DNA of 64,000 nt, taken from the NCBI GenBank assembly GCA_013141495.1, contig JABFQV010000008.1, positions 62,001-126,000 on the forward strand. The letters are read 5' to 3'. Of this stretch, positions 1 to 64,000 are shown piece by piece. The notes under the pieces were generated by a model. The model was not told where the DNA came from, made no database searches, and worked only from the letters and a program-made list of their open reading frames with translations. Source of the DNA: Methylotenera sp. (GTDB taxonomy: Bacteria; Pseudomonadota; Gammaproteobacteria; Burkholderiales; Methylophilaceae). Numbering within the stretch: position 1 is the first letter of the stretch; every line of letters begins with the position of its first letter. The translations under genes were made by a program, and so were the position numbers.

Positions 1-50
1 CAATTGATATGGTACGTCTTGCTATACGTCACGGTCTGGTTGAAGGATAG
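1..50 (+). CDS. C-terminal tail of an unidentified gene (cut by window edge)
   Basis: The frame beginning at base 3 is open from the window edge and ends at a TAG at bases 48-50, giving a tail that reads IDMVRLAIRHGLVEG. It is too short to name. The following 180 bases carry no other gene before the Sel1 protein. It is called partial because the frame is open to the edge and the composition is protein-like. It could also be chance. Confidence 0.35.
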   Translation, partial: IDMVRLAIRHGLVEG

Positions 51-234
51 TTGTTTGCACAAGAACTCTCCAGCGGCGTTGCCCCTGCCTTGCCGTACTA
101 AACGTACTGTCTGCATTGGTGCGCCTTGCACTTCATCCTGCTCGCTCATTTAATCAGCGCCTCCCTAAGTGGTAGGCAAAAATACATTTTAAATTAACTC
201 AGCACTCAATTAAACCAGTACTCTAAGGAAAAGT

Positions 235-1059
235 ATGAAAAAAAAGTTATTGAATAGCATGTTATTTGCTTTTGTTGCATTCGCCTCATGTGAAAGCTTT
301 GCAGGGTTTGATGAGGGTAAGTCCGCTTTTATGGCGCGTGATTTTGCAACGGCACTTAAGGAGTTTCAACCATTAGCGAATAGTGGTGATAAACAGGCGC
401 AACATATTCTGGGTATGATGTACGACGAAGGACAGGGTGTAAAGCAAGATTATGTACAAGCTGCAGCGTGGTACAAAAAAGCAGGTACACAAGGTCATCA
501 AGATGCGCAGTACAATTTAGGTGTGATGTATGCACAAGCGCAGGGTTTGGAACAAAACGATATTGAATCAGCCAAGTGGTTTCAAAAGGCGGCAAGTCAA
601 GGCCATATTTTATCGCAATTTGCACTAGGCCGACTTTATACGGTGGGGCGCGGCGTTAAGGCGGATGCCACATCAGCTAATCACTGGTATCGTAAAGCTG
701 CCGAGCAAAGTCATTACAAAGCGCAGTTGGCGTTAGGTAAAAACTATTTAGATGGAAACGGCGTTAAAAAAGATGTGAAGGTAGCAGAAAGCTGGATCCG
801 TAAATCTGCCGAACAAGGCCACCATAAAGCGGAATATGAATTAGGGTTGCTGTATCGAGATGGTATTGCTGTGAAAAAAGATGCAAAAGAAGCTTACATG
901 TGGTTTGAGCTTGCAGTTAAGCAAGAGCATGTTGGTGCTAAACAAGCGGCTGATGCATTAGCAAAAACAATGAAAGCCGAAGAGATAGCCGCGGCTAAAT
1001 TAGCCGCGAGTAGCTGGCATGCCAAGTTACCAGCCAATGCTAATCCGCAAGCACACTAA
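235..1059 (+). CDS. Secreted Sel1-repeat (TPR-like) protein
   Basis: This 274-residue protein begins with a Sec signal peptide of about 23 residues (two Lys-rich positions, a hydrophobic stretch, then a small-residue cleavage region near ESFAG). The mature part is a run of about five Sel1-like repeats of roughly 36 residues, each with the A-x-x-x-L-G-x-x-Y/M-x-x-G-x-G-V-x-x-D signature and W-Y/F-x-K-A-A between them. Sel1/SLR proteins are alpha-alpha solenoids that act as protein-protein adaptors, often periplasmic in proteobacteria. The partner is unknown here. The start is supported by an AAGGAAAAG Shine-Dalgarno sequence just upstream. The gene stands alone and is followed by a strong hairpin terminator. 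Confidence 0.85.
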   Translation: MKKKLLNSMLFAFVAFASCESFAGFDEGKSAFMARDFATALKEFQPLANSGDKQAQHILGMMYDEGQGVKQDYVQAAAWYKKAGTQGHQDAQYNLGVMYAQAQGLEQNDIESAKWFQKAASQGHILSQFALGRLYTVGRGVKADATSANHWYRKAAEQSHYKAQLALGKNYLDGNGVKKDVKVAESWIRKSAEQGHHKAEYELGLLYRDGIAVKKDAKEAYMWFELAVKQEHVGAKQAADALAKTMKAEEIAAAKLAASSWHAKLPANANPQAH

Positions 1060-1131
1060 TTTTTTGAGGGCTATGGTTTTAAGGTTGGCAGATTAAACCT
1101 AGACGTCCCATTATGGTTTGAGGTGCAAAAA

Positions 1132-1161
1132 AAAGCCACGCAAAGTATTTTGCGTGGCTTT
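1132..1161. terminator. Bidirectional hairpin terminator
   Basis: A perfect 13-bp inverted repeat (AAAGCCACGCAAA and its complement) surrounds a 4-base loop, with A-rich DNA on the left and T then A-rich DNA on the right. It sits between the plus-strand Sel1 gene and the minus-strand operon that ends at 1279, so it probably serves both. Confidence 0.8.
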
Positions 1162-1278
1162 AAAAATGTTACAAATGTTAGCTAACTTTGGAGATTAACT
1201 GGGTGTAATTTTAGCTAGCAGTTAAAATTTAGATAAGGGAATGTATCATCAGTTTTCTAGGAGTTTGTCCCAATATAA

Positions 1279-1656
1279 TCAATGGGTTAATTCATTTAGC
1301 ACTTTTAGCGAATCCATTGCTTTAACACTATAAATAGTCCAATGTTGTTTACCACCCGCCCGCACAATCGAACAGCCAAGCGGCATTGGCGCAGCTTTAG
1401 GTGGTAAAGTCTGTTTAGTATGATCGGCAGTTTGCACATTCATAAACCATCTATCCACCCATACTTGCAAAGTTTGAGTAGGGTCTGTATTTTGTATCGA
1501 AATAAGTTTTCCGTCGCTTATTGAACAATCTGCGGAATCCTCTTCTACAAATTTTACCTTAGCAATAATATTTTCTGAGGCTAGAGATTCCTCTGCACAG
1601 GCTATGTGGAAGGACATTAGACACGCTACGATAACGCAAAATATTTTTTTTAACAT
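1279..1656 (-). CDS. Small secreted protein of unknown function
   Basis: This 125-residue protein has a clear Sec signal peptide (MLKKIFCVIVACLMSFHIACA) followed by about 104 residues that I do not recognise. The mature part has two cysteines (C44 and C95), which could form a disulfide. It is the last gene of a minus-strand run, 27 bases after the gene ending at 1684. It therefore probably belongs to the operon with the ABC exporter and the thioredoxin. No family assignment is offered. Confidence 0.6.
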   Translation of the reverse strand: MLKKIFCVIVACLMSFHIACAEESLASENIIAKVKFVEEDSADCSISDGKLISIQNTDPTQTLQVWVDRWFMNVQTADHTKQTLPPKAAPMPLGCSIVRAGGKQHWTIYSVKAMDSLKVLNELTH

Positions 1657-1683
1657 TGCTAGATTCCTATAAGTAGATACACC

Positions 1684-2388
1684 TTAAAGCGGCGTATATT
1701 CAAGCGTATTGGCATCCATTTGAAATGGGTTTATTCGTGGTGTCGATAGTGCTTCTTTAGCTATTCTGCGGGCATCAGCATCGATGTGCTTGGATATGTC
1801 GTTGAGCATTTGTTTAACATTTTTATTGCAATTATCACTGAGGTGAAGTTCGTTATTATCTTGCTTGATGCTAAGTAATTTGGCTGAAGTAACTTCAATA
1901 TTTTGCGCCGCAATAGTCAATTTTTGCGGGTTAATTGTTTTAGTAAAAGTAAATTCATTTTTCCCGCCATAGGCCTGTAATAGCATGGTGTATAAGCCAG
2001 TAATTAGTGGTAGCACTCGGTCACCTTGGTATTCTGCATTAAAGCTTAGATTTAAGGCTTCAATGGTTTTGGTCTTTTTAATCGCATCAAATTGCCAACC
2101 GAACGGACCTTCAAATACCCATTGTACAAATTCCTCTTTACTGACTGTTGTACTTTTTTGCAAGGCTTGTGGATTACATTCATAAAGTTCTAACATCAAA
2201 GTACGGAGGTTGGCACTTTGTAAACTAAATGCATCTGCTGCGTTAAATTGTTTAGGCGCGTTTTTTTGTGAAGTAGATTTAGCCTGAATTGAGGGCGCGG
2301 CTAAGCTTAGCTGTGATGTAAGCAACCATGTGCTAATACAAGCAAAAGCCAGCGGCACCATAAAGCGTATCAGTATGTCAGTTTTCAA
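1684..2388 (-). CDS. Secreted protein of unknown function, paralogue of the lipoprotein at 56.3 kb
   Basis: This 234-residue protein has an N-terminal hydrophobic signal or anchor segment. Its core is visibly homologous to the lipoprotein encoded at 56273-57010. Shared blocks include LR-LML-LY--NP--L-KST, W-F, L-F-N-E--GDRVL, -TMLL-A and a late NI E---KL segment. Order and spacing are conserved across about 130 residues, so the two are paralogues. The start codon overlaps the stop of the upstream thioredoxin gene by 4 bases, which implies translational coupling. Function is unknown. The context (ABC exporter, thioredoxin) suggests envelope biogenesis. Confidence 0.7.
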   Translation of the reverse strand: MKTDILIRFMVPLAFACISTWLLTSQLSLAAPSIQAKSTSQKNAPKQFNAADAFSLQSANLRTLMLELYECNPQALQKSTTVSKEEFVQWVFEGPFGWQFDAIKKTKTIEALNLSFNAEYQGDRVLPLITGLYTMLLQAYGGKNEFTFTKTINPQKLTIAAQNIEVTSAKLLSIKQDNNELHLSDNCNKNVKQMLNDISKHIDADARRIAKEALSTPRINPFQMDANTLEYTPL

Positions 2389-2759
2389 TTATTTTCAGCC
2401 AACGTTTTTTCTGCAAAATGCCGATTGATTTCAGTATTATCAAAATCACGCCATTGTTGTATGCTCTGGTTAAATGTATCGGCTGGCATCACGCCTACTA
2501 CGCCATCAATCACAACTTGATCTTTCAGGGCAAGTACACATGGGATTTGCGCTATATTGAAGAATGCAGCAATATCCGCATCTGTATCGCTATTTAACAT
2601 TCCAAACACGATGTCTGGGTTCTGCTTGGCAGCTTGCTGAAACGTAGGACTAAAGCTCAGGCATGGTTCACACCATTCTGCCCAAAAATCAATAATCACG
2701 AAATGATTGCTTTCTATTACTGTTTTGAAGTTAGCTTTTGTCAGCGTAATAACGGACAT
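2385..2759 (-). CDS. Thioredoxin-family protein
   Basis: This 124-residue protein has a thioredoxin fold with the active site W29-C-E-P-C33 inside FWAEWCEPC and the cis-Pro region at IAQIPC. No signal peptide is visible, so it is probably cytoplasmic. The central dipeptide is Glu-Pro rather than the Gly-Pro of TrxA, and the protein carries an extra Cys next to the cis-Pro (IPCV). It is therefore a dedicated thioredoxin and not the housekeeping one. It lies between the GldG-like subunit and a secreted protein in the ABC-exporter operon and overlaps the next gene by 4 bases. Confidence 0.85.
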   Translation of the reverse strand: MSVITLTKANFKTVIESNHFVIIDFWAEWCEPCLSFSPTFQQAAKQNPDIVFGMLNSDTDADIAAFFNIAQIPCVLALKDQVVIDGVVGVMPADTFNQSIQQWRDFDNTEINRHFAEKTLAENN

Positions 2760-2792
2760 AATTTTCCTTAAATTCGATTTTTTTGATAATTG

Positions 2793-4169
2793 TTAGGCTT
2801 TACGGCGTTTCCACCAGGTAAATACGCCGAAAATGAGCAAGCTTAGCGGGAGTAATATTTGAAACCCAATAAACACGGGTTTGTAATTGCTTTCGGCGGT
2901 AAGATTAAGGTTGCCATCTTTCAATATTGTAGGTTGAATGGTAATTAAATTATCGTCGCCAGCAAGCCAATTCACCATATTTAGACCTAAATCAAGGTTG
3001 CCGCCGTTAATGACGAAAGTGTTAGATAAAAAGTTGGCATTACCAACTACCACCACACGCTGCCCTTTTTTTCCATATTTACGTTCTATGGCTAGGGCGA
3101 TGTTAATTGGACCAGGGACATCTTTTTTCTCATCAAAAGTGATTTTTTTAAGATCGCTCTCAGGTGTAAAAGGGGTGGTTTCCAGCCAGCCATTGGCTGC
3201 AACATGGACTAAGTCTTGCACTTTCCAGCCATTTTCATAGGTGCCACGTGCAGCTATTCTTCTGGCAACAGGGAATGAAGTGCGAATTCTGAAATTTTCT
3301 GTGACCGGGTGATCTCCATATTGCACGCCAAATGCCGTTTTAAGGTCACCGCCGAATTCTGCGGCAGATTTGTCCACTACTAAACCTTGCGTTACTTCCA
3401 AGCCTAAGTACTTTGCAATTTCATCTAAGCCATGCAGGTTTTCATCGTCCAGTAACCACAGTAAATTGCCACCGCCATCAAGATAAGTTTTAATCTTGGC
3501 TACTTCAATTGCCGAGATGTTCACTTTGGGGCTAGCAATGATGATCATTGCGCTATCTCTTGGTAAGTTAGGTGTTGAGAGTAAATCAGGCTGCGTCAAA
3601 CTAAAGCCTTTTGCTACCAGTTGTTTGCCAAAAGCGCCAAAGTCATGGCTGTTGTTTGAGCTAAAACTACGTTCCCCATGACCGTTTAGAAGGATCACAG
3701 CTTGCTGATGCGTGCGTGATAAGCGCACAAGTACATTGGTGAGATCTTGTTCTGTATAGGGTGGAATGAGATGTTCACTGCGTTTTTGATACTCGATAAT
3801 CAGTTCACCACCTTTGGCTTTAATACCAGCTTGTTGAGCAAGCTTAGGGTCTGTGGCGGCGTTGACAAAGCTTAGTTGAATGTCTGATTTAGTGCGTTGG
3901 TAGCGGGCAATAAAATTCTTAATGTTTTGATGTAGCACTTCATCATCAGGAGCAAAGGCGGTGATGGAAACCGCACCTTTCATTTGCTTTAAGATATTGA
4001 TGCTACCCTCAGAAACAGTGTTGCGATTATCCTGCGTCACATCACGGAAAACATGATATTGAGTCGATAAAAACCCAAGTAGCGCGACGAGTACGAGAGA
4101 AAATAGTACAAATGTATGATGTTGAATCAACAGTTGTAGCTGAAGTTTTTTGCTTTTGTTCATGGACAT
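2793..4169 (-). CDS. GldG-like ABC-exporter auxiliary subunit
   Basis: This 458-residue protein has one N-terminal membrane segment (about residues 17-36), a large extracytoplasmic domain, and a C-terminal membrane segment (about 432-452) followed by a WWKRRKA tail. The layout and sequence fit the ABC_transp_aux / GldG family, which pairs with GldA/GldF-type ATPase and permease subunits. The domain contains the typical glutamine-amidotransferase-like region with ILLNGHGER and a WLLDDEN segment. It follows the permease gene by 17 bases. Homologues occur in gliding motility and in uncharacterised exporters, so the substrate is unknown. Confidence 0.8.
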   Translation of the reverse strand: MSMNKSKKLQLQLLIQHHTFVLFSLVLVALLGFLSTQYHVFRDVTQDNRNTVSEGSINILKQMKGAVSITAFAPDDEVLHQNIKNFIARYQRTKSDIQLSFVNAATDPKLAQQAGIKAKGGELIIEYQKRSEHLIPPYTEQDLTNVLVRLSRTHQQAVILLNGHGERSFSSNNSHDFGAFGKQLVAKGFSLTQPDLLSTPNLPRDSAMIIIASPKVNISAIEVAKIKTYLDGGGNLLWLLDDENLHGLDEIAKYLGLEVTQGLVVDKSAAEFGGDLKTAFGVQYGDHPVTENFRIRTSFPVARRIAARGTYENGWKVQDLVHVAANGWLETTPFTPESDLKKITFDEKKDVPGPINIALAIERKYGKKGQRVVVVGNANFLSNTFVINGGNLDLGLNMVNWLAGDDNLITIQPTILKDGNLNLTAESNYKPVFIGFQILLPLSLLIFGVFTWWKRRKA

Positions 4170-4186
4170 CTTTATAAGTTTATTGA

Positions 4187-4945
4187 TTAAGCACGTAAGC
4201 GTTCTGCATCTAAACGACGCAAGGTGAAGATTAAGAATATGCCAGTAAATAGCAGAAAAAAGGCAATGTCTGTAGAGTCTATAATGCCTTTTGATAATGG
4301 CTCAAAATGGTGCATGAGCGATAACTGACGCAGAATCTGGCTGAGCTGATTACTAGAATCCGCAGCTAAAAATTGGTCTAACGCAAGTAGGGTAAACAAT
4401 GCAATAAAACTCAGCAACCCAGCAATAACGGGCTGTGCGGTGATGCTGGAGAAATAAAGCCCTAATGCAGAAAAGCTGGCAATCAGCAAGCAAAGCCCGA
4501 GTACGTTTGAAAAAATAAAGCCAAAGTCTAATTCTGTCCAATTGCTGAGTGTGCAAAGCATGGCGGTGATCACCGCGATAATAATCATTAAAAATGCGAA
4601 TAAGCCCAAGAATTTACCTAGCACGATTTCAGTCAATGAAATAGGTGCGCTAAACAAAAAGGTGAGGGTTTGCGTGCGGCGCTCTTCTGCAATTAAACGC
4701 ATAGAGAGTAACGGTACGGCAAAGAGCATGACAAACGATGCCAGCCCAAAGACGCTTTGACCAATAAATAAAGTAACGCCAATGCGCCCGTTTGATTTAA
4801 CACTGCCGGCCATCATTCCATAATATTGCGTGACAGCATTGATGAAGTAGGTAGCAAATGCAAATATAAGTATGGATAAGATCACCCAGCCCATCGGTGA
4901 GGCAAACATACTTTTGAGTTCTTTTCTGGCCAAATTTAAAATCAC
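4187..4945 (-). CDS. ABC-2 type permease (GldF-like)
   Basis: This 252-residue membrane protein has about six hydrophobic segments. The N-terminus (N-L-A-R-K-E-L-K-S-M-F-ASPMGWV) and the E-E-R-R-T-Q-T-L-T-F-L-F-SAP motif after the second segment are typical of ABC-2 permeases of the GldF/NosY type. The chosen start is a GTG preceded by GAGGATGATAAG. It sits between the interrupted small gene and the GldG-like subunit. With the ATPase at 5221-6165 it forms an exporter or membrane-remodelling complex of unknown substrate. Confidence 0.85.
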   Translation of the reverse strand: MILNLARKELKSMFASPMGWVILSILIFAFATYFINAVTQYYGMMAGSVKSNGRIGVTLFIGQSVFGLASFVMLFAVPLLSMRLIAEERRTQTLTFLFSAPISLTEIVLGKFLGLFAFLMIIIAVITAMLCTLSNWTELDFGFIFSNVLGLCLLIASFSALGLYFSSITAQPVIAGLLSFIALFTLLALDQFLAADSSNQLSQILRQLSLMHHFEPLSKGIIDSTDIAFFLLFTGIFLIFTLRRLDAERLRA

Positions 4946-4957
4946 TACTTATCATCC

Positions 4958-5215
4958 TCACTTATTGTCAGATTTAACTTCAATTTCAGACACAAAAAAT
5001 TTGTCTTCACTACCAGTGGCTACCACCTCTAGCTTACCAATGGCATCAGGCACAAAAATAAAATAGGAGTCTTCAGCATTGCCTACGCCTATATCAACGT
5101 TAAGCACGGGCCATCATTTAGGTTCGGCCTCAGCAAAAGCACTGCTTGAAAATGCAGTTGATAAACTTACAGCAAGTAGTAGTCGAATACGCCAAACTAG
5201 AGATTTTTTTAGCAT
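4958..5215 (-). pseudogene. Small secreted protein gene interrupted by an in-frame TGA
   Basis: An ATG at 5215-5213, five bases after the ATPase stop, opens a frame with a good signal peptide (MLKKSLVWRIRLLLAVSLST, then AFSSSAFAEAEPK). It then meets a TGA at 5116-5114. The same frame continues with no further stop for 51 codons (WPVLNVDIGVGNAEDSYFIF onward) to a TGA ending at 4958. The total length would be about 85 residues. Coherent coding on both sides, without a frame change, points to a nonsense mutation, a sequencing error, or less likely recoding. No selenocysteine insertion hairpin was identified. Neighbouring genes in the operon are intact. Confidence 0.6.
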
Positions 5216-5220
5216 TGATT

Positions 5221-6165
5221 TTAGGCAGCGGTCAACGCAGCATCTTGATATGTCAATTGCATAAACACCTCTTCTAAACTGGTTTGGTCGGGCGAAATTT
5301 GATGCAATCCCCAGTTGTTATGAACCGCAGCCTGCACAATCGCTTCAGCGGGGGTCACATCTTCGGCAAAACGAACGCGCATTTGACCCGTAGCTAGCAC
5401 TTCAACTTCTGTGACGCCTGCAATTTTCAACAGGCTATCAGCACTGGGCGGATTACTCATGCTAATCAAAAGCTTATTGCCAATACGTTGTTTTTTAAGT
5501 ACATCAATCGCACCATTGAACACCAGTTTACCTTTATCGATAATCTGCACATGATCACAGACCACTTCTACTTCTGGCAGAATATGTGTCGAGATAATCA
5601 CGCTACGCTCTGCGCCTACTTCACGAATTAATGCGCGAATATCGCGAATTTGAATAGGGTCTAAGCCCACGGTAGGCTCATCTAAAATTACTACCATCGG
5701 GTTATGGATAATGGCTTGCGCGATACCTACACGTTGCTGATAGCCATTAGATAGATTTTCAATTAAGCGCTTGCTCATGTGAGCTAAGCCGCAGCGCTCT
5801 TTTGTTATTTCAACGGCCTTTTTAATGTTGCCGGCACTTACCCGATGCAGTCTTGCAGCGATGGTTAAATATTCATCAACAGTCAGCTCTTTATATAAAG
5901 GACGCATTTCAGGTAAATAGCCAATAAGCGCTTTGGCTTCTTTTGGATTTTCCATCATATCTATGCCGCAGATTTTTACAGATCCGTTGCTCGGTGCAAG
6001 ATTACCTGTCAGCATTTTCATGGTGGTCGATTTACCGGCACCATTAGGACCTAAAAAGCCTAACACTTGCCCCTTGCTTAAGCTAAAACTCACGTTGCTA
6101 ACGGCTTCTCGCCCACCATATAGTCTAGTAAGCTCGGTTGCCTCTACTGTAAAATTATTGATCAT
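5221..6165 (-). CDS. ABC transporter ATP-binding protein (GldA-like)
   Basis: This 314-residue ATPase has Walker A GPNGAGKST (about residues 39-47), a Q-loop, the signature LSNGYQQRVG (about 140), Walker B VVILDEPTVGLDP and a switch His in STHILPEVE. The extended C-terminal part is typical of GldA/YhaQ-type exporters. It probably powers the permease at 4187-4945 together with the GldG-like subunit. It is upstream of the interrupted secreted gene and 47 bases downstream of the small secreted protein gene at 6213-6581. Confidence 0.92.
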   Translation of the reverse strand: MINNFTVEATELTRLYGGREAVSNVSFSLSKGQVLGFLGPNGAGKSTTMKMLTGNLAPSNGSVKICGIDMMENPKEAKALIGYLPEMRPLYKELTVDEYLTIAARLHRVSAGNIKKAVEITKERCGLAHMSKRLIENLSNGYQQRVGIAQAIIHNPMVVILDEPTVGLDPIQIRDIRALIREVGAERSVIISTHILPEVEVVCDHVQIIDKGKLVFNGAIDVLKKQRIGNKLLISMSNPPSADSLLKIAGVTEVEVLATGQMRVRFAEDVTPAEAIVQAAVHNNWGLHQISPDQTSLEEVFMQLTYQDAALTAA

Positions 6166-6212
6166 TGGTATTGTAAGTTTTGAAAAGGTAAGTTTTGCGA
6201 AGAATAGTTGTA

Positions 6213-6581
6213 CTACTTATTGACGAATGTCATGTTAGAAACCACGTCATTGATAAAAGTTATTTCTGTTTGTTTGAAGGTCTGTTTTGAGTTGTAACTG
6301 ACAAGATTTGGGTAATACCACATTTCAATCACTTCAACTTTAGCATCACTAGGAGCCACTTTGCCAACGTAGCCATCAGCATTGTTAGGTTTAACGGGAC
6401 TTTGCTTTCTTGCCGGATTACCTAAAGTTTCTAAAACAAACTTTTGATTTTTACCTTTAAACACCTGAATAAATTCCATTTCCTTATAGATTTTTTTAGA
6501 TTGTGTGGCAGTAGCTGCCCACGTTGAGTTAGCTGAAAAAATAAGAATAGCGGCGATAGTTATCTTTAAAAGAGGTTTCAA
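6213..6581 (-). CDS. Small secreted protein, possibly BamE/SmpA-like
   Basis: This 122-residue protein starts with a signal peptide (MKPLLKITIAAILIFSANST, then WA). The mature part contains VLETLGNPARK, an EMWYYPN segment and a terminal ITFINDVVSNMTF strand. That arrangement recalls the BamE/SmpA-like fold (G-x-P turn, WxY, then a beta strand), but this is a weak resemblance and I do not name it. It precedes the ABC exporter genes on the same strand and follows the response regulator gene. It probably leads the exporter operon. Confidence 0.6.
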   Translation of the reverse strand: MKPLLKITIAAILIFSANSTWAATATQSKKIYKEMEFIQVFKGKNQKFVLETLGNPARKQSPVKPNNADGYVGKVAPSDAKVEVIEMWYYPNLVSYNSKQTFKQTEITFINDVVSNMTFVNK

Positions 6582-6641
6582 AATAATTCCTTTGGTTGGT
6601 ATTTGTTGTATTTAAAATTAAAAACTGAGGGGTATATTGCG

Positions 6642-7292
6642 CTAAAGATTAGCGGAAGATTTACTTTGGGTGACACCCAATTGGATGGCTAAATGCACTA
6701 GGCTAGCGGTTGTTTTTACATCTAATTTTCGCCTAATAGTCGTTTGTATATTAGCCACGGTTTTATAGCTGATATTCAGGCTCTCAGCGATTACCTCTAA
6801 AGAGTTGCCAACAGCTAATTGGCGGAACACCTCAAACTCACGTGGCGCTAGCTTTTCAAGCGGTTTGTTATTTTGATTCATTAAATCAATGGCTAAGTGT
6901 TCAGCGATTTTTCTGCCAATAAATCGCTCTCCCTGAAAGACCTTTTCCACAGCATTAAGAAGTATGTTGATCTCATCAGATTTAACGACATAACCTCTCG
7001 CACCCGCTTGCATTGCGCGCAAGGCATAAATGTTGTCATCGTGCATACTATAAACAATGATTTTGGTGTTTTTTTGACGTAATATAATTCTTTGCAACGC
7101 CTCTAAACCACCCATTCCTGGCATGTCTAAATCCATGATAATCAAATTAGGCTTATGTTCTTGATTCAGCAATATTGCGGACTCACCGCTGTCAGCTTCC
7201 GCGACGACGCGGTAGCCCCACTGGCCTAACAGGCTTTTCAAGCCCTGCCTGACCACCGCATGATCATCAACCAGTAGTATTGTTTTTTCCAT
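6642..7292 (-). CDS. NarL/LuxR-type response regulator adjacent to mxaF (MoxX/MxaX-like)
   Basis: This 216-residue regulator has an N-terminal receiver with acidic pocket and phospho-acceptor Asp in IIMDLDMPGMGG, conserved Thr/Ser and Lys positions (YSMHD, YVVKSD), and a C-terminal LuxR-type helix-turn-helix beginning LAPREFEVFR. The kinase gene is 24 bases upstream on the same strand. The pair faces away from mxaF across a 239-base intergenic region. In Paracoccus denitrificans a similar divergent pair (MoxY/MoxX) activates the MDH operon, and MxaY-type kinases act in gammaproteobacterial methanotrophs. The role here is inferred from that. It is paralogous to the regulator at 32062-32697. 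Confidence 0.85.
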   Translation of the reverse strand: MEKTILLVDDHAVVRQGLKSLLGQWGYRVVAEADSGESAILLNQEHKPNLIIMDLDMPGMGGLEALQRIILRQKNTKIIVYSMHDDNIYALRAMQAGARGYVVKSDEINILLNAVEKVFQGERFIGRKIAEHLAIDLMNQNNKPLEKLAPREFEVFRQLAVGNSLEVIAESLNISYKTVANIQTTIRRKLDVKTTASLVHLAIQLGVTQSKSSANL

Positions 7293-7316
7293 GATGCTCG
7301 CCTGAATTTTTAAAAT

Positions 7317-8264
7317 CTATGTTGGGTTGACTGGTATTTTTGCGCACACAATAAGACCGTGCGGCGTATTGCTACGCACCAGAAATTCGCCATTTACTGC
7401 ACTGATGCGCTCGCGCATCCCGATCATACCCATGCCGTGTGGCGCAACCTGAGCATCCAAGCCTTTGCCGTCATCCTTAATTTCAAGGCATAGAAGTTGT
7501 GAATAGCTTGCAACTGTATTGCCAATCAAATCAAGTGAAACGCTTACATGTTTAGCTTGGGCATGCTTTGCAATGTTGGTCAGTGCTTCTTGTATTAAGC
7601 GATAAACCGCCACACTGACTTGTTCAGGAAAATGATTAACCTGCTCACTGATATGTAACTCAAATGTAATGTTTGCTTGCTGATCTTGCCATTCTTGAAT
7701 CATTAAGTGAATGGCATCAATACAGTTTTGACTATTCGTTGGAGCAGGACGTAAGCGCCTCATAAGCATTCTTGTCATCTGCTGAATATGCCCTGCATTA
7801 GATAAAATTCGCCTTGCAGGAAGCACATCTGGATTGTTCGCATCAATCGTTAAAGAGGATGCATCAAGCCTGATGGCTAATAAGTATTGCCCAATATCAT
7901 CATGTAAATCACGGGCTAGCTGTAATCGTTCAAGTTCCTGTACTTTAAGTACATGATGTGTGAGGGCTTTATTTTCACTTAATAATTGGGCGTTTATTTT
8001 TTCAGCTGCGATTCTTAACGCAATTTCTTTGGCTTGTTCAGTGACTCGGCGTTTAGCAAACCACGCTAAAGCAATGGCGATAAACAGTAACAAAAATGGC
8101 ACTTCATCTAATTGCAAGTGTTCAAACTTTTCTAGACGTTCCGCAAGCGTTTCAGCCAGATTTATTTCTAATACAAAGAGATAAAAGAATAAAACCAATA
8201 GCGTAGCGTTAATCACATCTTTTTGCGCACGACTCAGTTGTTGCCATTTATTAAGTATTTTCAT
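7317..8264 (-). CDS. HPK7-type sensor histidine kinase adjacent to mxaF (MoxY/MxaY-like)
   Basis: This 315-residue kinase has two membrane segments near residues 19-35 and 55-70, an HisKA_3 domain with the phospho-acceptor His in LARDLHDDIGQ, and a C-terminal HATPase with DDGKGL and a GMIGMRERI segment. The loop between the membrane segments is short (about 20 residues), so the signal is probably sensed within or near the membrane. It forms an operon with the response regulator 24 bases downstream and is divergent from mxaF. The kinase at 32703-33701 is a paralogue next to xoxF. Confidence 0.87.
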   Translation of the reverse strand: MKILNKWQQLSRAQKDVINATLLVLFFYLFVLEINLAETLAERLEKFEHLQLDEVPFLLLFIAIALAWFAKRRVTEQAKEIALRIAAEKINAQLLSENKALTHHVLKVQELERLQLARDLHDDIGQYLLAIRLDASSLTIDANNPDVLPARRILSNAGHIQQMTRMLMRRLRPAPTNSQNCIDAIHLMIQEWQDQQANITFELHISEQVNHFPEQVSVAVYRLIQEALTNIAKHAQAKHVSVSLDLIGNTVASYSQLLCLEIKDDGKGLDAQVAPHGMGMIGMRERISAVNGEFLVRSNTPHGLIVCAKIPVNPT

Positions 8265-8302
8265 AGATGGCAGATTATTGGGTAAAAAAATCTTTTTGTG
8301 TA

Positions 8303-8395
8303 GGTGAAAGTTTCCCGATGAAACAGAACATTACGAAAAATAAATGAAATGTAACTAGAGGGAGTTATTTCACAGCACGTCGGGAAACTTTCATC
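8303..8395. promoter_or_regulatory. Inverted repeat in the kinase/mxaF divergent promoter region
   Basis: TGAAAGTTTCCCGA at 8305-8318 is repeated as its exact complement at 8380-8393 (14 bp, 61 bases between). A further site-like sequence, GGAGTTATTTC, lies at 8361-8371. Its centre is 22 bases from the right arm read as GGAAACTTTCA (8383-8393). These look like degenerate versions of the GGA-N5-TCC dyad found elsewhere in the window. The location, within 125-200 bases of the mxaF start and beside the kinase start, suggests an operator region for the divergent genes. Confidence 0.5.
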
Positions 8396-8503
8396 TTAAG
8401 AAGCCGCGTGCAAAAGTGCAAGATTCGTTTCGCCAGACTTTTAAGTTAAATATGGCTACAAAGTAATAAAGCTTAACCAATCATTTATTCAGGGAGACGT
8501 GAA

Positions 8504-10303
8504 ATGAATCGCAAATATGCTAACGCCCATGTTAGCTCAGTAGTAAGCGGTTTGATCTTGCTTGCGGCAGTGCAAACTGCCTTCGCAGATGCAGACTTAG
8601 ACAAACGTGTGCAAGATCCAAATCAGTGGGCTACGCAAACTGGTGGTTACAACAGCCAGCATAATAGTAGCTTGAATCAGATTAACAAAGGTAATGTAAA
8701 AAATCTTAAAGCAGCGTGGTCATTCTCCACAGGTGTATTGCATGGTCATGAAGGCGCGCCGTTGGTAATCGGCGACATGATGTACATTCACTCAGCATTT
8801 CCTAACAATACTTATGCGGTTAACTTAAATAATCCTGAAAAAATTGTTTGGACTCATAAACCAAAGCAAGATGCATCAACTAAAGCTGTGATGTGTTGCG
8901 ATATTGTTGACCGTGGCGTCGCTTACGGTGCTGGTCAAATTGTTAAAAAGCAAGCTGATGGTCATCTACTTGCTCTGGACGCAAAATCAGGCAAGGTAAA
9001 TTGGAAAGTTGAGTTATGCGATCCAAAAGTTGGGATGACATTTACACAAGCACCATACGTTGTTAAAGACACAGTGTTAATCGGCTGTTCAGGTGCTGAA
9101 TTAGGGGTTCGTGGTGCAGTCAATGCAGTTGACTTAAAAACAGGCGCTTTAAAATGGCGTGCTTATGCAACGGGTCCTGACTCAGACATCCGTTTACAAA
9201 AAGACTTTAACTCAGCGAACCCGCATTATGGTCAATTTGGTTTAGGTACTAAAACTTGGGAAGGTGACGCTTGGAAAATCGGTGGCGGTACTAACTGGGG
9301 TTGGTATGCTTATGATCCAAAATTAAACTTGTTCTACTACGGTTCTGGTAACCCGGCACCTTGGAACGAAACCATGCGCCCAGGCGACAACAAATGGACA
9401 ATGACTATTTGGGGCCGTGATGTTGATACAGGCGAAGCTAAATGGGGTTATCAAAAAACACCTCATGATGAGTGGGATTTTGCTGGTGTAAACCAAATGA
9501 TGCTAACTGACCAACCAGTCAACGGCAAAATGACACCATTGCTTACTCACCTTGACCGTAACGGCATTATGTACACGCTTAATCGCAACACAGGTGAATT
9601 GATCTTAGCCGATAAAGTGGATCCAGCAGTCAACGTGTTCAAAAAAGTGGATTTAAAAACTGGTTTGCCAGTGCGCGATCCTGAGTTCTCAACACGTATG
9701 GATCACAAAGGGACTAACATTTGTCCATCAGCTATGGGTTTCCATAACCAAGGTGTTGACTCTTATGATCCTGAATCACGTACGTTATATGCTGGCTTAA
9801 ACCATATTTGTATGGATTGGGAGCCGTTCATGTTGCCATATCGTGCAGGTCAATTCTTCGTGGGTGCAACGCTCGCGATGTATCCTGGCCCTAGCGGACC
9901 AACCAAGACTGAAATGGGTACGGTACGTGCCTTTGACACTGTAACGGGTAAAGTGAAATGGTCTAAGTGGGAGAAATTTGCTGCTTGGGGTGGTACTTTG
10001 TACACCAAAGGTGGCTTAGTTTGGTATGCAACATTGGATGGTCAACTAAAAGCATTGGATAACGCCAACGGTAAAGAGTTGTGGAAATTCAAAATGCCTT
10101 CAGGTGGTATCGGATCTCCAATGACATACGCTTTCAAAGGCAAGCAATACGTAGGTAGCATGTTCGGTGTAGGTGGCTGGCCTGGTGTTGGTTTAGTGTT
10201 TGACTTGACTGACCCAAGTGCTGGTTTGGGTGCTGTAGGTGCCTTTAAGGAACTGCAACATTACACCAATATGGGCGGCGGTTTGATGGTGTTTAGCCTG
10301 TAA
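8504..10303 (+). CDS. mxaF: Methanol dehydrogenase large subunit MxaF (Ca-type, PQQ)
   Basis: This 599-residue periplasmic quinoprotein oxidises methanol to formaldehyde with PQQ and passes electrons to cytochrome cL. It has a signal peptide of about 28 residues, the vicinal disulfide C131-C132, Glu199 and Asn283 (metal ligands by family alignment), and the catalytic region HDEWDFAG with Asp325. Two residues after this Asp is Ala327. In lanthanide enzymes (XoxF) this position is Asp, so the protein is MxaF and not XoxF. The start has an AGGGAGACG ribosome site. It leads the mxaFJGI genes and is divergent from a two-component pair. Confidence 0.97.
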
Positions 10304-10353
10304 TTCAGTAACAAAGTTGTAATGTAAGCTAAGTAGAACGTATTAGCTAGGTC

Positions 10354-10375
10354 GCTGGGGGAGTAATTCCCCAGC
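10354..10375 (+). promoter_or_regulatory. Hairpin downstream of mxaF, containing a GGA-N5-TCC dyad
   Basis: GCTGGGG (10354-10360) pairs with CCCCAGC (10369-10375). It lies 50 bases after the mxaF stop and 178 bases before mxaJ. There is no T-run, so it may be a transcript-stabilising or processing hairpin that sets the high mxaF level over mxaJ rather than a full terminator. The core GGAGTAATTCC also matches the dyad described elsewhere. This single copy has no clear partner 23 bases away. Confidence 0.5.
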
Positions 10376-10552
10376 CATTTAGTGAAGTTTCTGCCTATTC
10401 AAATAAGTATTTATGCAGTGAAATTGCCAGTTCGGGTAATTATCTTTTTGCTTAATATGTATTCGAATGTGTAGCGATAACACAAGTTGTGCAGCAACCG
10501 CACGAGATAATTAAATATCAGGGAAGCCACCGTTTTAGGAGCGATTTATTTT

Positions 10553-11437
10553 ATGAAAGCCAGCATGAAAAATAGTAAGTTTGGTCAGTCAGTGTTGAAG
10601 TCATTCATTCTTGGCGCACTTAGTTTAGGTGCGCTTGGTTTAGGAACATTACAAGCGCAAGCAGCAGACTTAAACATCTGCGCAGGTGAAAATGAAATGC
10701 CTTTTTCTAATTTAAAGAAAGAAGGTTTTGAAAATGATATTGCAGAAATTATAGGTAAAGCCTTAAACAGAAAAGTTAATTATGTTTTTTGGAAAGATGC
10801 GCGTTTGGTTGAACGTGATTATCTAGTAAAAGGCAAGTGTGATGTGATGTTGGGGGTTGATAAGCAAGATGCAATTGATCCTCGCGTCAAAATTAGAAAA
10901 ATGCTCAAAACAGACACCTATTTAAAAACAGGCTATGTATTTATTACCCGTGAAGATAGGGAAATTGACATTTCATCCTGGAATGATGCTTTACTAAAAG
11001 AGCCTAATTTTCGCATTGGCGTAATGCATGACAGCCCAGGCAAGGTTATGTTGTTACAAATCAATCGTTTTGATGACATGTTTGATTACTTTGCTGAAAA
11101 ACAAAAGTATCAATCCACCCGTAACCGTGCCATTCGCGTTGACCCTCAGGAAGTTGTGAATGATGTTGCCACTAAATATATTCACTCAGCCATGCTTTGG
11201 GCACCAGAAGCAGCGCGCTATGTTAAAGAATCTAAAGTGCCGCTAAAGATGCAGGTGATCAAAGATGATGCAAAAAAATCGAATGGTGAGCCGGTACCAA
11301 TGCACTATGAAATTGTGATGGGAGTGCGTGAGAATGATACGGCGCTACAGCAAGATTTAAACCGGGTAATTAAAGAAAAACGGGCGGATATTGAAGCGGT
11401 ATTGAAACGTGAAGGTATTCCATTGTTGCCTATTTAA
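10553..11437 (+). CDS. mxaJ: MxaJ, solute-binding-like protein of methanol oxidation
   Basis: This 294-residue periplasmic protein has a signal peptide ending near QAQAADLNICAG and a bacterial extracellular solute-binding protein type 3 fold. The NICAGENEMPFS motif and the R-x-Y-L-V-K-G-K-C-D-V-M-LG segment are typical of MxaJ. MxaJ is encoded with MDH in all mxa operons and is needed for active MDH. Its exact role (assembly or chaperone) is not settled. A second ATG at codon 5 (MKNSK) is an alternative start. The order mxaF-J-G-I is canonical. The 249-base gap after mxaF holds a hairpin. Confidence 0.93.
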   Translation: MKASMKNSKFGQSVLKSFILGALSLGALGLGTLQAQAADLNICAGENEMPFSNLKKEGFENDIAEIIGKALNRKVNYVFWKDARLVERDYLVKGKCDVMLGVDKQDAIDPRVKIRKMLKTDTYLKTGYVFITREDREIDISSWNDALLKEPNFRIGVMHDSPGKVMLLQINRFDDMFDYFAEKQKYQSTRNRAIRVDPQEVVNDVATKYIHSAMLWAPEAARYVKESKVPLKMQVIKDDAKKSNGEPVPMHYEIVMGVRENDTALQQDLNRVIKEKRADIEAVLKREGIPLLPI

Positions 11438-11503
11438 GGCTTAAAAAACCAAAGTGTAGCGACATAGAGTCAGCTAGCCAGACTAAATAAAAATGAGGAA
11501 GAA

Positions 11504-12061
11504 ATGTTAAGTAAATTTACAAAACGTAGTCAATTAACTGCGCTATATGCAGCAGCAATCATGACAATGAGTCTTTCTGCTTGCCATGCAGAGCCTCAAT
11601 CATCGGCTCCAGTCTCCGTGAAGTCTGCAGATGCAGAAATAGTCGTAGATTCAGGACCAGATTTAGAGTTTCGCGGCACCATTTCAGGTGATGTGCTTGA
11701 TTTTAAGGATGGCAAAGGCGAAGACACCCCTGCTGTTAAACAGTTTAAAAAAACAGGCAAAAATCCTTATAACGGTAATGATGCGGTCGCTAGAAATGGC
11801 TATACCATATTCTCTACGGCTTGTTCCGGCTGCCATGGGCATTTGGCTGAAGGTAAGCTAGGCCCAGCATTGCATGATGATTACTGGACCTACCCAGGCA
11901 ATATGTACGATAAGGGTTTTTTTGAAACCATCTACGGTGGTGGTCAGGGCATGATGGGACCCCAAAAAGGGATGATTAGTCAGGATGAAATTTTGCAGAT
12001 TATGAGCTGGATACGAAGCGTTTATGATGGTGATCCTAAAAAAGCCAAATGGAAGAAGTAA
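11504..12061 (+). CDS. mxaG: MxaG, cytochrome cL electron acceptor of methanol dehydrogenase
   Basis: This 185-residue c-type cytochrome has one haem-binding motif, CSGCH (about residues 107-111). Downstream lies the GPALHDDYW segment and a Met-rich region (GGGQGMMGPQKGM) that supplies the axial Met. Family knowledge: cytochrome cL accepts electrons from MxaFI in the periplasm. The leader contains SLSACHAEP, so the mature end may be at a lipobox-like Cys or just after it. A GAGGAAGAA ribosome site precedes the ATG. It is in the mxaFJGI order. Confidence 0.95.
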   Translation: MLSKFTKRSQLTALYAAAIMTMSLSACHAEPQSSAPVSVKSADAEIVVDSGPDLEFRGTISGDVLDFKDGKGEDTPAVKQFKKTGKNPYNGNDAVARNGYTIFSTACSGCHGHLAEGKLGPALHDDYWTYPGNMYDKGFFETIYGGGQGMMGPQKGMISQDEILQIMSWIRSVYDGDPKKAKWKK

Positions 12062-12163
12062 TCTAGTTTTAGTTTAGTTTTAAGAATTCTATAGGGCGGC
12101 TAACTGGTGGCTACCTTGTAGATTGAGCAATATCACCAGCAACCATATCACAAGGAGTTTTTA

Positions 12164-12442
12164 ATGAAACGTATTTTGACATTAGTGGCAATCGCAGGCG
12201 CAATGGTTGCATCTGGCGCAGCATTTGCCTATGACGGCCATAACTGTAAAGAGGCAGGCAATTGCTGGGAAGCTAAACCTGGCTTTCCAGAAAAAGTAGC
12301 GGGTTCTAAATATGACCCTAAACATGACGCTAAAGAGGTTGGCAAACAACAAGCTTCTATCCAGGCGATGGATGCTCGCAATGCTAAACGTATTGCTAAT
12401 GCTAAATCTACAGGTAAATTTGATTACGATGCTGCTGAGTAA
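12164..12442 (+). CDS. mxaI: MxaI, methanol dehydrogenase small subunit
   Basis: This 92-residue protein comprises a signal peptide of about 22 residues and a small Lys-rich mature chain beginning YDGHNCKEAGNCWEAKPG. The two Cys with Gly-Asn between them, and the Lys-rich C-terminal helix, are characteristic of the MDH beta subunit. It wraps around MxaF in the alpha2beta2 enzyme. It is preceded by CAAGGAG and followed by a strong terminator, so the mxaFJGI transcript probably mainly ends here. XoxF has no equivalent subunit. Confidence 0.95.
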   Translation: MKRILTLVAIAGAMVASGAAFAYDGHNCKEAGNCWEAKPGFPEKVAGSKYDPKHDAKEVGKQQASIQAMDARNAKRIANAKSTGKFDYDAAE

Positions 12443-12455
12443 TTAGCGTCTAATT

Positions 12456-12486
12456 AAAAGCCGATGTTTTGCAGCATCGGCTTTTT
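12456..12486 (+). terminator. Rho-independent terminator after mxaI
   Basis: AAAAGCCGATG (12456-12466) pairs with CATCGGCTTTT (12475-12485) around an 8-base loop, with T-rich DNA following. It separates mxaFJGI from mxaRSACKLD and would lower accessory-gene expression. Confidence 0.85.
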
Positions 12487-12491
12487 AGTTT

Positions 12492-12540
12492 AATTCCATC
12501 AGCGTTTCAGCTATATATTATTAGTAGCGCTGATGAAATT
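12492..12540. promoter_or_regulatory. Inverted repeat before mxaR
   Basis: AATTCCATCAGCG (12492-12504) is mirrored by CGCTGATGAAATT (12528-12540), 13-base arms with one mismatch and a 23-base centre. It lies directly after the mxaI terminator and 72 bases before mxaR. It may be an operator or leader hairpin for the accessory operon. The short run to mxaR has no strong Shine-Dalgarno sequence. Confidence 0.45.
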
Positions 12541-12611
12541 ATTCTGAGCTACTTCGAGAATACTCTGATTAAATTTTTGCCGCTAATTGCTTTTGAAAGC
12601 CTTTTCTGAAT

Positions 12612-13634
12612 ATGTCTGATAACAACATCAATTTAAATGAATGGCGCGAGCGCGCAATTGCCTTTGAAAATGCACTCAATAGTGTAGTGCTTGGGTTAGA
12701 TAGGCAAGTGCGAGCTTTGACAATCGCCATTTTTTCACGTGGGCATGTATTGTTAGAAGGCGATGTTGGGGTAGGTAAAACCACGCTATTGCGCGCTGCG
12801 GCACGTTTGTTAGGCGGTGAATATCAGCGTATTGAAGGCGCGATAGACTTAATGCCTAGTGACTTTTTGTATCATGCGTACCTTGACCAGAGCGGGCAAC
12901 CTGCCGTAGCACCTGGACCATTATTGCAGCATGAAGAAGCTTTAGCCGTATTCTTTTTTAATGAAATAAACCGCGCCAGACCGCAAGCGCACAGCTTGTT
13001 ATTGCGTCTAATGGCGGAGCGCAGCGTGAATGCATTTAATCGTGAATATCATTTTCCACATCTTACGGTATTTGCTGATAGAAACCGTTTGGAGCGTGAA
13101 GAAACCTTTGAATTGCCTGCCGCCGCACGCGACAGATTTTTTATGGAAATCTCTATTGACGCACCGAATGACCGTGATTTACAACGTGATTTGATGTTCA
13201 ACCAACGTTTTCACAATGTTGATGCACTTATTGATACCCTGCCGGCTGAACTAGTACCTTACACTGAGCTAAATGCAGTGGCTGAAGCGGTGCAAGCCAG
13301 CGTGCGCGCTGAGCTACCCCTGCAAGATTACGCGGTTAATTTATGGCGTGCCTTGCGTAACCCCGCCGATGCTGGCGTAGTGTTTGATGATGTTGATACG
13401 TCAAGATTGGTCGCAGGCGGCGCAAGCCCACGTGGTATGGCGATGCTGATGCGCGCCGCACGTTGCCGTGCTTGGCTTGAAAATCGTGATTACCTGACGC
13501 CAGATGATATTCGCGCCGTGTTTCACGACACGGTCTCACACCGCGTATTCTTTACCCCTGCCTACGAACTGCGCCGCGAAACGTTAGCGCCACGATTATT
13601 GAATAGCGTGATTGATAAAGTTTCTGCACCTTAA
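12612..13634 (+). CDS. mxaR: MxaR, MoxR-type AAA+ ATPase (first copy)
   Basis: This 340-residue MoxR ATPase has Walker A GDVGVGKTT (about residues 55-63), Walker B with the family motif FFFNEINRARPQ, and an arginine-finger region FELPAAARDRF. MoxR ATPases work with VWA-domain proteins as metal-insertion or assembly chaperones. MxaR is part of the set required for active Ca-MDH. The ribosome site is weak. The stop is directly followed by the mxaS frame. It is about two-thirds identical by eye to the second copy at 19013-20029. Confidence 0.93.
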   Translation: MSDNNINLNEWRERAIAFENALNSVVLGLDRQVRALTIAIFSRGHVLLEGDVGVGKTTLLRAAARLLGGEYQRIEGAIDLMPSDFLYHAYLDQSGQPAVAPGPLLQHEEALAVFFFNEINRARPQAHSLLLRLMAERSVNAFNREYHFPHLTVFADRNRLEREETFELPAAARDRFFMEISIDAPNDRDLQRDLMFNQRFHNVDALIDTLPAELVPYTELNAVAEAVQASVRAELPLQDYAVNLWRALRNPADAGVVFDDVDTSRLVAGGASPRGMAMLMRAARCRAWLENRDYLTPDDIRAVFHDTVSHRVFFTPAYELRRETLAPRLLNSVIDKVSAP

Positions 13635-14546
13635 TTGCCGACCGTACTTTTTAATTTAATCGTGAATAGTTTTATACCCCAGGAATTTTATTATCATCTA
13701 GGCTGGCGCGCACGCGGCGCTCAGCTTGGGCCGCATCCTACGCGCACCTCTGGTGGCAATGCTGACTTTCAGAGTTATGTGCCTTTTATGGAAAACCCAA
13801 ATCCAAGACGCATCGATTTACGTGCCACTGTACGTACCGTGCCGCATCAACTCATGTCGCGTGTATACCATGAGCGTGGTGCGGTGGCTGTGTACGCCAT
13901 CATTGATCTGTCAGCCTCCATGCGCTTTACGGGCAATAGTGAAAAACACCAACTAATGGCGGATATTGCCGCTTCTGCCGCTTGGTCCGCGCTGCGTAGC
14001 GGCGATTCATTTGGCCTGGTTGCGTGTGACAATGTCGTGCGGTCAGATTTGTTTGAGCCGCCTACTCATCGACGCGGCTTGGCAGATGAGATTCGTACCA
14101 AGCTGCTTAAACAACAAAAAGCCAGTTCAACGGAAACCGCCAGCACGCCTCTTTCAGCCAGTGCATTACCGCTCGCCGCCCAGCAACTGCGACAAAAACG
14201 TTCCCTGGTATTTTTAATCTCTGATTTTCATTTATCAGATGTACTTTTAAATAAAACCTTAGATTCTCTCGCACCGCACGATGTGGTACCGCTAGTACTT
14301 TGGGATAGTGTGGAATACAACAATATTCCAGCTTGGGGTTGGGCGCGCGTGCGCGATATGGAAGGTGGTGGCGATCGTTCTTTATTTTTGCGCCCTAGCT
14401 TGGTACGCCTAATCAAAACCTGTTATGCAGAACGGCGTAAAAATATTATTGCTCAATGCGCAAGGGCTGGTACGCGCGCACCTTTTTTTATAGAAGATAC
14501 GTTTAACGCCGAGCGATTAACACGTCATTTGTTGGAGGCGTGTTAA
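13635..14546 (+). CDS. mxaS: MxaS, DUF58 protein (first copy)
   Basis: This protein of up to 303 residues belongs to the DUF58/MxaS family. It shows GWRARG, NPRRIDLRA and a VWA-like strand with the DLSASM metal-site motif, followed later by FLISDFHLSD. The start is uncertain: the frame opens with TTG immediately after the mxaR stop, an in-frame GTG lies at 13662, and neither has a strong ribosome site. The stop overlaps the ATG of mxaA by one base (TAATG). MxaS is encoded between MoxR and MxaA in MDH clusters and probably bridges the ATPase to the membrane VWA proteins. Confidence 0.87.
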   Translation: MPTVLFNLIVNSFIPQEFYYHLGWRARGAQLGPHPTRTSGGNADFQSYVPFMENPNPRRIDLRATVRTVPHQLMSRVYHERGAVAVYAIIDLSASMRFTGNSEKHQLMADIAASAAWSALRSGDSFGLVACDNVVRSDLFEPPTHRRGLADEIRTKLLKQQKASSTETASTPLSASALPLAAQQLRQKRSLVFLISDFHLSDVLLNKTLDSLAPHDVVPLVLWDSVEYNNIPAWGWARVRDMEGGGDRSLFLRPSLVRLIKTCYAERRKNIIAQCARAGTRAPFFIEDTFNAERLTRHLLEAC

Positions 14547-15487
14547 TGAATGCTAAATATATATTTGGCTTGTGTAGCCTCATATTCAGCACCTTTGCTG
14601 TGACGACTATAGCGGCTAGTAACACTAGCGCTGAAAAAAACAGCGTAGTAAAAGTTCAATCCAGCACCGATGAAATAGGCTATCAGATTGGTGATATTGC
14701 GCATCAAACCATCATGGTTATCACGCCAAGCGGTTATCAATTTGATGCGTCTTCGCTGCCCGCCAAAGGTAAAGGTGCGGCCAATATGGAGCTTCGCGAT
14801 GCTAAATGGCAAGTACATAAAATCGGCAATACCAGCCAACATAAGCTTGAACTAGAATGGCAGATTTTTCGGGTCATGCAAGAAACGCGCGCTTATTCAT
14901 TGAAGCCGCTAGATTTACAATTTGCTCCCCAATCGCCTACGGATAAAGTACTGACTGTGCATGTGAATGCGGCGCGCGTGTTAGTGTCATCGGTATTGCC
15001 TACCAGCATGGATGCCGCGTACACCCAACCACGTTTTGATGTTGCGCCACAAGCACGTAACACACGTCCAATGATCGTCACATTAAGCTTAGGGTTAGTC
15101 GGTTTGCTGTTATCCGGCTTCTATTTTGCTTGGCGGCTTGATTGGTTACCAGCAAGATTTACCGCATTATTTGCTGCACCTAAGCCATTTAGAATCGCAT
15201 ATCGTCAAATACAATCTTTACAAAAAAATACCGATCATTCAGAACAATTAACAAGTGCTATGCGTACCCTGCGCCGTGCCTGTGATGCAACGGCAGGTGC
15301 AACCATAAGTGCAGAAAGAGTGGGCCTGTTATTTGAGTGCAATGCTCGGTTAGCCACAAGGCGCACTGAAATTGAAAGCTTTTATGCAGAATCAGAGCGT
15401 GCTTTTTTTGCAGGCAATGCCAGCAGTTTTAGCTTAAATCAACTCAAGCAATTAAGCCGTCAATTGATGGCATTAGAATCGGCCTAA
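14546..15487 (+). CDS. mxaA: MxaA (first copy)
   Basis: The ATG at 14546 is chosen over an upstream GTG because it overlaps the mxaS stop and has GGAGGCG at the right distance. The protein of about 313 residues has a signal peptide, a periplasmic domain, one membrane segment near residue 185 (SLGLVGLLLSGFYFAWRL) and a cytoplasmic tail. MxaA is one of the proteins (A, K, L) classically linked to calcium insertion into MDH. It has low sequence conservation and is assigned mainly by position and topology, with a paralogue at 20980-22056. Confidence 0.85.
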   Translation: MNAKYIFGLCSLIFSTFAVTTIAASNTSAEKNSVVKVQSSTDEIGYQIGDIAHQTIMVITPSGYQFDASSLPAKGKGAANMELRDAKWQVHKIGNTSQHKLELEWQIFRVMQETRAYSLKPLDLQFAPQSPTDKVLTVHVNAARVLVSSVLPTSMDAAYTQPRFDVAPQARNTRPMIVTLSLGLVGLLLSGFYFAWRLDWLPARFTALFAAPKPFRIAYRQIQSLQKNTDHSEQLTSAMRTLRRACDATAGATISAERVGLLFECNARLATRRTEIESFYAESERAFFAGNASSFSLNQLKQLSRQLMALESA

Positions 15488-15503
15488 CGAGTCAGTACGC
15501 AAC

Positions 15504-16553
15504 ATGAATTTTATCAACGATATTTTGCAATTTGCAGGAGTAGAGAATCTAGGGGTAGAAAATCTAGGGGTAGAAAATCTTGGCCTAGAAACCCCGGCAT
15601 ACTTGCTGCTCCTGCTACTGGCCTTGTTTCCGTTACTGGTACGCGGCCACACTACATTTGCTTACCCTTCAATCGCTCGACTGCCTGTCGACCCGCTCTC
15701 TAAATGGCTAGAACGCTTATGGCGAATTTTAGGGGCATTGTCTATTAGTTTTATCGCCCTTGGTTTAGCAGGTATTTACTGGGGAAGTCATTCTGTAGAG
15801 CGCGTTGGGCGCGGCGCACATATTATGATTGTGTTAGATCGAAGTGCAAGTATGAATGATAACTTTGCTGATAAGCCTGCAGAAGGTGAAGCTTCAAAAA
15901 TGGCAGTCGCGCGCCAGGTACTGCAAACCTTTGTGAGCAAAAGCCGTGAAGATTTACTGGGCATGGTGACTTTTAGCACCTCGCCGATACTGGCAGCGCC
16001 ATTGGGCGGCGATAGAGAGGCCGTATTGTCCGCGCTAAAGGCCACCGATGCTGGCGGCATGGGTTTTACTGCGGTAGCGCGTGGCTTGGGCATGGCGCTT
16101 GGTTACTATGAAGGCAAGCCTGTCACAGGGGCTCGTGTGGTGTTGCTGGTGTCAGATGGTGGCGCGCATTTAGAAAGTAAAACACAAGACATGCTACGCA
16201 ATATGTTTCATCGGCAAGGCGCCTCTCTTTACTGGATATTTCTGCGTTCGGCCAATGGTGCTAGTTTGACTAAACCGCAAGAAGAAGGGCATGACGACGC
16301 CTACCCAGAATATCAACTGCACCAGTATTTTGGCTCTATGGGTGTGCCTTATAAAGCGTATGAAGCAGAAAATCCAATGGCAGTAGAGCAGGCGATGGCC
16401 GACATCGCACGGCTAAAAAATCAACCTGTACGCTACCAAGAAGCAGCGCCACGGCGCGATTTGTCAGTGATTTTTTATTGGCTGGCATTGCTATGTACTT
16501 GTGGCTTATTTGCTTTTCACTTAACGGAGGTCAAACAATGGCGAACCGCTTAA
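15504..16553 (+). CDS. mxaC: MxaC, VWA-domain membrane protein (first copy)
   Basis: This 349-residue protein has a membrane segment at about residues 30-46, a second near 75-92, a von Willebrand A domain with the MIDAS motif DRSAS (IVLDRSASM), and a C-terminal membrane segment. VWA proteins are the usual partners of MoxR ATPases. The first 28 residues contain a tandem GVENL repeat absent from the paralogue at 22060-23082. Its 3' end overlaps the chosen mxaK start by 16 bases, which suggests coupling. Confidence 0.9.
   Translation: MNFINDILQFAGVENLGVENLGVENLGLETPAYLLLLLLALFPLLVRGHTTFAYPSIARLPVDPLSKWLERLWRILGALSISFIALGLAGIYWGSHSVERVGRGAHIMIVLDRSASMNDNFADKPAEGEASKMAVARQVLQTFVSKSREDLLGMVTFSTSPILAAPLGGDREAVLSALKATDAGGMGFTAVARGLGMALGYYEGKPVTGARVVLLVSDGGAHLESKTQDMLRNMFHRQGASLYWIFLRSANGASLTKPQEEGHDDAYPEYQLHQYFGSMGVPYKAYEAENPMAVEQAMADIARLKNQPVRYQEAAPRRDLSVIFYWLALLCTCGLFAFHLTEVKQWRTA
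15537..15593 (+). repeat. 15-bp in-frame tandem repeat at the 5' end of mxaC
   Basis: Three consecutive 15-base units (15537-15551, 15552-15566, 15567-15581) encode GVENL three times, followed by a decayed fourth unit (GLET). The units differ at only two or three third-codon or similar positions. This looks like a recent slippage expansion ahead of the first membrane helix. Confidence 0.85.
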
Positions 16554-17134
16554 AAGCCGCATTAATAAAAGCAGGCTTGCTGAATGCTTTCCCATGGATG
16601 TTGCTAATGTTGTTGCTATCTCTGCTTGCGCTGGCCTGGAGTGGGTATGCGCTTTACAAGGCAAATAGTTATCATCAGCATCTTAAACATAAAACATTGC
16701 AAAATGATGCCAGCCCTGATGCAATTTTTGCTGATGCAGTCTATTGGACTAAACGCAAAAATACCGAAAAAGCCACAAAGCTTTATGCGCAGGCCATCTC
16801 TAGCCATGATAAGAACATTCGCAAGTTAGCACATTACAATATGGCAAACCTCTACTTACACGAGGCATATTTGTTATTAGATGCATCGGGATTAGAGGCA
16901 TGGGATAAAGTCCTGCCGTTACTATCCATTGCCAAAGAAAGTTACCGCGAAGCTTTACGTCTGGCGCCTGATTGGATGGATGCCAAATATAACTATGAGC
17001 TGGCTTTGCGCTTAGTACCGACTATCGAGAGCAAAAGTCGCAGTAGTAAAGCTGAAGATGAAGACCTGCAAGATCAAAGTGTTCCGCAAGATGGATGGCC
17101 AGCCATTCCTGGTTTTCCACGCGGTATGCCGTAA
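16538..17134 (+). CDS. mxaK: MxaK (first copy), TPR-like membrane-anchored protein
   Basis: The ATG at 16538 (MANRLKAALIK) is preferred because GGAGG lies 8 bases upstream. An earlier in-frame start would overlap mxaC by 76 bases. The protein of 198 residues has one N-terminal membrane segment and a helical TPR-like periplasmic part (ADAVYWTKRKNTEKATKLY; LAHYNMANLYLHEA; REALRLAPDWMDAKYN). It has a Pro-rich end. MxaK is required for calcium MDH maturation by family knowledge. The exact role is open. Confidence 0.85.
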   Translation: MANRLKAALIKAGLLNAFPWMLLMLLLSLLALAWSGYALYKANSYHQHLKHKTLQNDASPDAIFADAVYWTKRKNTEKATKLYAQAISSHDKNIRKLAHYNMANLYLHEAYLLLDASGLEAWDKVLPLLSIAKESYREALRLAPDWMDAKYNYELALRLVPTIESKSRSSKAEDEDLQDQSVPQDGWPAIPGFPRGMP

Positions 17135-17142
17135 GGTTGTTC

Positions 17143-18168
17143 ATGATCTGGCGTAGTAAATTAAATTTTAAAAATCTTGATTGGCGTGATCGCACATTGT
17201 TATTAGCACTATTGTTGCTTGCTATTTGCATACTAAAACCACAAGCCAACCTGCCAAAGCGCGTTTTTAATTGGTATATCGTGCTGGATATTACACAAAG
17301 TATGAATGTGCGAGATATGGCCGAAAATGAAAAAGCGATGAGCCGCTTGGCATATTCTAAACGCGCGATTAGGGAATCCTTACGTGCAATGCCTTGCGGA
17401 TCGCGCGTGGCATTAGGCTTATTTACGGAGCGAGATGCCACCACCGTCACGCACCCAATGGAGGTTTGTGCCCATTTTGGCGCATTGGATGAAACAATCG
17501 CCCAGATGGATTGGCGCATGGCTTGGGCGGCGGACTCATTTATTACCAATGGATTATTTAGTGCAATAGGACAAACTCCTAAACTTGATAAAGATATGCA
17601 GTTGGCTTTTGTGAGTGACGGCCACCAGGCACCGCCAATTAATCCTGACTATGCGCCAAAATTTGAAGGTAAAGCAGGCGTAGTCAAAGGCAACGTCTTT
17701 GGCGTGGGTGGCGACACCCCGGCGCGCATTCCCAAACTGGATGAAGACGACAACATCACCGCGTACTGGGAGCTGGAGGAAGTCATGCGTTACGCGACAT
17801 TTGGTGTCAATAGAAAAACACTTTCTGCGCTAGATATGGAAAATCAACATGGGCGCAATGCACCACATGGTAGTAACCCGGCGGAGTCAACAAACGCGCA
17901 TCTTTCAGCATTAGATGAAAATAATTTAAAAGAATTAGCCAAAGTGACTGGCCTCAATTACTTACGCTTAAACAATACTAGTGCGATAGCCGATGCGCTT
18001 ACCAGCAAAAAAATGGCCGCATGGCGCATAAGTGAAACTGATTTGCGTGCATGGTTCGCGCTTCCAGCCATGTTTTTGATATTGCTATTTTTTGTACCAG
18101 CTAGCTTGCTACACAGTTTTTATACGCGGTTTATTCAACATCACATTAGGAATAGGAAAAAAGTATGA
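17143..18168 (+). CDS. mxaL: MxaL, VWA-domain protein (first copy)
   Basis: The ATG at 17143 (MIWRSKLNFKN) is chosen because it follows the mxaK stop and leaves a normal N-terminus. The frame itself is open further upstream. The protein of 341 residues has an N-terminal membrane segment (LLLALLLLAICIL), a VWA-like domain with DITQSM at the metal site, a PCGSRVALGLF motif shared with the second copy, and a C-terminal membrane segment. It overlaps mxaD by 4 bases. It is assigned to the calcium-insertion set. Confidence 0.88.
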   Translation: MIWRSKLNFKNLDWRDRTLLLALLLLAICILKPQANLPKRVFNWYIVLDITQSMNVRDMAENEKAMSRLAYSKRAIRESLRAMPCGSRVALGLFTERDATTVTHPMEVCAHFGALDETIAQMDWRMAWAADSFITNGLFSAIGQTPKLDKDMQLAFVSDGHQAPPINPDYAPKFEGKAGVVKGNVFGVGGDTPARIPKLDEDDNITAYWELEEVMRYATFGVNRKTLSALDMENQHGRNAPHGSNPAESTNAHLSALDENNLKELAKVTGLNYLRLNNTSAIADALTSKKMAAWRISETDLRAWFALPAMFLILLFFVPASLLHSFYTRFIQHHIRNRKKV

Positions 18169-18677
18169 AATTAGTTTACGCACTATTATTCTCGGTTATT
18201 GCAACACCAGTTTTTGCACACGGGCCAACACCACAGAAAACCGATCAAACTGTCACAATTAAGGCCACGCCAGATGTGGTTTGGAAGTTATTAAGCGAGC
18301 CATGCGCTATTAAAAACTGGCATCCAGACGTTGCAGACTGCCAGTCAGATACGCCACTTAAACGTACATTAACCTTAAAAAATGGTAGCAAAATTACTGA
18401 AGAGGTCGATGAAATTCTGCCCGCAGAAATGACAATCTCCTACCGTATCGGCGGCGAGATTGACATTAAAGCTTTACCCGTCAGCTCACTCACAGGTCGC
18501 ATCAAAGTTAAAGCCGAGGGTGCAGGGACGCAAGTCTCTTGGTTAGCACGCTACTATCGCGCCGATACCACCAATGAACCGCCAAAAGGTTTAGATGATG
18601 AGTCAGCACTAAAAGCGGTTAACGCTTATGTAAAAGCGGGATTGAGCGGATTGGATAAACCAGAAGTAAAAAAGTAG
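18165..18677 (+). CDS. mxaD: MxaD, periplasmic SRPBCC-fold protein
   Basis: This 170-residue protein has a signal peptide (MKLVYALLFSVIATPVFA) and a START/SRPBCC fold with IKNWHPDVADC near the entrance and WLARYYRA at the last strand. MxaD is reported in Methylobacterium to help the interaction of MDH with cytochrome cL. It is the last gene of the first accessory operon (ATGA overlap with mxaL). Two paralogues lie in the xox cluster (39788-40324 and 40842-41390). The second mxaRSACKL set lacks its own copy. Confidence 0.9.
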   Translation: MKLVYALLFSVIATPVFAHGPTPQKTDQTVTIKATPDVVWKLLSEPCAIKNWHPDVADCQSDTPLKRTLTLKNGSKITEEVDEILPAEMTISYRIGGEIDIKALPVSSLTGRIKVKAEGAGTQVSWLARYYRADTTNEPPKGLDDESALKAVNAYVKAGLSGLDKPEVKK

Positions 18678-19012
18678 AGTCTCCTACTGGAAGTTTATAC
18701 AAAAAAACTTCATGGTGGGAGATGTTAAAGCAGAGGTTTAGTCGTTAAAAATAGCATTTTAATCAGTGGTGTAAGGCAGCTCAAAATTATGTGTATGAAA
18801 TGTCGATGCATCAAAATACACCATTGAACATCTCACTAAATTAGCGATTGGACCATCAAAAATCATCAAGCTGGCTTACCATGCGTAGCCAATATCCTAG
18901 TGTAAATCGGGAGTTTCTCCCTAAATTAAAATCTGCCTTTGGCGTGTAATGGAGCCACTTAATAAATTCAGCGTCGTAATAAAAATACGGCTAAAAAATT
19001 ACAGGGGCTACT
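18678..19012. promoter_or_regulatory. Intergenic region between the two mxaRSACKL sets, with a dyad pair
   Basis: This 335-base gap has no gene. An imperfect hairpin follows mxaD (18681-18721; CTCC and GAAGTTT arms paired with AAACTTC and GGAG). It may stop or slow transcription but lacks a T-run. Near the second mxaR lies GGAGTTTCTCC (18910-18920), 93 bases before the ATG. Exactly 23 bases upstream is a half-matching AGCCAATATCC (18887-18897). This is the likely promoter region of the second set. Confidence 0.5.
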
Positions 19013-20029
19013 ATGTCTGGAAACACGCTAGAAGATTGGCGCAATCGCGCTTTAACCTATGAAAAAGAATTAAATAGCACGGTCATAGGTTTAGCACCTG
19101 CGATACGGTCTTTAGTGATTGCGATTTTTGCACGTGGGCATGTGTTGCTTGAAGGTAATGTAGGCGTAGGTAAAACTACGTTGTTACGCGCGGCGGCGCG
19201 CGGCTTGGGCGGTGGGTATCAGCGCATTGAAGGTACGATTGATTTAATGCCGCAAGATTTGATTTATCACACTTATATTGACCAAGACGGCAAGCCGCGT
19301 GTGGATCCTGGGCCGATTTTAGCGCAAGGCGAGAATCTATCTGTATTCTTTTTTAATGAGATTAACCGCGCGCGCCCGCAAGTGCATTCTTTGTTATTGC
19401 GAGTGATGGCAGAGCGCAGTATTACTGCGTTTAACCGTGAGTATTACTTTCCACATTTACTGGTATTTGCTGATCGTAATGCGGTGGAGAAAGAAGAAAC
19501 ATTCGAGTTGCCGGGCGCAGCACGTGACCGCTTTTTAATGGAGTTGGAAATTAATCCCGCTAATGATAGCGCTGTGCATAAAGCGTTAACATTTAATTCT
19601 CGCTTTCATGATACAGATAAGTTAATAGAGCAGATCACCGCTGGTAATGTTGAATTTGACGCACTCACACCTTTTGCGCCAGTAATACAAAATTCTGTGA
19701 CCGCAGGCGAGGCCGTGCAAGACTTTGTTGAGCATTTACGCAAAGCCACGCATCGACCGCAAGATTACGGTATTCAATTGCCAGATGTAGATATGGATGA
19801 ATTGATGATTGCAGGGATGGGGCCACGCGGTACGAGCATGCTAGTACGTGCCGCCAAGGTGTCTGCTTGGCTAGATGGTCGTTTAGAACTTGCACCGCAA
19901 GATGTGGCAGCGGTGTTTCATCAAGTGGTGGCGCATCGGGTGTTTTTTACGCCGATTTATGAGTTGCAACGTAGTTGGTTGGCTAAGGCTTACACGCAAG
20001 CGATATTGCATAGTGTACCTACGCCGTAA
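19013..20029 (+). CDS. mxaR: MxaR-like MoxR ATPase (second copy)
   Basis: This 338-residue AAA+ ATPase has Walker A GNVGVGKTT, Walker B FFFNEINRARPQ and the FELPGAARDRF arginine-finger region. It is highly similar to the first MxaR across the full length. It leads a second R-S-A-C-K-L set with no MDH structural genes of its own. The set lies on the same strand as the mxa cluster and upstream of the TonB/xox region. The ribosome site is CAGGGGC. The client enzyme could be MxaF, XoxF or another metalloenzyme. Confidence 0.9.
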   Translation: MSGNTLEDWRNRALTYEKELNSTVIGLAPAIRSLVIAIFARGHVLLEGNVGVGKTTLLRAAARGLGGGYQRIEGTIDLMPQDLIYHTYIDQDGKPRVDPGPILAQGENLSVFFFNEINRARPQVHSLLLRVMAERSITAFNREYYFPHLLVFADRNAVEKEETFELPGAARDRFLMELEINPANDSAVHKALTFNSRFHDTDKLIEQITAGNVEFDALTPFAPVIQNSVTAGEAVQDFVEHLRKATHRPQDYGIQLPDVDMDELMIAGMGPRGTSMLVRAAKVSAWLDGRLELAPQDVAAVFHQVVAHRVFFTPIYELQRSWLAKAYTQAILHSVPTP

Positions 20030-20030
20030 T

Positions 20031-20144
20031 ATGACAATCATCGGCGGATTTGTAGGCGTAAATTTACTTGCGCTTGCAATGATGATACTTGTGAATCAAT
20101 TCACGTCTATACAAACCTTAAAACCATGGCACAACAACCTTTAA
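20031..20144 (+). CDS. Possible 37-residue membrane peptide between mxaR and mxaS (second set)
   Basis: An ATG one base after the mxaR stop opens a 37-codon frame, MTIIGGFVGVNLLALAMMIL then VNQFTSIQTLKPWHNNL. It has one credible membrane helix and overlaps the start of mxaS by 19 bases. There is no clear Shine-Dalgarno sequence, but coupling to the mxaR stop is possible. The first set has no such spacer: its mxaS directly follows mxaR. It could be a real small protein or chance in a 96-base gap. Confidence 0.3.
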   Translation: MTIIGGFVGVNLLALAMMILVNQFTSIQTLKPWHNNL

Positions 20145-20980
20145 TTCATTATCACGTCCGCTGGCGGCCATCAGGGCATCAACCTGGCGCTAGTCGTGGC
20201 ATTGTTGCAGGTATTGGAGATCAACTCCGCTCTGTGGTGCTGTTGCGAGACCATCCAGACCCGCGACGATTAGATTTGCGCGCCAGTTTGCGTGACCCAT
20301 TTGAAAACGTTTGGGTACGTGACTTCAATCTAAACGCTGCATTGAAGGTGATTGTGTTGGTGGACACCTCGGCTTCTATGGGCTATGTCGGTAAAGTAAA
20401 TCGACTGCATGTCGCGCAAGAAATCGCTTCGCAACTGGCTTTATCAGCTTATCGTTCAGGTGATGCTTTTGGCTTGTTTGCAGCGGGTGAGAATATCAAT
20501 AAACAATGTATGTTGCCTCCCAAAGCTAACCGTGGTGCGTGGTTGTGGGTCAATCATCATTTTGCAAAAATTAAACCGCAAGGTCAGCATGCAGATGGTT
20601 TATTTTCGGTGGTGCCTTACTTGCCACAAAAGCGTTGTTTGGTTTTTGTCATCTCAGATTTTCGCTGGTCAGCTGGCAAATTAAAATTGTTATTAAAAAA
20701 ACTCAGCCACCACGACGTGGTACCTGTGATGTTGCAAGACCCTGCAGAAATAGACGAACTGCCTAAAAGTGGCATTGCTATTTTGCGTGATGTTGAAACA
20801 GGTGCCGGGCAATTTGTGTGGATGCGAGCTGGCTTGCAAAAACAGATGGAAAACCTGCGCGCACAACATATAAGCAATATTGAAGAGGCTTGCCGCAAGT
20901 ATGGCGGTAAACCGTTTGTGGTCAAGGGGGAGTTTAGTGCGGCACTTTTGACTAAATATTTTATGGAGCGTAGCACGTAA
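20126..20980 (+). CDS. mxaS: MxaS-like DUF58 protein (second copy)
   Basis: This 284-residue DUF58/MxaS-family protein has RWRPSGHQPG, HPDPRRLDLRA, the metal-site-like VDTSASM and FVISDFRWS, each matching the first copy in order. The start ATG is inside the candidate small frame at 20031. The stop overlaps the next ATG (TAATG). It is probably the soluble partner between the MoxR ATPase and the membrane VWA proteins. Confidence 0.86.
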   Translation: MAQQPLIHYHVRWRPSGHQPGASRGIVAGIGDQLRSVVLLRDHPDPRRLDLRASLRDPFENVWVRDFNLNAALKVIVLVDTSASMGYVGKVNRLHVAQEIASQLALSAYRSGDAFGLFAAGENINKQCMLPPKANRGAWLWVNHHFAKIKPQGQHADGLFSVVPYLPQKRCLVFVISDFRWSAGKLKLLLKKLSHHDVVPVMLQDPAEIDELPKSGIAILRDVETGAGQFVWMRAGLQKQMENLRAQHISNIEEACRKYGGKPFVVKGEFSAALLTKYFMERST

Positions 20981-22056
20981 TGAAAATAAGAGTTGTAATG
21001 CTACTGAGTTTGTCGCTTTTTTTGCAGACGGTATTCGCTGAGGTCAACGTTGCAACGCCTGCTGTAACAGGTCCAACAGTCAATATCACCATGCGCGATA
21101 ATGGTTATACGCTTGGCGATATGATTGCCATGCATGCAGAGTTTAATTTAGCCAAAGGCTTGGTGTTTGACCCAAATAGCGTGCCGCTAAAAGGCCCTGT
21201 GAATAATTGGTTAGATTTACGCAATGTGTCAATGGCTGAGGCTGAAAACGCCGATGGCGGGCGTAAAATCAGCATTGATTTTACATGGCAGATATTTGGC
21301 ACCGTAGAACATGCACAAACACTCAAAATCCCTGCGATACAGCTGCAAACAATTCCGCCTATAGAGAACACTAAAGGCAAGTTTGAAAAAGACGACGTTG
21401 CGAAAGACGACGTTGCAAAAGCCGCAAGCAATAAACCGCTAGCCAAACCTTTAGTGATTAGCATTCCAGCGCAGCGTTTTAATTTGTCGCCTGTGCTACC
21501 ACCCACGATTACAGAGAATACGCATCGCCCACACGCACCGCCTTTACGTTTCAATGAACGCACCCCGCTTACGTTCGCCATCATCTGCCTGAGCTTAAGC
21601 TTGCTATGCGGTGTGATTTGGCTTTGGTTACAAGATAAAATTTCATGGTTACCGCGTAATCCTGGCCCAATAACACAATTGGCACGCCAATTAAGGCAGC
21701 AAAAGTTACGCCAGCAAAACATAGGGCAAGTATTTACAGCAGAAAACTTACGCACTATTCATGCAGGATTAGCTAGCGCGGCTGGGCAGAGTTTATACCC
21801 GAATACTTTGGCTAATCTGTTTGAAACGAGCCCATATTTAGTAGCAGAAAAACCTGCGATTACACAGTTTTTTAATGCGTCATGGCAAATGTTTTATGCG
21901 AAAAATGCTAACGCAAGCGCCAGCAATATATCTGTTATAGACACGTTACGTTGGATTAACCGTGTTGCGATGGCTGAGCGTTTATCACGCAGGCAAGCCA
22001 ATAAGAGTGTGCGTCAAAAGCCCGCTACAACCTTAAATCGTGCAGTAGAAGTTTAA
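20980..22056 (+). CDS. mxaA: MxaA-like protein (second copy)
   Basis: This 358-residue protein has a signal peptide (MKIRVVMLLSLSLFLQTVFA), a periplasmic domain, one membrane segment near residue 205 (TFAIICLSLSLLCGVIWLWL) and a cytoplasmic tail. Topology and gene order match MxaA. It contains a duplicated DDVAK pentapeptide (15-bp repeat at 21391-21420). The start overlaps the mxaS stop by one base, and mxaC follows almost directly. Confidence 0.8.
   Translation: MKIRVVMLLSLSLFLQTVFAEVNVATPAVTGPTVNITMRDNGYTLGDMIAMHAEFNLAKGLVFDPNSVPLKGPVNNWLDLRNVSMAEAENADGGRKISIDFTWQIFGTVEHAQTLKIPAIQLQTIPPIENTKGKFEKDDVAKDDVAKAASNKPLAKPLVISIPAQRFNLSPVLPPTITENTHRPHAPPLRFNERTPLTFAIICLSLSLLCGVIWLWLQDKISWLPRNPGPITQLARQLRQQKLRQQNIGQVFTAENLRTIHAGLASAAGQSLYPNTLANLFETSPYLVAEKPAITQFFNASWQMFYAKNANASASNISVIDTLRWINRVAMAERLSRRQANKSVRQKPATTLNRAVEV
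21391..21420 (+). repeat. 15-bp direct repeat inside the second mxaA
   Basis: Two adjacent 15-base units, 21391-21405 and 21406-21420, differ at one base and encode DDVAK twice. The unit length equals that of the unrelated repeat in the first mxaC. Confidence 0.8.
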
Positions 22057-22059
22057 GTG

Positions 22060-23082
22060 ATGAACGCGCTACATTTTTTTAAACCAGAATTATTATGGTT
22101 GCTACCCTTAGCCTTATTACCGTTGATTTCTTATGGCGTAAAGCAGTTTAGCTTTCCGGGGCTAGAAGATTGGCCTAAGGATTTTTTATCTGATTACTTA
22201 CGTTGGGGCGTGCGTGCATTGGCAATGCTTACCCTCATTTGCTTAATTATTGCCGCCGCCGCACCATTTACTGAAGGCGGCACGGTGACGCGAGTCGGCG
22301 AAGGTGCTGAGATTGTCGTCGTATTAGATCGTAGCGGCAGTATGTCTGAAAATTTACAAAACAATGATCAAAGTGTCAATGCTAAGCCTATCAGCAAAAT
22401 TGAGGCCTCGCGTAAAGTATTACTCAAGTTTATGGATCAACGTCCCGCTGATACATTTGGCGTTGTGGCATTTAATGCGGCACCTATACGCGTCGCACCA
22501 CTTTCTGCAGATAGGGAGCTAGCCAAGGCGGCATTGCAAAGCGCGGAAACTAACAGCTCTGGCTTTACCGCGCTAAACCGTGCATTGGCGATGGGGTTGG
22601 ATTATTTTAATGGCAGACCATTTACCGCGACACGTTTAATCATGTTGGTATCAGATGGTGACGCGGTGATTGAGGGTGAAGATAGAGTCATCCTTAAACA
22701 GTTATTTAAGCAATATCGCGCAAAATTGATATGGGTGTACGTGCATGCAGGGGTAGAGAAAAATATTTTAAATAGCGTGATTGCGGGTGATAACGAAATT
22801 GTCACCAATGCTGAAATGGAAAAAATAGAAATGGATCAAAACGTTGCCATGAACCGTCTTTTTGAAGCGCTTGAGATTCCATATCAAGCGTTTGAAGTAA
22901 ACAGTGAGGAGGGTTTGCAGCATGCCGTGGCAGAAATAGAACGTGCAACCAATAAACCCACCCGCTATGAATACCGTTTACCTCGTCAAGATTATGCTGT
23001 TTATTTTTACCTGATGGCTATGTTGCTGTTGGGCGCCTTGTTTTGGTTAAAGCAGATTGAAATTAAAGCTTGGAAAGCGTAG
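22060..23082 (+). CDS. mxaC: MxaC-like VWA membrane protein (second copy)
   Basis: The ATG at 22060 is chosen over an immediately upstream GTG. The protein has about 340 residues with two N-terminal membrane segments, a VWA domain with the metal-site motif DRSGSM (VVVLDRSGSM) and a C-terminal membrane segment (YFYLMAMLLLGALFWL). It lacks the GVENL repeat of the first copy. The gene sits directly after mxaA. MIDAS residues are intact, so the VWA domain should bind a divalent ion. Confidence 0.9.
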   Translation: MNALHFFKPELLWLLPLALLPLISYGVKQFSFPGLEDWPKDFLSDYLRWGVRALAMLTLICLIIAAAAPFTEGGTVTRVGEGAEIVVVLDRSGSMSENLQNNDQSVNAKPISKIEASRKVLLKFMDQRPADTFGVVAFNAAPIRVAPLSADRELAKAALQSAETNSSGFTALNRALAMGLDYFNGRPFTATRLIMLVSDGDAVIEGEDRVILKQLFKQYRAKLIWVYVHAGVEKNILNSVIAGDNEIVTNAEMEKIEMDQNVAMNRLFEALEIPYQAFEVNSEEGLQHAVAEIERATNKPTRYEYRLPRQDYAVYFYLMAMLLLGALFWLKQIEIKAWKA

Positions 23083-23168
23083 TTGTGTAGGTGTAAATAT
23101 CTTGGCCGTTATTCTCGCTTACGCGGAAATGGCGAGTGATGAAGTATGAAAATAAGCAGGAAAAAATC

Positions 23169-23771
23169 ATGAAAATACGACATAAAATACGTCAGAAATT
23201 ACTCGACAACCTACCACGCACTTTGTTGGTGCTGGCGTCACTGCTATTGTTAGCTTCTGGATACCAATTTAGCTTATGGTGGAAGGCGCACCAACTTAAC
23301 ATTGCGTATGACAACAAAACACTATTAAAACAGTCACTGAACAATAGTGAATATCTACACGCGTACAGCATCGGATATTTGCTTGCTAGTCAAAACAAGC
23401 CCGTAGAGGCTTCAAAAGCTTTCAACATTGCAGAAGTTACGCAGGACTCTGAGTTACGCGCCCGAGCCAAGTATGCGATTGGTAATGTGCACTTTGAGGC
23501 GGCTATTGCTTCATCAAATATAGAAAAAGGCGGCTCGCATCGACGCGCAGTAGAGCGTGTGCTGTTGGCAAGAGAGGCGTATAAAGGCGCATTGCGAATT
23601 AAGCCAGACATGTACGACGCGCGCTATAACTTAGAACTGATTGATCGACTTAGCCCGGAAAAGCGTAGTGAAGGCTATGAAAACACACCAGATGGCACGA
23701 TTGGTTTGCAGCCTTATCAGCAAAATGGCACAGCGCTAATGAAGGATAATACGCGTCGGGGCTTGCCATGA
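23169..23771 (+). CDS. mxaK: MxaK-like protein (second copy)
   Basis: The ATG at 23169 (MKIRHKIRQK) is favoured by CAGGAA at the right spacing. An upstream ATG at 23136 would add 11 residues. The protein has about 200 residues with an N-terminal membrane anchor (LLVLASLLLLASGYQF) and a TPR-like domain (YSIGYLLASQNKPVEASKAF; RIKPDMYDARYNLEL). The layout matches the first MxaK. A 120-base gap with no convincing gene separates it from mxaL. Confidence 0.82.
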   Translation: MKIRHKIRQKLLDNLPRTLLVLASLLLLASGYQFSLWWKAHQLNIAYDNKTLLKQSLNNSEYLHAYSIGYLLASQNKPVEASKAFNIAEVTQDSELRARAKYAIGNVHFEAAIASSNIEKGGSHRRAVERVLLAREAYKGALRIKPDMYDARYNLELIDRLSPEKRSEGYENTPDGTIGLQPYQQNGTALMKDNTRRGLP

Positions 23772-23891
23772 TAAAGTGCTTGCACGGGTATTTATTCATT
23801 CACAAATCCAGAAAGTCAGTCATTGACGTAGTAAGCAGTCCTATCAGTTTCATCACGTATTTAATCCGTTTACATTTATTGAGCTATTATC

Positions 23892-24929
23892 ATGCGCCAT
23901 AGCCTTAAACACTGGTGGGGTCATTTCTGCGTGCATTTGCGTCATGCCGTTAAAAACGGTGCAATATTTTACATATTGGCGGGGTTGGCTTTGTTGCCGG
24001 TTTGGTTTGAGCCGCAGATGCGATTAAAAAGCGTGGTGCAAGATACGCTTTTTGTCATTGATATTAGTGAGAGCATGAATGTACGCGATGTGAATTACCC
24101 CAAACCACAAACCGACCGTCTCACGCTGGCTAAGTTAGCCGTGCGCGAAGGCATGGCTAGTCTGCCTTGTGGCTCACGTGTTGCTGTCGGGCTATTTGCT
24201 GGTGATGAGTCTGTCGTGTTGTTTGAGCCATTAGAAGTTTGCCGACATTTTCCTGCCATCGAGCAAGTTGTTTCAGGGCTGGATCGACGCATGCGCTGGA
24301 TAGGGGACTCATGGGTGACAAACGTGCTGACGGCCTCTATTATTGAAGCAGAAAAGCGCCGGCTTAATTTAGTGCTGATTACTGATGGCGATGAAATGCC
24401 GCAACGGTCTGCGCCCATCGTGACGGAGCTAGCCAAATTAAGAGGCAAAATTAAAGGCCTGTTATTAGGTGTGGGCGGTGATGCCCTGCAACCGATACCT
24501 AAGCTCAACCAAAAAGATGAAATTATTGGTTATTGGACGCGCGAAGATGCAGTGCTAGAAGGCAATCACCCTAATTTATTGCCCACCGTGCGCGCCTTGG
24601 CCAAAGGCGAGCAAGCGCCAGAGGGGATGCTAGATGAAGTCACCGAGCATGTATCCTCATTTAATAAGGTCTTTATGCAAGCGCTTTCACAAGCCTCAGG
24701 TTTTGAGTTAGTGCGCATTAATACACCTGTTGATGCGGTTAATGCACTTAAAAATAGTGATTATCAAAAACAAGCGTTAGCTGAGCGCGACGCTCGCTGG
24801 ATATTTAGCTTGGTTGCGTCGGTGCTGGTTTTTCTCGGTTGGTTTTGGCAGACTATTAAATCGACTGTGGCTAGCAGGCGCTGGTTTAAATTCAAACGTT
24901 CAGCAAGTGTTGTAATCAATGCTTCTTAA
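23892..24929 (+). CDS. mxaL: MxaL-like VWA protein (second copy)
   Basis: This 345-residue protein has an N-terminal membrane segment (IFYILAGLALLPVW), a VWA-like domain with DISESM, the shared LPCGSRVAVGLF motif and VGGDA, and a C-terminal membrane segment (WIFSLVASVLVFLGWFW). It is the last gene of the second set. The next gene begins 134 bases on, behind a dyad pair, so the set ends here. No mxaD follows. Confidence 0.87.
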   Translation: MRHSLKHWWGHFCVHLRHAVKNGAIFYILAGLALLPVWFEPQMRLKSVVQDTLFVIDISESMNVRDVNYPKPQTDRLTLAKLAVREGMASLPCGSRVAVGLFAGDESVVLFEPLEVCRHFPAIEQVVSGLDRRMRWIGDSWVTNVLTASIIEAEKRRLNLVLITDGDEMPQRSAPIVTELAKLRGKIKGLLLGVGGDALQPIPKLNQKDEIIGYWTREDAVLEGNHPNLLPTVRALAKGEQAPEGMLDEVTEHVSSFNKVFMQALSQASGFELVRINTPVDAVNALKNSDYQKQALAERDARWIFSLVASVLVFLGWFWQTIKSTVASRRWFKFKRSASVVINAS

Positions 24930-24964
24930 GATGCAGCCAAAAGATATTATTGCATCAATCATCA

Positions 24965-24999
24965 GGACTTTATCCCATACTAAATTAGGAATTTATCCC
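24965..24999 (+). promoter_or_regulatory. Paired GGA-N5-TCC dyads (perfect pair)
   Basis: GGACTTTATCC (24965-24975) and GGAATTTATCC (24988-24998) are both full matches to GGA-N5-TCC. Their starts are 23 bases apart and each is followed by C. They lie 65 bases before the beta-solenoid gene. The arrangement (two dyads two helical turns apart) suggests binding of two dimers of a regulator on one face of the DNA. Confidence 0.6.
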
Positions 25000-25063
25000 G
25001 CCAGTTTACGAAATTGCTAAGCCTATAATGATGCGTTTTTAAAATCAAATTTAGGCTTAATAA

Positions 25064-27010
25064 ATGTCCAAAACTATTTTTTCAATCCAACTGGCTGCAA
25101 GTATGCTGGTGGCTGCATCAATAGATACGGCAAATGCGGCATGTGTTTTAGAAACTAGTAAACCAGTAGTCAATTGTGCGGGTAACATTCAAACTGGTTA
25201 TCTCGCTCGCAAAAATCAGCTAATCATTGATACGAAAAATCTAAGTGAAACTAACATCAATGCGCCTGATGGCAGTAACTTACGCAACAAATTTACTGTC
25301 AATGTGAGTCGTGGTGCAAAAGTTTCAGCTAACCCGCGCGTGCAGATTTGGACCGCTAATGATCAAACTGGTGCAATTGCTACGCCGATTTACAGCGTAT
25401 CTACACTGGTTAATAGCAATAGCACTATTAACAACCGTGGCACGATTCAAAATAACAGCGTAAGCAAGGTTAATAATGTTGCAGTGCTTCTTAGTGGTGA
25501 TCAGGCTAAGTTGGTGAATCTTGCGGGTGGTGTAGTTTCTGCTGAAATTAGTGCTAACAACCTAATAAAACCTATTTCAACTTCTACCGTAAGCACCGAC
25601 ATTGTTTTTGCCGATGGCACTCCGCCGATGAAAGCGGGCGCGCCACATGGTGTGTTGAATGGGCCTGTCACGACCTACGGGTTTGATGCGGCGGCAATAG
25701 GCGTGGATACGGAGTTGCACGGTCATAATGTAGTTGAAAACCATGGTGTGATTAGTGCGCGCCACGCTGGCATTGGCAAAGTATGGGCAGTGGCTGCTGC
25801 AGGTAAAGCTGATACGTTTGTATTAGAAAACTACGGCACTATATCGGCAGAACGCACTCAACCCCTGATATTAACCACTAACACTGCTGCCAGTTTAAAA
25901 GGCACTGTAAAAGGCGCAGGAAAATTAAAAGTAGCTAGTACCAGTTATGGTGAAGCGCGCAATATTGCTTATGCGGCAGGCTTTTTTACTGAGGAAGAGC
26001 AAATTGAATCCACTGTCCATAATCACAAAGGCGGCACAATTTCAGGTAGTGGAGATTTGGTAGCAGCCTTATACCTGCGCTCAAACCTCTTAAACATCAC
26101 TAATGAAGGCACGATTAGCTACAACAAAGGCTCTGGCAGTTTTGGTGGCGGCGTGGCGATTGTGAGCTACGAAGCACCATTTAATGAAGTGGAAGACGGC
26201 TTTTTACAAATCAGCATCGGCAAAACTTCATTTAAAAATACCGGAAATATCATCGGCGATATTCGCATGGTTGATGTGAATGGTTTGGCTGAAATGGCTT
26301 CAAAAGTCGCTGGTTACGACCAGTCATTTATGAAGGTAGCTGGCAGGCGCGACAGTGTGATTGACAACAGTGGCACCATGCAAAACCTAGTGCTAGGTTC
26401 TGGCGACAATAAGCTTACTAACAGCGGCAAGATTGATGGCAATATCAATGTAAACCAAACATTCATCTACAAATATGCCGCAACTAATGCCACTAACAAT
26501 TACCCTGTAGGTACGTTTGCCGCAGGTCAATCTGCTACGGTTTGCCTTGCAGCAGCCGTGCCACTTAAAGGCTGCTTACCTTCAAAATGGTTCTTGGCAG
26601 GAGATGAAGAACATAGCTACTTAACTGAAGAAGATTTTTTGGTGGCCAACCCAGATAAACGCTTTGTCTTAGAAAACAGTGGCACGATTACTGGCGATGT
26701 GATGATAGCAACGGTGGCAGGTAGCCATATTACGATTAGCCCAGTCATTTCAGCTGAGTCGTCTGAAAATAACAGCTCCATTCAAGGAACACTCAAGATA
26801 GCAGATGCTAAAGGCATAAGTTCAGCAGATAGCACAGCAGTGATTAAGCCGATTGTGAGTAGCTCAGCATTAGTGAAATCTGGGCAAAGTTATACCGTTG
26901 CCAAGCAGTTTTTTGGTGAAGTTTTGCCAAAAGTAGAAAGCAGTGGAAATGTCAGTTGGATAGTTAAGAAAGTCAACAATGCGCTGGTGATTGAAGCAGT
27001 GGTTAAGTAA
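25064..27010 (+). CDS. Secreted beta-solenoid (adhesin-like) protein without a beta-barrel
   Basis: This 648-residue protein has a signal peptide ending near DTANA. The rest holds irregular repeats with an N-x-G-T-I core (NRGTIQN, ENYGTISA, NEGTISY, NSGTMQN, ENSGTITG), as in autotransporter or haemagglutinin passengers that form beta-helices. It ends at VIEAVVK with no C-terminal beta-barrel, so it is not a classical autotransporter and may be periplasmic or exported otherwise. It is 37 bases upstream of a TonB receptor, probably in one operon. I do not recognise a specific family. Substrate binding at the surface is an inference. Confidence 0.7.
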   Translation: MSKTIFSIQLAASMLVAASIDTANAACVLETSKPVVNCAGNIQTGYLARKNQLIIDTKNLSETNINAPDGSNLRNKFTVNVSRGAKVSANPRVQIWTANDQTGAIATPIYSVSTLVNSNSTINNRGTIQNNSVSKVNNVAVLLSGDQAKLVNLAGGVVSAEISANNLIKPISTSTVSTDIVFADGTPPMKAGAPHGVLNGPVTTYGFDAAAIGVDTELHGHNVVENHGVISARHAGIGKVWAVAAAGKADTFVLENYGTISAERTQPLILTTNTAASLKGTVKGAGKLKVASTSYGEARNIAYAAGFFTEEEQIESTVHNHKGGTISGSGDLVAALYLRSNLLNITNEGTISYNKGSGSFGGGVAIVSYEAPFNEVEDGFLQISIGKTSFKNTGNIIGDIRMVDVNGLAEMASKVAGYDQSFMKVAGRRDSVIDNSGTMQNLVLGSGDNKLTNSGKIDGNINVNQTFIYKYAATNATNNYPVGTFAAGQSATVCLAAAVPLKGCLPSKWFLAGDEEHSYLTEEDFLVANPDKRFVLENSGTITGDVMIATVAGSHITISPVISAESSENNSSIQGTLKIADAKGISSADSTAVIKPIVSSSALVKSGQSYTVAKQFFGEVLPKVESSGNVSWIVKKVNNALVIEAVVK

Positions 27011-27047
27011 ATAAAGTGAAAATAAACGCAAACATAGGGGGAAATAA

Positions 27048-29306
27048 ATGCAACAAACAAATTTTAAACTCAAACGTATTGCACTGGCGGTGCTTGCTTC
27101 ATTGCTAGCCTTACCTGTTGCGGCAGTGGCTGAAGATATGGCAAAAGAAGCTGCCACAGAAAGTTCAAGCGAAATTGATAAGTCAACGACGAATGCGGTA
27201 GAGCTTATGTTAGACAAAATCAACATTCGTGCTACTAAAGATACTGGCGGTTTATATCAGCCGGCAAATACAACAACTGGTACCAAAACAAACGCATTGC
27301 TAAGAGATATTCCGCAAACAATTAATGTGGTAACAAAGGAAACTTGGCGTGACCAAGGTGCGCGCTCGCTGAACGACACTTTGCATAGCGTGCCTGGTGT
27401 GAGTGTTCTGGCTGGAGATGGTGCTCGCGACCAAGTGTTGATTCGCGGCTTTAGCTCACAAACTGATAACTTGGTTGACGGTTTTCGTGATGATGCTACC
27501 TACTTTCGCGATTTAGCGAACATCGAGAAGATAGAGGTCATTAAAGGTCCTGCCTCTGCGCTTTATGGTCGTGGTGGTTCTGGTGGCTTAATTAACCGAA
27601 TCACAAAAAAACCAACTTTCGAAACATTATATGAAGTAGGTGGAATTACGGGTTCTTATAATGTTAAACGTGGTGAAATTGATTTTAACCAACCGCTTAG
27701 CGATACAGTGGCAGCTCGTTTGGCTGCAAGTGTTGAAGATTCAGAAAGTTTTCGAGATCAATATTTTTTAGAGCGCCACCTGATAGCACCTTCTATTTTA
27801 TTCAAACCATCAGAGTCAACAAGTTTGCTTTTTCAAATTGATTATTTAGATGATCGCAGAGTAGATGATTTAGGTGTTCCATTTCGTATTGGTGGCCCGC
27901 TAAGCGTAAAAAGAAGTCAATATTACGGTTCACTCAATGCTAAAAAAGATGACTATATACAAACGCACAGTACAGGTGCCACAGTTAGCTTTGATCACGC
28001 ATTTGATCGTGGGTTAAAAATTCGCAATGTATTTAGAGCGACTGATTTAGATCAAGACAGAAATGATACGCGTGCGCCTGGGTTTACTGCAACCACGTTT
28101 ACGAGACAGCACACTAATATCAATCGAGAAGATAAAGGCATATTTAACCAAACTGATTTAATGTTAGATGTTAACGGATTTGGTGTTAAGCACGCACTGC
28201 TTGCTGGCTTAGAATTAAACCATCAAGATAAAGATTCTTGGGGAAGCCGCTTTAATGTTAGCGCGGTGAATCAACTGAACCCAGTATTGACACCAATCGT
28301 TTATGGCACACCTACAACTCCAACCTATGCAAACTTTAAAAAACGTTGGTACACGCCATTACCTGGAGGTACAAAATTGTTATCGGTATCTAACACTAAT
28401 CACGATACCAATACAGTTGGTGTTTATGCGCAGGATTTAGTAACTATTAATCCGCAATGGAAAGTGTTGGCTGGCTTGCGTTACGATCAGTTTAAGCAAG
28501 ATACAACAGACTATATGCGCCTTAAATCGGATGTTAGAAGAAACATTAGTCGCACAGACTATACGATAAGTCCTCGTGTTGGTGTGGTATATCAACCTAC
28601 CGATTACGCTAGTGTTTATACTTCTGTAAGCCGCTCATATCAGCCAACAGGTATTGATGGCGCACTCAGTTATACTGCTCGAGATTTAGAGCCAGAGCGT
28701 ACGACGAATTATGAAATAGGTGCAAAGCTCGACTTAATGGATGGCGGTTTGTCCGCGCAAGCTTCACTATTTAGCTTAGAGCGAACCAATACTAGGCTAA
28801 CGGTCAATCAACCTAGTGGCGACAATAGACAAGGCGGTGAGACACGCACGAATGGTTTAGAGTTATCTCTTGCAGGCCGACCTGCAGATGGATGGGATAT
28901 TATTTCTGCATACACTTACTTAGATTCAACTATTGTGAAATCAGATGGTGTAGAAAAAGTTGCGGGCTATCCTGATGTTCTCCTAGAAGGTAATCGCGTG
29001 CCTATGGTGGCAAAGCATAGCGCTAACCTATGGGTGACAAAACGATTTTCAAATGGTTTTGGTGTAGGTGGCGGTGTGTCTTCAACAGGTAAGCGTTATA
29101 TTACTGCAGGAGAGCGCGCTTGGATGCCAGGCTACACACGTTTTGATGCAACCGCATTTTATGAAGCCAAGAAATACGAAATACGCTTAAATGTATATAA
29201 CTTATTTGATCTTAATTATACAGATGCTGCAACTGGTGGTAATGAAAATGGTGCAATTCCAGGTGTGCCGTTGAGCGCATTGCTATCGGCTAAATATAGA
29301 TTTTAG
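27048..29306 (+). CDS. TonB-dependent receptor, siderophore-type
   Basis: This 752-residue outer-membrane receptor has a signal peptide, a short N-terminal stretch, and a plug domain (DIPQTINVVTKE, LNDTLHSVPGVSV, VLIRGFSS, IEVIKGPASALYGRGGSGG). A large beta-barrel follows, ending in Phe (KYRF). Siderophore-receptor features are strong (Fiu/FpvA-like). It is co-directional with and close to the beta-solenoid gene, and a long hairpin follows. Because it lies between MDH gene sets, it may take up metal chelates for MDH, lanthanides included. That is inference only; iron siderophores are the default. Confidence 0.9.
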   Translation: MQQTNFKLKRIALAVLASLLALPVAAVAEDMAKEAATESSSEIDKSTTNAVELMLDKINIRATKDTGGLYQPANTTTGTKTNALLRDIPQTINVVTKETWRDQGARSLNDTLHSVPGVSVLAGDGARDQVLIRGFSSQTDNLVDGFRDDATYFRDLANIEKIEVIKGPASALYGRGGSGGLINRITKKPTFETLYEVGGITGSYNVKRGEIDFNQPLSDTVAARLAASVEDSESFRDQYFLERHLIAPSILFKPSESTSLLFQIDYLDDRRVDDLGVPFRIGGPLSVKRSQYYGSLNAKKDDYIQTHSTGATVSFDHAFDRGLKIRNVFRATDLDQDRNDTRAPGFTATTFTRQHTNINREDKGIFNQTDLMLDVNGFGVKHALLAGLELNHQDKDSWGSRFNVSAVNQLNPVLTPIVYGTPTTPTYANFKKRWYTPLPGGTKLLSVSNTNHDTNTVGVYAQDLVTINPQWKVLAGLRYDQFKQDTTDYMRLKSDVRRNISRTDYTISPRVGVVYQPTDYASVYTSVSRSYQPTGIDGALSYTARDLEPERTTNYEIGAKLDLMDGGLSAQASLFSLERTNTRLTVNQPSGDNRQGGETRTNGLELSLAGRPADGWDIISAYTYLDSTIVKSDGVEKVAGYPDVLLEGNRVPMVAKHSANLWVTKRFSNGFGVGGGVSSTGKRYITAGERAWMPGYTRFDATAFYEAKKYEIRLNVYNLFDLNYTDAATGGNENGAIPGVPLSALLSAKYRF

Positions 29307-29347
29307 TTTGATTAACCTAAACGACTATGTAAGTATTTTTACGTATA

Positions 29348-29389
29348 ACAAATAGAAGGGCGAGCCAACAGGCTCGCCCTTCTATTTGT
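29348..29389 (+). terminator. Very strong hairpin after the first TonB receptor
   Basis: A perfect 19-bp stem (29348-29366 with 29371-29389) has a 4-base loop (AACA). It separates the first TonB operon from the next receptor gene. There is no long T-run, but the stem strength and position support termination or 3' protection. Confidence 0.75.
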
Positions 29390-29407
29390 CGCAATCATTA
29401 GATTTGA

Positions 29408-29419
29408 GGAGTTTTTCCC
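29408..29419 (+). promoter_or_regulatory. GGA-N5-TCC dyad before the second TonB receptor
   Basis: GGAGTTTTTCC (29408-29418, followed by C) lies 98 bases before the receptor start. A partner 23 bases on (TGAACTTGTGG) matches only weakly. Position and context match the paired sites elsewhere. Confidence 0.4.
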
Positions 29420-29505
29420 ATCCTAAAAAGTGAACTTGTGGCATGGGTCTGAATTTAAATTAGCTTGATAATCTTTACTTTATCACTATAAAAGTAAGGA
29501 TCGTC

Positions 29506-31704
29506 ATGATGTTCAAAAAACGAGTAATAGCGTCACTATTGCCACTGGTGTTTGCACAGTTAGCTTATGCAGCAGAGCCACAGTCGATTGAGTTGAATGC
29601 TGTGACTGTTACTGGAATTTTGCCAGATAAGTTAGAGTCAGTGCCTGGCTCTTTTACCGTCATTGATGAAAAAGAACTTGAAGTTAAAAGACCCTTCTCA
29701 ATCAAAGAAGCCCTGAATACCGTGCCCGGTGTGCATATTGTAGCCAATGAAGACCCGCAAAGTTTAGGCCTAAACATTGGTGTTCGCGGCATGGATCCGC
29801 GCCGTACTGCACGCACTTTGCTCATGGAAGACGGTGTGCCATTATTTCTCGCGCCTTATGGTGACCCTGCTGCACACTATGCACCGCCATTATCACGCGT
29901 ACAGCGCATTGAAGTGGTTAAAGGCTCCGGCCAAGTGCTGTATGGCCCACAAACGGTAGGCGGCATGATTAACTTTGTGACCAAGCCGGTACCAAAAGAT
30001 GGTTTTGCTGGCAGTATTGATGCAACCGCTGGTAACAATGACTTTTACGGCTTGCATGCCAACATTGGTTATGGCAATGAACGTGGCGGCATTATGGTTG
30101 ATGCGCTTAAAAACCAAGGCGATGGTATTCGTGACAATCACGACTTTGATGTTGAAGAATACTCACTTAAAGGCCAACTTAACCTCACTGACCGCCAAAC
30201 CTTAATTGCAAAAGTAGGCTATTACGAAGAAGATTCACATGTATCTGAAACAGGGATTGGTGAAGTAGATTACGCGCGTGACAAATTTCAGGCACCTTCT
30301 GGCAAAAACGACTCCTTTTACCATGAGCGAAAATCAGCACAGCTTCAGCACATCTTTCAGCTTGATGAAAAAACAAAACTTTCAACACAGGCTTACTATG
30401 TCGATGCATTCCGTTCATCATTCCGCCAAACGGATGCGCCAGGTGGCTGGGATGGTGACATTCCGAGTAGTGTCGGTACGGGTGTAACTGAACTTGAAAG
30501 GTGTGCAACAGTAGCGCCATTCACAGAGGCTGATGCCGCAAATTGTGGTGGTCGTCACCGCCCAAGAAGCTACACTTATTGGGGTATTGAGCCACGGTTA
30601 GACTTTAGCCATAATTTGTTTGGCATAGAAAATGATACTGTGATTGGCTTCCGTTATCATGAAGAAGATATTAGCCGTGGCCAGTATCGTGGTGATACCG
30701 CAGCTTTTCAAAGTTTATCATTTGCAAAAGCGAACTCTACCAAGCGAGAGGATGTTCAAATTGATGTAGAAGCTAAATCTTATTACGCACAAAATACATT
30801 TCATGTGGGCGATTGGTCGATTACACCAGGTTTGCGTTTTGAAGACATGAAAATTAAAACGGATGTACGCCGTGCTGGAGGCGATCCTGTTAACAAAAAG
30901 GTGACCAACAACCAAACCGAGTTGTTACCCGGTTTTGGCGTGGCTTGGAATGGCATCGACAACACCACTGTGTTTGCAGGCGTGCATAAAGGCTTTGCAC
31001 CGCCGCGCCCTGACCGTGACTTAGACCCCGTTAAACTGAATAGTCTTGGCATTGATAAAACTAGCCCAGAAAAAAGCACTAATTGGGAGCTAGGCATACG
31101 TTCAAGCTACTTCAAAGGTATCAGCGTTGAATCTACCTTGTTCCACACCAAGTTTGATGATGTGGTCGTGAATGCAGGTAGCGGTACTTTTAAAAATGCA
31201 GGTGAGTCTGCGATGTCTGGTTTAGAGTTTGCTGGTCGTGTTGATTTTGGCACCATTTATAACACATCACACAACATTTACGCATTGGCTTCATACACTA
31301 ACTTATTCACCGCCAAGTTTAAAAAAGACGCACTTGATGAAGGTGTAGTCAGTGGCGCGCGCTTACCTTATGCACCTAGACAATTAGCTTCATTGAGTAT
31401 TGGCTATCAACACCCTATTGGGATTGATGCCAGAGTTGGCGTAGATTACGTCAGTAGCCAAGAGCCAGACGCATGGACCAACACACTCACGGGCGACGCG
31501 GCAACATTAACCGGCCTAACTGGAAACATTCCAGGCTACAGCTTGTTTAATGCTTCGGTAAACTTCAAGCCTGTAGATTCAAAAGCGACTTACTTCTTAA
31601 GCGGTCATAACTTGACTGATCGGGAGTATTTAGCGAGCCGTGTAGATGGTATGTTTGTAGGTCGTAGCCGTCAGCTAGTTGGTGGTATTCGTTACGACTT
31701 CTAG
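29506..31704 (+). CDS. TonB-dependent receptor, FecA-like
   Basis: This 732-residue outer-membrane receptor has a signal peptide ending AYAAEP, a plug with PGSFTVIDEKEL, IKEALNTVPGV, LNIGVRGMDPRR and IEVVKGSGQVLYGPQTVGG, and a barrel ending in Phe (IRYDF). The MDPRRTARTLLMEDGVPL segment resembles FecA-type receptors. The receptor is distinct from the one upstream. AAGGATCG supplies the ribosome site. It has its own promoter region behind the 29.35 kb hairpin. The ligand is unknown. A chelated metal is likely, and lanthanide is a hypothesis from context. Confidence 0.9.
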   Translation: MMFKKRVIASLLPLVFAQLAYAAEPQSIELNAVTVTGILPDKLESVPGSFTVIDEKELEVKRPFSIKEALNTVPGVHIVANEDPQSLGLNIGVRGMDPRRTARTLLMEDGVPLFLAPYGDPAAHYAPPLSRVQRIEVVKGSGQVLYGPQTVGGMINFVTKPVPKDGFAGSIDATAGNNDFYGLHANIGYGNERGGIMVDALKNQGDGIRDNHDFDVEEYSLKGQLNLTDRQTLIAKVGYYEEDSHVSETGIGEVDYARDKFQAPSGKNDSFYHERKSAQLQHIFQLDEKTKLSTQAYYVDAFRSSFRQTDAPGGWDGDIPSSVGTGVTELERCATVAPFTEADAANCGGRHRPRSYTYWGIEPRLDFSHNLFGIENDTVIGFRYHEEDISRGQYRGDTAAFQSLSFAKANSTKREDVQIDVEAKSYYAQNTFHVGDWSITPGLRFEDMKIKTDVRRAGGDPVNKKVTNNQTELLPGFGVAWNGIDNTTVFAGVHKGFAPPRPDRDLDPVKLNSLGIDKTSPEKSTNWELGIRSSYFKGISVESTLFHTKFDDVVVNAGSGTFKNAGESAMSGLEFAGRVDFGTIYNTSHNIYALASYTNLFTAKFKKDALDEGVVSGARLPYAPRQLASLSIGYQHPIGIDARVGVDYVSSQEPDAWTNTLTGDAATLTGLTGNIPGYSLFNASVNFKPVDSKATYFLSGHNLTDREYLASRVDGMFVGRSRQLVGGIRYDF

Positions 31705-31753
31705 CAGTATCTGGATGCCAGAAGCCTAGTCTTAAATAGGCTATATTTCTGCT

Positions 31754-31792
31754 GCGAGCCTAATCTTTACAAAGGTTAGGCTCGCTTTTTTA
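31754..31792 (+). terminator. Rho-independent terminator after the second TonB receptor
   Basis: GCGAGCCTAA (31754-31763) pairs with TTAGGCTCGC (31776-31785), followed by seven bases TTTTTTA. It is a textbook terminator in the 357-base gap to the convergent response regulator gene. The rest of the gap holds the inverted repeat at 31864-31940. Confidence 0.85.
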
Positions 31793-31863
31793 TGTCCCGG
31801 TAAATAGGCTCAATCGTTTACTTAAATCCAGATTTTTCATTAGACTCTAAAAACTTAAACTCT

Positions 31864-31940
31864 GTTATGCTGAGCACCGGGAAGCATCCAGTAGCATCAC
31901 TTCAAAAACCTCTAGATGCTTCGCGGTGCTCAGCATGACG
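31864..31940. repeat. REP-like inverted repeat
   Basis: The arm from 31864 (GTTATGCTGAGCACCGGGAA, continuing to 31891) is mirrored by the complement ending at 31940 (CTCAGCATGAC side), with about 25-28 bases per arm and a few mismatches. The core ATGCTGAGCACCG resembles dispersed palindromes seen in many bacterial genomes. It lies between converging genes, where it may terminate transcription or be a mobile REP-type remnant. Confidence 0.6.
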
Positions 31941-32061
31941 TTAAGTAGCGCTATCTATAAGCGCCCACATTTAACTAAAAAACCATCATAAAACTAATGT
32001 AAATCATATGGTTGCGTTAATTTCTTTCATTGGAATGATGAGCTAATGGATAACCTCGGCT

Positions 32062-32697
32062 TTAAACTTCCAGAATATTAAGTTTAATTGCGGCCAATAC
32101 TAACTGAGAACGATTTTCTACATTCAATTTTTGTAAAAGATGCGTTTGGTGGTTGGCGATGGTTTTGTAATTAAGGTGAAGGGTATTGGCTACTTCGTCC
32201 AATGAAAGTCCTTTAGCGAGCAGTCTAAACACTTCAAATTCCCGAGGTGTTAAGTGGTCTAAAGCGGAGTCTGGTTTTAGGCGTTGTGTGGCTATTTTGT
32301 GGGCAAGGTCGTGGCAGATATACTTTTTGTTTGTGGCAATCGCAAACACGGCGTCCACCAATACGTTGGGCGCGCTGGACTTGGTGACATAGCCACTTGC
32401 GCCAGCTTGCATGACACGCGTGCAGTAAACCACTTCATCATGCATGCTAAACACGAGTATTTTGGCATGCCTGTCTTTAGCCACTAATTTTTTAATGGTT
32501 TCCATGCCGCCCATGCCAGGCATGGATAGATCCATAATCACAATATCTGGCTTGATAGCATCATAATTTTTATAGGCCTCTTCACCAGTGGCGGCTTCTG
32601 CAATCACCTTAATGTTGGCTTTTTCAAGCAGGTGTTTGTAGCCTTCACGTACCACAGCGTGATCATCAACCAAATAAACATTAACGACTGTTTTCAT
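32062..32697 (-). CDS. NarL/LuxR-type response regulator adjacent to xoxF
   Basis: This 211-residue regulator has a receiver with phospho-acceptor Asp in IVIMDLSMPGMGG, a conserved SMHDE and a YVTKSS segment, then a LuxR-type helix-turn-helix starting LTPREFEVFR. It is paralogous to the regulator next to mxaF over its whole length. The kinase gene is 5 bases upstream. The pair is divergent from xoxF. I infer that it controls xoxF and perhaps the genes preceded by the GGA-N5-TCC dyad. It is the nearest DNA-binding protein to those sites. Confidence 0.87.
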   Translation of the reverse strand: MKTVVNVYLVDDHAVVREGYKHLLEKANIKVIAEAATGEEAYKNYDAIKPDIVIMDLSMPGMGGMETIKKLVAKDRHAKILVFSMHDEVVYCTRVMQAGASGYVTKSSAPNVLVDAVFAIATNKKYICHDLAHKIATQRLKPDSALDHLTPREFEVFRLLAKGLSLDEVANTLHLNYKTIANHQTHLLQKLNVENRSQLVLAAIKLNILEV

Positions 32698-32702
32698 GAG
32701 GT

Positions 32703-33701
32703 TTAAACCTTTAATTGAATGTTAATTTTAGTGCCGGTATTAGCGAGTGTTGCGTCAGATCGGCTGCTTATTTTTATGCTGCCAGCAAGCGCTTCAACGC
32801 GTTCTGCCATGCCAAGCAAGCCGTAACCAGTATGTTGAGCGGCCTCAAAGCCAACGCCGTCGTCAGTAATTGTAATCGTCAAATACTGTGCATTGCTCTC
32901 AATGTTAATTAGCACCGCGTGTGCTTGCGCATGCTTGGCAATGTTAGTGAGTGCTTCTTGTACGATTCTAAAGATGGCAATATTGGTCGTTTCGTTGTAG
33001 TTATCAATATCACCGTGAATTTGTAACTGATAGTTTACTTGGCTACGGGTCTCAGTTTGTATCGTCACCGCGTTTATCTGTCGCCATGTATCAATAAAGT
33101 TCTCTAATGCGGCCGATAATCCAAGGTCGTCTAAAGCCACTGGGCGTAGTGCGCGAATTAAGTTGTGGGTGGCGTGATAGGCATGGTTTGCGCTGGATGT
33201 AATGCTTTTGGCGGTAAGGCGTGCCTCTGCAGAGCTATTGGTATCGACCAGCAAACTTGCCGCTTGCGCTTTAATTGCGCTGAGATACTGCCCCAAATCA
33301 TCATGTAAATCTCGCGCAATGCGTTTGCGCTCGTCTTCTTGTACTTCTAGTATGCGTTGTAATAGTGCGTGGTTTTTTTGAATCAGCAGTTTAGACGCAT
33401 CAATAAGACGTTTTGCAAACCACAACAATGCAAGCAAGCTTGCCAACAAAGCGGGTAGCAATTCATCTATATCTAAGTTGTTCTCGTACTGCCTCGCCCA
33501 AACATAGTAATGCTCAGAAAAATTAAAGTAGCTCGACAAAGCGTAGGTGCAAACAAAAGCAGCGGGAACGCAGGCTAAATCAAGCGCAATATCACGCCAA
33601 TAGAGGTTTTGAGTCTTTGCATGCTTGATTTGATGAGGCGGGCTAGTTTGAGTAGGCATTGCGACATTATTGTAAAGGTGATTGTGCGAGCTTGTCGCCA
33701 T
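32703..33701 (-). CDS. HPK7-type sensor histidine kinase adjacent to xoxF
   Basis: This 332-residue kinase has two membrane segments (about residues 33-53 and 78-95), HisKA_3 with phospho-acceptor His in IARDLHDDLGQ, and HATPase motifs DDGVGF and GLLGMAERV. It is a paralogue of the kinase next to mxaF and is co-transcribed with the response regulator. The loop between membrane segments is short and acidic (ENNLDIDELLP) and could contact a ligand. The promoter region carries a dyad pair reading toward this gene. Confidence 0.87.
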   Translation of the reverse strand: MATSSHNHLYNNVAMPTQTSPPHQIKHAKTQNLYWRDIALDLACVPAAFVCTYALSSYFNFSEHYYVWARQYENNLDIDELLPALLASLLALLWFAKRLIDASKLLIQKNHALLQRILEVQEDERKRIARDLHDDLGQYLSAIKAQAASLLVDTNSSAEARLTAKSITSSANHAYHATHNLIRALRPVALDDLGLSAALENFIDTWRQINAVTIQTETRSQVNYQLQIHGDIDNYNETTNIAIFRIVQEALTNIAKHAQAHAVLINIESNAQYLTITITDDGVGFEAAQHTGYGLLGMAERVEALAGSIKISSRSDATLANTGTKINIQLKV

Positions 33702-33718
33702 ATACGATTATGCACAAT

Positions 33719-33753
33719 GGGGATATTCACGGTTTATATTAGGAATAATTCCC
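33719..33753 (-). promoter_or_regulatory. GGA-N5-TCC dyad before the kinase gene
   Basis: On the minus strand GGAATTATTCC (33752-33742) is a full match. The sequence 23 bases on, TGAATATCCCC (33729-33719), is a 4-of-6 match. The pair lies 18-51 bases before the kinase start. The distal part of the same 427-base gap holds the xoxF pair at 33983-34016 and a 5-of-6 match at 33803 (GGAATATCTCT). Confidence 0.45.
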
Positions 33754-33982
33754 AAACAACCTCTTTGATGCAAGCTATCGTGAAGTAATCAGCAAATACG
33801 CCGGAATATCTCTATATCAAGATCGTTGCGCAAGCGTTACCGTTTTGCTAGCCACTAGGTGCTTACATTACTTTCATGCGCACTTGTTGATGATAATTGG
33901 TTGTAAATGTTATCGAGAAATAATATCGGTCCGCATCAGCAATATCGTTATACGCCTCAGCATAGAACTCCCGTAGCGGGCA

Positions 33983-34017
33983 GGAAAATATCCCAATCTA
34001 TTGAAGGACTAATTCTC
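33983..34017 (+). promoter_or_regulatory. Paired GGA-N5-TCC dyads before xoxF
   Basis: GGAAAATATCC (33983-33993) is a full match. GGACTAATTCT (34006-34016), exactly 23 bases on, matches five of six positions. The pair lies 113-146 bases upstream of xoxF, inside the 427-base divergent region between the kinase gene and xoxF. No gene is seen in that region. Confidence 0.55.
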
Positions 34018-34128
34018 AATCGCCAAAATTAAAGCGAGCCTATAGTTCAACCCATGTTGCGATTGTAATAATTTGTAACATATTGCAGCAGTTTAATTAG
34101 GGGTTGAATTTTTAATCACGGAGGAAGT

Positions 34129-36030
34129 ATGAAGAAAACTTGGACACTAAAAGCCATGTTTACTGCCTTGAGTGCCGTAGCCTTGGTAGGCATGGTAGGT
34201 CAGGCGTCAGCAAACGAAGAAATTATCAAGCGTAGTAAAGACCACAATATGTGGGCAGCACCAGGCCAAAACTTGGCAATGCATCGTCATAGTCAATTAA
34301 AAGACATCAATACAAAAAACATTAAAAACTTACAAATGATCTGGTCACAATCTTCAGGCACATTGCGTGGTCATGAAGGTCAACCGGTAGTGGTTGAGCA
34401 CAACGGTAAGCCAATGATGTACATGGTTTCAGGTTGGCCTAACATTGTTCAGGCGTTAGATTTATCTAATCCTGACCAGCCAAAACAAATCTGGAACTAC
34501 ACAAAAAAATCTGATCGTGATGAATCTGCTGTGCCGCGCGCATGTTGCGACACCATCAACCGTGGTTTGAACTATGCTGATGGTAAAGTGGTTTTCCACA
34601 CCTTAGATGGCTTCTTGATTGCCTTGGATGCAACAACGGGTAAAGAAATTTGGGTGACTAAACATGCTTACCCGGAAAAAGGTGAAACACATTCAGGCCC
34701 AGCAATGGTTGCCGAAGGTTTAGTGTTAGCTGGTTTCGGTGGTGATGAATTCGCTGCACGTGGACGTACTGTTGCTTACGATTTAAAAACAGGTAAAGAA
34801 GTGTGGAAGTGTCATAGCACAGGTTCAGATAAAGATCTTTGCTTAACACCAGATACTAACAAAGCTAACCCGCACTATGGTTTATATGGTCAAAACACTG
34901 GTTTAACTTACCCAGGTGATGAGTGGAAAATTGGCGGCGGCGCACCATGGGCATGGTTTACTTATGACCCTAAATTACGCATTATGTACGCAGGTACAGG
35001 TAACCCAGGCCACTGGTCACCAGCTTACCGTTGCGGTGAAACCGGTGCAAACTTGACTCACGAAAAATGTAACACTGTTGATCCAAAAACCAATGTTGGT
35101 AAATACGATAACAAATGGTCTATGACTATTATGGCGCGTAAAATCGACACGGGCGAAATGGTTTGGGCATACCAAAAAACACCATTTGACCAATGGGATT
35201 ATGATGGTGTGAACGAAAACATCTTGGTTGATGACTTAGTCGTTGATGGTAAAAAACACGATGCGCTTGTGAACTTTGACCGTAACGGTTTTGCTTATGT
35301 GTTAGATCGTAAAGATGGTACTTTGTTACGTGCTAACAAATTTGTGACTGTAAACTGGGCTGAAAAAGTTGATCTAAAAACTGGCCGTCCTGTAAAAGTG
35401 AAAGAGCATTCACCGTTTGCACGTGATGTCAACACGCAAGCTTGTCCATCTGCAATGGGTGGTAAAGATCAGCAACCAGCAGCGGTTGATCCTAAAGAGC
35501 CAAACTTGTTCTACGTGCCAACTAATAACTGGTGTATGGAAGATGAGCCACAAGAACGTACACACACACAACAAGGTACTGTTTATGTGTTTGCTAACGT
35601 GTACATGTACCCTGAAAAACCAGGTGTGACTGGTAAGTTGAAGAAATTTGACGTAGTGACTGGTAAAACTATCTGGGAAGTGTCTGATCCATATCCAAAC
35701 TGGAGTGGTGTGTTAGTTACAGATGGTGGCTTGGCATTCTACGGTTCATTGGGTGGTGATTTCCGCGCAGTTGATCGTAATTCAGGCAAAGTGGTATGGA
35801 GCCGTAAATTAGCTTCAGGCATCATTGGTAACCCAATCACTTACAAAATCAAAGGCAAACAATACGTGTCAGTATGGACAGGTATTGGCGGCTGGATTGG
35901 TTTGCCTGTAACAGCAGGTCTTGATATGGAAGATAAATACGGCGCAATTGGTGCTACTGCAATGGCCAAAGCGACTGGTTTAGATAAGGTTCCTCAAGGC
36001 GGTACATTGTTTACATTCCGTATAGACTAA
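34129..36030 (+). CDS. xoxF: XoxF, lanthanide-dependent methanol dehydrogenase (PQQ)
   Basis: This 633-residue quinoprotein has a signal peptide of about 28 residues, vicinal disulfide C139-C140, Glu207, Asn292 and the catalytic region FDQWDYDGVNE with Asp357. The extra Asp359 two residues later is the lanthanide-coordinating hallmark of XoxF, absent in the MxaF of this window. It is longer than usual owing to an insert around residues 298-325 with two Cys (C302, C314). The clade is not assignable by eye. A GGAGGAAG ribosome site precedes the ATG. It is divergent from a two-component pair. Confidence 0.97.
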   Translation: MKKTWTLKAMFTALSAVALVGMVGQASANEEIIKRSKDHNMWAAPGQNLAMHRHSQLKDINTKNIKNLQMIWSQSSGTLRGHEGQPVVVEHNGKPMMYMVSGWPNIVQALDLSNPDQPKQIWNYTKKSDRDESAVPRACCDTINRGLNYADGKVVFHTLDGFLIALDATTGKEIWVTKHAYPEKGETHSGPAMVAEGLVLAGFGGDEFAARGRTVAYDLKTGKEVWKCHSTGSDKDLCLTPDTNKANPHYGLYGQNTGLTYPGDEWKIGGGAPWAWFTYDPKLRIMYAGTGNPGHWSPAYRCGETGANLTHEKCNTVDPKTNVGKYDNKWSMTIMARKIDTGEMVWAYQKTPFDQWDYDGVNENILVDDLVVDGKKHDALVNFDRNGFAYVLDRKDGTLLRANKFVTVNWAEKVDLKTGRPVKVKEHSPFARDVNTQACPSAMGGKDQQPAAVDPKEPNLFYVPTNNWCMEDEPQERTHTQQGTVYVFANVYMYPEKPGVTGKLKKFDVVTGKTIWEVSDPYPNWSGVLVTDGGLAFYGSLGGDFRAVDRNSGKVVWSRKLASGIIGNPITYKIKGKQYVSVWTGIGGWIGLPVTAGLDMEDKYGAIGATAMAKATGLDKVPQGGTLFTFRID

Positions 36031-36060
36031 TTTGTTAGTGCTAGAAATGTAAAAAAATTA

Positions 36061-36093
36061 AGCAGGTAGCGTTTATGCGCTACCTGCTTTTTC
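36061..36093 (+). terminator. Rho-independent terminator after xoxF
   Basis: AGCAGGTAGCG (36061-36071) pairs with CGCTACCTGCT (36078-36088), then TTTTCT. It separates xoxF from the XoxJ-ankyrin gene, which starts 193 bases later. Confidence 0.85.
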
Positions 36094-36286
36094 TATGCGT
36101 AAGGTTTTTATGTAGGGGTAACGTTTTGTCATCAAGCATTTTCCCTGCATAAAGTCTTTAAATTTAACTGAACTTTCAAAAAGTTAAATGCTATTAAAGT
36201 GCTATTAAAATTCAATAATTTCTGCTGATTATTCGATAAATAATCAATTTTTAATCAATAATGTTTTATATAAAATGGGGTGTTAG

Positions 36287-37924
36287 ATGTCCAATAAATC
36301 AGTTTTTAAGCTCTCTTTACTCGCCGTTTCTCTTGCGGCATTAGCTTTACCGGTCATGGCGGATGATGTAACCCCAAGTTCAATAAAAAAAATGGGCTCG
36401 CTGCGTATCTGTGCTGATCCTGGCAATATGCCAGTTACATCAGATAAGGGTGATGGTTTTTCAAACAAAATTGCCACGATTATTGCCGAGGGCATGGGAA
36501 CACACACCAGCTATTTTTATCGCCCGTATTTAGAGCGTGGCTTAACGCGACAAACCTTTGATAACAACGAATGCGACATTCTGATGGATATGACTTCCGA
36601 TGATGATCGCATGATGACTACCATTCCAGTTTATCGCAGTACTTTTGTATTGGCGCACAGAAACGATAAAGGGATCACCATTAAATCGCTAGATGATCCT
36701 AAATTGTTGAATGATTACAAAGTTGGCGTATTTCAGCATTCGGCTATCCGCACCGTATTGCAAGAACATGGCATTAACCGCAATAACACCGTGGTACGTA
36801 CCATTGCGCATGATGCTGACCTTAGACCGGAGCGTCAACCGCACATGGATGTGCAATTGATGATTGATGGCAAGCTTGATGTGGCTGCCATTTGGGGACC
36901 GATGGCTGGATGGTACAAAACTATGAAAAATGCACCGATTGAAATCGTGCCAGTGAATATGATGGATGATAGAACGCCCATGGAATTTTCATTAGCGATT
37001 GGGATGCGAAAAAACGCCAAAGACCTGAAAGCGGCTATTGAAGCGGTGATGCTTAAAGAAAAAGACAAAATCAAAAAAGTATTAAATGAATACGGTGTGC
37101 CGTTAGTGAAGTGTGAAGATTGTGTGGTTTCTGGCGATTTACCTTCACATGGCGCATATAAACCACTGGTTAGAAAAGCCTACGTTCCATTGCAGTCAGA
37201 TGTCGCCGCATTGCCAGCCATGGTGGATGATGCACTCAAGCAAGGCTCAACCCTAGAGTGGGAATTACACAACGCCACTATTGCACGCGACAACACACGC
37301 ATCGAGTATTTGCTTAAACGTGGGGCCAAAATCAATGCCAAAGATACAGAAGGGCAAACGCCGTTAATGGTGGCGGCAAAAAGTGGCGATTTAAGCGTGC
37401 TTAATGGCTTGCTTGAATATAAAGCGAACCCTAATGCGCAAGATAACGACGGCTGGACGGCTGCCATGTACGCAGTGCGTTCAAATGAGCCTAAAATTTT
37501 CCGCTTATTGGGCAAACACAAGGCAGATTTTAATCTTACCAATAAAGATGGTGTAACTGCGCTGGCAATGGCTGTGAACGATAACAAAGCCAATGCTGCC
37601 GTGGCGATGCTAGATAACAATGCTAACCCAGACTTTGCGATGGGTGCCGGTAAATATAACGCCTTAATGCTGGCCGTAACCAAAGGCAACCAAACCTTGG
37701 CACAAACTTTATTGCAATATAAAGCCAACCCCAATGCTAAAAATGCAGGGGGTGTAACGCCACTGATGATTGCTGCGCATAAAGATCAAGACATGATTGT
37801 GAGCTTGCTGTTAAAAGCGGGTGCAAAAGTGGAAATGAAAGATGACGAAGGTAAAACCGCTTTAGTTATCGCTAAAGAAAATGACGCCCAAAAAGCACTT
37901 ATACAGTTGCAATCGGCAAAATAG
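36287..37924 (+). CDS. xoxJ: XoxJ-like solute-binding protein fused to ankyrin repeats
   Basis: This 545-residue periplasmic protein has a signal peptide (cleavage near PVMADD). Residues 24-275 are a XoxJ/MxaJ-type solute-binding domain (LRICADPGNMPVTSDKGDGF; DILMDMTSD; VAAIWGPMAGWY). A linker with a CEDC pair follows at about 275-278. Residues 320-545 form six to seven ankyrin repeats (GQTPLMVAAKSGD, GWTAAMYAVRSNE, GVTPLMIAAHKDQ). Typical MxaJ/XoxJ ends before the linker, as in the 294-residue protein at 10553. The gene follows xoxF. The repeats probably add a protein-docking surface. The reading frame is continuous, so this is a genuine fusion. Confidence 0.9.
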   Translation: MSNKSVFKLSLLAVSLAALALPVMADDVTPSSIKKMGSLRICADPGNMPVTSDKGDGFSNKIATIIAEGMGTHTSYFYRPYLERGLTRQTFDNNECDILMDMTSDDDRMMTTIPVYRSTFVLAHRNDKGITIKSLDDPKLLNDYKVGVFQHSAIRTVLQEHGINRNNTVVRTIAHDADLRPERQPHMDVQLMIDGKLDVAAIWGPMAGWYKTMKNAPIEIVPVNMMDDRTPMEFSLAIGMRKNAKDLKAAIEAVMLKEKDKIKKVLNEYGVPLVKCEDCVVSGDLPSHGAYKPLVRKAYVPLQSDVAALPAMVDDALKQGSTLEWELHNATIARDNTRIEYLLKRGAKINAKDTEGQTPLMVAAKSGDLSVLNGLLEYKANPNAQDNDGWTAAMYAVRSNEPKIFRLLGKHKADFNLTNKDGVTALAMAVNDNKANAAVAMLDNNANPDFAMGAGKYNALMLAVTKGNQTLAQTLLQYKANPNAKNAGGVTPLMIAAHKDQDMIVSLLLKAGAKVEMKDDEGKTALVIAKENDAQKALIQLQSAK

Positions 37925-37976
37925 AGCGGAATGATTTGTAGGTTGTCGCAGCAACCAACAGGCTAAAAAATACCAT

Positions 37977-38014
37977 AAGGACTAAATCCTATGTTTAATT
38001 AGGATTTAGTCCTT
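37977..38014. promoter_or_regulatory. Perfect 15-bp inverted repeat made of two GGA-N5-TCC dyads
   Basis: AAGGACTAAATCCTA (37977-37991) and its complement (38000-38014) flank an 8-base centre. Read as dyads, GGACTAAATCC (37979-37989) and GGATTTAGTCC (38002-38012) are both full matches, 23 bases apart. It lies 92-129 bases before the xoxG-like start. The structure could also act as a terminator for the XoxJ-ankyrin gene, though no T-run follows. Confidence 0.6.
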
Positions 38015-38105
38015 CATGCCAAAACACCTAGCCGTCGTTAAATGGTGTGTTAGTCGTTGTTAATTTATAGATATATGTTTGGTGTATTTAATGAAAGGTT
38101 TGAAA

Positions 38106-38756
38106 ATGAAATTTCGACATGCCGGCCTTGTTGCCGTATTGAGTATTGCTTTTATCTCGGCTTGCATAGCCGGCACCAATAAATTCGCTGAGAGTGCTAA
38201 TGTCACTGCGGCTACTGCACCTGCTCCAATTGTTGTGGCTGAGGCTGAGACGACGCTAGTGTCAGAACCCGCAGCAACGGTAGGCGCAGATGGCTTTGCA
38301 CTACCTGTACAAAAGAAAAAATCTACAGCGCCAGAAATTAAGCCTTTAGCTTCAGATAAATCACCACATGACGTGGCAACAGATGCCGCTAAAGGGTCGT
38401 TAAAAAATCCGTACTCATATACAACGATGAATCCAGATTTAGTTGAAGCAGGCAAGAAAAAATACATGAGCGTAAGCTGTAACGGTTGCCACGGTGGCAA
38501 TGGCGGTGGCGGTATGTGCCCACCACTTTCAAACGAAACCTGGGTATATGGTGCAGATGACGATACTTTATTTCGCTTAGTGGCTTTAGGTAGCGATGAG
38601 TTAATGAAGCAAGGCTACACACGCAAAGGCCGTGAAAATGTAGTAGGCCCAATGCCTGCGCATGGCAAGATTGTAAAAACTGAAGATGATTTGTGGCGAA
38701 TTATTTACTTTATTCGCGGTAACTTCCGTGGCGATGCTAAAAACATTAAATGGTAA
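38106..38756 (+). CDS. xoxG: XoxG-like c-type cytochrome
   Basis: The start at 38106 (MKFRHAGLV) is preferred over an ATG at 38079, as it leaves a normal leader. A Cys in FISAC suggests a lipoprotein anchor. The protein has about 216 residues with a low-complexity linker (residues 20-90), one haem motif CNGCH (about 125-129) and a Met near VVGPMPAHG as probable axial ligand. It resembles the cytochromes that accept electrons from XoxF and is distinct from MxaG. It leads a run of five genes. The linker could let it reach the membrane enzymes. Confidence 0.8.
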   Translation: MKFRHAGLVAVLSIAFISACIAGTNKFAESANVTAATAPAPIVVAEAETTLVSEPAATVGADGFALPVQKKKSTAPEIKPLASDKSPHDVATDAAKGSLKNPYSYTTMNPDLVEAGKKKYMSVSCNGCHGGNGGGGMCPPLSNETWVYGADDDTLFRLVALGSDELMKQGYTRKGRENVVGPMPAHGKIVKTEDDLWRIIYFIRGNFRGDAKNIKW

Positions 38757-38766
38757 ATGGATTTTA

Positions 38767-39750
38767 ATGGCGACTCATAAAAAATCAAAAAGACTGTCGG
38801 CATTATTAGGCAGTCTTTTTTTAAGCTCAAGCTTAGTTGTGAATGCGGCACCGTATGCTTATGTGACTAATCAGGGCGATCACACTGTGTCAGTGGTGGA
38901 TTTAGCCAGTAATACAGTGAGTGCAACCGTGCAGGTTGGTAAAGCGCCTGTTGGTGTGGCGATAGATAATTTATCTAATCGCGCCTATATCACCAATGTA
39001 GAAAGTCGTTCAGTTTCTGTACTGGATATTGATAGTAACAAAGTAATCCACGAAATCAAGCTTGATAAAGTGGCACCTGTGGGCGTTGTTTTGAATAAGA
39101 GCGGAGGACAATTGTTTGTGGCAGATTGGTTTCATGACCAAATTATGGTGATTGAAACTGAGGGCTATAAAACGCTTACAACCATTAGCATGGGTAAGGC
39201 GCCAGCAGGCATGGTGCTGAGTCGAGAAGGTGCAAGTTTGTACGTAGCAAATCGAGATAGCAATGAGGTGGGCGTGATTGATACAAGAAATCACAAATCC
39301 TTGCATAAAATCGCAGTAGGTAAGCATCCGTTTGGCATGGCGTTATCTGGTGATGGAAAGTTGTTATATGTGGTGAACGTGGAAAGTAACTCGGTTTCGG
39401 TGATAGATGTGAGGCGTGATGTTGTGACGACTACTATACCGGTCGGAGAACACCCTTATTGCGTTACCACCAATGCAGATGGTTCAACAGTTTATGTGAC
39501 CAACACGCATGAAGATACGGTGTCAGTGATTGATGCAAAAATGCAAAAAGTGACAGCAACAATACCTGTAGGTGGCACCCCAGAGGGCATTGCCTATGAC
39601 AATAAACATCAGCGTGTTTATGTGGCGAGTTGGATGGACAACGCTTTGACAGTGATTGATGCAAAAACAAATGAAGTGGTAGATACCATTAAAACTGGCT
39701 CACAAAGCCGAGCGTTTGGGCAATTTATAGCAACACCCACTCAACAATAG
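38767..39750 (+). CDS. Secreted YVTN-type beta-propeller protein
   Basis: The ATG at 38767 (MATHKKSKRLSALLG) gives a normal signal peptide ending near VVNAAP. The protein of 327 residues is built of about seven 42-residue blades. Each carries a Y-V-T/A-N segment and a V-S-V-I-D strand followed by T-x-x-I-x-V-G-x-x-P (YVTNQGD, YVANRDSN, YVTNTHE, YVASWMD). Propellers of this kind are encoded in PQQ-dependent alcohol oxidation clusters of other bacteria. The function is unknown. A partner is the related protein at 41637. Confidence 0.85.
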   Translation: MATHKKSKRLSALLGSLFLSSSLVVNAAPYAYVTNQGDHTVSVVDLASNTVSATVQVGKAPVGVAIDNLSNRAYITNVESRSVSVLDIDSNKVIHEIKLDKVAPVGVVLNKSGGQLFVADWFHDQIMVIETEGYKTLTTISMGKAPAGMVLSREGASLYVANRDSNEVGVIDTRNHKSLHKIAVGKHPFGMALSGDGKLLYVVNVESNSVSVIDVRRDVVTTTIPVGEHPYCVTTNADGSTVYVTNTHEDTVSVIDAKMQKVTATIPVGGTPEGIAYDNKHQRVYVASWMDNALTVIDAKTNEVVDTIKTGSQSRAFGQFIATPTQQ

Positions 39751-39787
39751 TGGCAATTTGAATTTAATACTTTTAGGAGAGAACTAA

Positions 39788-40324
39788 ATGAAATTTATTA
39801 CAAAACTTTTGCTTGCGGCTAGCTTCTTGCCGCTTTCAGTGAGTGCGGCAAATGCCCCTACACAGCAAAAAGTGATTAGAGAAGTCGTGATTAAAGCTGA
39901 ACCTGCCAAAGTGTGGGCGGCGGTTAAAGATTTTGGCGGCATTCATAAATGGCATCCAGCTGTAGAAAGTACCGTTACGGAAACTAAAGTTGATAAAGAT
40001 GGCGTTGAATTACCCCACCGCCTTTTAACACTTAAAGGTGGTGGTACGATTTTGGAAAAGCAAACAATCAACTCAGATGAAGAGATGAAGTTAGAGTACA
40101 AAATTGTTGAAGGTGTGTTGCCTGTGAGCGGTTATCGTGCAGTGATGACGGTAAAAGCGGGCCCAGCAGCAGGCGAATCAACGGTGACATGGACAGGTCG
40201 CTTTTACAACAAAGCCAATGATGTACACCCAAAACCAGGAGAAGACAACGAAACTGCAGTAAAAGCTGTTGAAGGGGTATATGACGCGGGCCTGCCTAAC
40301 CTTAAAAAAGTGTTAGAAAACTAA
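39788..40324 (+). CDS. MxaD-like SRPBCC protein (xox cluster, first)
   Basis: This 178-residue protein has a signal peptide (MKFITKLLLAASFLPLSVSA) and an SRPBCC domain with AKVWAAVKDFGGIHKWHP, a motif shared with the protein at 40842, and TWTGRFYNKAND. By homology to MxaD it may aid electron transfer between XoxF and its cytochrome. TTAGGAGAG precedes the ATG. It belongs to the run xoxG-propeller-D-SHP-D. A tail similar to the other MxaD-like proteins ends in LPNLKKVLE. Confidence 0.85.
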   Translation: MKFITKLLLAASFLPLSVSAANAPTQQKVIREVVIKAEPAKVWAAVKDFGGIHKWHPAVESTVTETKVDKDGVELPHRLLTLKGGGTILEKQTINSDEEMKLEYKIVEGVLPVSGYRAVMTVKAGPAAGESTVTWTGRFYNKANDVHPKPGEDNETAVKAVEGVYDAGLPNLKKVLEN

Positions 40325-40359
40325 GCTTAATTTGATGATTTTTAAATTTGAGGAAAACC

Positions 40360-40824
40360 ATGAAAGCATACACCATAATCATCGCCGCACTAGCTTTGGT
40401 ATCTACTAGTCAAACCTTTGCGGATGTTGACACAGCGCAGCAATTAGTTAAAAGATATGCCGCAATCGCTAAAATGCAAGACTCGTCATATACAGAGCCC
40501 TCTGCTGGCGAAGGTAAAATATTTTTTAATCGTAAAGTAATTCAATTTAAGGGTGACCGTAAAAGTCCAGGAAAGCCTCTATCCTGCGCATCCTGCCACA
40601 CTGAAAACCCTGCAGATAATGGCAAACATATTGTTACTGGAAAGAAAATTAAACCACTGTCACCAACAGTGAATCCCAAACGCTTTGATGATATTGAGCA
40701 TGTTGAAAAACAATTTGCCAAACACTGCAATGAGATTATCGGTAGTGATTGCACTCCTCAAGAGAAAGCCAGTTACATTGCCTTTTTAATTGAAGAAAAA
40801 ACACCAAGCTCAGGTAAGAAATAA
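40360..40824 (+). CDS. SHP-like (DUF1924) c-type haem protein
   Basis: The ATG at 40360 is preferred over an upstream TTG because GAGGA lies 6 bases before it. The protein has about 154 residues: a signal peptide, one haem motif CASCH (about residues 76-80), the VNPKRFDDIEHVEKQFAKHC segment and GSDCTPQEK. This fits the DUF1924 / sphaeroides haem protein family, whose haem can bind small ligands. Its role in the xox cluster is unclear; it might be an extra electron carrier or a redox sensor. The stop overlaps the next frame start. Confidence 0.82.
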   Translation: MKAYTIIIAALALVSTSQTFADVDTAQQLVKRYAAIAKMQDSSYTEPSAGEGKIFFNRKVIQFKGDRKSPGKPLSCASCHTENPADNGKHIVTGKKIKPLSPTVNPKRFDDIEHVEKQFAKHCNEIIGSDCTPQEKASYIAFLIEEKTPSSGKK

Positions 40825-40841
40825 TGGACTTAAGAGAATAT

Positions 40842-41390
40842 ATGAAGCGAATATTAAGTATTTTAGCCGTTGTATGTTTAATGCCGCTAAGCGTATCTGC
40901 TCACGGGCCAAGCGGGCAAAAGGTGGAGAAAAAATTTGACGTAAATGCCGATCCTGCCAAAGTGTGGGCTTTAGTGAAAGATTTTGGCGCGATTGGCAAG
41001 TGGCATCCAGATGTGACCAATGTAAAGCTTGAGGATCGCAAAGATGAAGAAGGTAAAACCTTGCCACACCGTTTGGTGACACTTAAAAATGGCACGACAT
41101 TTTTAGAAAAACTGCGTGAAGTCAATGACGCTGATATGAAGATGGACTACAAAATGGTGGATGGTAAAGACAGTACCATCGCTGTGAGTAACTACCGCAC
41201 TGTTTTACAGGTGAAATCTGGCCCGATCGCCGGTCAATCTACAGTCACTTTAACCGCTCGTTTTTACAATAAAGCCAATACCATGGAAGCGCCTGCAGGC
41301 GCTGATAATCCAGCAGCGAACAAGGCAATTAACGAGCTTTACGATGCAGCAGTTGTTGGTTTGATCAAAACGTTAGAAGCTGGGAACTAA
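40842..41390 (+). CDS. MxaD-like SRPBCC protein (xox cluster, second)
   Basis: The start at 40842 (MKRILSILAVV) is chosen because it gives a standard signal peptide ending VSAHGP and has AAGAGA upstream. An ATG at 40824 would add six residues. The protein has about 182 residues and matches the SRPBCC protein at 39788 (AKVWALVKDFGAIGKWHPD; TARFYNKAN). The mature N-terminus HGPSGQK resembles MxaD at 18165 (HGPTPQK). Two MxaD-like genes in one cluster suggest specialisation. It is the last gene of the run. Confidence 0.86.
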   Translation: MKRILSILAVVCLMPLSVSAHGPSGQKVEKKFDVNADPAKVWALVKDFGAIGKWHPDVTNVKLEDRKDEEGKTLPHRLVTLKNGTTFLEKLREVNDADMKMDYKMVDGKDSTIAVSNYRTVLQVKSGPIAGQSTVTLTARFYNKANTMEAPAGADNPAANKAINELYDAAVVGLIKTLEAGN

Positions 41391-41422
41391 AATGTACTGG
41401 ATTTGAGTGTGTGCTGAATTTC

Positions 41423-41458
41423 GGGAATTTATCCCATGCTATTTCAGGATTTCTTAAG
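41423..41458 (+). promoter_or_regulatory. GGA-N5-TCC dyad, degenerate pair, before the last propeller gene
   Basis: GGAATTTATCC (41424-41434) is a full match. GGATTTCTTAA (41447-41457), 23 bases on, keeps only the left half. It lies just after the second SRPBCC gene and 213 bases before the propeller start, upstream of a terminator-like hairpin. Confidence 0.45.
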
Positions 41459-41476
41459 TATCTTATACCCTGTCTT

Positions 41477-41547
41477 GTGATTAAGATGTATTTAATCACT
41501 CTCCAAAGTGTTTAAGCCAGACGCCCTAGTGGCTTCTGGCTTTTTTT
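41477..41547 (+). terminator. Tandem hairpins and T-run upstream of the last propeller gene
   Basis: GTGATTAA (41477-41484) pairs with TTAATCAC (41492-41499). Then AAGCCAGA (41514-41521) pairs with TCTGGCTT (41534-41541), with an inner GCC/GGC match, followed by a run of seven Ts. The second is a good terminator for the xoxG run. Because a dyad site lies upstream of both, a leader/attenuator reading is also possible. Confidence 0.7.
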
Positions 41548-41636
41548 CAAATTTAGCCCTCATTAAAATTATTAAAAATTGCTTAATCAGACAATTTCTA
41601 ATTGGGGTCTTATCTTAAATTTAAGGTGCATTGACT

Positions 41637-42620
41637 ATGAAATTAATCAAACCCAATCCTGTGAAAGTTATATCGTCGGTAATATTACTTGCCACCACCT
41701 TATCTGTTAGCAGCCAGGCTTTGGCTGCACCATACGCGTACGTGCCTAACGAGAAGGATGGCACAGTTTCTGTGATCGATACTGATACAGATAAAGTGGT
41801 GAATACCCTGCCTAAAAAAGGCGCATTCGGTAAAAAAATCCAAGCAGTAGCAATGGACCCCAGCGGCAAAAAACTGTATGTAGTGGTGCGTGATAAAAAT
41901 GCAGTTGCAGTGGTGGATTTAGAGAAAGGTAAGCAAGAGCGGCTGATTGTAGTTGGTGATGAGCCTGAGGGAATTACAGTTTCGCCAAACGGTACAACAC
42001 TTGCGGCTTGCTTAGAGGAGGAGAATGCAGTTTCGTTTGTTGATTTAAAAAAGTTCAAAGTGACTCACACTAGCAAAACGCAAGGTAAAAACCCAGAACA
42101 TTGTGAATTTTCTATTGATGGAAAATGGTTGTTAGCGAGCAATGAAGAAAGTGGAGATGTGGACGTGTTTGACGTTGCAACGCATAAATCTGTTCATTTG
42201 ATTAAAGCAACTAAGCACCCGCGTGGCATTGGGTTTACGCCAGACGGTAAATTTGCCTATATTGCAAATGAAGCGGCTAATTTAGTTGAAGTGGTTTCAG
42301 TAGGCGATTGGAGCATTCTGCATCGCATCCCAGTTGGATTGCGCTCTAATGGGGTGAAAGTTTCGCATGACGGTAGCCGTGTTTATATTAGTAATGGCGG
42401 TGATGGTAATGTGAGTGTCATTGACACTGCGACCAATAAAGTGATTGCTACAATCGCTGTAGGTCAACGTCCATGGAACATGGCGCTAACACCAGATGGC
42501 AAAAAACTCTATGTGGCCAACGGCCGTAGCAACAGCGTTTCTGTGATTGATACTGTTGAAAACAAGCGTATTACCGACATTCCTGTCGGAAATTTGCCTT
42601 GGGGCGTAGTCATTCACTGA
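41637..42620 (+). CDS. Secreted YVTN-type beta-propeller protein (second)
   Basis: The ATG at 41637 is preferred over a TTG at 41631; AAGGTG lies upstream. The protein has 327 residues with a signal peptide ending ALAAPYAYV and about seven YVTN blades (YAYVPNEKDGTVSVID, YVVVRDKNAVAVVD, YIANEAAN, YISNGGDGNVSVID, YVANGRSNSVSVID). It is related to the propeller at 38767. It has its own promoter region with a dyad. Both are periplasmic, but their binding partners are unknown. Involvement in PQQ enzyme chemistry is inferred from context. Confidence 0.85.
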   Translation: MKLIKPNPVKVISSVILLATTLSVSSQALAAPYAYVPNEKDGTVSVIDTDTDKVVNTLPKKGAFGKKIQAVAMDPSGKKLYVVVRDKNAVAVVDLEKGKQERLIVVGDEPEGITVSPNGTTLAACLEEENAVSFVDLKKFKVTHTSKTQGKNPEHCEFSIDGKWLLASNEESGDVDVFDVATHKSVHLIKATKHPRGIGFTPDGKFAYIANEAANLVEVVSVGDWSILHRIPVGLRSNGVKVSHDGSRVYISNGGDGNVSVIDTATNKVIATIAVGQRPWNMALTPDGKKLYVANGRSNSVSVIDTVENKRITDIPVGNLPWGVVIH

Positions 42621-42934
42621 GGGACTCTAAAATCTTTTGAAATTGGTTGATACTCTGGCCGCCCAGCTACTTTGCAGCAAGTTGTGGCGGCTTACCAATT
42701 GCTATTATTCGGCAGTAGATTGAGTAATAACAAACACCGCTAACTGACAAAATATAGTTTTTTGAGTTAGCGTAAGATTTAACTTAAAGTAGCGTTCTTT
42801 TCTGGAGTAACTGAATTAGGTAAGGCTAATTAATTTTCATGGGCCAAACACTAAAGGTCAATTTTAGATGGTTAGGAAAGTAACTGAAAAACTTGGGCTA
42901 GAAGTGGGCTATAGATGGGCCATGAATGGGCCGC
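42621..42934. other. Intergenic region upstream of tRNA terminator, no gene seen
   Basis: These 314 bases after the propeller gene show no credible gene. A frame starting at 42869 runs on into the tRNA and is rejected. A weak GCCGCC/GGCGGC arm pair (42658-42663 with 42686-42691) might end the propeller transcript. The GGGCC-rich segment near 42885-42932 has no known identity. Confidence 0.5.
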
Positions 42935-42968
42935 AAAAAAGCCAAGTTAGTAATCACTATCTTGGCTT
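42935..42968 (-). terminator. Terminator of tRNA-Arg
   Basis: On the minus strand AAGCCAAG (42968-42961) pairs with CTTGGCTT (42946-42939), followed by a run of Ts (complement of A's at 42935-42940). It lies just downstream of the tRNA. Confidence 0.8.
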
Positions 42969-42981
42969 ATCTTGTCAAATA

Positions 42982-43058
42982 TGGTGCGCCCGGCGGGAGT
43001 CGAACCCACGACCTTCGGCTTCGGAAACCGACACTCTATCCAGCTGAGCTACGGGCGC
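42982..43058 (-). tRNA. tRNA-Arg (anticodon CCG)
   Basis: The complete cloverleaf on the minus strand has acceptor GCGCCCG with CGGGCGC, a D arm GCTC/GAGT, anticodon stem TCGGT/GCCGA around the loop TTCCGAA (anticodon CCG, reading codon CGG), a T arm GTGGG-TTCGACT-CCCGC, and an encoded CCA at 42984-42982. It stands alone. Confidence 0.95.
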
Positions 43059-43201
43059 ACGTGAGTGCCGCATTATAGCAAACTGGGGCGATTGTAACCT
43101 TTTTACTTGAGTGGCTGACTTGTTTTATTTGTCTTTATTGTCTTCGCTTAAAGAGCAGGTATAATGCAGGATTACCAATAAATTTCTGGGAACAATCTGT
43201 A

Positions 43202-44041
43202 ATGAGCAATGTAGATAATGACACGCAAGGCTACTCACTAGGGCAAGTGTTACTTGCAGCGGTTGCAGGTATAGTTGGTATTGCTTTGTTCGTTTTTCTG
43301 GTGGGTAAAATTTTTGGCGTGAGCGATCAGCTTGACGTGGTAGCGCCGATAGCGGCTGAGACTAAAGTGATTGAGAACATTAAGCCGGTGGCAGTGATTG
43401 AGCTTGCCTCAGCAGAGAATACTGGTGCTAAAGTAGAAAAAAGCGGCGAGGAAGTAGTGAAGGGCGTTTGTGCAATGTGCCACGAGGCTGGCTTGATGAA
43501 CTCACCTAAACTCGGCGATAAGGCGCAATGGGCACCGAGAATTGCACAAGGTTATGAAACCTTGGTGAAACATGCGATCGAAGGCATTCGCACGATGCCT
43601 GCGCGCGGTGGTAATCCGGCGTTAACTGATGGTGAGATTGCTAATGCTGTAGCGCACATGGCGAACGCGGCGGGCGCTAAGTTTACTGCACCTAAGTCAG
43701 CTGAGCCGACACCCGTTACTGAAACTAAGCCCGCTGAGTCTGCGTCTCCAATAGCTGATGTTGTGGCTGTTAACGCGGCACCGTTAGCAGGTAAAAGCGG
43801 AGAAGAGGTATACAAAGCGGTTTGTGCTATGTGCCACACTGCCGGTTTGATGAATGCGCCTAAGTTCGGTGATAAAGCACAATGGGAGCCACGTATTAAA
43901 CAAGGCTATGCTACCTTGGTGACTAATGCGACTAAAGGTATTCGTATGATGCCAGCTAAAGGCGGCAACCCAGCGCTGACTGATGCTGAAGTAGCAGATA
44001 CGGTGAAATATATGGCAAATGCTGCGGGCGCTGGTTTTTAA
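43202..44041 (+). CDS. Membrane-anchored dihaem cytochrome c (tandem cytochrome c5-like domains)
   Basis: This 279-residue protein has one N-terminal membrane segment (LLAAVAGIVGIALFVFLVGK), then two very similar class I cytochrome domains. Haem motifs CAMCH are at about residues 90-94 and 208-212. The same GLMN-PK-GDKAQW-PRI-QGY-TLV pattern and the Met in RTMPARGG / RMMPAKGG appear in both. A Pro/Ala/Glu-rich linker separates them. The near-identity of the domains implies a duplication. It is probably an inner-membrane-anchored electron carrier to a terminal oxidase. A hairpin terminator follows. Confidence 0.9.
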   Translation: MSNVDNDTQGYSLGQVLLAAVAGIVGIALFVFLVGKIFGVSDQLDVVAPIAAETKVIENIKPVAVIELASAENTGAKVEKSGEEVVKGVCAMCHEAGLMNSPKLGDKAQWAPRIAQGYETLVKHAIEGIRTMPARGGNPALTDGEIANAVAHMANAAGAKFTAPKSAEPTPVTETKPAESASPIADVVAVNAAPLAGKSGEEVYKAVCAMCHTAGLMNAPKFGDKAQWEPRIKQGYATLVTNATKGIRMMPAKGGNPALTDAEVADTVKYMANAAGAGF

Positions 44042-44090
44042 TTAAAAATACTAGTTCTGCATGTTGTTACACATTAAATAAATTTAATAA

Positions 44091-44121
44091 AAAGCCACTT
44101 GAAATTTTAAGTGGCTTTTTT
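44091..44121 (+). terminator. Terminator after the dihaem cytochrome gene
   Basis: AAAGCCACTT (44091-44100) pairs with AAGTGGCTTT (44109-44118), followed by T residues. The loop is 8 bases. Confidence 0.85.
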
Positions 44122-44168
44122 ATTGGCAATGACGTTTAAAAACCCCTGTTTAAAATGGCGAAAAACTT

Positions 44169-44999
44169 GTGACTACTTATGCAATCGGCGATATTCAAGG
44201 TTGTTATCATGCTTTTCAAGCTTTGCTTGAACGCATTCAATTTAACCCAAAAACAGATCAGCTATGGTTAGTCGGTGATTTAATCAATCGGGGCAGTGGC
44301 TCGCTGGAAGTGTTGCGCTGGTGCTATCAATATCAGGATAGTTTGAAAGTAGTGCTAGGTAACCATGATTTACATGCTTTAGTAGTAGCGAATGGTATTG
44401 TTGCCGCACATAAGGGCGACACTTTGGATGCGCTGTTGGCAGCAAAGGACAGTGATATTTTGCTGCACTGGTTGCGCCACCAGCATCTTGCGTATCAAGA
44501 GCATGATTGTTTAATGGTGCACGCTGGTTTATTGCCGCAATGGACCGCTGAGCAGGCGATAAGCTACGCCACAGAGGTGGAGGCGGCATTGCAACATGAT
44601 AACTACTTGAGTTTTTTAACGCACATGTATGGTAACTGGCCTAACATCTGGTGTGAGTCGTTAGTGGGGTTTGAGCGGTTGCGCTTAATTACCAACGCCA
44701 TGACGCGGCTTAGAGTATGTACCGAGCAGGGTGAAATGGAGTTTAAGTTCAAAGGCGAGTTGCAAGATGTGCCGGATGGCTATCTGCCATGGTTTGATGT
44801 GCCTAACCGCGCCACGCAACACACGCAAGTGATTTTTGGGCATTGGTCAGCATTGGGTTTGCAACAGCGTGAAAATCTCTATGCACTCGATACTGGTTGT
44901 TTGTGGGGCGGCAAGCTCACGGCGATGGATATTCACAGTAAACAAATCACCCAAGTAGATTCACATGTACTTGATAAGCCCATGAAATTGCAAAAATAA
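44169..44999 (+). CDS. apaH: Diadenosine tetraphosphatase ApaH
   Basis: This 276-residue cytoplasmic enzyme hydrolyses Ap4A symmetrically to two ADP. Metallophosphatase motifs are present: GDIQGCYHAF (D8, H14), LVGDLINRGSGS, VLGNHDLHAL and a VHAGLLPQW loop, in the standard order. The GTG start is the only one in frame, with a weak ribosome site. The stop is directly before the convergent stop of olsA (1 base apart). Confidence 0.93.
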   Translation: MTTYAIGDIQGCYHAFQALLERIQFNPKTDQLWLVGDLINRGSGSLEVLRWCYQYQDSLKVVLGNHDLHALVVANGIVAAHKGDTLDALLAAKDSDILLHWLRHQHLAYQEHDCLMVHAGLLPQWTAEQAISYATEVEAALQHDNYLSFLTHMYGNWPNIWCESLVGFERLRLITNAMTRLRVCTEQGEMEFKFKGELQDVPDGYLPWFDVPNRATQHTQVIFGHWSALGLQQRENLYALDTGCLWGGKLTAMDIHSKQITQVDSHVLDKPMKLQK

Positions 45000-45000
45000 A

Positions 45001-45786
45001 TCACAAGTCTAATTTATTGCGGATTAAACCTTCAATATGTAGCGTGAGTCCTCTTCTATTCATATTTGCGTATTCTGCTGGAGAGATTGGCGCTAAGAAA
45101 TGTAACTCTACAGTAGGCTGTTTTTGCAATAAAATTTGTTGCATGGATTCGACTAGCGTTGTCTCACCAGCATAAGCAATCTTGGTATTTATACTGCCGT
45201 CTGCATTAGGATAGCGAATAGCCACTGGCCAAACGGTGGCGCCAGCTAGAATAGCGGCTTGAATCAAACTGCTTTTAAACGGCCTGATTTCTGTGCCGTC
45301 CGTGGTTGTACCCTCAGGAAAGAAACACAGGTTATCGCCGGCTTGCAGGCTTTTTTGGGCAATATCAATTGTTCGCTTAGCGTCTTGGCGCTTGTTGCGA
45401 TCAATAAAAAGGGTATTAGCTTTGCTGACTAAATAGCCAAAGACGGGCCAGTTTTTAATTTCTGATTTTGCAATAAACCTTAAGGGAATCAAACCGTTGA
45501 GTGCATGAATATCTGACCATGAGATATGGTTAGCGACAAACATGGTGTTTGATAGCGATGCTACGTTACCAGGGATGTGACCAAAACTAACCACACGCAG
45601 GTTAAACGCGACAAGTAATTTTCGACACCACCATTTAATTAACCGTGCTTTAAACACTTGGCTAGTGAATGGAAATAATACCGACGCAATCAGCAAGCCC
45701 GATAGGGTATGCGTGATGATGCGGCTTATCCTAAAGTAGCGCGTGATGCGGTTGGTTTTAACTGGAATGAACTTGAATGCTGGCAA
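45001..45786 (-). CDS. olsA: 1-acyl-glycerol-3-phosphate / lyso-ornithine lipid acyltransferase (OlsA/PlsC family)
   Basis: This 261-residue PlsC-family acyltransferase has an N-terminal membrane segment, the catalytic HxxxxD motif NHISWSD, and the FPEGTTTDG motif with RPFKSS. With olsB just upstream it probably adds the second acyl chain in ornithine lipid synthesis. PlsC-type phosphatidate synthesis is the alternative. The frame has no ATG near the N-terminus; TTG at 45786 is the only start that keeps the membrane segment. The upstream ribosome site is weak. Confidence 0.85.
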   Translation of the reverse strand: MPAFKFIPVKTNRITRYFRISRIITHTLSGLLIASVLFPFTSQVFKARLIKWWCRKLLVAFNLRVVSFGHIPGNVASLSNTMFVANHISWSDIHALNGLIPLRFIAKSEIKNWPVFGYLVSKANTLFIDRNKRQDAKRTIDIAQKSLQAGDNLCFFPEGTTTDGTEIRPFKSSLIQAAILAGATVWPVAIRYPNADGSINTKIAYAGETTLVESMQQILLQKQPTVELHFLAPISPAEYANMNRRGLTLHIEGLIRNKLDL

Positions 45787-45901
45787 GGTATTTCGCTGAG
45801 TGATAGTTGCTACTATTTTACCTTAGAAGCTAACCACTAAGGACAGTAACGCTTCATGCGCGTAGGTCGCATGAAGTTTAGTGCGCTCAAAGCAGAGGTG
45901 C

Positions 45902-46675
45902 TTATTTTAAAAAGTGTGCAGCGTATCTAGGATTAATTCTGGATATAGGTAACATTACCAGCATATCTGCGGTGTTGAAGTAGGGATCCCATGCCGGCTC
46001 GCCACAAATATAAGCGCCAAGGCGTAAGTAACCTTTAATTAAAGGCGGGCAAGCCACTTGCAGGTCATTATGTAACGATTGAATTGGTAAAGGGTTTCTT
46101 GCAAAAACACGGTATTCGATAGGTGACAAATACTCGTCTTGCAGTTTTTTGTATAAACTCGCCGCAGCGTGCCCGCCGTCAGACATGCTGACACTGCCGC
46201 AACCTATCATGTATTCGTAATTGTGAATTTGCATGTATTTAGCAAGCCCCGCCCACAGCATGGTGATGGTGCCGCCATTGCGGTAGTTTTGGTGTACACA
46301 GGCACGGCCTACTTCAACCGTGCGCTCAAATAAGTGTGCCAATCGGCTTAGGTCAAACTCGCCAGCAGAGTAATAGCCGCCAGCCTCATTGGCTTTTTCC
46401 GGGGTTAAAATCCGGTAGGTGCCGATGACTTGGTTGGTGCCGCTATCGCGCACAATCAGGTGATCACAAAATTGATCAAAGCCGTCAATATCTAGGCCAC
46501 CAATGCCTGAAAGCTGCGCGCCCATTTCTTCGGCAAATACTTTATAGCGCAGGCGTTGCGCTTCTTCGATTTCTGCCTGTGTGCGGGCGAGGCTAACATA
46601 CAGCCGCCTTTGGGGGGCGTGTTCGCGGTTTGCTATTTTGGTATTGTTAGATAAAGTAAAATTTTTACGCGTCAT
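45902..46675 (-). CDS. olsB: L-ornithine N-acyltransferase (OlsB-like, GNAT fold)
   Basis: This 257-residue cytoplasmic acyltransferase of the OlsB family has the motif LRYKVFAEEMGA, DQFCDHLIVRD, VIGTYRIL, VEVGRACVHQNYRNGG and GCGSVSM. It uses acyl-ACP to form lyso-ornithine lipid, which OlsA completes. An AAGGAGCG ribosome site precedes the ATG. The pair olsB-olsA is spaced by 115 bases on the same strand. Ornithine lipids are phosphate-free, and the nearby phoBR may be relevant, but no Pho box was seen before this gene. Confidence 0.9.
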   Translation of the reverse strand: MTRKNFTLSNNTKIANREHAPQRRLYVSLARTQAEIEEAQRLRYKVFAEEMGAQLSGIGGLDIDGFDQFCDHLIVRDSGTNQVIGTYRILTPEKANEAGGYYSAGEFDLSRLAHLFERTVEVGRACVHQNYRNGGTITMLWAGLAKYMQIHNYEYMIGCGSVSMSDGGHAAASLYKKLQDEYLSPIEYRVFARNPLPIQSLHNDLQVACPPLIKGYLRLGAYICGEPAWDPYFNTADMLVMLPISRINPRYAAHFLK

Positions 46676-46771
46676 AAAATCGCTCCTTTTTGTTGGAGAG
46701 ACTTTAATCAGTCAATATTAACAATTGATGACAAAATAGTGACGGTTTATTGACAGTGGCTTTTAAATGTT

Positions 46772-46811
46772 AAAACCTCAATGACGTGAGCCAATGCATC
46801 ATTGAGGTTTT
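46772..46811. terminator. Bidirectional hairpin between olsB and the SlyB-like gene
   Basis: AAAACCTCAATGA (46772-46784) is a perfect 13-base complement of TCATTGAGGTTTT (46799-46811) around a 14-base loop. On the minus strand it follows the lipoprotein gene and ends in T residues. Confidence 0.8.
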
Positions 46812-46845
46812 ATTTAAACTTGAATCTGGCTGAAAGGTTAGCGCC

Positions 46846-47298
46846 TTAGTGTGAAACCCTGGTCGTGCCGCCACTCTCAATTAAGCGTACTTTTTCACCG
46901 GCTAAAAACGCCTCATCCGCCTCTTGTACAACCGCAACCAAACCACCACCATCTAATTTAACAGTAATTTCCAAACCGTCTTTACGCGTGAGGCCTTCTT
47001 CCGCAGCTGAGCCAGCAAGGCCACCAACGACTGCACCAATGACTGCGGCAATAGCAGACCCTCTGCCACCACCCACTGAGCTACCGGCAATGCCGCCAAC
47101 CGCACCGCCAGCCACTGTGCCTATCGGTGTTTTCGTGCCTTCAAGCTTTACTTGACGCACGCTTTCTACAATACCAGTTTTAATGGTTTGTACTTTACGC
47201 GCTTCGTCACGGCTATAAACACTGCCGGAGTTTGAGCTGGCGCATGCGGCCAAAAATAGGCTTAATAAGCTCACAGCTAATAATTGTGTTGTACGCAT
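46846..47298 (-). CDS. SlyB/Pcp-like outer-membrane lipoprotein
   Basis: This 150-residue lipoprotein has lipobox LAAC at about residue 19. It has a glycine-zipper segment (GGAVGGIAGSSVGGGRG, AVIGAVVGGLAGSAAEE) flanked by a beta-rich C-terminal domain ending RVSH. SlyB-type lipoproteins stabilise the outer membrane and are often PhoPQ or PhoB controlled in other species. No control site was identified. It stands alone on the minus strand. Confidence 0.85.
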   Translation of the reverse strand: MRTTQLLAVSLLSLFLAACASSNSGSVYSRDEARKVQTIKTGIVESVRQVKLEGTKTPIGTVAGGAVGGIAGSSVGGGRGSAIAAVIGAVVGGLAGSAAEEGLTRKDGLEITVKLDGGGLVAVVQEADEAFLAGEKVRLIESGGTTRVSH

Positions 47299-47360
47299 TG
47301 TTCTTTATCCCTTCGTGTGAAAAATTGATTCATTATCTCAGCAATGCCAGTATGACTAAA

Positions 47361-48317
47361 TTAAGCCTTTAAGGTTTCAGCCGTGATGGTTTCATTCACT
47401 AATGCTTGCGTATAAATGGCCTCAATCTCCGTACGTGTGGGCGTGTGATTTTGCCCGCCACGGCTTGCAATTTTAATCGCGCCCATGGTGGCAGCTAATC
47501 TGCCGCAAGTTGGCCAATCCCAGCCCTTAGCCAAGCCGTATAGCAAGCCCGCGCGGTAAGCGTCGCCGCAACCTGTTGGGTCAACAATTTTGTCGGCCTG
47601 TACGCACGGAATATCATAGCGTTGACCATCCGCATAAATCTGCGAGCCGCTGCCACCCAATGTCACGATAAGTGCTTTAACCTTAAGTGCCAGTTGATCT
47701 AATGATAAACCTGTTTTGTCTTGAATGACTTGTGATTCATAGTCATTCACCGCTAAGTAATCAGCCATTTCAATAAATTGTAAAAGCTCCTCACCGCTAA
47801 ACATCGGCAAACCTTGGCCCGGGTCGAATAAAAATGGAATGCCCGCTTCAAAACACTCACGCGCATGCAAAAACATGCCATCACGTCCATCAGGTGCGAT
47901 GACCGCTAAAGTTACGTTTTGAGCGTCATTTACGCTATTTTGGTGAGATTCCACCATGGCACCCGGATGAAAAGCGGTAATCTGGTTGTCATCGGTATCT
48001 GTGGTAATAAAAGCCTGCGCGGTAAAACTATTAGGAATAGTTTTAATGTGCGTCGTATTAAGTTTGTTTTTGTTCAACCATTGTGAATACGTGGCAAAGT
48101 CTTCACCAATGGTTGCCATGATGAGCGGATTGCCTTCAAGCAATTGTAAATTATAAGCAATGTTACCAGCAGTGCCACCAAACTCACGGCGCATTTCAGG
48201 CACATAAAACGCCACGCTAAGTGCGTGAATTTTATCAGGCAAAATATGGTTTTTAAATTGGTCTTGAAACACCATAATGGTGTCGAAGGCGAGCGAGCCG
48301 CAGATGAGTGTATGCAT
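47361..48317 (-). CDS. PfkB-family carbohydrate/nucleoside kinase (adenosine-kinase-like)
   Basis: This 318-residue kinase of the PfkB fold has N-terminal GSLAFDTI, the GGTAGNIAYNL substrate lid, LGGSGSQIY, and the catalytic DPTGCGDAYRAGL motif with Asp. The N-terminal fold and GGTAGN motif fit adenosine or ribose kinases of the ADO kinase/ribokinase branch. The exact substrate is unknown. It is a single gene 76 bases downstream of tetR on the same strand. Confidence 0.85.
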   Translation of the reverse strand: MHTLICGSLAFDTIMVFQDQFKNHILPDKIHALSVAFYVPEMRREFGGTAGNIAYNLQLLEGNPLIMATIGEDFATYSQWLNKNKLNTTHIKTIPNSFTAQAFITTDTDDNQITAFHPGAMVESHQNSVNDAQNVTLAVIAPDGRDGMFLHARECFEAGIPFLFDPGQGLPMFSGEELLQFIEMADYLAVNDYESQVIQDKTGLSLDQLALKVKALIVTLGGSGSQIYADGQRYDIPCVQADKIVDPTGCGDAYRAGLLYGLAKGWDWPTCGRLAATMGAIKIASRGGQNHTPTRTEIEAIYTQALVNETITAETLKA

Positions 48318-48393
48318 GAGAATAATAAGTGATTTTTAAAACGCCCATTATCTTAGGTATTGGTTGGTGTAAGCAAGCTTATTGATTTAAGTG

Positions 48394-48957
48394 TTAGTGC
48401 GTTAACGCTCCATCGATGAGTATTTTTGCAGCAGTTTTTGCATATTTCATGGCGCCAGAGCCACGCTTCATTTGCTCAGCTTGCACGGCACCTTCAAATA
48501 ATAATGATAGTTGCAAGGCTAGTCCATCAGCATCTTGGATGTTAGCTTCTGCTGCTAAATGGCTGATATATTGCCTAAATTGCAACGATTGCTCAGAAGA
48601 TAGCTGATGCACTGGATTTTCTTCTTTAGGGAACTCGGCAGACGCTTTAATAAAGCCGACACCCTGAAAGTCAGGGGATGTGACCCATTCTTCAATGTAG
48701 TCGAATAGCTTTTGAATTTTTTCGGCAGGCTTTTTGGTGTTGGCGCTGAGTTTGTGATTTAGCCAACTTTGAAAGTCTTGGTGGCCTTGTTTTAACACTT
48801 CAAGAATTAACGTTTCTTTACTGCCAAAGTACTTGTAAAGCGTCATTTTTGTAGTGCCGGCTACCGCTACAATTGTGTCAACGCCAGTCGAGTTGATGCC
48901 CTGCGTTTGAAATAAGGCGCTTGCAGTAGTGAGTATTTTTTCACGTAGGCTAGACAT
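48394..48957 (-). CDS. TetR-family transcriptional regulator
   Basis: This 187-residue regulator has an N-terminal helix-turn-helix (FQTQGINSTGVDTIVAVAGT, then TKMTLYKYFGSKETL), typical of TetR. The C-terminal ligand-binding domain is helical and includes a YIEEW segment. The target is unknown. It could repress the PfkB-family kinase gene or its own transcription. No operator-like inverted repeat was found by eye. Confidence 0.85.
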   Translation of the reverse strand: MSSLREKILTTASALFQTQGINSTGVDTIVAVAGTTKMTLYKYFGSKETLILEVLKQGHQDFQSWLNHKLSANTKKPAEKIQKLFDYIEEWVTSPDFQGVGFIKASAEFPKEENPVHQLSSEQSLQFRQYISHLAAEANIQDADGLALQLSLLFEGAVQAEQMKRGSGAMKYAKTAAKILIDGALTH

Positions 48958-49020
48958 AACTTGATTATACTAATCTGTATAGTTAAATTGCAACTATTAT
49001 TAATGGTTTACCCATTCAAG

Positions 49021-49791
49021 CTATTTTGAAGCAGCCATTAACATGGGGGTGAAATTACAGCGCACTTTTTCTAAATAAAAGTTGGCAATGGTTAAATCAG
49101 GGAGTGTGGTTGGCAAGCTACCTCCAACAACACTCTGCATATAAACGGCCTTATGCTTATCCGGTATTTGTAATACTTCAGGAAACTGGCATGTGCCTTT
49201 GCGCATTTGTTCGTACTTTGCGTACATGTTAGTAGCATCTTGCGCGGTCAGCCCTTTTTCTGGTGCGAGCGTGGCGGGGATGATCAGGTCGTTTTGTGCT
49301 AGTTTAGCTTGTGAAGTATGCGTTTGTGTCGGCAGAGTAAGCCAGATAGTAGCTGCGCTTAGCATCAATATAAAGCTAGCGGCAATACTGTATCTGGCCG
49401 GTTTTGATTGCGATAGGTTTGAGAAAACGCTAGCTTTTTGCGTTTGTGCCAAAATAAGCGCGTGTGCTGCTTTTTTTGCATGGGCTAAATGATTTTGATT
49501 TAACTGCTCCGAGGCTTGCCGCGCAGCCGTCTGTTGTGCTGCATTTTTTGCAATGAGCACGATATGCTCAGCCAGCATGGTTGGGTTTTCTGCACCCAGA
49601 GTTTTAGCTTGCTCGGTGCAGAAAGCAATCAGTTGTGAATGATCGCCGGGCTTTAGGTTAGCAGTTTTCTGCAGGTGTGGCGCATTCAACCAGTCATCTA
49701 AAATATCAAACATACCCAGTAAGCGACCTTGTGGCGTGTCACTGGATTTGGCTAACATTTTGATGAGCCAGGGTGAGTTAAAAATGTCCAT
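49021..49791 (-). CDS. Membrane-anchored protein of unknown function
   Basis: This 256-residue protein has a helical N-terminal half, one membrane segment at about residues 135-150 (YSIAASFILMLSAATIWL) and a C-terminal part with two Cys (C199, C246) around KGTCQFPE. It is not recognised. The N-terminal half resembles anti-sigma or regulatory scaffolds only in having a cytoplasmic helical region. It is the last gene of the run tlpA-hemJ-this. The C-terminal half, if periplasmic, could form a disulfide that is a target for the TlpA-like protein. Confidence 0.6.
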   Translation of the reverse strand: MDIFNSPWLIKMLAKSSDTPQGRLLGMFDILDDWLNAPHLQKTANLKPGDHSQLIAFCTEQAKTLGAENPTMLAEHIVLIAKNAAQQTAARQASEQLNQNHLAHAKKAAHALILAQTQKASVFSNLSQSKPARYSIAASFILMLSAATIWLTLPTQTHTSQAKLAQNDLIIPATLAPEKGLTAQDATNMYAKYEQMRKGTCQFPEVLQIPDKHKAVYMQSVVGGSLPTTLPDLTIANFYLEKVRCNFTPMLMAASK

Positions 49792-49815
49792 ATTTAATTT
49801 GAAGGCGTCATCAAG

Positions 49816-50244
49816 TTAAAAAGGTTTGACGACTGCGAGTATCACGATAGCGCTGAGCACAATCACCGGCAGCTCATTAAACCAGCGATACCAAATGTGA
49901 CTATGCTTGTTTTGATTGCGGCTAAAGTCATTGACGAGTTTTCCACAATAAAAATGATAGCCAATAAGCACAACAACGAGTGTTAATTTGGCGTGTATCC
50001 AGCCACCTGAAAAGCCATAGTCACCGCGCCATAACCAAATACCAAAGCCCAGTGCGAGCAGTGCCAGCGGCAACATGAAGCGATATAGCTTGCGTTCCAT
50101 CAGTTTTAAGCGTTCAGAGGCGACGCTGTCGGGAGCGGATGAGTTCAGTACCATGGCGTGGTTTACAAATAATCTAGGCAGGTAAAATAATCCTGCAAAC
50201 CAGCTGGTGACAAAAATAATATGAAACGATTTAATCCAAAGCAT
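49816..50244 (-). CDS. hemJ: HemJ-like protoporphyrinogen oxidase (UPF0093 family)
   Basis: This 142-residue protein has four membrane segments, LWIKSFHIIFVTSWFAGLFY at the start with the conserved His and Trp/Ala pattern, then YLPRLFV. Later come GFSGGWIHAKL and a WYRWFNELP segment. These fit HemJ (protoporphyrinogen IX to protoporphyrin IX). Cytochrome-rich methylotrophs need haem, so the function is plausible. The start overlaps the upstream thioredoxin-like gene by one base. Confidence 0.87.
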   Translation of the reverse strand: MLWIKSFHIIFVTSWFAGLFYLPRLFVNHAMVLNSSAPDSVASERLKLMERKLYRFMLPLALLALGFGIWLWRGDYGFSGGWIHAKLTLVVVLIGYHFYCGKLVNDFSRNQNKHSHIWYRWFNELPVIVLSAIVILAVVKPF

Positions 50245-50744
50245 TAGGTGCCGAGCTCCTTGTTGAGTAATTGTTGCAGTGCATTAAAATCAAGCTCACC
50301 GATGGTGCGCTGTAATAAGTGGCCTTGTTTGTTGTAAATAAATGCGGTGGGCGTGAGGCTCACTTGCCCGAACTGGTTTGATATATCAGCTGAAGCGTCA
50401 TGCACAACTGGAAACGGCAACGATTGCGATTTACTGTAATTGATTATCTGGTTTATCTGATCATAATGCATGGCAACGGCAATGATTTCCAGGCCTTTTT
50501 CATGATACTGCTGATAGGTGTTGATGAGTTGTGGCATTTCTTTAATGCAACCAGGGCAATCTGTGGCCCAAAAATTCACCAATACGACTTTACCTTTTAA
50601 TGCGGCTGGGGAAATTTCTCTACCGTCAATGGTGGTAAAAGTGACATCAGGCGCTGTAGGCTTATGACTTAATTGCCAAGCCAATAGGCTGAGCAACGCG
50701 ATAACAATGACAGGTAGTAATGATTTTTTTAACAAATGGTTCAT
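50244..50744 (-). CDS. TlpA/ResA-like membrane-anchored thioredoxin
   Basis: The start at 50744 (MNHLLKKSLL) is preferred over an upstream frame start at 50816 because it places the membrane anchor (residues 8-24) at the N-terminus. The protein has 166 residues. The thioredoxin active site is C63-P-G-C66 (FWATDCPGC) with cis-Pro near VSLTPTA. Family members reduce apocytochrome c or other periplasmic disulfides. It is transcribed with hemJ and an unknown protein. It is distinct from the cytoplasmic thioredoxin at 2385. Confidence 0.87.
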   Translation of the reverse strand: MNHLLKKSLLPVIVIALLSLLAWQLSHKPTAPDVTFTTIDGREISPAALKGKVVLVNFWATDCPGCIKEMPQLINTYQQYHEKGLEIIAVAMHYDQINQIINYSKSQSLPFPVVHDASADISNQFGQVSLTPTAFIYNKQGHLLQRTIGELDFNALQQLLNKELGT

Positions 50745-50825
50745 GATGCTAGTGTAACGTTTCCTTGTGATTCGTCTAGAGCGTTCGCTTAAAAAATAAT
50801 GGGCCGACTTTATCAATGGCTATAA

Positions 50826-50967
50826 GGGCACCTCTAATGATTCAACTTTCGTCGCAACACTGCGTTATTCACAAAAAATAACTCCTTATATATCAAATAT
50901 ATACCGCGTTGTATTTTTTTTGTTCGCGTCTTATTTTGCTTGGAAATTTGAATTATTAGAGGTACCC
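50826..50967. mobile_element. MITE-like 142-bp inverted-repeat element
   Basis: The arms at 50826-50850 (GGGCACCTCTAATGATTCAA then CTTTC) and 50943-50967 are 25-base inverted repeats with three mismatches (complement GGGTACCTCTAATAATTCAA). The interior is AT-rich and partly self-complementary with a GCGTTATTCACAAAAAATAA type segment. It has no coding capacity. It lies in the 317-base gap between two divergent genes (50744 and 51062). No clear target duplication was seen; flanks read TAA on both sides, which may be chance. Confidence 0.65.
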
Positions 50968-51061
50968 GTAAGACAATAACCATAAGATAGTTACGTTTAT
51001 TTGCGCGCGTTCGCCATGTTATAATGGCTTTTTAATAGCCAAGCTATTTATCAAAAAGCCC

Positions 51062-54000
51062 ATGAACGCACCTCTATCTAGCAATATTTTAAACGCAGAA
51101 CCTCAACCTGCTACGCGCTTGCGCGAAATTCCTTATAACTACACCTCGTTTTCTGACCGTGAAATTGTCATTCGGTTTCTTGGCGTTGAAATTTGGGGCA
51201 TTTTAAATGAATTGCGCGATGAGCGTAAAACTGGCCGCTCAGCCCGTATGCTGTTTGAAGTGCTTGGTGATCTGTGGGTGGTGACGCGCAACCCCTATTT
51301 ACAGGATGACTTGCTAGAAAATCCTAAACGCCGTAAGGCCTTGGTTGATGCCTTGCATCATCGCATTGCCGCAATTGATGAGCGCCGTATGAGTAGTGGC
51401 GATCATGACGGAGCAGGCAATGCTAAGGTGCTAAAGCTGGTCGTTGCGGCGCGTCAAGCAGTGACGCAGTTTGAAAATGACTTCAAGCAAACGGCTAATT
51501 TACGTAAAAAAGCGCTCGCCAAGTTTACCAAAATCACCCGTAAAGATAACGTGTGCTTCGACGGGTTGGCGCGCGTGTCACATGTAACAGACGCTACCGA
51601 CTGGCGCGTTGAGTATCCATTCGTAGTATTGAATCCAGATACTGAAAAAGAAATAGCGGCTTTGGTGCGTGCGTCTATCGAGTTGGGGCTTACAGTTATT
51701 CCACGGGGTGGCGGTACAGGCTACACCGGCGGCGCGATTCCACTTACACCATTATCTGTGGTGATTAACACTGAAAAACTGGATCTTCACACTGGCGTTC
51801 AAATGCGCACTTTACCAGGCGTAGCGCGCCAAGTAGCGACGATTGAATGTGGTGCGGGCGTTGTCACACGCCGTGCAATGGAGGCGGCGACAGAAGCAGG
51901 TTTGGAATTTGCCTGCGACCCAACCAGTGCCGATGCTTCTTGTATTGGCGGCAACGTGGCCATGAACGCGGGCGGCAAAAAAGCCGTGTTGTGGGGAACT
52001 GCATTAGATAACCTCGCTTCATGGCGCATGGTGACGCCTGATGCCGAGTGGCTTGAAGTTGAGCGTTTGGATCATAATCTAGGCAAAATTCACGATATTG
52101 AAATGGCGCGCTTTAAAATTAGCCGCTATAGCGATGATATGAAAACCTTGCTGGCTGAGCCTGAGATTTTAGAAATTCCAGGACCTAGTTTCCGTAAAGT
52201 AGGTTTAGGTAAGGATGTCACTGATAAATTTTTATCAGGTCTGCCAGGCATTCAAAAAGAAGGTTGTGACGGCCTGATTACTAGTGCTACTTTTATTTTG
52301 CATCGTATGCCTAAATATGTGCGCACTATAGCCTTGGAGTTTTTTGGCAACGTGTCACATGCTGTACCTGCGATTGTAGAAATCAAAGATTATCTCGACG
52401 CCACTGCCAAGCAAGAACCTGCCGTGATTATGGCGGGCTTGGAACACATGGATGAGCGTTATATTAAAGCGGTGGGTTATGCGACCAAGGCCGCACGTCA
52501 GCAACGCCCTAAGATGGTGTTGATTGCAGATATTGCATCTGATGATGAAAATGCCGTGGGCGAAGTTGCGTCAAGCATGGTGCGCATGTGTAATGCACGC
52601 AATGGCGAAGGCTTTATTGCCGTGTCTGCTGAGGCACGTAAAAAGTTTTGGTTAGATCGTGCGCGTACCGCCGCAATTGCCAAGCATACCAATGCCTTTA
52701 AAATCAATGAAGATGTGGTGATTCCATTGCCGCGTTTGGGCGATTATTCTGATGGTATCGAGCGCATCAATATTGAGCTTTCGATTAAAAATAAACTTAA
52801 ATTGCTAGATGCCCTAGAAGTGAGCATGCAAGGCGAGTTGCCGTTGCAGGCGGATGAAGACGGCAATGCTGATATTGAAATGGTAAAAACCAAGCAGGCA
52901 ATGTCATTGAAATTGCTCAGTGATTTGCGCACGCGCTGGAGCTTGATACTTAACAATCTGGATGCGCCCGTTTCTATACTTGGTGAGCAGGGTGCGGCAT
53001 ACGCGCAATATGAAAATGTATTCCGTGCAGTGCAATCTTACGATTTACGTATTTCATGGAAGCGTGAACTTAAACGTCCAATGGCAGATATATTTGCCGG
53101 GCGCGAGTATCAAAAAATTCTAGACCTGTGTGATGAAATTCACAAAAAAGTGCTTAAAAGCCGCGTGTTTATTGCCTTGCACATGCATGCAGGTGACGGC
53201 AATGTACACACCAACATCCCTGTGAATTCTGACGATTACGAGATGATGAAGCAAGCCCATGAGGCCGTCGCACGGGTAATGGCGCTGGCTAAAGGGCTGG
53301 ATGGCGTAATTTCCGGGGAGCACGGTATTGGTATTACCAAAATGGAGTTTTTGGAACAAGCCACCATTGATTCATTTACCGCTTACAAAAACAAAGTTGA
53401 TCCGAACGGCCATTTTAACAAAGGCAAGTTGTTGGCAGGTTCTGGGTTAGACAATGCCTATACACCAAGCTTTGGCTTGTTAGAGCAAGAGTCTATCATC
53501 ATGGAGCAATCTGCCATTGGTGAAATTGCCGATTCAATCAGTGATTGTTTACGCTGTGGTAAATGTAAACCTGTGTGCACTACGCACGTGCCACGCGCTA
53601 ATCTTTTGTATTCACCACGAAATAAAATTTTGGGCACCTCACTCCTCATAGAAGCATTTTTGTATGAAGAGCAAACGCGGCGCGGTATTTCACTCAAGCA
53701 TTTTGATGAGTTTAATGATGTGGCTGACCATTGCACCGTGTGCCATAAATGCTTAAACCCGTGCCCAGTGGACATTGATTTTGGTGATGTATCAGTGGCT
53801 ATGCGTAACTTTTTGCGTGAACAAGGAAAAAAGAAATTTAATCCTGGCACTGCGGTTGGCATGCTATTTTTAAATGCTAAAGACCCGGCAACCATTAAGC
53901 TGTTGCGTACGGTGATGATCAGTTGGGGCTATAAAGCACAGAACCTTGCGCATGGTTTGGCTAAAAGGTTTGGGTTGCTACGCGACAAAAAACGTCCGCC

Positions 54001-54955
54001 GGCAACTGTCGGCAAGCCTGAAATCAAGGCGCAGGTGATCCATTTTATCAATCGCCCGATGCCGAAGAAGATGCAGTCTAAAACTTCACGTGCCATGCTG
54101 GGGATTGAAGATGACCATATGATTCCGGTTATCCGTAACCCACAAAAAGTGACGGAGGATTCGGAAGCGGTATTTTACTTTCCGGGTTGTGGCTCTGAAA
54201 GGTTGTTTTCAAACGTAGGCTTGGCAACGCAAGCTATGCTGTATGAAGTGGGTGCAATTACCGTGTTGCCGCCGGGCTACTTGTGCTGCGGTTACCCGCA
54301 AACCGCCAGTGGCAACCATGATAAAGGCCAGGAAATTACCGCCGATAATCGCGTGTTGTTCCACCGCGTGGCCAATACACTCAATTATCTCGACATTAAA
54401 ACCGTGATTGTGTCTTGCGGCACGTGTATGGATCAGCTGCAAAAATATGAGTTTGAAAAAATATTCCCAGGTTGCAGGTTGTTAGATATTCACGAATACC
54501 TGATGGAAAAAGACGTGAAGTTAAAAGGCATTACAGGGACGCGCTATATGTACCATGACCCATGCCACACGCCGATGAAAACTTACAAACCACTAGAAGT
54601 GACCAATAAACTAATGGGCACGGAAGTGCAGTTGAATGAGCGTTGTTGCGGTGAAAGCGGGACATTTGCAGTAGCCCGGCCAGACATTGCCACACAAGTA
54701 AAAATGCGTAAGCAAGAAGAGCTGGAAAAAGGGATGGCTAAAATGGGCCTAACCGTAGGCGAACCTGAAACCGCAGTCAAAATACTGACATCTTGCCCAA
54801 GCTGCTTACAAGGCTTGGCACGTTATGGTGAAGATACCGGTATTGAAGCGGACTATATTGTCGTGGAAATGGCCAAACATATCTTGGGTGAAAGCTGGAT
54901 GCAAGATTATGTACAAAAAGCGAATAATGGCGGAATAGAGAAGGTATTGTTATAG
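51062..54955 (+). CDS. DUF3683-type fused FAD/Fe-S oxidoreductase (D-lactate-dehydrogenase-like)
   Basis: This 1297-residue protein has an N-terminal DUF3683 region ([20 protein letters not shown]) and an FAD-binding domain ([37 protein letters not shown]). FAD-oxidase C-terminal motifs follow ([26 protein letters not shown]). Two 4Fe-4S motifs come next ([25 protein letters not shown]), then cysteine-rich CCG domains ([51 protein letters not shown]). The layout matches large D-lactate/D-2-hydroxyacid oxidases. The substrate is unproven. It stands alone, with a MITE upstream. Confidence 0.9.
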
Positions 54956-55453
54956 TTAAGAGTGCGTGTTCGGGTGCGATGGCTGCTAGGCTTAGTGCTG
55001 CGTGTAAGTGATCACTAGCGCTCGTATTGTTGCGATACCAGCCATGTAAAAGAATTCCCCAACTTTCTGAGCCTTTTGTGTGGCAGGCCAAGTGCGAATG
55101 TTAGTAGGGGATTAAAAGTCATAAAGAAGGTGCTCGGCACGTTCATTGCAAAAGGTTGTTCATTTTAAAGTGGTCTTACTGCAATTTTCTGCCCGCTACA
55201 GAGTTGCGGTAATAGTGAGCGTCAGCTAGCTCTATATTTCCATCTAAAGCATACCTATATTTTCACCATTTTTTATTTTCAATTAACCACTACAATTAAA
55301 TAGCATCAGTAAACCAGACGCGTTAATGTGCGTTATACCAAGGCGTTTATGTCGCGAGTGTATATTAAAGCTGGCTTTGTGTTTAGCCATTCAATATCTA
55401 AGTAACAGTTTTATGTTCTAAAATTAGCAGGTCAATTAGTTAAGGGAGTCGAT
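54956..55453. other. Intergenic region of about 500 bases, nothing assigned
   Basis: No gene was seen between the large oxidoreductase and the OmpA-like lipoprotein. A minus-strand frame (54777-55091) has no signal or motif and overlaps the oxidoreductase end, so it is rejected. No hairpin with a T-run was identified. Confidence 0.5.
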
Positions 55454-56104
55454 ATGCGTAATAAAATGGTAGTGAGTTCAGTTCTATTTGCGTTCGTGTT
55501 GGGCGGTTGTGCCAATATGACCGAAACACAAAAAGGTACAGCCAAGGGTGCGGCAATTGGGGCGGGTGCAGGTGCTGTTGTTGGAGCAATTGCCGGCAAA
55601 GGTAAAGGTGCTGCCATTGGTGCTGTAGTGGGCGGTGCGGCGGGTGCTGTAGCTGGTAATGTTTGGACTAAGCGTCAAGAAGAGCAGAAAAAACAGATGG
55701 AAGAGGCAACGGCTGGCACAGGTGTGGCTGTTACGCAAACTGAAGATAACCGTTTGAAGCTGGATATTCCAAGTGATATTTCATTTGCCATCGGTCGTGC
55801 AGATATTAGCCCTAGTTTCAGAGCAATACTAGATACCTTTGCGAGTAGTTTAGTGAAAAATCCTAACAGTCTAATTACGATTGTGGGCCATACCGATAGC
55901 TCTGGTTCAGATGCCGTTAATAACCCGTTATCTTTAAATCGGGCTGCGAGCGTGCGCGATTACTTATCAAATAGAGGGGTAGCTATAAGTCGCATTACGA
56001 TTGATGGTCGTGGCTCACGTGAACCTTTGGTGGTAAATGATACGCCTGCAAATAAAGCAAAAAATCGTCGAGTGGAGATTTTTGTGGCAGAGCCTGTGCA
56101 GTAA
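55454..56104 (+). CDS. OmpA-family lipoprotein with glycine zipper (YiaD-like)
   Basis: This 216-residue lipoprotein has lipobox LGGC at about residue 19, a glycine-zipper stretch (GAAIGAGAGAVVGAIAGKGK and AAIGAVVGGAAGAVAG), and a C-terminal OmpA-like domain with SFAIGRADISP, IVGHTDSSGSD, NLSLNRAASVRDYL-type and NRRVEIF motifs. It ties the outer membrane to peptidoglycan. GGGAG supplies the ribosome site. A hairpin at 56154-56186 separates it from the convergent operon. Confidence 0.92.
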   Translation: MRNKMVVSSVLFAFVLGGCANMTETQKGTAKGAAIGAGAGAVVGAIAGKGKGAAIGAVVGGAAGAVAGNVWTKRQEEQKKQMEEATAGTGVAVTQTEDNRLKLDIPSDISFAIGRADISPSFRAILDTFASSLVKNPNSLITIVGHTDSSGSDAVNNPLSLNRAASVRDYLSNRGVAISRITIDGRGSREPLVVNDTPANKAKNRRVEIFVAEPVQ

Positions 56105-56153
56105 TAGTTGCTGACCATGCTTAATGCGGTGGCTTATCACCTAATGAGCGATA

Positions 56154-56186
56154 TAAGGTGTGGAGGTTGTTTACTTTCACACCTTA
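56154..56186. terminator. Hairpin between convergent genes
   Basis: TAAGGTGTG (56154-56162) pairs with CACACCTTA (56178-56186) around a 15-base loop. It lies in the 168-base gap between two convergent genes. There is no long T-run on either side, so termination is only likely. Confidence 0.45.
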
Positions 56187-56272
56187 AGGTTAGAGTTGTA
56201 GATTTATGCCAATTGCTTTTTTAATGACTTGAGCCACTGATTTATTTTAAATTCACTGGTTTATATTCAAGT

Positions 56273-57010
56273 TCAAAATGGCAAAAATAACGCTGTTGCA
56301 AGATTTTGCATCACCCGTGAAATAAAACGTTGTGATTTTTCTGCAAGTGCTATGGCATATAGGTCTGTACGGCCGATCATCTTGCCAAACTCTCGCTCGA
56401 AAGATAAATTCTTTTCTTTGTCGTTAATCTCATTGCTCAGCAAATAAAGCGCACCATTTTCATTTCGCGCATTTGATAGCTTCCATGCGGCAATTTCAAT
56501 ATTCCTGGCGACGTTGTAAATATGCTGCGGATTTAAAGTGTCGTTAAAATAAAAATCTGTTTTATCGTTATGTGCTTTGAGTAGCATGGTGTGCATGCCT
56601 ACAGTAAATGACAGAACACGGTCACCGGTAAATTCAGGGTTAAAAGCTAGAAAAATAGCATCGGTATGTTGCAGGTTGTTGATTTCTGTGAATTTGAAAT
56701 GATGTTGAGCGCTAGCATCAAATACCCAAGTTACCATTTTTTCAGCGATGTCAGCAGTACTTTTTTTAAGCTCATGAGGATTTCGCTTGTAAAGCTTTAG
56801 CATCAATAGTCGCAAACTTTCAGTGTTTTCACGAATTTCAACATCAGCCATTCGGTCAAAGTCTGCCTTGCCAAGTTGGTTAATCGTGCTTCTGTCTTGT
56901 TGTTGTGGTATTGGTTTTTCTGACTTGTTGGCTTTTGGTGGCGTGTCGGTTGCGCACGCGCATAAGGTCAGCGTCAGCAGACTTAGCCATAATTTGAAGG
57001 TGATTTTCAT
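56273..57010 (-). CDS. Lipoprotein of unknown function, paralogue of the 1.7 kb protein
   Basis: The start at 57010 (MKITFKLWL) gives a standard lipoprotein leader with lipobox LCAC. An upstream frame start would spoil it. The protein has about 245 residues and is homologous to the protein at 1684-2388 (LRLLMLKLYKRNP-ELKKST; FNPEFTGDRVL; GMHTMLLKAH; NIEIAAWKL). It lies 33 bases after phoR in the same direction, so it is probably in the phoBR operon. The function is unknown. Confidence 0.75.
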   Translation of the reverse strand: MKITFKLWLSLLTLTLCACATDTPPKANKSEKPIPQQQDRSTINQLGKADFDRMADVEIRENTESLRLLMLKLYKRNPHELKKSTADIAEKMVTWVFDASAQHHFKFTEINNLQHTDAIFLAFNPEFTGDRVLSFTVGMHTMLLKAHNDKTDFYFNDTLNPQHIYNVARNIEIAAWKLSNARNENGALYLLSNEINDKEKNLSFEREFGKMIGRTDLYAIALAEKSQRFISRVMQNLATALFLPF

Positions 57011-57043
57011 CGGGTTCTGTGTTTTTATTGGCAAGGCTACGAC

Positions 57044-58342
57044 CTATTTTTGTATAGTACGCGCTTTGGGAAATACCGCGCTAAACGTACTGCCTACGCC
57101 AACCTCACTCACAATTTCTAATTTAGCCTGATGCCGTGTAAGAATATGCTTAACAATGGATAGTCCTAAGCCGGTGCCGCCAGTTTCGCGGCTACGGCCA
57201 CGGTCAACGCGATAAAAGCGCTCAGTAAGTCTATCGATGTGTTGTTGCGGAATGCCGATGCCATTGTCACTTACACTAAACACAGCTTGGTCTCGGCGCA
57301 ACTGCCAGCGAATTTGAATTTCACCCCCCTTGGGTGTGTAGCGAATCGCATTACTTACCAAATTGCTCAGCGCACTTTGCAACTCGTCAAATGCGCCAAC
57401 TAGATTTAAGTTTTTGGAAATGTCAGCGCTAATTTTGTGGTTGCCCTGGCTTAATGCATTCGCATCATTCAACATCATGTTGATGAGCGAGCTCATTTCA
57501 ATAGCCATGTCTTCTGGCGGCTGTGTATTGCTTTCAATGTGTGACAGCGTGAGCAGGTCTTCAATCAAACGTCTCATACGCGTGGTTTGATCCTGCATCA
57601 TATTAAAATAGCTGCGTATGTTCTCAGGAATTACTCCATCCATGTCAGATAACGTCTCAATAAAACCACCGACAACGGTCAAAGGCGTGCGCAGTTCGTG
57701 TGAAACATTGGCAATAAAATCTCGACGCATCGCGTCTGTTTTTTCAATTTGCGTCACATCGCGGCTAATTAACAATTTTTGTTTACTAGCTAGCGGAATT
57801 AGAAAAATCTCCAAAATAGCCTCGGAGTTTCTACAATGCTTAAGCTTGAATGGCTCTGTGAAGTTTCCGTTGTAAAGGTAGGCAATAAAATGGCTGTTTC
57901 TGATTAAATTGACAATGGGTAAGTTTTGATCAGTCGCTAAATTTAAGCCGAGTTGGTTTTCAGCGTGTTTGGTACACCATTCTATTTCATTGGCAACACC
58001 AAGTAACACCAAGCCATCTGGAATAGCGTTGGCTGTGATGTTAAAACGTTCTAATGCCGAGTTTAACTCAGTCTGTTTTGAATGGTTGCTACGCTCATAT
58101 TTAAGAAGTGCTGTATAGACTTCTTCCCAAATGCCTGAGCCCTCGGGGATTTCTTTTAATGCGGGAGTTTTGAGCCAGCTTTGTAGCTGGTGTAACCAAT
58201 AGATATGGCTAGTTAGGTAAACTAAAATGCCAAGCGAGAAGGTGGTAAGCGCAACAACAGTGCTGGTAATCAGCCATAAAAAAATACAGATTGTGCTTAA
58301 AGCACCGATGAATAAACCAGCTTTCCAGCGAATATCGTGCAC
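57044..58342 (-). CDS. phoR: Phosphate regulon sensor kinase PhoR
   Basis: This 432-residue kinase has two N-terminal membrane segments (IFLWLITSTVVALTTFSLG and neighbour), a PAS-like region, and a HisKA domain with FIANVSHELRTPLTVVG. It ends with HATPase motifs DELQSALSNLVSNAIRYTPKGG, VSDNGIGIP and GGTGLGLSIVKHIL. The fold, order and adjacency to phoB make it PhoR. It phosphorylates PhoB under phosphate limitation by family knowledge. A 99-base gap separates it from phoB. Confidence 0.93.
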   Translation of the reverse strand: MHDIRWKAGLFIGALSTICIFLWLITSTVVALTTFSLGILVYLTSHIYWLHQLQSWLKTPALKEIPEGSGIWEEVYTALLKYERSNHSKQTELNSALERFNITANAIPDGLVLLGVANEIEWCTKHAENQLGLNLATDQNLPIVNLIRNSHFIAYLYNGNFTEPFKLKHCRNSEAILEIFLIPLASKQKLLISRDVTQIEKTDAMRRDFIANVSHELRTPLTVVGGFIETLSDMDGVIPENIRSYFNMMQDQTTRMRRLIEDLLTLSHIESNTQPPEDMAIEMSSLINMMLNDANALSQGNHKISADISKNLNLVGAFDELQSALSNLVSNAIRYTPKGGEIQIRWQLRRDQAVFSVSDNGIGIPQQHIDRLTERFYRVDRGRSRETGGTGLGLSIVKHILTRHQAKLEIVSEVGVGSTFSAVFPKARTIQK

Positions 58343-58441
58343 AGATTAAATTTTCATTAGATTTACTTGCCTAATTATAGCCAGATATTCTCATCTATAT
58401 TTGATTTGTGATGGTAATTTCATTACATGATTGATTTAAAG

Positions 58442-59134
58442 CTAACTATTTTGTGCCGATAATCTATAGCCGGCACCGCGCACCGTTTGAATCAAATCTT
58501 CATGTCCTGATACCGACAATGCATTGCGTAAGCGGCGAATATGCACATCAACGGTGCGGTCTTCCACAAAGACGCGATCACCCCATACTTTATCCAGTAG
58601 CTGGCTACGGGTATGCACACGTTCTGCATTGGACATGAAAAAATGCAGTAATCTAAATTCAGTCGGGCCCAAATCAATGGTTTTTTGGTTGCCAATCACA
58701 CGGTGCGTTGTTGGGTCTAGTCTTAGACCATTAAACTCAATCGGGTCATCCGTCATTTGCGGTGCGCGTCTGCGCAACACTGCCTTGATTCTGGCGTTAA
58801 GCTCACGTGGGCTAAATGGCTTGGTCACATAGTCGTCAGCGCCAACCTCTAAGCCTCGCACTTTGTCGTATTCTTCACCACGTGCAGTGAGCATGATAAT
58901 CGGTATGTTTTTGGTTAATGCATCAGACTTTAATTTACGTGCTAATTCTAAGCCATTCATGCCTGGCAACATCCAATCCAGCAGAATTAAATCAGGGATT
59001 GTTTCTCGCATGAGGTCGAGAGCAATTTCAGCGCTTAAGGCGCGTATTGGGTGGTGGCCCGCTTGCGTAATGTTAAGCGCCAGTAGCTCTTGAATTGCCG
59101 GTTCATCTTCCACTACTAAAATATTGGCTGACAT
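58442..59134 (-). CDS. phoB: Phosphate regulon response regulator PhoB
   Basis: The start at 59134 (MSANILVVEDEP) with AGGAA upstream is preferred over a frame start at 59149. The protein has 230 residues with an OmpR-type receiver (Asp in LILLDWMLPGMNG) and a winged-helix domain (LDLGPTEFRLLHFF-type, VEDRTVDVHIRRLRNAL, TVRGAGYRL). A Pho box lies 62 bases upstream. It forms an operon with phoR. Confidence 0.95.
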   Translation of the reverse strand: MSANILVVEDEPAIQELLALNITQAGHHPIRALSAEIALDLMRETIPDLILLDWMLPGMNGLELARKLKSDALTKNIPIIMLTARGEEYDKVRGLEVGADDYVTKPFSPRELNARIKAVLRRRAPQMTDDPIEFNGLRLDPTTHRVIGNQKTIDLGPTEFRLLHFFMSNAERVHTRSQLLDKVWGDRVFVEDRTVDVHIRRLRNALSVSGHEDLIQTVRGAGYRLSAQNS

Positions 59135-59195
59135 GTGTTTTCCTATCAATTTGCCTGAATAAATTTTGAATGCAAGTTAAGTTTATGATGTTAGT

Positions 59196-59213
59196 GTGAC
59201 AAATTCATGACAA
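59196..59213 (-). promoter_or_regulatory. Pho box upstream of phoB
   Basis: On the minus strand TTGTCAT-GAAT-TTGTCAC is two 7-base direct repeats separated by 4 bases, matching the CTGTCAT-N4-CTGTCAT type Pho box. It lies 62 bases before the phoB ATG, consistent with autoregulation. Confidence 0.75.
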
Positions 59214-59333
59214 AAATTAAACATCTACACTGTGAATAATTAAAACAAATTTGCCATTTGTATCATTTTGTTACACCATACAATAAATTAAAAATTAAAA
59301 GCAAAAAATAGCGGATTTTAAGGGGTTAACTCG

Positions 59334-61013
59334 ATGTCAGGTTTCTTTTCAAAAGAACATATCACAGCAAATGCAAATTTCAATCGCTGGTTAGTGCCAC
59401 CGGCTGCGTTGGCTGTACATTTATCTATCGGCATGGCGTATGGTTTTAGCGTGTTTTGGAAGCCGCTAGGTAATGCGCTGGTAGATGACGCTGGCAAGCC
59501 TTTAGCGGCCTGTGCTGCAGGCGCCACTACCTTCGGAGAAAAGTTATCAGGCACGGCAACGGCACTGTTTGCAACTGATTGTAACTGGACGCAATTTGAT
59601 TTAGGTTGGATGTACACTTTATTTTTTGTATTGCTAGGTTGCTCGGCTGCTGTTTGGGGTGGTTGGCTAGAGCGTGCTGGTCCACGCAAAGCCGGCTTGG
59701 TTTCTACACTATGCTGGTGCGGTGGTTTGCTGATTTCAGCTTACGGGGTCTATACACATCAGTTGTGGATGATGTGGCTAGGGTCCGGAGTCATCGGTGG
59801 CATCGGTTTAGGTTTGGGCTATATTTCGCCAGTTTCTACACTCATTAAGTGGTTTCCAGACCGTCGCGGCATGGCAACAGGTATGGCGATTATGGGCTTT
59901 GGTGGTGGCGCCATGATAGGCTCGCCCTTAGCGGCTAAAATGATGACTTATTTTTCTACGCCGACCAGCGTTGGGGTGTGGCAGACATTTGTGGCTTTAG
60001 CCGTGATTTATGCGGTATTTATGTTGTGCGGATCATTAGGCTACCGCGTGCCGCCATTAGGTTGGAAACCGGCTAATTGGACGCCGCCAGCTACACAGCA
60101 AAATGCAATGATTGCTTCGCGTCATGTGCATTTAAAAAACGCACATAAAACCCCTCAATTTTGGCTGTTGTGGATTGTGTTGTGTATGAATGTGTCTGCA
60201 GCCATTGGTATTATTGGCGCCGCAGCACCCATGTTGCAGGAAACCTTTGGTGGTGCGCTCATCGGCCAGGCTGGTATCGGCTTTGATGAGATTAAAAAGG
60301 ACGCAGTTTTAACGGCCGCTGCGGCTTCGGTCGGGGCTGGTTTTGTGGGCTTGATTTCTATTTTTAATATTTTTGGCCGTTTTGCGTGGGCAACCTCATC
60401 AGACAAATTGGGGCGTAAACGGACTTATTACATTTTCTTTATTCTCGGCGTATTGATGTATTGCACCGCAACCTATGTAGCAGGCTTTAAATCGTTGGCT
60501 TTATTTGTCGGCAGTTTTTGTGTGATTGCCTCTATGTATGGTGGCGGATTCGCCACCATACCAGCTTACCTAGCTGATATGTTTGGTACGCAGTTTGTTG
60601 GTGCTATTCATGGCCGATTACTGACCGCATGGTCCACTGCCGGGATTTTAGGCCCAGTAGTTGTAAATTACATGCATGACACACGCCTGGAAGCCGGTGT
60701 GCCATTTGATCAAATTTATGGCCCCATCTTTTTGGCGCTTGCGGGATTGTTGGTCGTAGGCTTTATTGCCAATTGGTTAATTAAACCGGTTGCCGAAAAG
60801 TATTACATGACGGACGCCGAGCTTGAGTTGGAGCATCAGCTAGCACATGAAAAATCATTAGCCGCGAACGGTGGCAAGGCCACTAGCTTAGCAATGACTT
60901 TAAAGCCGGCAAACCACCCAGTACTCACCGCTTTTGTCTGGGCTTTGGTGCTGATTCCTATTAGCTATGGGGTTTGGAGTACATTACAAAAAGCATGGGT
61001 TTTATTTCACTAA
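59334..61013 (+). CDS. MFS transporter, OFA (oxalate/formate antiporter-like) family
   Basis: This 559-residue membrane protein has about 12-13 helices. It shows MFS motifs (NRWLVPPAALAVHLSIGMAY; GGIGLGLGYISP; WFPDRRGMATGMAIMGFGGG) and FATIPAYLADMFG near the C-terminal half. The C-terminus is long and hydrophilic before a last membrane segment. OFA members move organic anions. In a methylotroph formate is attractive, but the substrate is unproven. AAGGGG is the ribosome site. It is divergent from phoB. Confidence 0.87.
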   Translation: MSGFFSKEHITANANFNRWLVPPAALAVHLSIGMAYGFSVFWKPLGNALVDDAGKPLAACAAGATTFGEKLSGTATALFATDCNWTQFDLGWMYTLFFVLLGCSAAVWGGWLERAGPRKAGLVSTLCWCGGLLISAYGVYTHQLWMMWLGSGVIGGIGLGLGYISPVSTLIKWFPDRRGMATGMAIMGFGGGAMIGSPLAAKMMTYFSTPTSVGVWQTFVALAVIYAVFMLCGSLGYRVPPLGWKPANWTPPATQQNAMIASRHVHLKNAHKTPQFWLLWIVLCMNVSAAIGIIGAAAPMLQETFGGALIGQAGIGFDEIKKDAVLTAAAASVGAGFVGLISIFNIFGRFAWATSSDKLGRKRTYYIFFILGVLMYCTATYVAGFKSLALFVGSFCVIASMYGGGFATIPAYLADMFGTQFVGAIHGRLLTAWSTAGILGPVVVNYMHDTRLEAGVPFDQIYGPIFLALAGLLVVGFIANWLIKPVAEKYYMTDAELELEHQLAHEKSLAANGGKATSLAMTLKPANHPVLTAFVWALVLIPISYGVWSTLQKAWVLFH

Positions 61014-61160
61014 AGTTTATTTGGTTTTAACTTGAGTCTTTATTTTATAAGGCTTTTATTTGGTAGCGCCCATCTCAAAAGCTTAAGTCGCTAGTGATAC
61101 CCGCTTTATGCGGTAAAATACGGCTTTATGAAATTAAAGCTGACTGAAGGATATTAAAAC

Positions 61161-61610
61161 GTGAGAGAGATTAAGCAAAATTTAGATGGTTCAGGCATGC
61201 AAATAGGCATTGTACTGTCAAGGTTTAACAGCAATATTGGCGATGGGCTACTGAGTGCTTGTACCAGTGAATTGCTTAAACTGGGCGTGGCCAGCAATGC
61301 AATTACCATTGCCACTGTGCCAGGCGCACTTGAAACACCGCTATTGTTACAACACATGGCATTAAGCGAAAAGTATGATGCTTTGATTGCTTTGGGGGCG
61401 ATTATCCGAGGTGAGACTTATCATTTTGAAGTGGTTGCTAATGAGTCCGCACGTGGGATTTCTGAGGTGCAGCTGAATACAGGTGTGCCGGTGGCGAATG
61501 CTGTATTAACGACAGAAGATGATGAGCAAGCCCTTGCCCGCATGCATATTAAAGGTGCTGAAGCTGCACAGGTTGCAGTTGAAATGTTTAATTTGGTTAA
61601 AGCGTTATGA
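61161..61610 (+). CDS. ribH: 6,7-dimethyl-8-ribityllumazine synthase RibH
   Basis: This 149-residue enzyme condenses the ribityl pyrimidine with dihydroxybutanone phosphate in riboflavin synthesis. Motifs [35 protein letters not shown] and [12 protein letters not shown] are all present. The start codon is GTG with GAAGGA upstream. The ATGA overlap with nusB indicates coupling. The ribH-nusB order is standard in betaproteobacteria. Confidence 0.95.
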
Positions 61611-62149
61611 TCGCGGATAACCCTCCATTAACCAGTCTGGCTGTTGAGCCTGATGCGAGTGTAGAACAAGCTGTTAGCAAACGTAGTGCTTCCAAAAATA
61701 ATTCAGCCAAAAAAAATGGCAGTAGAAATCGCAGAAAGTCACGTGAGCTGGTGTTAAAAGCGGTTTATCGCGGCATGTTGAATCAATCTGAAATGTCACA
61801 AATATTGCGTGACATGGTGGATGATCCAGATTACAACAAGGCAGATGAAGCTTACTTTAAGCAGCTGTTAGAAAGCGTGACGACACACCTTGATGTGATT
61901 GATGTGAAGATGGTAAATTTTATTGACCGCCCAGTTGCTGAGTTAAGTCCGATCGAACACGCTATTTTGCGCATCGCTGGATGTGAGTTAATGTTTGATC
62001 TAAGTATTCCCTATCGCGTGGTGATTAACGAAGGTGTTGAGCTAGCTAAGGTGTTTGGCGGTACCGATGGTCATAAATATATCAATGGTGTGTTGGATAA
62101 GTTTGCGGCAGATGTACGTGAAGCTGAAGTAACGCGAGCTAGAAGTTAA
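61607..62149 (+). CDS. nusB: Transcription antitermination factor NusB
   Basis: This 180-residue protein has a low-complexity N-terminal extension of about 40 residues (Ser/Asn/Lys-rich), then the NusB fold ([60 protein letters not shown]). NusB with NusE binds boxA RNA to promote rRNA antitermination. The N-terminal extension is longer than in E. coli NusB. Overlaps ribH by 4 bases. Confidence 0.94.
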
Positions 62150-62241
62150 AACGGTAAGTAGCTAACTTTTGAAACTAGCCTGTAATTTTTTAGTTTGATG
62201 AATGTGCTTTATCAACTAGACTTAGTTCCACTTTAAGATCA

Positions 62242-63072
62242 ATGGATATGGACTTAAGTGATGCCTTAGAACTTGTTCGACTGACAGATGTAGGTTTGTT
62301 GCGAGACCATAACGAAGATGCAATCGCCAGCGATGTGACGATGGGGTTTGTCATACTGGCAGACGGCATGGGCGGCTATAAAGCGGGTGAGGTCGCTAGC
62401 GAAATAGCGGTGCTAAGCATTACTGCTGATTTAAAAGAGGCGATGATCAATGATCGATCCAATCTCGAAGCGGTAGGATTTAAAAAACAGTCTGAGTCAC
62501 AGTTACTCATAAATGCAGTGAAGCAGGCGAATGAGGTGATTTATCACGTGTCACAAACGCAGTCTCAGTGCGCAGGCATGGGTACAACATTGGTTGTGGG
62601 GCTCTTTACCAATAACAAGTTACTGGTGGGGCATATTGGCGATTCGCGGATGTACCGTTTACGTGGTCAGGTGTTAACACAAATTACTGAAGACCACTCG
62701 TTACTTCAAGAGCAAATTAAATTGGGCTTGATTACCCCGGAGCAGGCAAAATTCTCTGCCAATAGAAATCTCGTGACACGTGCTTTGGGTACTGACCCAG
62801 AGGTTGAGTTGGAGTTGAATGAATACGATGTGGCACTTGAGGACGTTTATCTTCTCTGCTCAGATGGCTTGAGTGACATGGTGGATGACGGCGTTATACA
62901 AGCTGCACTTAATGAACATTCATTTAGCCTGACAAAGGCAGCTGAGGTGCTGGTGCGGTTAGCCAACGATAACGGCGGCAAAGATAATATTTCTGTCATA
63001 CTGGTTAAAGTAGAAAAAACATTTGAATGTAATTATTCTTGGTATGATAATTTTCTTGGTTGGTTAAAGTAG
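62242..63072 (+). CDS. PP2C-family Ser/Thr protein phosphatase
   Basis: This 276-residue phosphatase has conserved metal-binding motifs (DVGLLRDHNEDA; VILADGMGGYKAGE; GHIGDSRMYRL; LLCSDGLSDMVDD; NGGKDNISVILVKV). It is similar to Stp/PrpC-type enzymes that reverse Ser/Thr kinase signals. It is followed by an FHA-domain protein whose frame overlaps its 3' end. A kinase is not seen in the window. The start is at 62242; an in-frame ATG two codons on is an alternative. Confidence 0.9.
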   Translation: MDMDLSDALELVRLTDVGLLRDHNEDAIASDVTMGFVILADGMGGYKAGEVASEIAVLSITADLKEAMINDRSNLEAVGFKKQSESQLLINAVKQANEVIYHVSQTQSQCAGMGTTLVVGLFTNNKLLVGHIGDSRMYRLRGQVLTQITEDHSLLQEQIKLGLITPEQAKFSANRNLVTRALGTDPEVELELNEYDVALEDVYLLCSDGLSDMVDDGVIQAALNEHSFSLTKAAEVLVRLANDNGGKDNISVILVKVEKTFECNYSWYDNFLGWLK

Positions 63073-63083
63073 CAGGATGGATG

Positions 63084-63854
63084 ATGGCAACGCTTATTCT
63101 TTCGCTCGAAAACGTATTTATTAGCGAATACCCGCTTAACAAGGCGAGTGTTCACATTGGACGTAAGTCTGCTAACGATATTCATCTTGATAATTTGGCC
63201 GTGAGTGGCGACCATGCCATGATTGTAAAATCGGGCGGTGGTTTTTATATTGAAGACTTAGCCAGTACAAATGGCACATTAGTGAATGATGAGTTTATTA
63301 AAAAGCAGCTGTTAAAAAATGGCGATGTGATTGCGTTTGGTAAGTATCAATTAAAGTATGTTGATGATGCCACATCAGGCGCCGAGACTGAGCAAGCCAG
63401 TCCAGCTTTTGAAAAAACAATGATGATTCACCCGTCGATGATAAAGTCCAGTAAAGCTAAACCTGAAGTTGCTCCCGCTTCAATAGCTCAATCGATGACG
63501 GGTTCAGAAACGCCTCCGGCTGAAAAAACCAATACAAGCAGCCCTGCGTTAACATCAACAGCATCGCCCACCAACAGCTTAAGCAGCCTTGTAGGTAAAA
63601 TACAGGTCTTAAACGGATCTGGCAGTGGGCGCGAATTGGTTTTAAATAAAACGTTAACGACGCTTGGTAAAGTAGGGATTCAAGTGGCTGTGATTACAAA
63701 GCGACCCCATGGCTATTTTATTACGCATGTCGAAGGGCTCACTCTGCCTATTGTCAATGGCACATCCGTTGGTTTGCAAGCGCTAGCATTGAACGACCAT
63801 GATGTGATTGAGTTAGCTGGCGTTAAGATGGAGTTTTATCTTATAAAATCTTAA
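63084..63854 (+). CDS. FHA-domain protein
   Basis: The ATG at 63084 (MATLILSLENV) is chosen because AGGAT lies at good spacing. An ATG one codon earlier and a TTG at 63060 are alternatives. The protein has 256 residues. The N-terminal FHA domain carries HIGRKSANDIHLDN, VSGDHAMI, DLASTNGTLVN and is intact. A Ser/Thr-rich linker follows (about residues 105-180). The C-terminal part is FHA-like (VLNGSGSGRELVLNKTLTTL). FHA domains bind phosphothreonine, so this protein should read the output opposed by the phosphatase. Confidence 0.88.
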   Translation: MATLILSLENVFISEYPLNKASVHIGRKSANDIHLDNLAVSGDHAMIVKSGGGFYIEDLASTNGTLVNDEFIKKQLLKNGDVIAFGKYQLKYVDDATSGAETEQASPAFEKTMMIHPSMIKSSKAKPEVAPASIAQSMTGSETPPAEKTNTSSPALTSTASPTNSLSSLVGKIQVLNGSGSGRELVLNKTLTTLGKVGIQVAVITKRPHGYFITHVEGLTLPIVNGTSVGLQALALNDHDVIELAGVKMEFYLIKS

Positions 63855-63946
63855 TCAGACTTTAAGCGGGCGTCTGTAGCCTTGCCATATAAAGCGTAAA
63901 TCCAACTTTATTTTAAACTTGTTAACAAGGTGCAAGTGTCATCCCA

Positions 63947-64000
63947 ATGATTAATGATTTGCAACACCCCTACCTATTAAAGCGTCTTGAGAGGCTTAAC
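63947..64000 (+). CDS. Possible start of a downstream gene (open at window edge)
   Basis: An ATG at 63947 opens 18 codons (MINDLQHPYLLKRLERLN) to the window edge, with AAGGTG 19 bases upstream, farther than a normal ribosome site. It is too short to name. The 92 bases between the FHA gene and this start show nothing else. Confidence 0.3.
   Translation, partial: MINDLQHPYLLKRLERLN

Follow-up and report, generated by a model that had tools for sequence, protein, structure and literature searches.

Lanthanide sensing, together with the swap between calcium- and lanthanide-dependent alcohol dehydrogenases, is still an open question in bacteria, and a 2024 review, in discussing the PedH/PedE switch and its MxaY/MxaB-type system, describes the precise mechanism as still unknown (PMC11845868). 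A stretch of 64,000 nucleotides from a Methylotenera genome, here called the window, raises this question at the level of DNA: a short dyad, GGA-N5-TCC, recurs in front of its xoxF, xoxG and TonB-dependent receptor genes, and one may ask whether it is an operator and which regulator reads it. A defined operator would provide a handle for finding the binding regulator, would make the lanthanide switch testable on DNA, and would predict targets in uncharacterised genomes, point to candidate small RNAs and yield candidate lanthanide-responsive promoter parts. A search of the literature, made up mostly of papers outside subscription, found no prior description of this motif.

The dyad is over-represented in the window, where it occurs 16 times against 5.03 +/- 2.29 expected from dinucleotide shuffles, and none of 100 shuffles reached 16. 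A preliminary description of this DNA had put the chance expectation itself at about 16, a figure that the shuffles contradict. Across 16 homologous neighbourhoods, which represent 13 genomes with the own genome included, 80 sites are intergenic and 12 coding, although these counts are not independent because most of the neighbourhoods come from related genomes. In the same set, dyads with a gap of 3, 4, 6 or 7 reach only 1-3 intergenic copies, against the 80 for gap 5. The DosR/DevR box of a NarL-family regulator is a GGGAC...GTCCC-type palindrome with the spacing GGA-N6-TCC; a gap of 6 accounts for a single intergenic site here, and the element falls outside that class. Around the 80 intergenic sites a partner dyad matching at least four of the six fixed bases is found 58 times at 23 bp (24 downstream, 34 upstream); no alternative spacing between 11 and 60 bp is found more than 11 times, the value reached at the neighbouring 22 bp. 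The element is a paired, regulon-marking DNA signal, an inverted repeat that returns after a constant interval of roughly two helical turns, sharply peaked at 23 bp (at 22 bp in genome G149). The suggestion that both copies would be bound on one DNA face is only approximate, as 23 bp corresponds to about 2.2 turns.

In the window the element is found in front of xoxF, xoxG, a TonB receptor gene, an accessory operon and genes for regulators. The gene for the lanthanide-type methanol dehydrogenase XoxF (34129..36030, plus strand), which carries a WDYDG motif, is preceded on the same strand by dyads of six and five matches at 33983 and 34006 (33983..34016), with a -10 of TATAGT at 34041-34046. 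Beyond an xoxJ-like gene for a periplasmic protein with C-terminal ankyrin repeats (36287..37924, plus), two full dyads at 37979 and 38002 (37979..38012, plus) and a -10 of TTAAAT at 38038-38043 form the promoter of the XoxG/MoxG-like cytochrome c gene (38079..38756, plus). Two full dyads 23 bp apart are also found at 24965 and 24988 (24965..24998, plus; -10 TATAAT at 25024-25029), ahead of 25064-27010, a gene whose 648-aa product is without a Pfam family and after which TonB receptor gene 27048 comes next. At the TonB-dependent receptor 29506-31704, the promoter (29408..29441, plus; -10 GATAAT at 29467-29472) combines a full dyad with a degenerate partner 23 bp away that scores 3/6 (TGAACTTGTGG) and whose TGAA start recurs in relatives. 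The second moxR/mxa-like accessory operon (19013-24929) has dyads of four and six matches at 18887 and 18910 (18887..18920, plus) and a -10 of TGTAAT at 18945-18950, a layout that recurs in neighbourhoods L122 and L125. On the minus strand, a full dyad at 33742-33752 and a 4/6 partner at 33719 (33719..33752) lie upstream of the histidine kinase and response regulator genes 33701-32062, where a -10 cannot be clearly recognised at the usual distance. Two further promoters face predicted small RNAs: 41424..41457 (plus; six matches and, at 41447, four; -10 TAAGAT at 41482-41487) and 1238..1270 (minus; full dyad 1260-1270 and 5/6 dyad 1238-1248 at a spacing of 22 bp; -10 TAAAAT at 1208-1213).

The nine full sites and six 23-bp pairs of the preliminary description were thereby recovered at correct coordinates, all nine sites intergenic, and both lists were incomplete: the 29408 dyad has its own partner at 23 bp, and seven more full sites exist in the window. 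Four of these (16903, 17569, 30877 and 31522) lie inside genes, and 57627 overlaps a 432-aa ORF. Of the two intergenic ones, 10360 and 1260, the latter is the regulon member just described. As between xoxF and mxaF, the element is seen at xoxF only; the mxaF gap, between mxaF and the kinase/regulator pair 6642-8264, holds nothing better than two 5/6 dyads (TGAAAGTTTCC; 8305 on the plus and 8383 on the minus strand, 8305..8393), which are possible weaker related sites. Judged by eye, the 10360 site, behind mxaF, seems to belong to a GC palindrome that resembles a terminator.

The dyads stand at a fixed distance from a -10-like hexamer. Such a hexamer (at least 4/6) is found at offsets 47/48 from 42 of 53 distal dyads (mean 5.6 and maximum 12 for other offset pairs), and at 24/25 from 37 of 75 single dyads (mean 10.9, maximum 23 for other offsets). 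Because of this fixed distance the dyad centres would fall near -42 and -65, and the 24-25 bp to the predicted -10 place the proximal dyad against the -35 position of a sigma-70-like promoter. Dyads centred near -42 and -65 occupy a usual activator position, and the layout seems to be that of an activator contacting RNA polymerase. Exceptions to the usual -10 distance are 33719-33752 and the lanpepsy-type genes of genus g10. A close parallel is BvgA, a NarL-family response regulator whose head-to-head dimers are placed at 22-bp intervals, centre to centre, with the inner dimer next to -35, and which activates (PMC7250471). The tandem dimer geometry and the inner site at -35 are shared with BvgA promoters, whereas the half-site, the mostly 23-bp distance between the two dyads, the kinase and the genes are different.

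Within the Methylophilaceae the exact pair occurs in 21 of 150 genomes, against 4 of 150 for a reversed control; the family scan comprised 24 exact pairs, with one each in G005 and G020 outside the inspected set. All eight same-genus exact pairs outside the own genome lie at the xoxJ-xoxG promoter, in agreement with the conservation that had been predicted for relatives. Twelve xoxF promoters were aligned, chosen because they carry the site; the xoxF of g19 (L130) has no full dyad and only a profile match (E 0.0078). The own genome (2.49 Mb) contains two exact pairs and a third with a single mismatch, and all of them fall in this region; when up to three mismatches are allowed the paired motif is not enriched genome-wide (266 occurrences, reversed control 345). 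The element is therefore taken to belong to a local regulon, and its reading as a genome-wide repeat was rejected. The element was also sought outside the family: among relatives of the response regulator at 32062, mostly from other families (neighbourhoods L072-L098 and L110, of which L082 is Methylotenera; L099-L109 and L111-L113 lay outside the scan), 11 intergenic full sites were found, none with a partner above 4/6, and a wider distribution of the element was rejected on these neighbourhoods. The unique 23-bp spacing, the conservation at orthologous promoters and the fixed -10 distance support the earlier proposal of a regulon under a dimeric regulator that would bind twice.

Three paralogous two-component systems are candidates for this role. 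The response regulator gene of C1 enters the window with its 3' end (1..50, plus; match G000:C9:61415-62044, ORF to 62050). Its kinase, which has a LapD_MoxY_N domain, is encoded immediately beyond the left edge of the window, and a full dyad ends 51 bp before the kinase start (L147:13939). C3 comprises the NarL/LuxR-type response regulator at 32062..32697 and a HisKA_3 histidine kinase without the MoxY domain at 32703..33701, both on the minus strand, and C4 is the third pair, at 6642-8264. The own C1 kinase matches PF16448 (LapD_MoxY_N) above cut-off (4.5e-7), as do three of eight further C1 kinases, with the other five just below it; neither of two C3 kinases matches. The MoxY periplasmic domain of the C1 kinase and a LuxR-type regulator (Response_reg plus GerE) are the features of an MxaY/MxaB-type system. 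An intergenic dyad is present at 37 of 43 C1-centred loci. From 65 held-out profile matches in all, 26 of the 49 in C1 genomes lie within 20 kb of C1, 19 of them within 3 kb; this count was compiled by hand, includes G071:C28:109150 (located in a fetched neighbourhood) and leaves out opposite-strand duplicates, matches in L114-L140, G102:C30:20095 (just beyond) and the training site G020:C1:710012.

By genome, a profile match occurs in 48 of 88 with C1 and 16 of 62 without; once the 20 training-pair genomes are removed the figures are 29 of 69 and 15 of 61, with p of only 0.04. The 15-16 genomes that have a match and no C1 compare with about 3 expected at E<=0.05. For the overall reading, the weakness of the genome-level test and the strength of the kinase-domain result offset each other. 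C1 is the most likely main regulator, preferred over the 32062 regulator because the C1 paralogue with its MoxY-type kinase tracks the element across genera. The C3 and C4 regulators probably recognise identical or similar sites, and the 32062 regulator may do so as a second input, since its recognition-helix motif, KTIAN.QT, is common to the regulators of C1, C3 and C4.

The promoters at 1238-1270 and 41424-41457 point into ORF-less stretches that end in terminators and are predicted to encode an sRNA family with a CUCCAA-loop hairpin. Copy 1 (41488..41546, plus, drawn from six bases before the predicted start) has the 5' hairpin with this loop followed by an intrinsic terminator; copy 2 (1129..1206, minus) was detected solely with the sRNA covariance model (E 9.0e-9). 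A gathering-score scan of ten sRNA loci against Rfam returned no family that reached its gathering score. Full-length weak matches were seen to RF02278 (Betaproteobacteria toxic sRNA; 16.4 bits for copy 1, 18.2 bits for copy 2) and, for copy 2, to RF02871 (Burkholderia ncS54; 23.3 bits, E 0.0021) and RF00378 (Qrr; 25.9 bits, E 0.0057), and with scores far below gathering (50, 43 and 50, respectively) the copies fall outside these families. When duplex energies were computed against ribosome-binding sites of genes nearby, no consistent target emerged.

Taken together, we consider it quite probable that the element is an operator of the Methylophilaceae lanthanide/methanol-dehydrogenase regulon, read by NarL/LuxR-type regulators with C1 as the main one, and with the sRNAs among its targets. 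A response regulator dimer would bind GGA-N5-TCC and a second dimer 22-23 bp away, the inner one centred at about -42 against the -35 position and the outer near -65, and the bound dimers would recruit or contact RNA polymerase. The targets would be xoxF, xoxG, the TonB-dependent (presumed lanthanide) receptor and the second mxa-type assembly operon, as well as the regulator genes themselves and sRNAs with an anti-Shine-Dalgarno-like loop, and the paralogous C1, C3 and C4 systems would feed several sensors into one operator. More tentatively, one operator code, up to three paralogous systems with nearly identical recognition helices and an sRNA arm with an exposed anti-Shine-Dalgarno loop might together constitute the Methylophilaceae lanthanide switch; the calcium/lanthanide enzyme switch would therefore be set by promoter activation and RNA-based translational control.

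Other readings of the same material can be set against this one. The regulator at 32062-32697, which the preliminary description had named as the first candidate, might bind the sites alone, with the MoxY-linked C1 a bystander: it is divergent from xoxF, the promoter of its kinase bears the element, of the 12 loci with this regulator at their centre 11 contain an intergenic dyad, and it has the shared recognition helix. Four members of the genus (G112, G069, G051 and G107), however, keep their xoxF and xoxG sites although their cluster regulator is only 40-41% identical to it and no close orthologue is present; in g8, g18 and g20 the neighbourhoods examined have the sites beside a C1 pair and contain no C3 pair, so that an exclusive role for this regulator is improbable. 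It is very improbable that the 34-bp inverted repeats act as hairpins in RNA, as terminators or as a mobile repeat instead of protein sites. Of the 36 profile pairs, 12, mainly at xoxG, are complementary at ten or more of the 11 positions, and 37979-38012 could fold into an 11-bp stem, yet the other 24 pairs lack this complementarity and still keep both dyads, on which ground the hairpin or terminator reading was rejected; the fixed position relative to the -10 and the presence of only two exact pairs in the own genome also speak against these alternatives.

More weight attaches to two readings that alter the function of the parts, although both are judged unlikely. The element may be a repressor operator, since in Methylomicrobium buryatense, where mxa and xoxF are under the control of the kinase MxaY and the response regulator MxaB, the MoxY-type kinase is active without lanthanide, raises mxaF and lowers xoxF (PMC5018670), and an activator at xoxF would therefore need a reversed sign or another signal. 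PedR2, the LuxR-type regulator of the PedS2/PedR2 system that controls lanthanide- and calcium-dependent dehydrogenases in Pseudomonas putida, is both activator and repressor (PMC6115532), and the g10 lanpepsy dyads are mostly off the usual -10 distance. Against repression stand the -42/-65 centring and the fact that BvgA activates through the same geometry (PMC7250471). Slightly less unlikely is that the sRNA-like stretches are leader terminators or attenuators of downstream genes: copy 1 precedes, and is co-directional with, the beta-propeller gene 41631, and in L114-L116 the same promoter class runs into the beta-propeller gene with no terminator detected. Copy 2, however, occupies the intergenic stretch that follows the Sel1-repeat gene 235-1059 and would be read antisense to that gene, in the direction of its 3' end; several homologues in g10, g18 and g20 lie between convergent genes or are without a nearby same-strand ORF; and the hairpin loop and terminator are conserved while the genomic context varies.

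The proposed activator operator differs in several respects from the known systems. MxaB of M. buryatense is an orphan regulator for which the passages of PMC5018670 considered here give no operator, whereas here a linked pair and a proposed operator occur in another family. For PedS2/PedR2, the words 'motif' and 'binding site' are absent from the main text of PMC6115532. The ACTU motif of CrbR in Pseudomonas fluorescens, an imperfect palindrome required for activation by a LuxR-type response regulator, was also found by promoter comparison, but differs in sequence and serves acetate genes (PMC5715377).

A more local association concerns the lanpepsy-type (two-PepSY) genes. In genus g10 an exact dyad lies upstream of all six, with no good -10 at the usual 23-26 bp in five, and among homologues outside g10 the element accompanies only 1 of 22; membership of lanpepsy in the general regulon was rejected, the association being restricted to g10. 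In g20 the element is found behind the lanpepsy gene, directed at an sRNA.

The dyad GGA-N5-TCC occurs 16 times in the window, compared with 5.03 +/- 2.29 copies in dinucleotide shuffles, of which none (0/100) held 16 or more. The nine sites and six pairs listed in the preliminary description are all present, and its chance expectation of about 16 single sites is, given the shuffle mean, too high. The consensus reads RGGA, five mostly A/T bases and TCCY, with TGA frequently replacing GGA in the inner dyad of a pair. In the organism's own genome (2.49 Mb, with the window at contig C9:62001-126000) the exact pair, two dyads 23 bp apart, is found twice and a one-mismatch pair once, all three within this region. 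A profile of the pair, built from 36 pairs, gives seven matches below E 0.1 in this genome, at five places of which four are training sites, all inside the cluster. A GC-rich palindrome 3' of mxaF (10360-10370) also includes the element and resembles part of a terminator, and a single full dyad is found just downstream of another regulator/kinase pair of the genome (L149:10323; G000:C9:444322).

The element is located upstream of xoxF (34129-36030), a xoxG-like gene, a TonB receptor gene, gene 25064, a second moxR/mxa-like operon and kinase/regulator genes. The xoxF product is of the lanthanide type, with WDYDG where that of mxaF reads WDFAG; the second Asp of WDYDG is a mark of lanthanide enzymes. 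The mxaF gene (8504-10303) is found with the mxa cluster, and its gap holds dyads of five of the six fixed bases only. In this gap, between mxaF and a kinase gene, lie inverted boxes (8305-8393; TGAAAGTTTCCC / GGGAAACTTTCA), possibly a variant site of a third regulator. The second operon (19013-24929; moxR/DUF58/VWA/TPR) is like mxaRSACKL and is preceded by the same proposed operator as xoxF, and the xoxJ-like protein (36287-37924) has a C-terminal ankyrin-repeat domain, with homologues of similar length in the clusters of relatives.

The exact pair is present in 21 of 150 family genomes (24 matches) and a reversed control in 4 of 150. Conservation at orthologous promoters, proposed earlier as a test, is borne out in close relatives, those with names being chiefly Methylotenera MAGs: all eight same-genus matches outside the own genome fall in the gap that separates the xoxJ-ankyrin gene from the xoxG-like cytochrome gene. 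Other genera contribute 14 matches, of which 12 were inspected, and 5 of the 14 adjoin homologues of window genes. Of these five, two (L019, L036) are next to regulator/kinase pairs, L021 is next to a TonB receptor and kinase, L018 next to a beta-propeller gene and L027 next to moxR. Among the others, L025/L026 adjoin the C1 kinase/regulator pair discussed below and L023 is upstream of a lanpepsy-type gene; L017 and L020 have no homologue nearby, and the surroundings of L022 and L024 are ambiguous. At the xoxF promoter of genus g19 (L130) there is no full dyad, and the pair profile matches there at E 0.0078. Genes and sites were mapped in 27 fetched neighbourhoods. In 16 neighbourhoods around xoxF clusters, from 13 genomes (own included) that are related and so do not give independent counts, the dyad is found 80 times in 37.4 kb of intergenic sequence vs 12 times in 256.8 kb of coding sequence, and gaps of 3, 4, 6 and 7 give 1, 3, 1 and 2 intergenic copies. 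One contig labelled as a Desulfobaccales MAG (L070), probably mis-binned, bears a Methylotenera-like xoxF cluster (regulator 88% and xoxF 96% identical). In G017 the element precedes a gene for an RTX calcium-binding-repeat protein (L168:1504-3034; 478 aa in the fetched piece), a possible unlinked regulon member.

Around the 80 intergenic sites, a partner dyad matching at least four of six bases is found 58 times at 23 bp (24 downstream, 34 upstream), whereas the remaining spacings between 11 and 60 bp each give 11 or fewer. The spacing is instead 22 bp at one promoter of G149 and at window positions 1238-1270. Among 53 dyads that have a downstream partner, 42 are followed by a TATAAT-like hexamer (at least 4/6) whose start lies 47 or 48 bp beyond the distal dyad (other offset pairs: mean 5.6, maximum 12); among 75 single dyads, 37 have one starting at 24 or 25 bp (mean 10.9, maximum 23). 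Each of the six forward-strand promoters in the window cluster shows this distance, with -10 elements starting at 18945, 25024, 29467, 34041, 38038 and 41482; the reverse-strand promoter (33719-33752) has no clear fit to it. By this fixed distance the two dyads of a pair are centred near -42 (inner) and -65 (outer), positions that would match an activator abutting -35, as in BvgA. This response regulator of the same family is described as binding every 22 bp with its inner dimer abutting -35 (PMC7250471).

Three paralogous kinase/response regulator pairs have to be weighed as readers of the element. The regulator at 32062-32697 (C3), the first candidate of the preliminary description, has close orthologues in some genomes only; an intergenic dyad is found at 11 of 12 C3 loci. 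Four genomes (G112, G069, G051, G107) keep the sites but have a different pair, C1 (kinase about 450 aa, regulator about 213 aa), found with a cut-off of 1e-66 in 88 of the 150 family genomes. In the own genome the C1 regulator gene (match C9:61415-62044) stops at the window's left edge, and its kinase gene starts 51 bp downstream of the end of a full dyad. That kinase has a LapD_MoxY_N periplasmic domain, as do eight of eight further C1 kinases (three above the cut-off, five just below); neither of two C3 kinases has it. An intergenic dyad is found at 37 of 43 C1-centred loci (2.63 per kb intergenic vs 0.19 per kb in genes) and at 9 of 25 other paralogue loci, seven of the nine belonging to C4, the third type (window 6642), and in part adjoining C1; these locus sets include close relatives and partly overlap.

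At E<=0.05 the pair profile has matches in 64 of the 150 genomes, including 48 of 88 with C1 vs 16 of 62 without (p 0.0007), or 29 of 69 vs 15 of 61 (p 0.04) once the 20 genomes with training pairs are removed. Match position near C1 is a stronger test than presence in the genome: of 49 held-out matches in C1 genomes (one training site excluded), 26 are no more than 20 kb away from C1 and 19 no more than 3 kb. Since C1, C3 and C4 have the recognition-helix motif KT[VI]AN in common, which is absent from a GacA-like paralogue, all three may, judged by this helix, read the element.

In addition to xoxF and the TonB receptors, a lanthanide connection appears in genus g10, where in six of six lanpepsy-type genes the matched start is preceded at about 70-115 bp by an exact dyad, compared with 1 of 22 in other genera (28 of 29 places, excluding the second copy in G062). 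Only one of the six (G043) has, at the usual distance, a 4/6 match to the -10 hexamer. In Methylobacillus flagellatus, lanthanum reportedly induces Xox proteins, a TonB receptor and lanpepsy. The own lanpepsy homologue (G000:C9:459211-459714, outside the window; 60% identical) is without the element upstream. Lanpepsy is described as lanthanide-binding (PMC12482762). The position of the element argues for activation, which at xoxF would require an opposite sign or a different signal compared with M. buryatense, where the MoxY-type kinase is active without lanthanide, raising mxaF and lowering xoxF (PMC5018670).

Several element promoters lead into ORF-less stretches with strong terminators. 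A 5' hairpin whose loop reads CUCCAA, and a terminator, recur in twelve aligned predicted small RNAs, and 11 of 13 predicted pairs show a pair-preserving double change in at least one sequence. Neighbouring ribosome-binding sites, compared by duplex energies, gave no consistent target. Besides the copy at 41488-41546 (+), a covariance model built from the RNA alone found a second own-genome copy at 1129-1206 (-; E 9.0e-9). In nine of ten held-out matches (E up to 4.5e-5) a dyad is found at -64 to -66, full in six of them and 5/6 in three; the tenth, in G059, has none. The CUCC loop is absent there, and likewise in G146, which does carry dyads. Four weaker matches that were inspected have no dyad at -64 to -66. 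Rfam searches of ten loci gave no family at gathering score except two tRNAs. Sub-threshold matches on both copies (first: RF02278, 16.4 bits; second: Qrr, 25.9 bits, E 0.0057, and Burkholderia ncS54, 23.3 bits, E 0.0021) make distant kinship with a known small RNA possible. Similar predicted RNAs with CUCC segments, candidate relatives, are found in genera g10, g16, g18 and g20.
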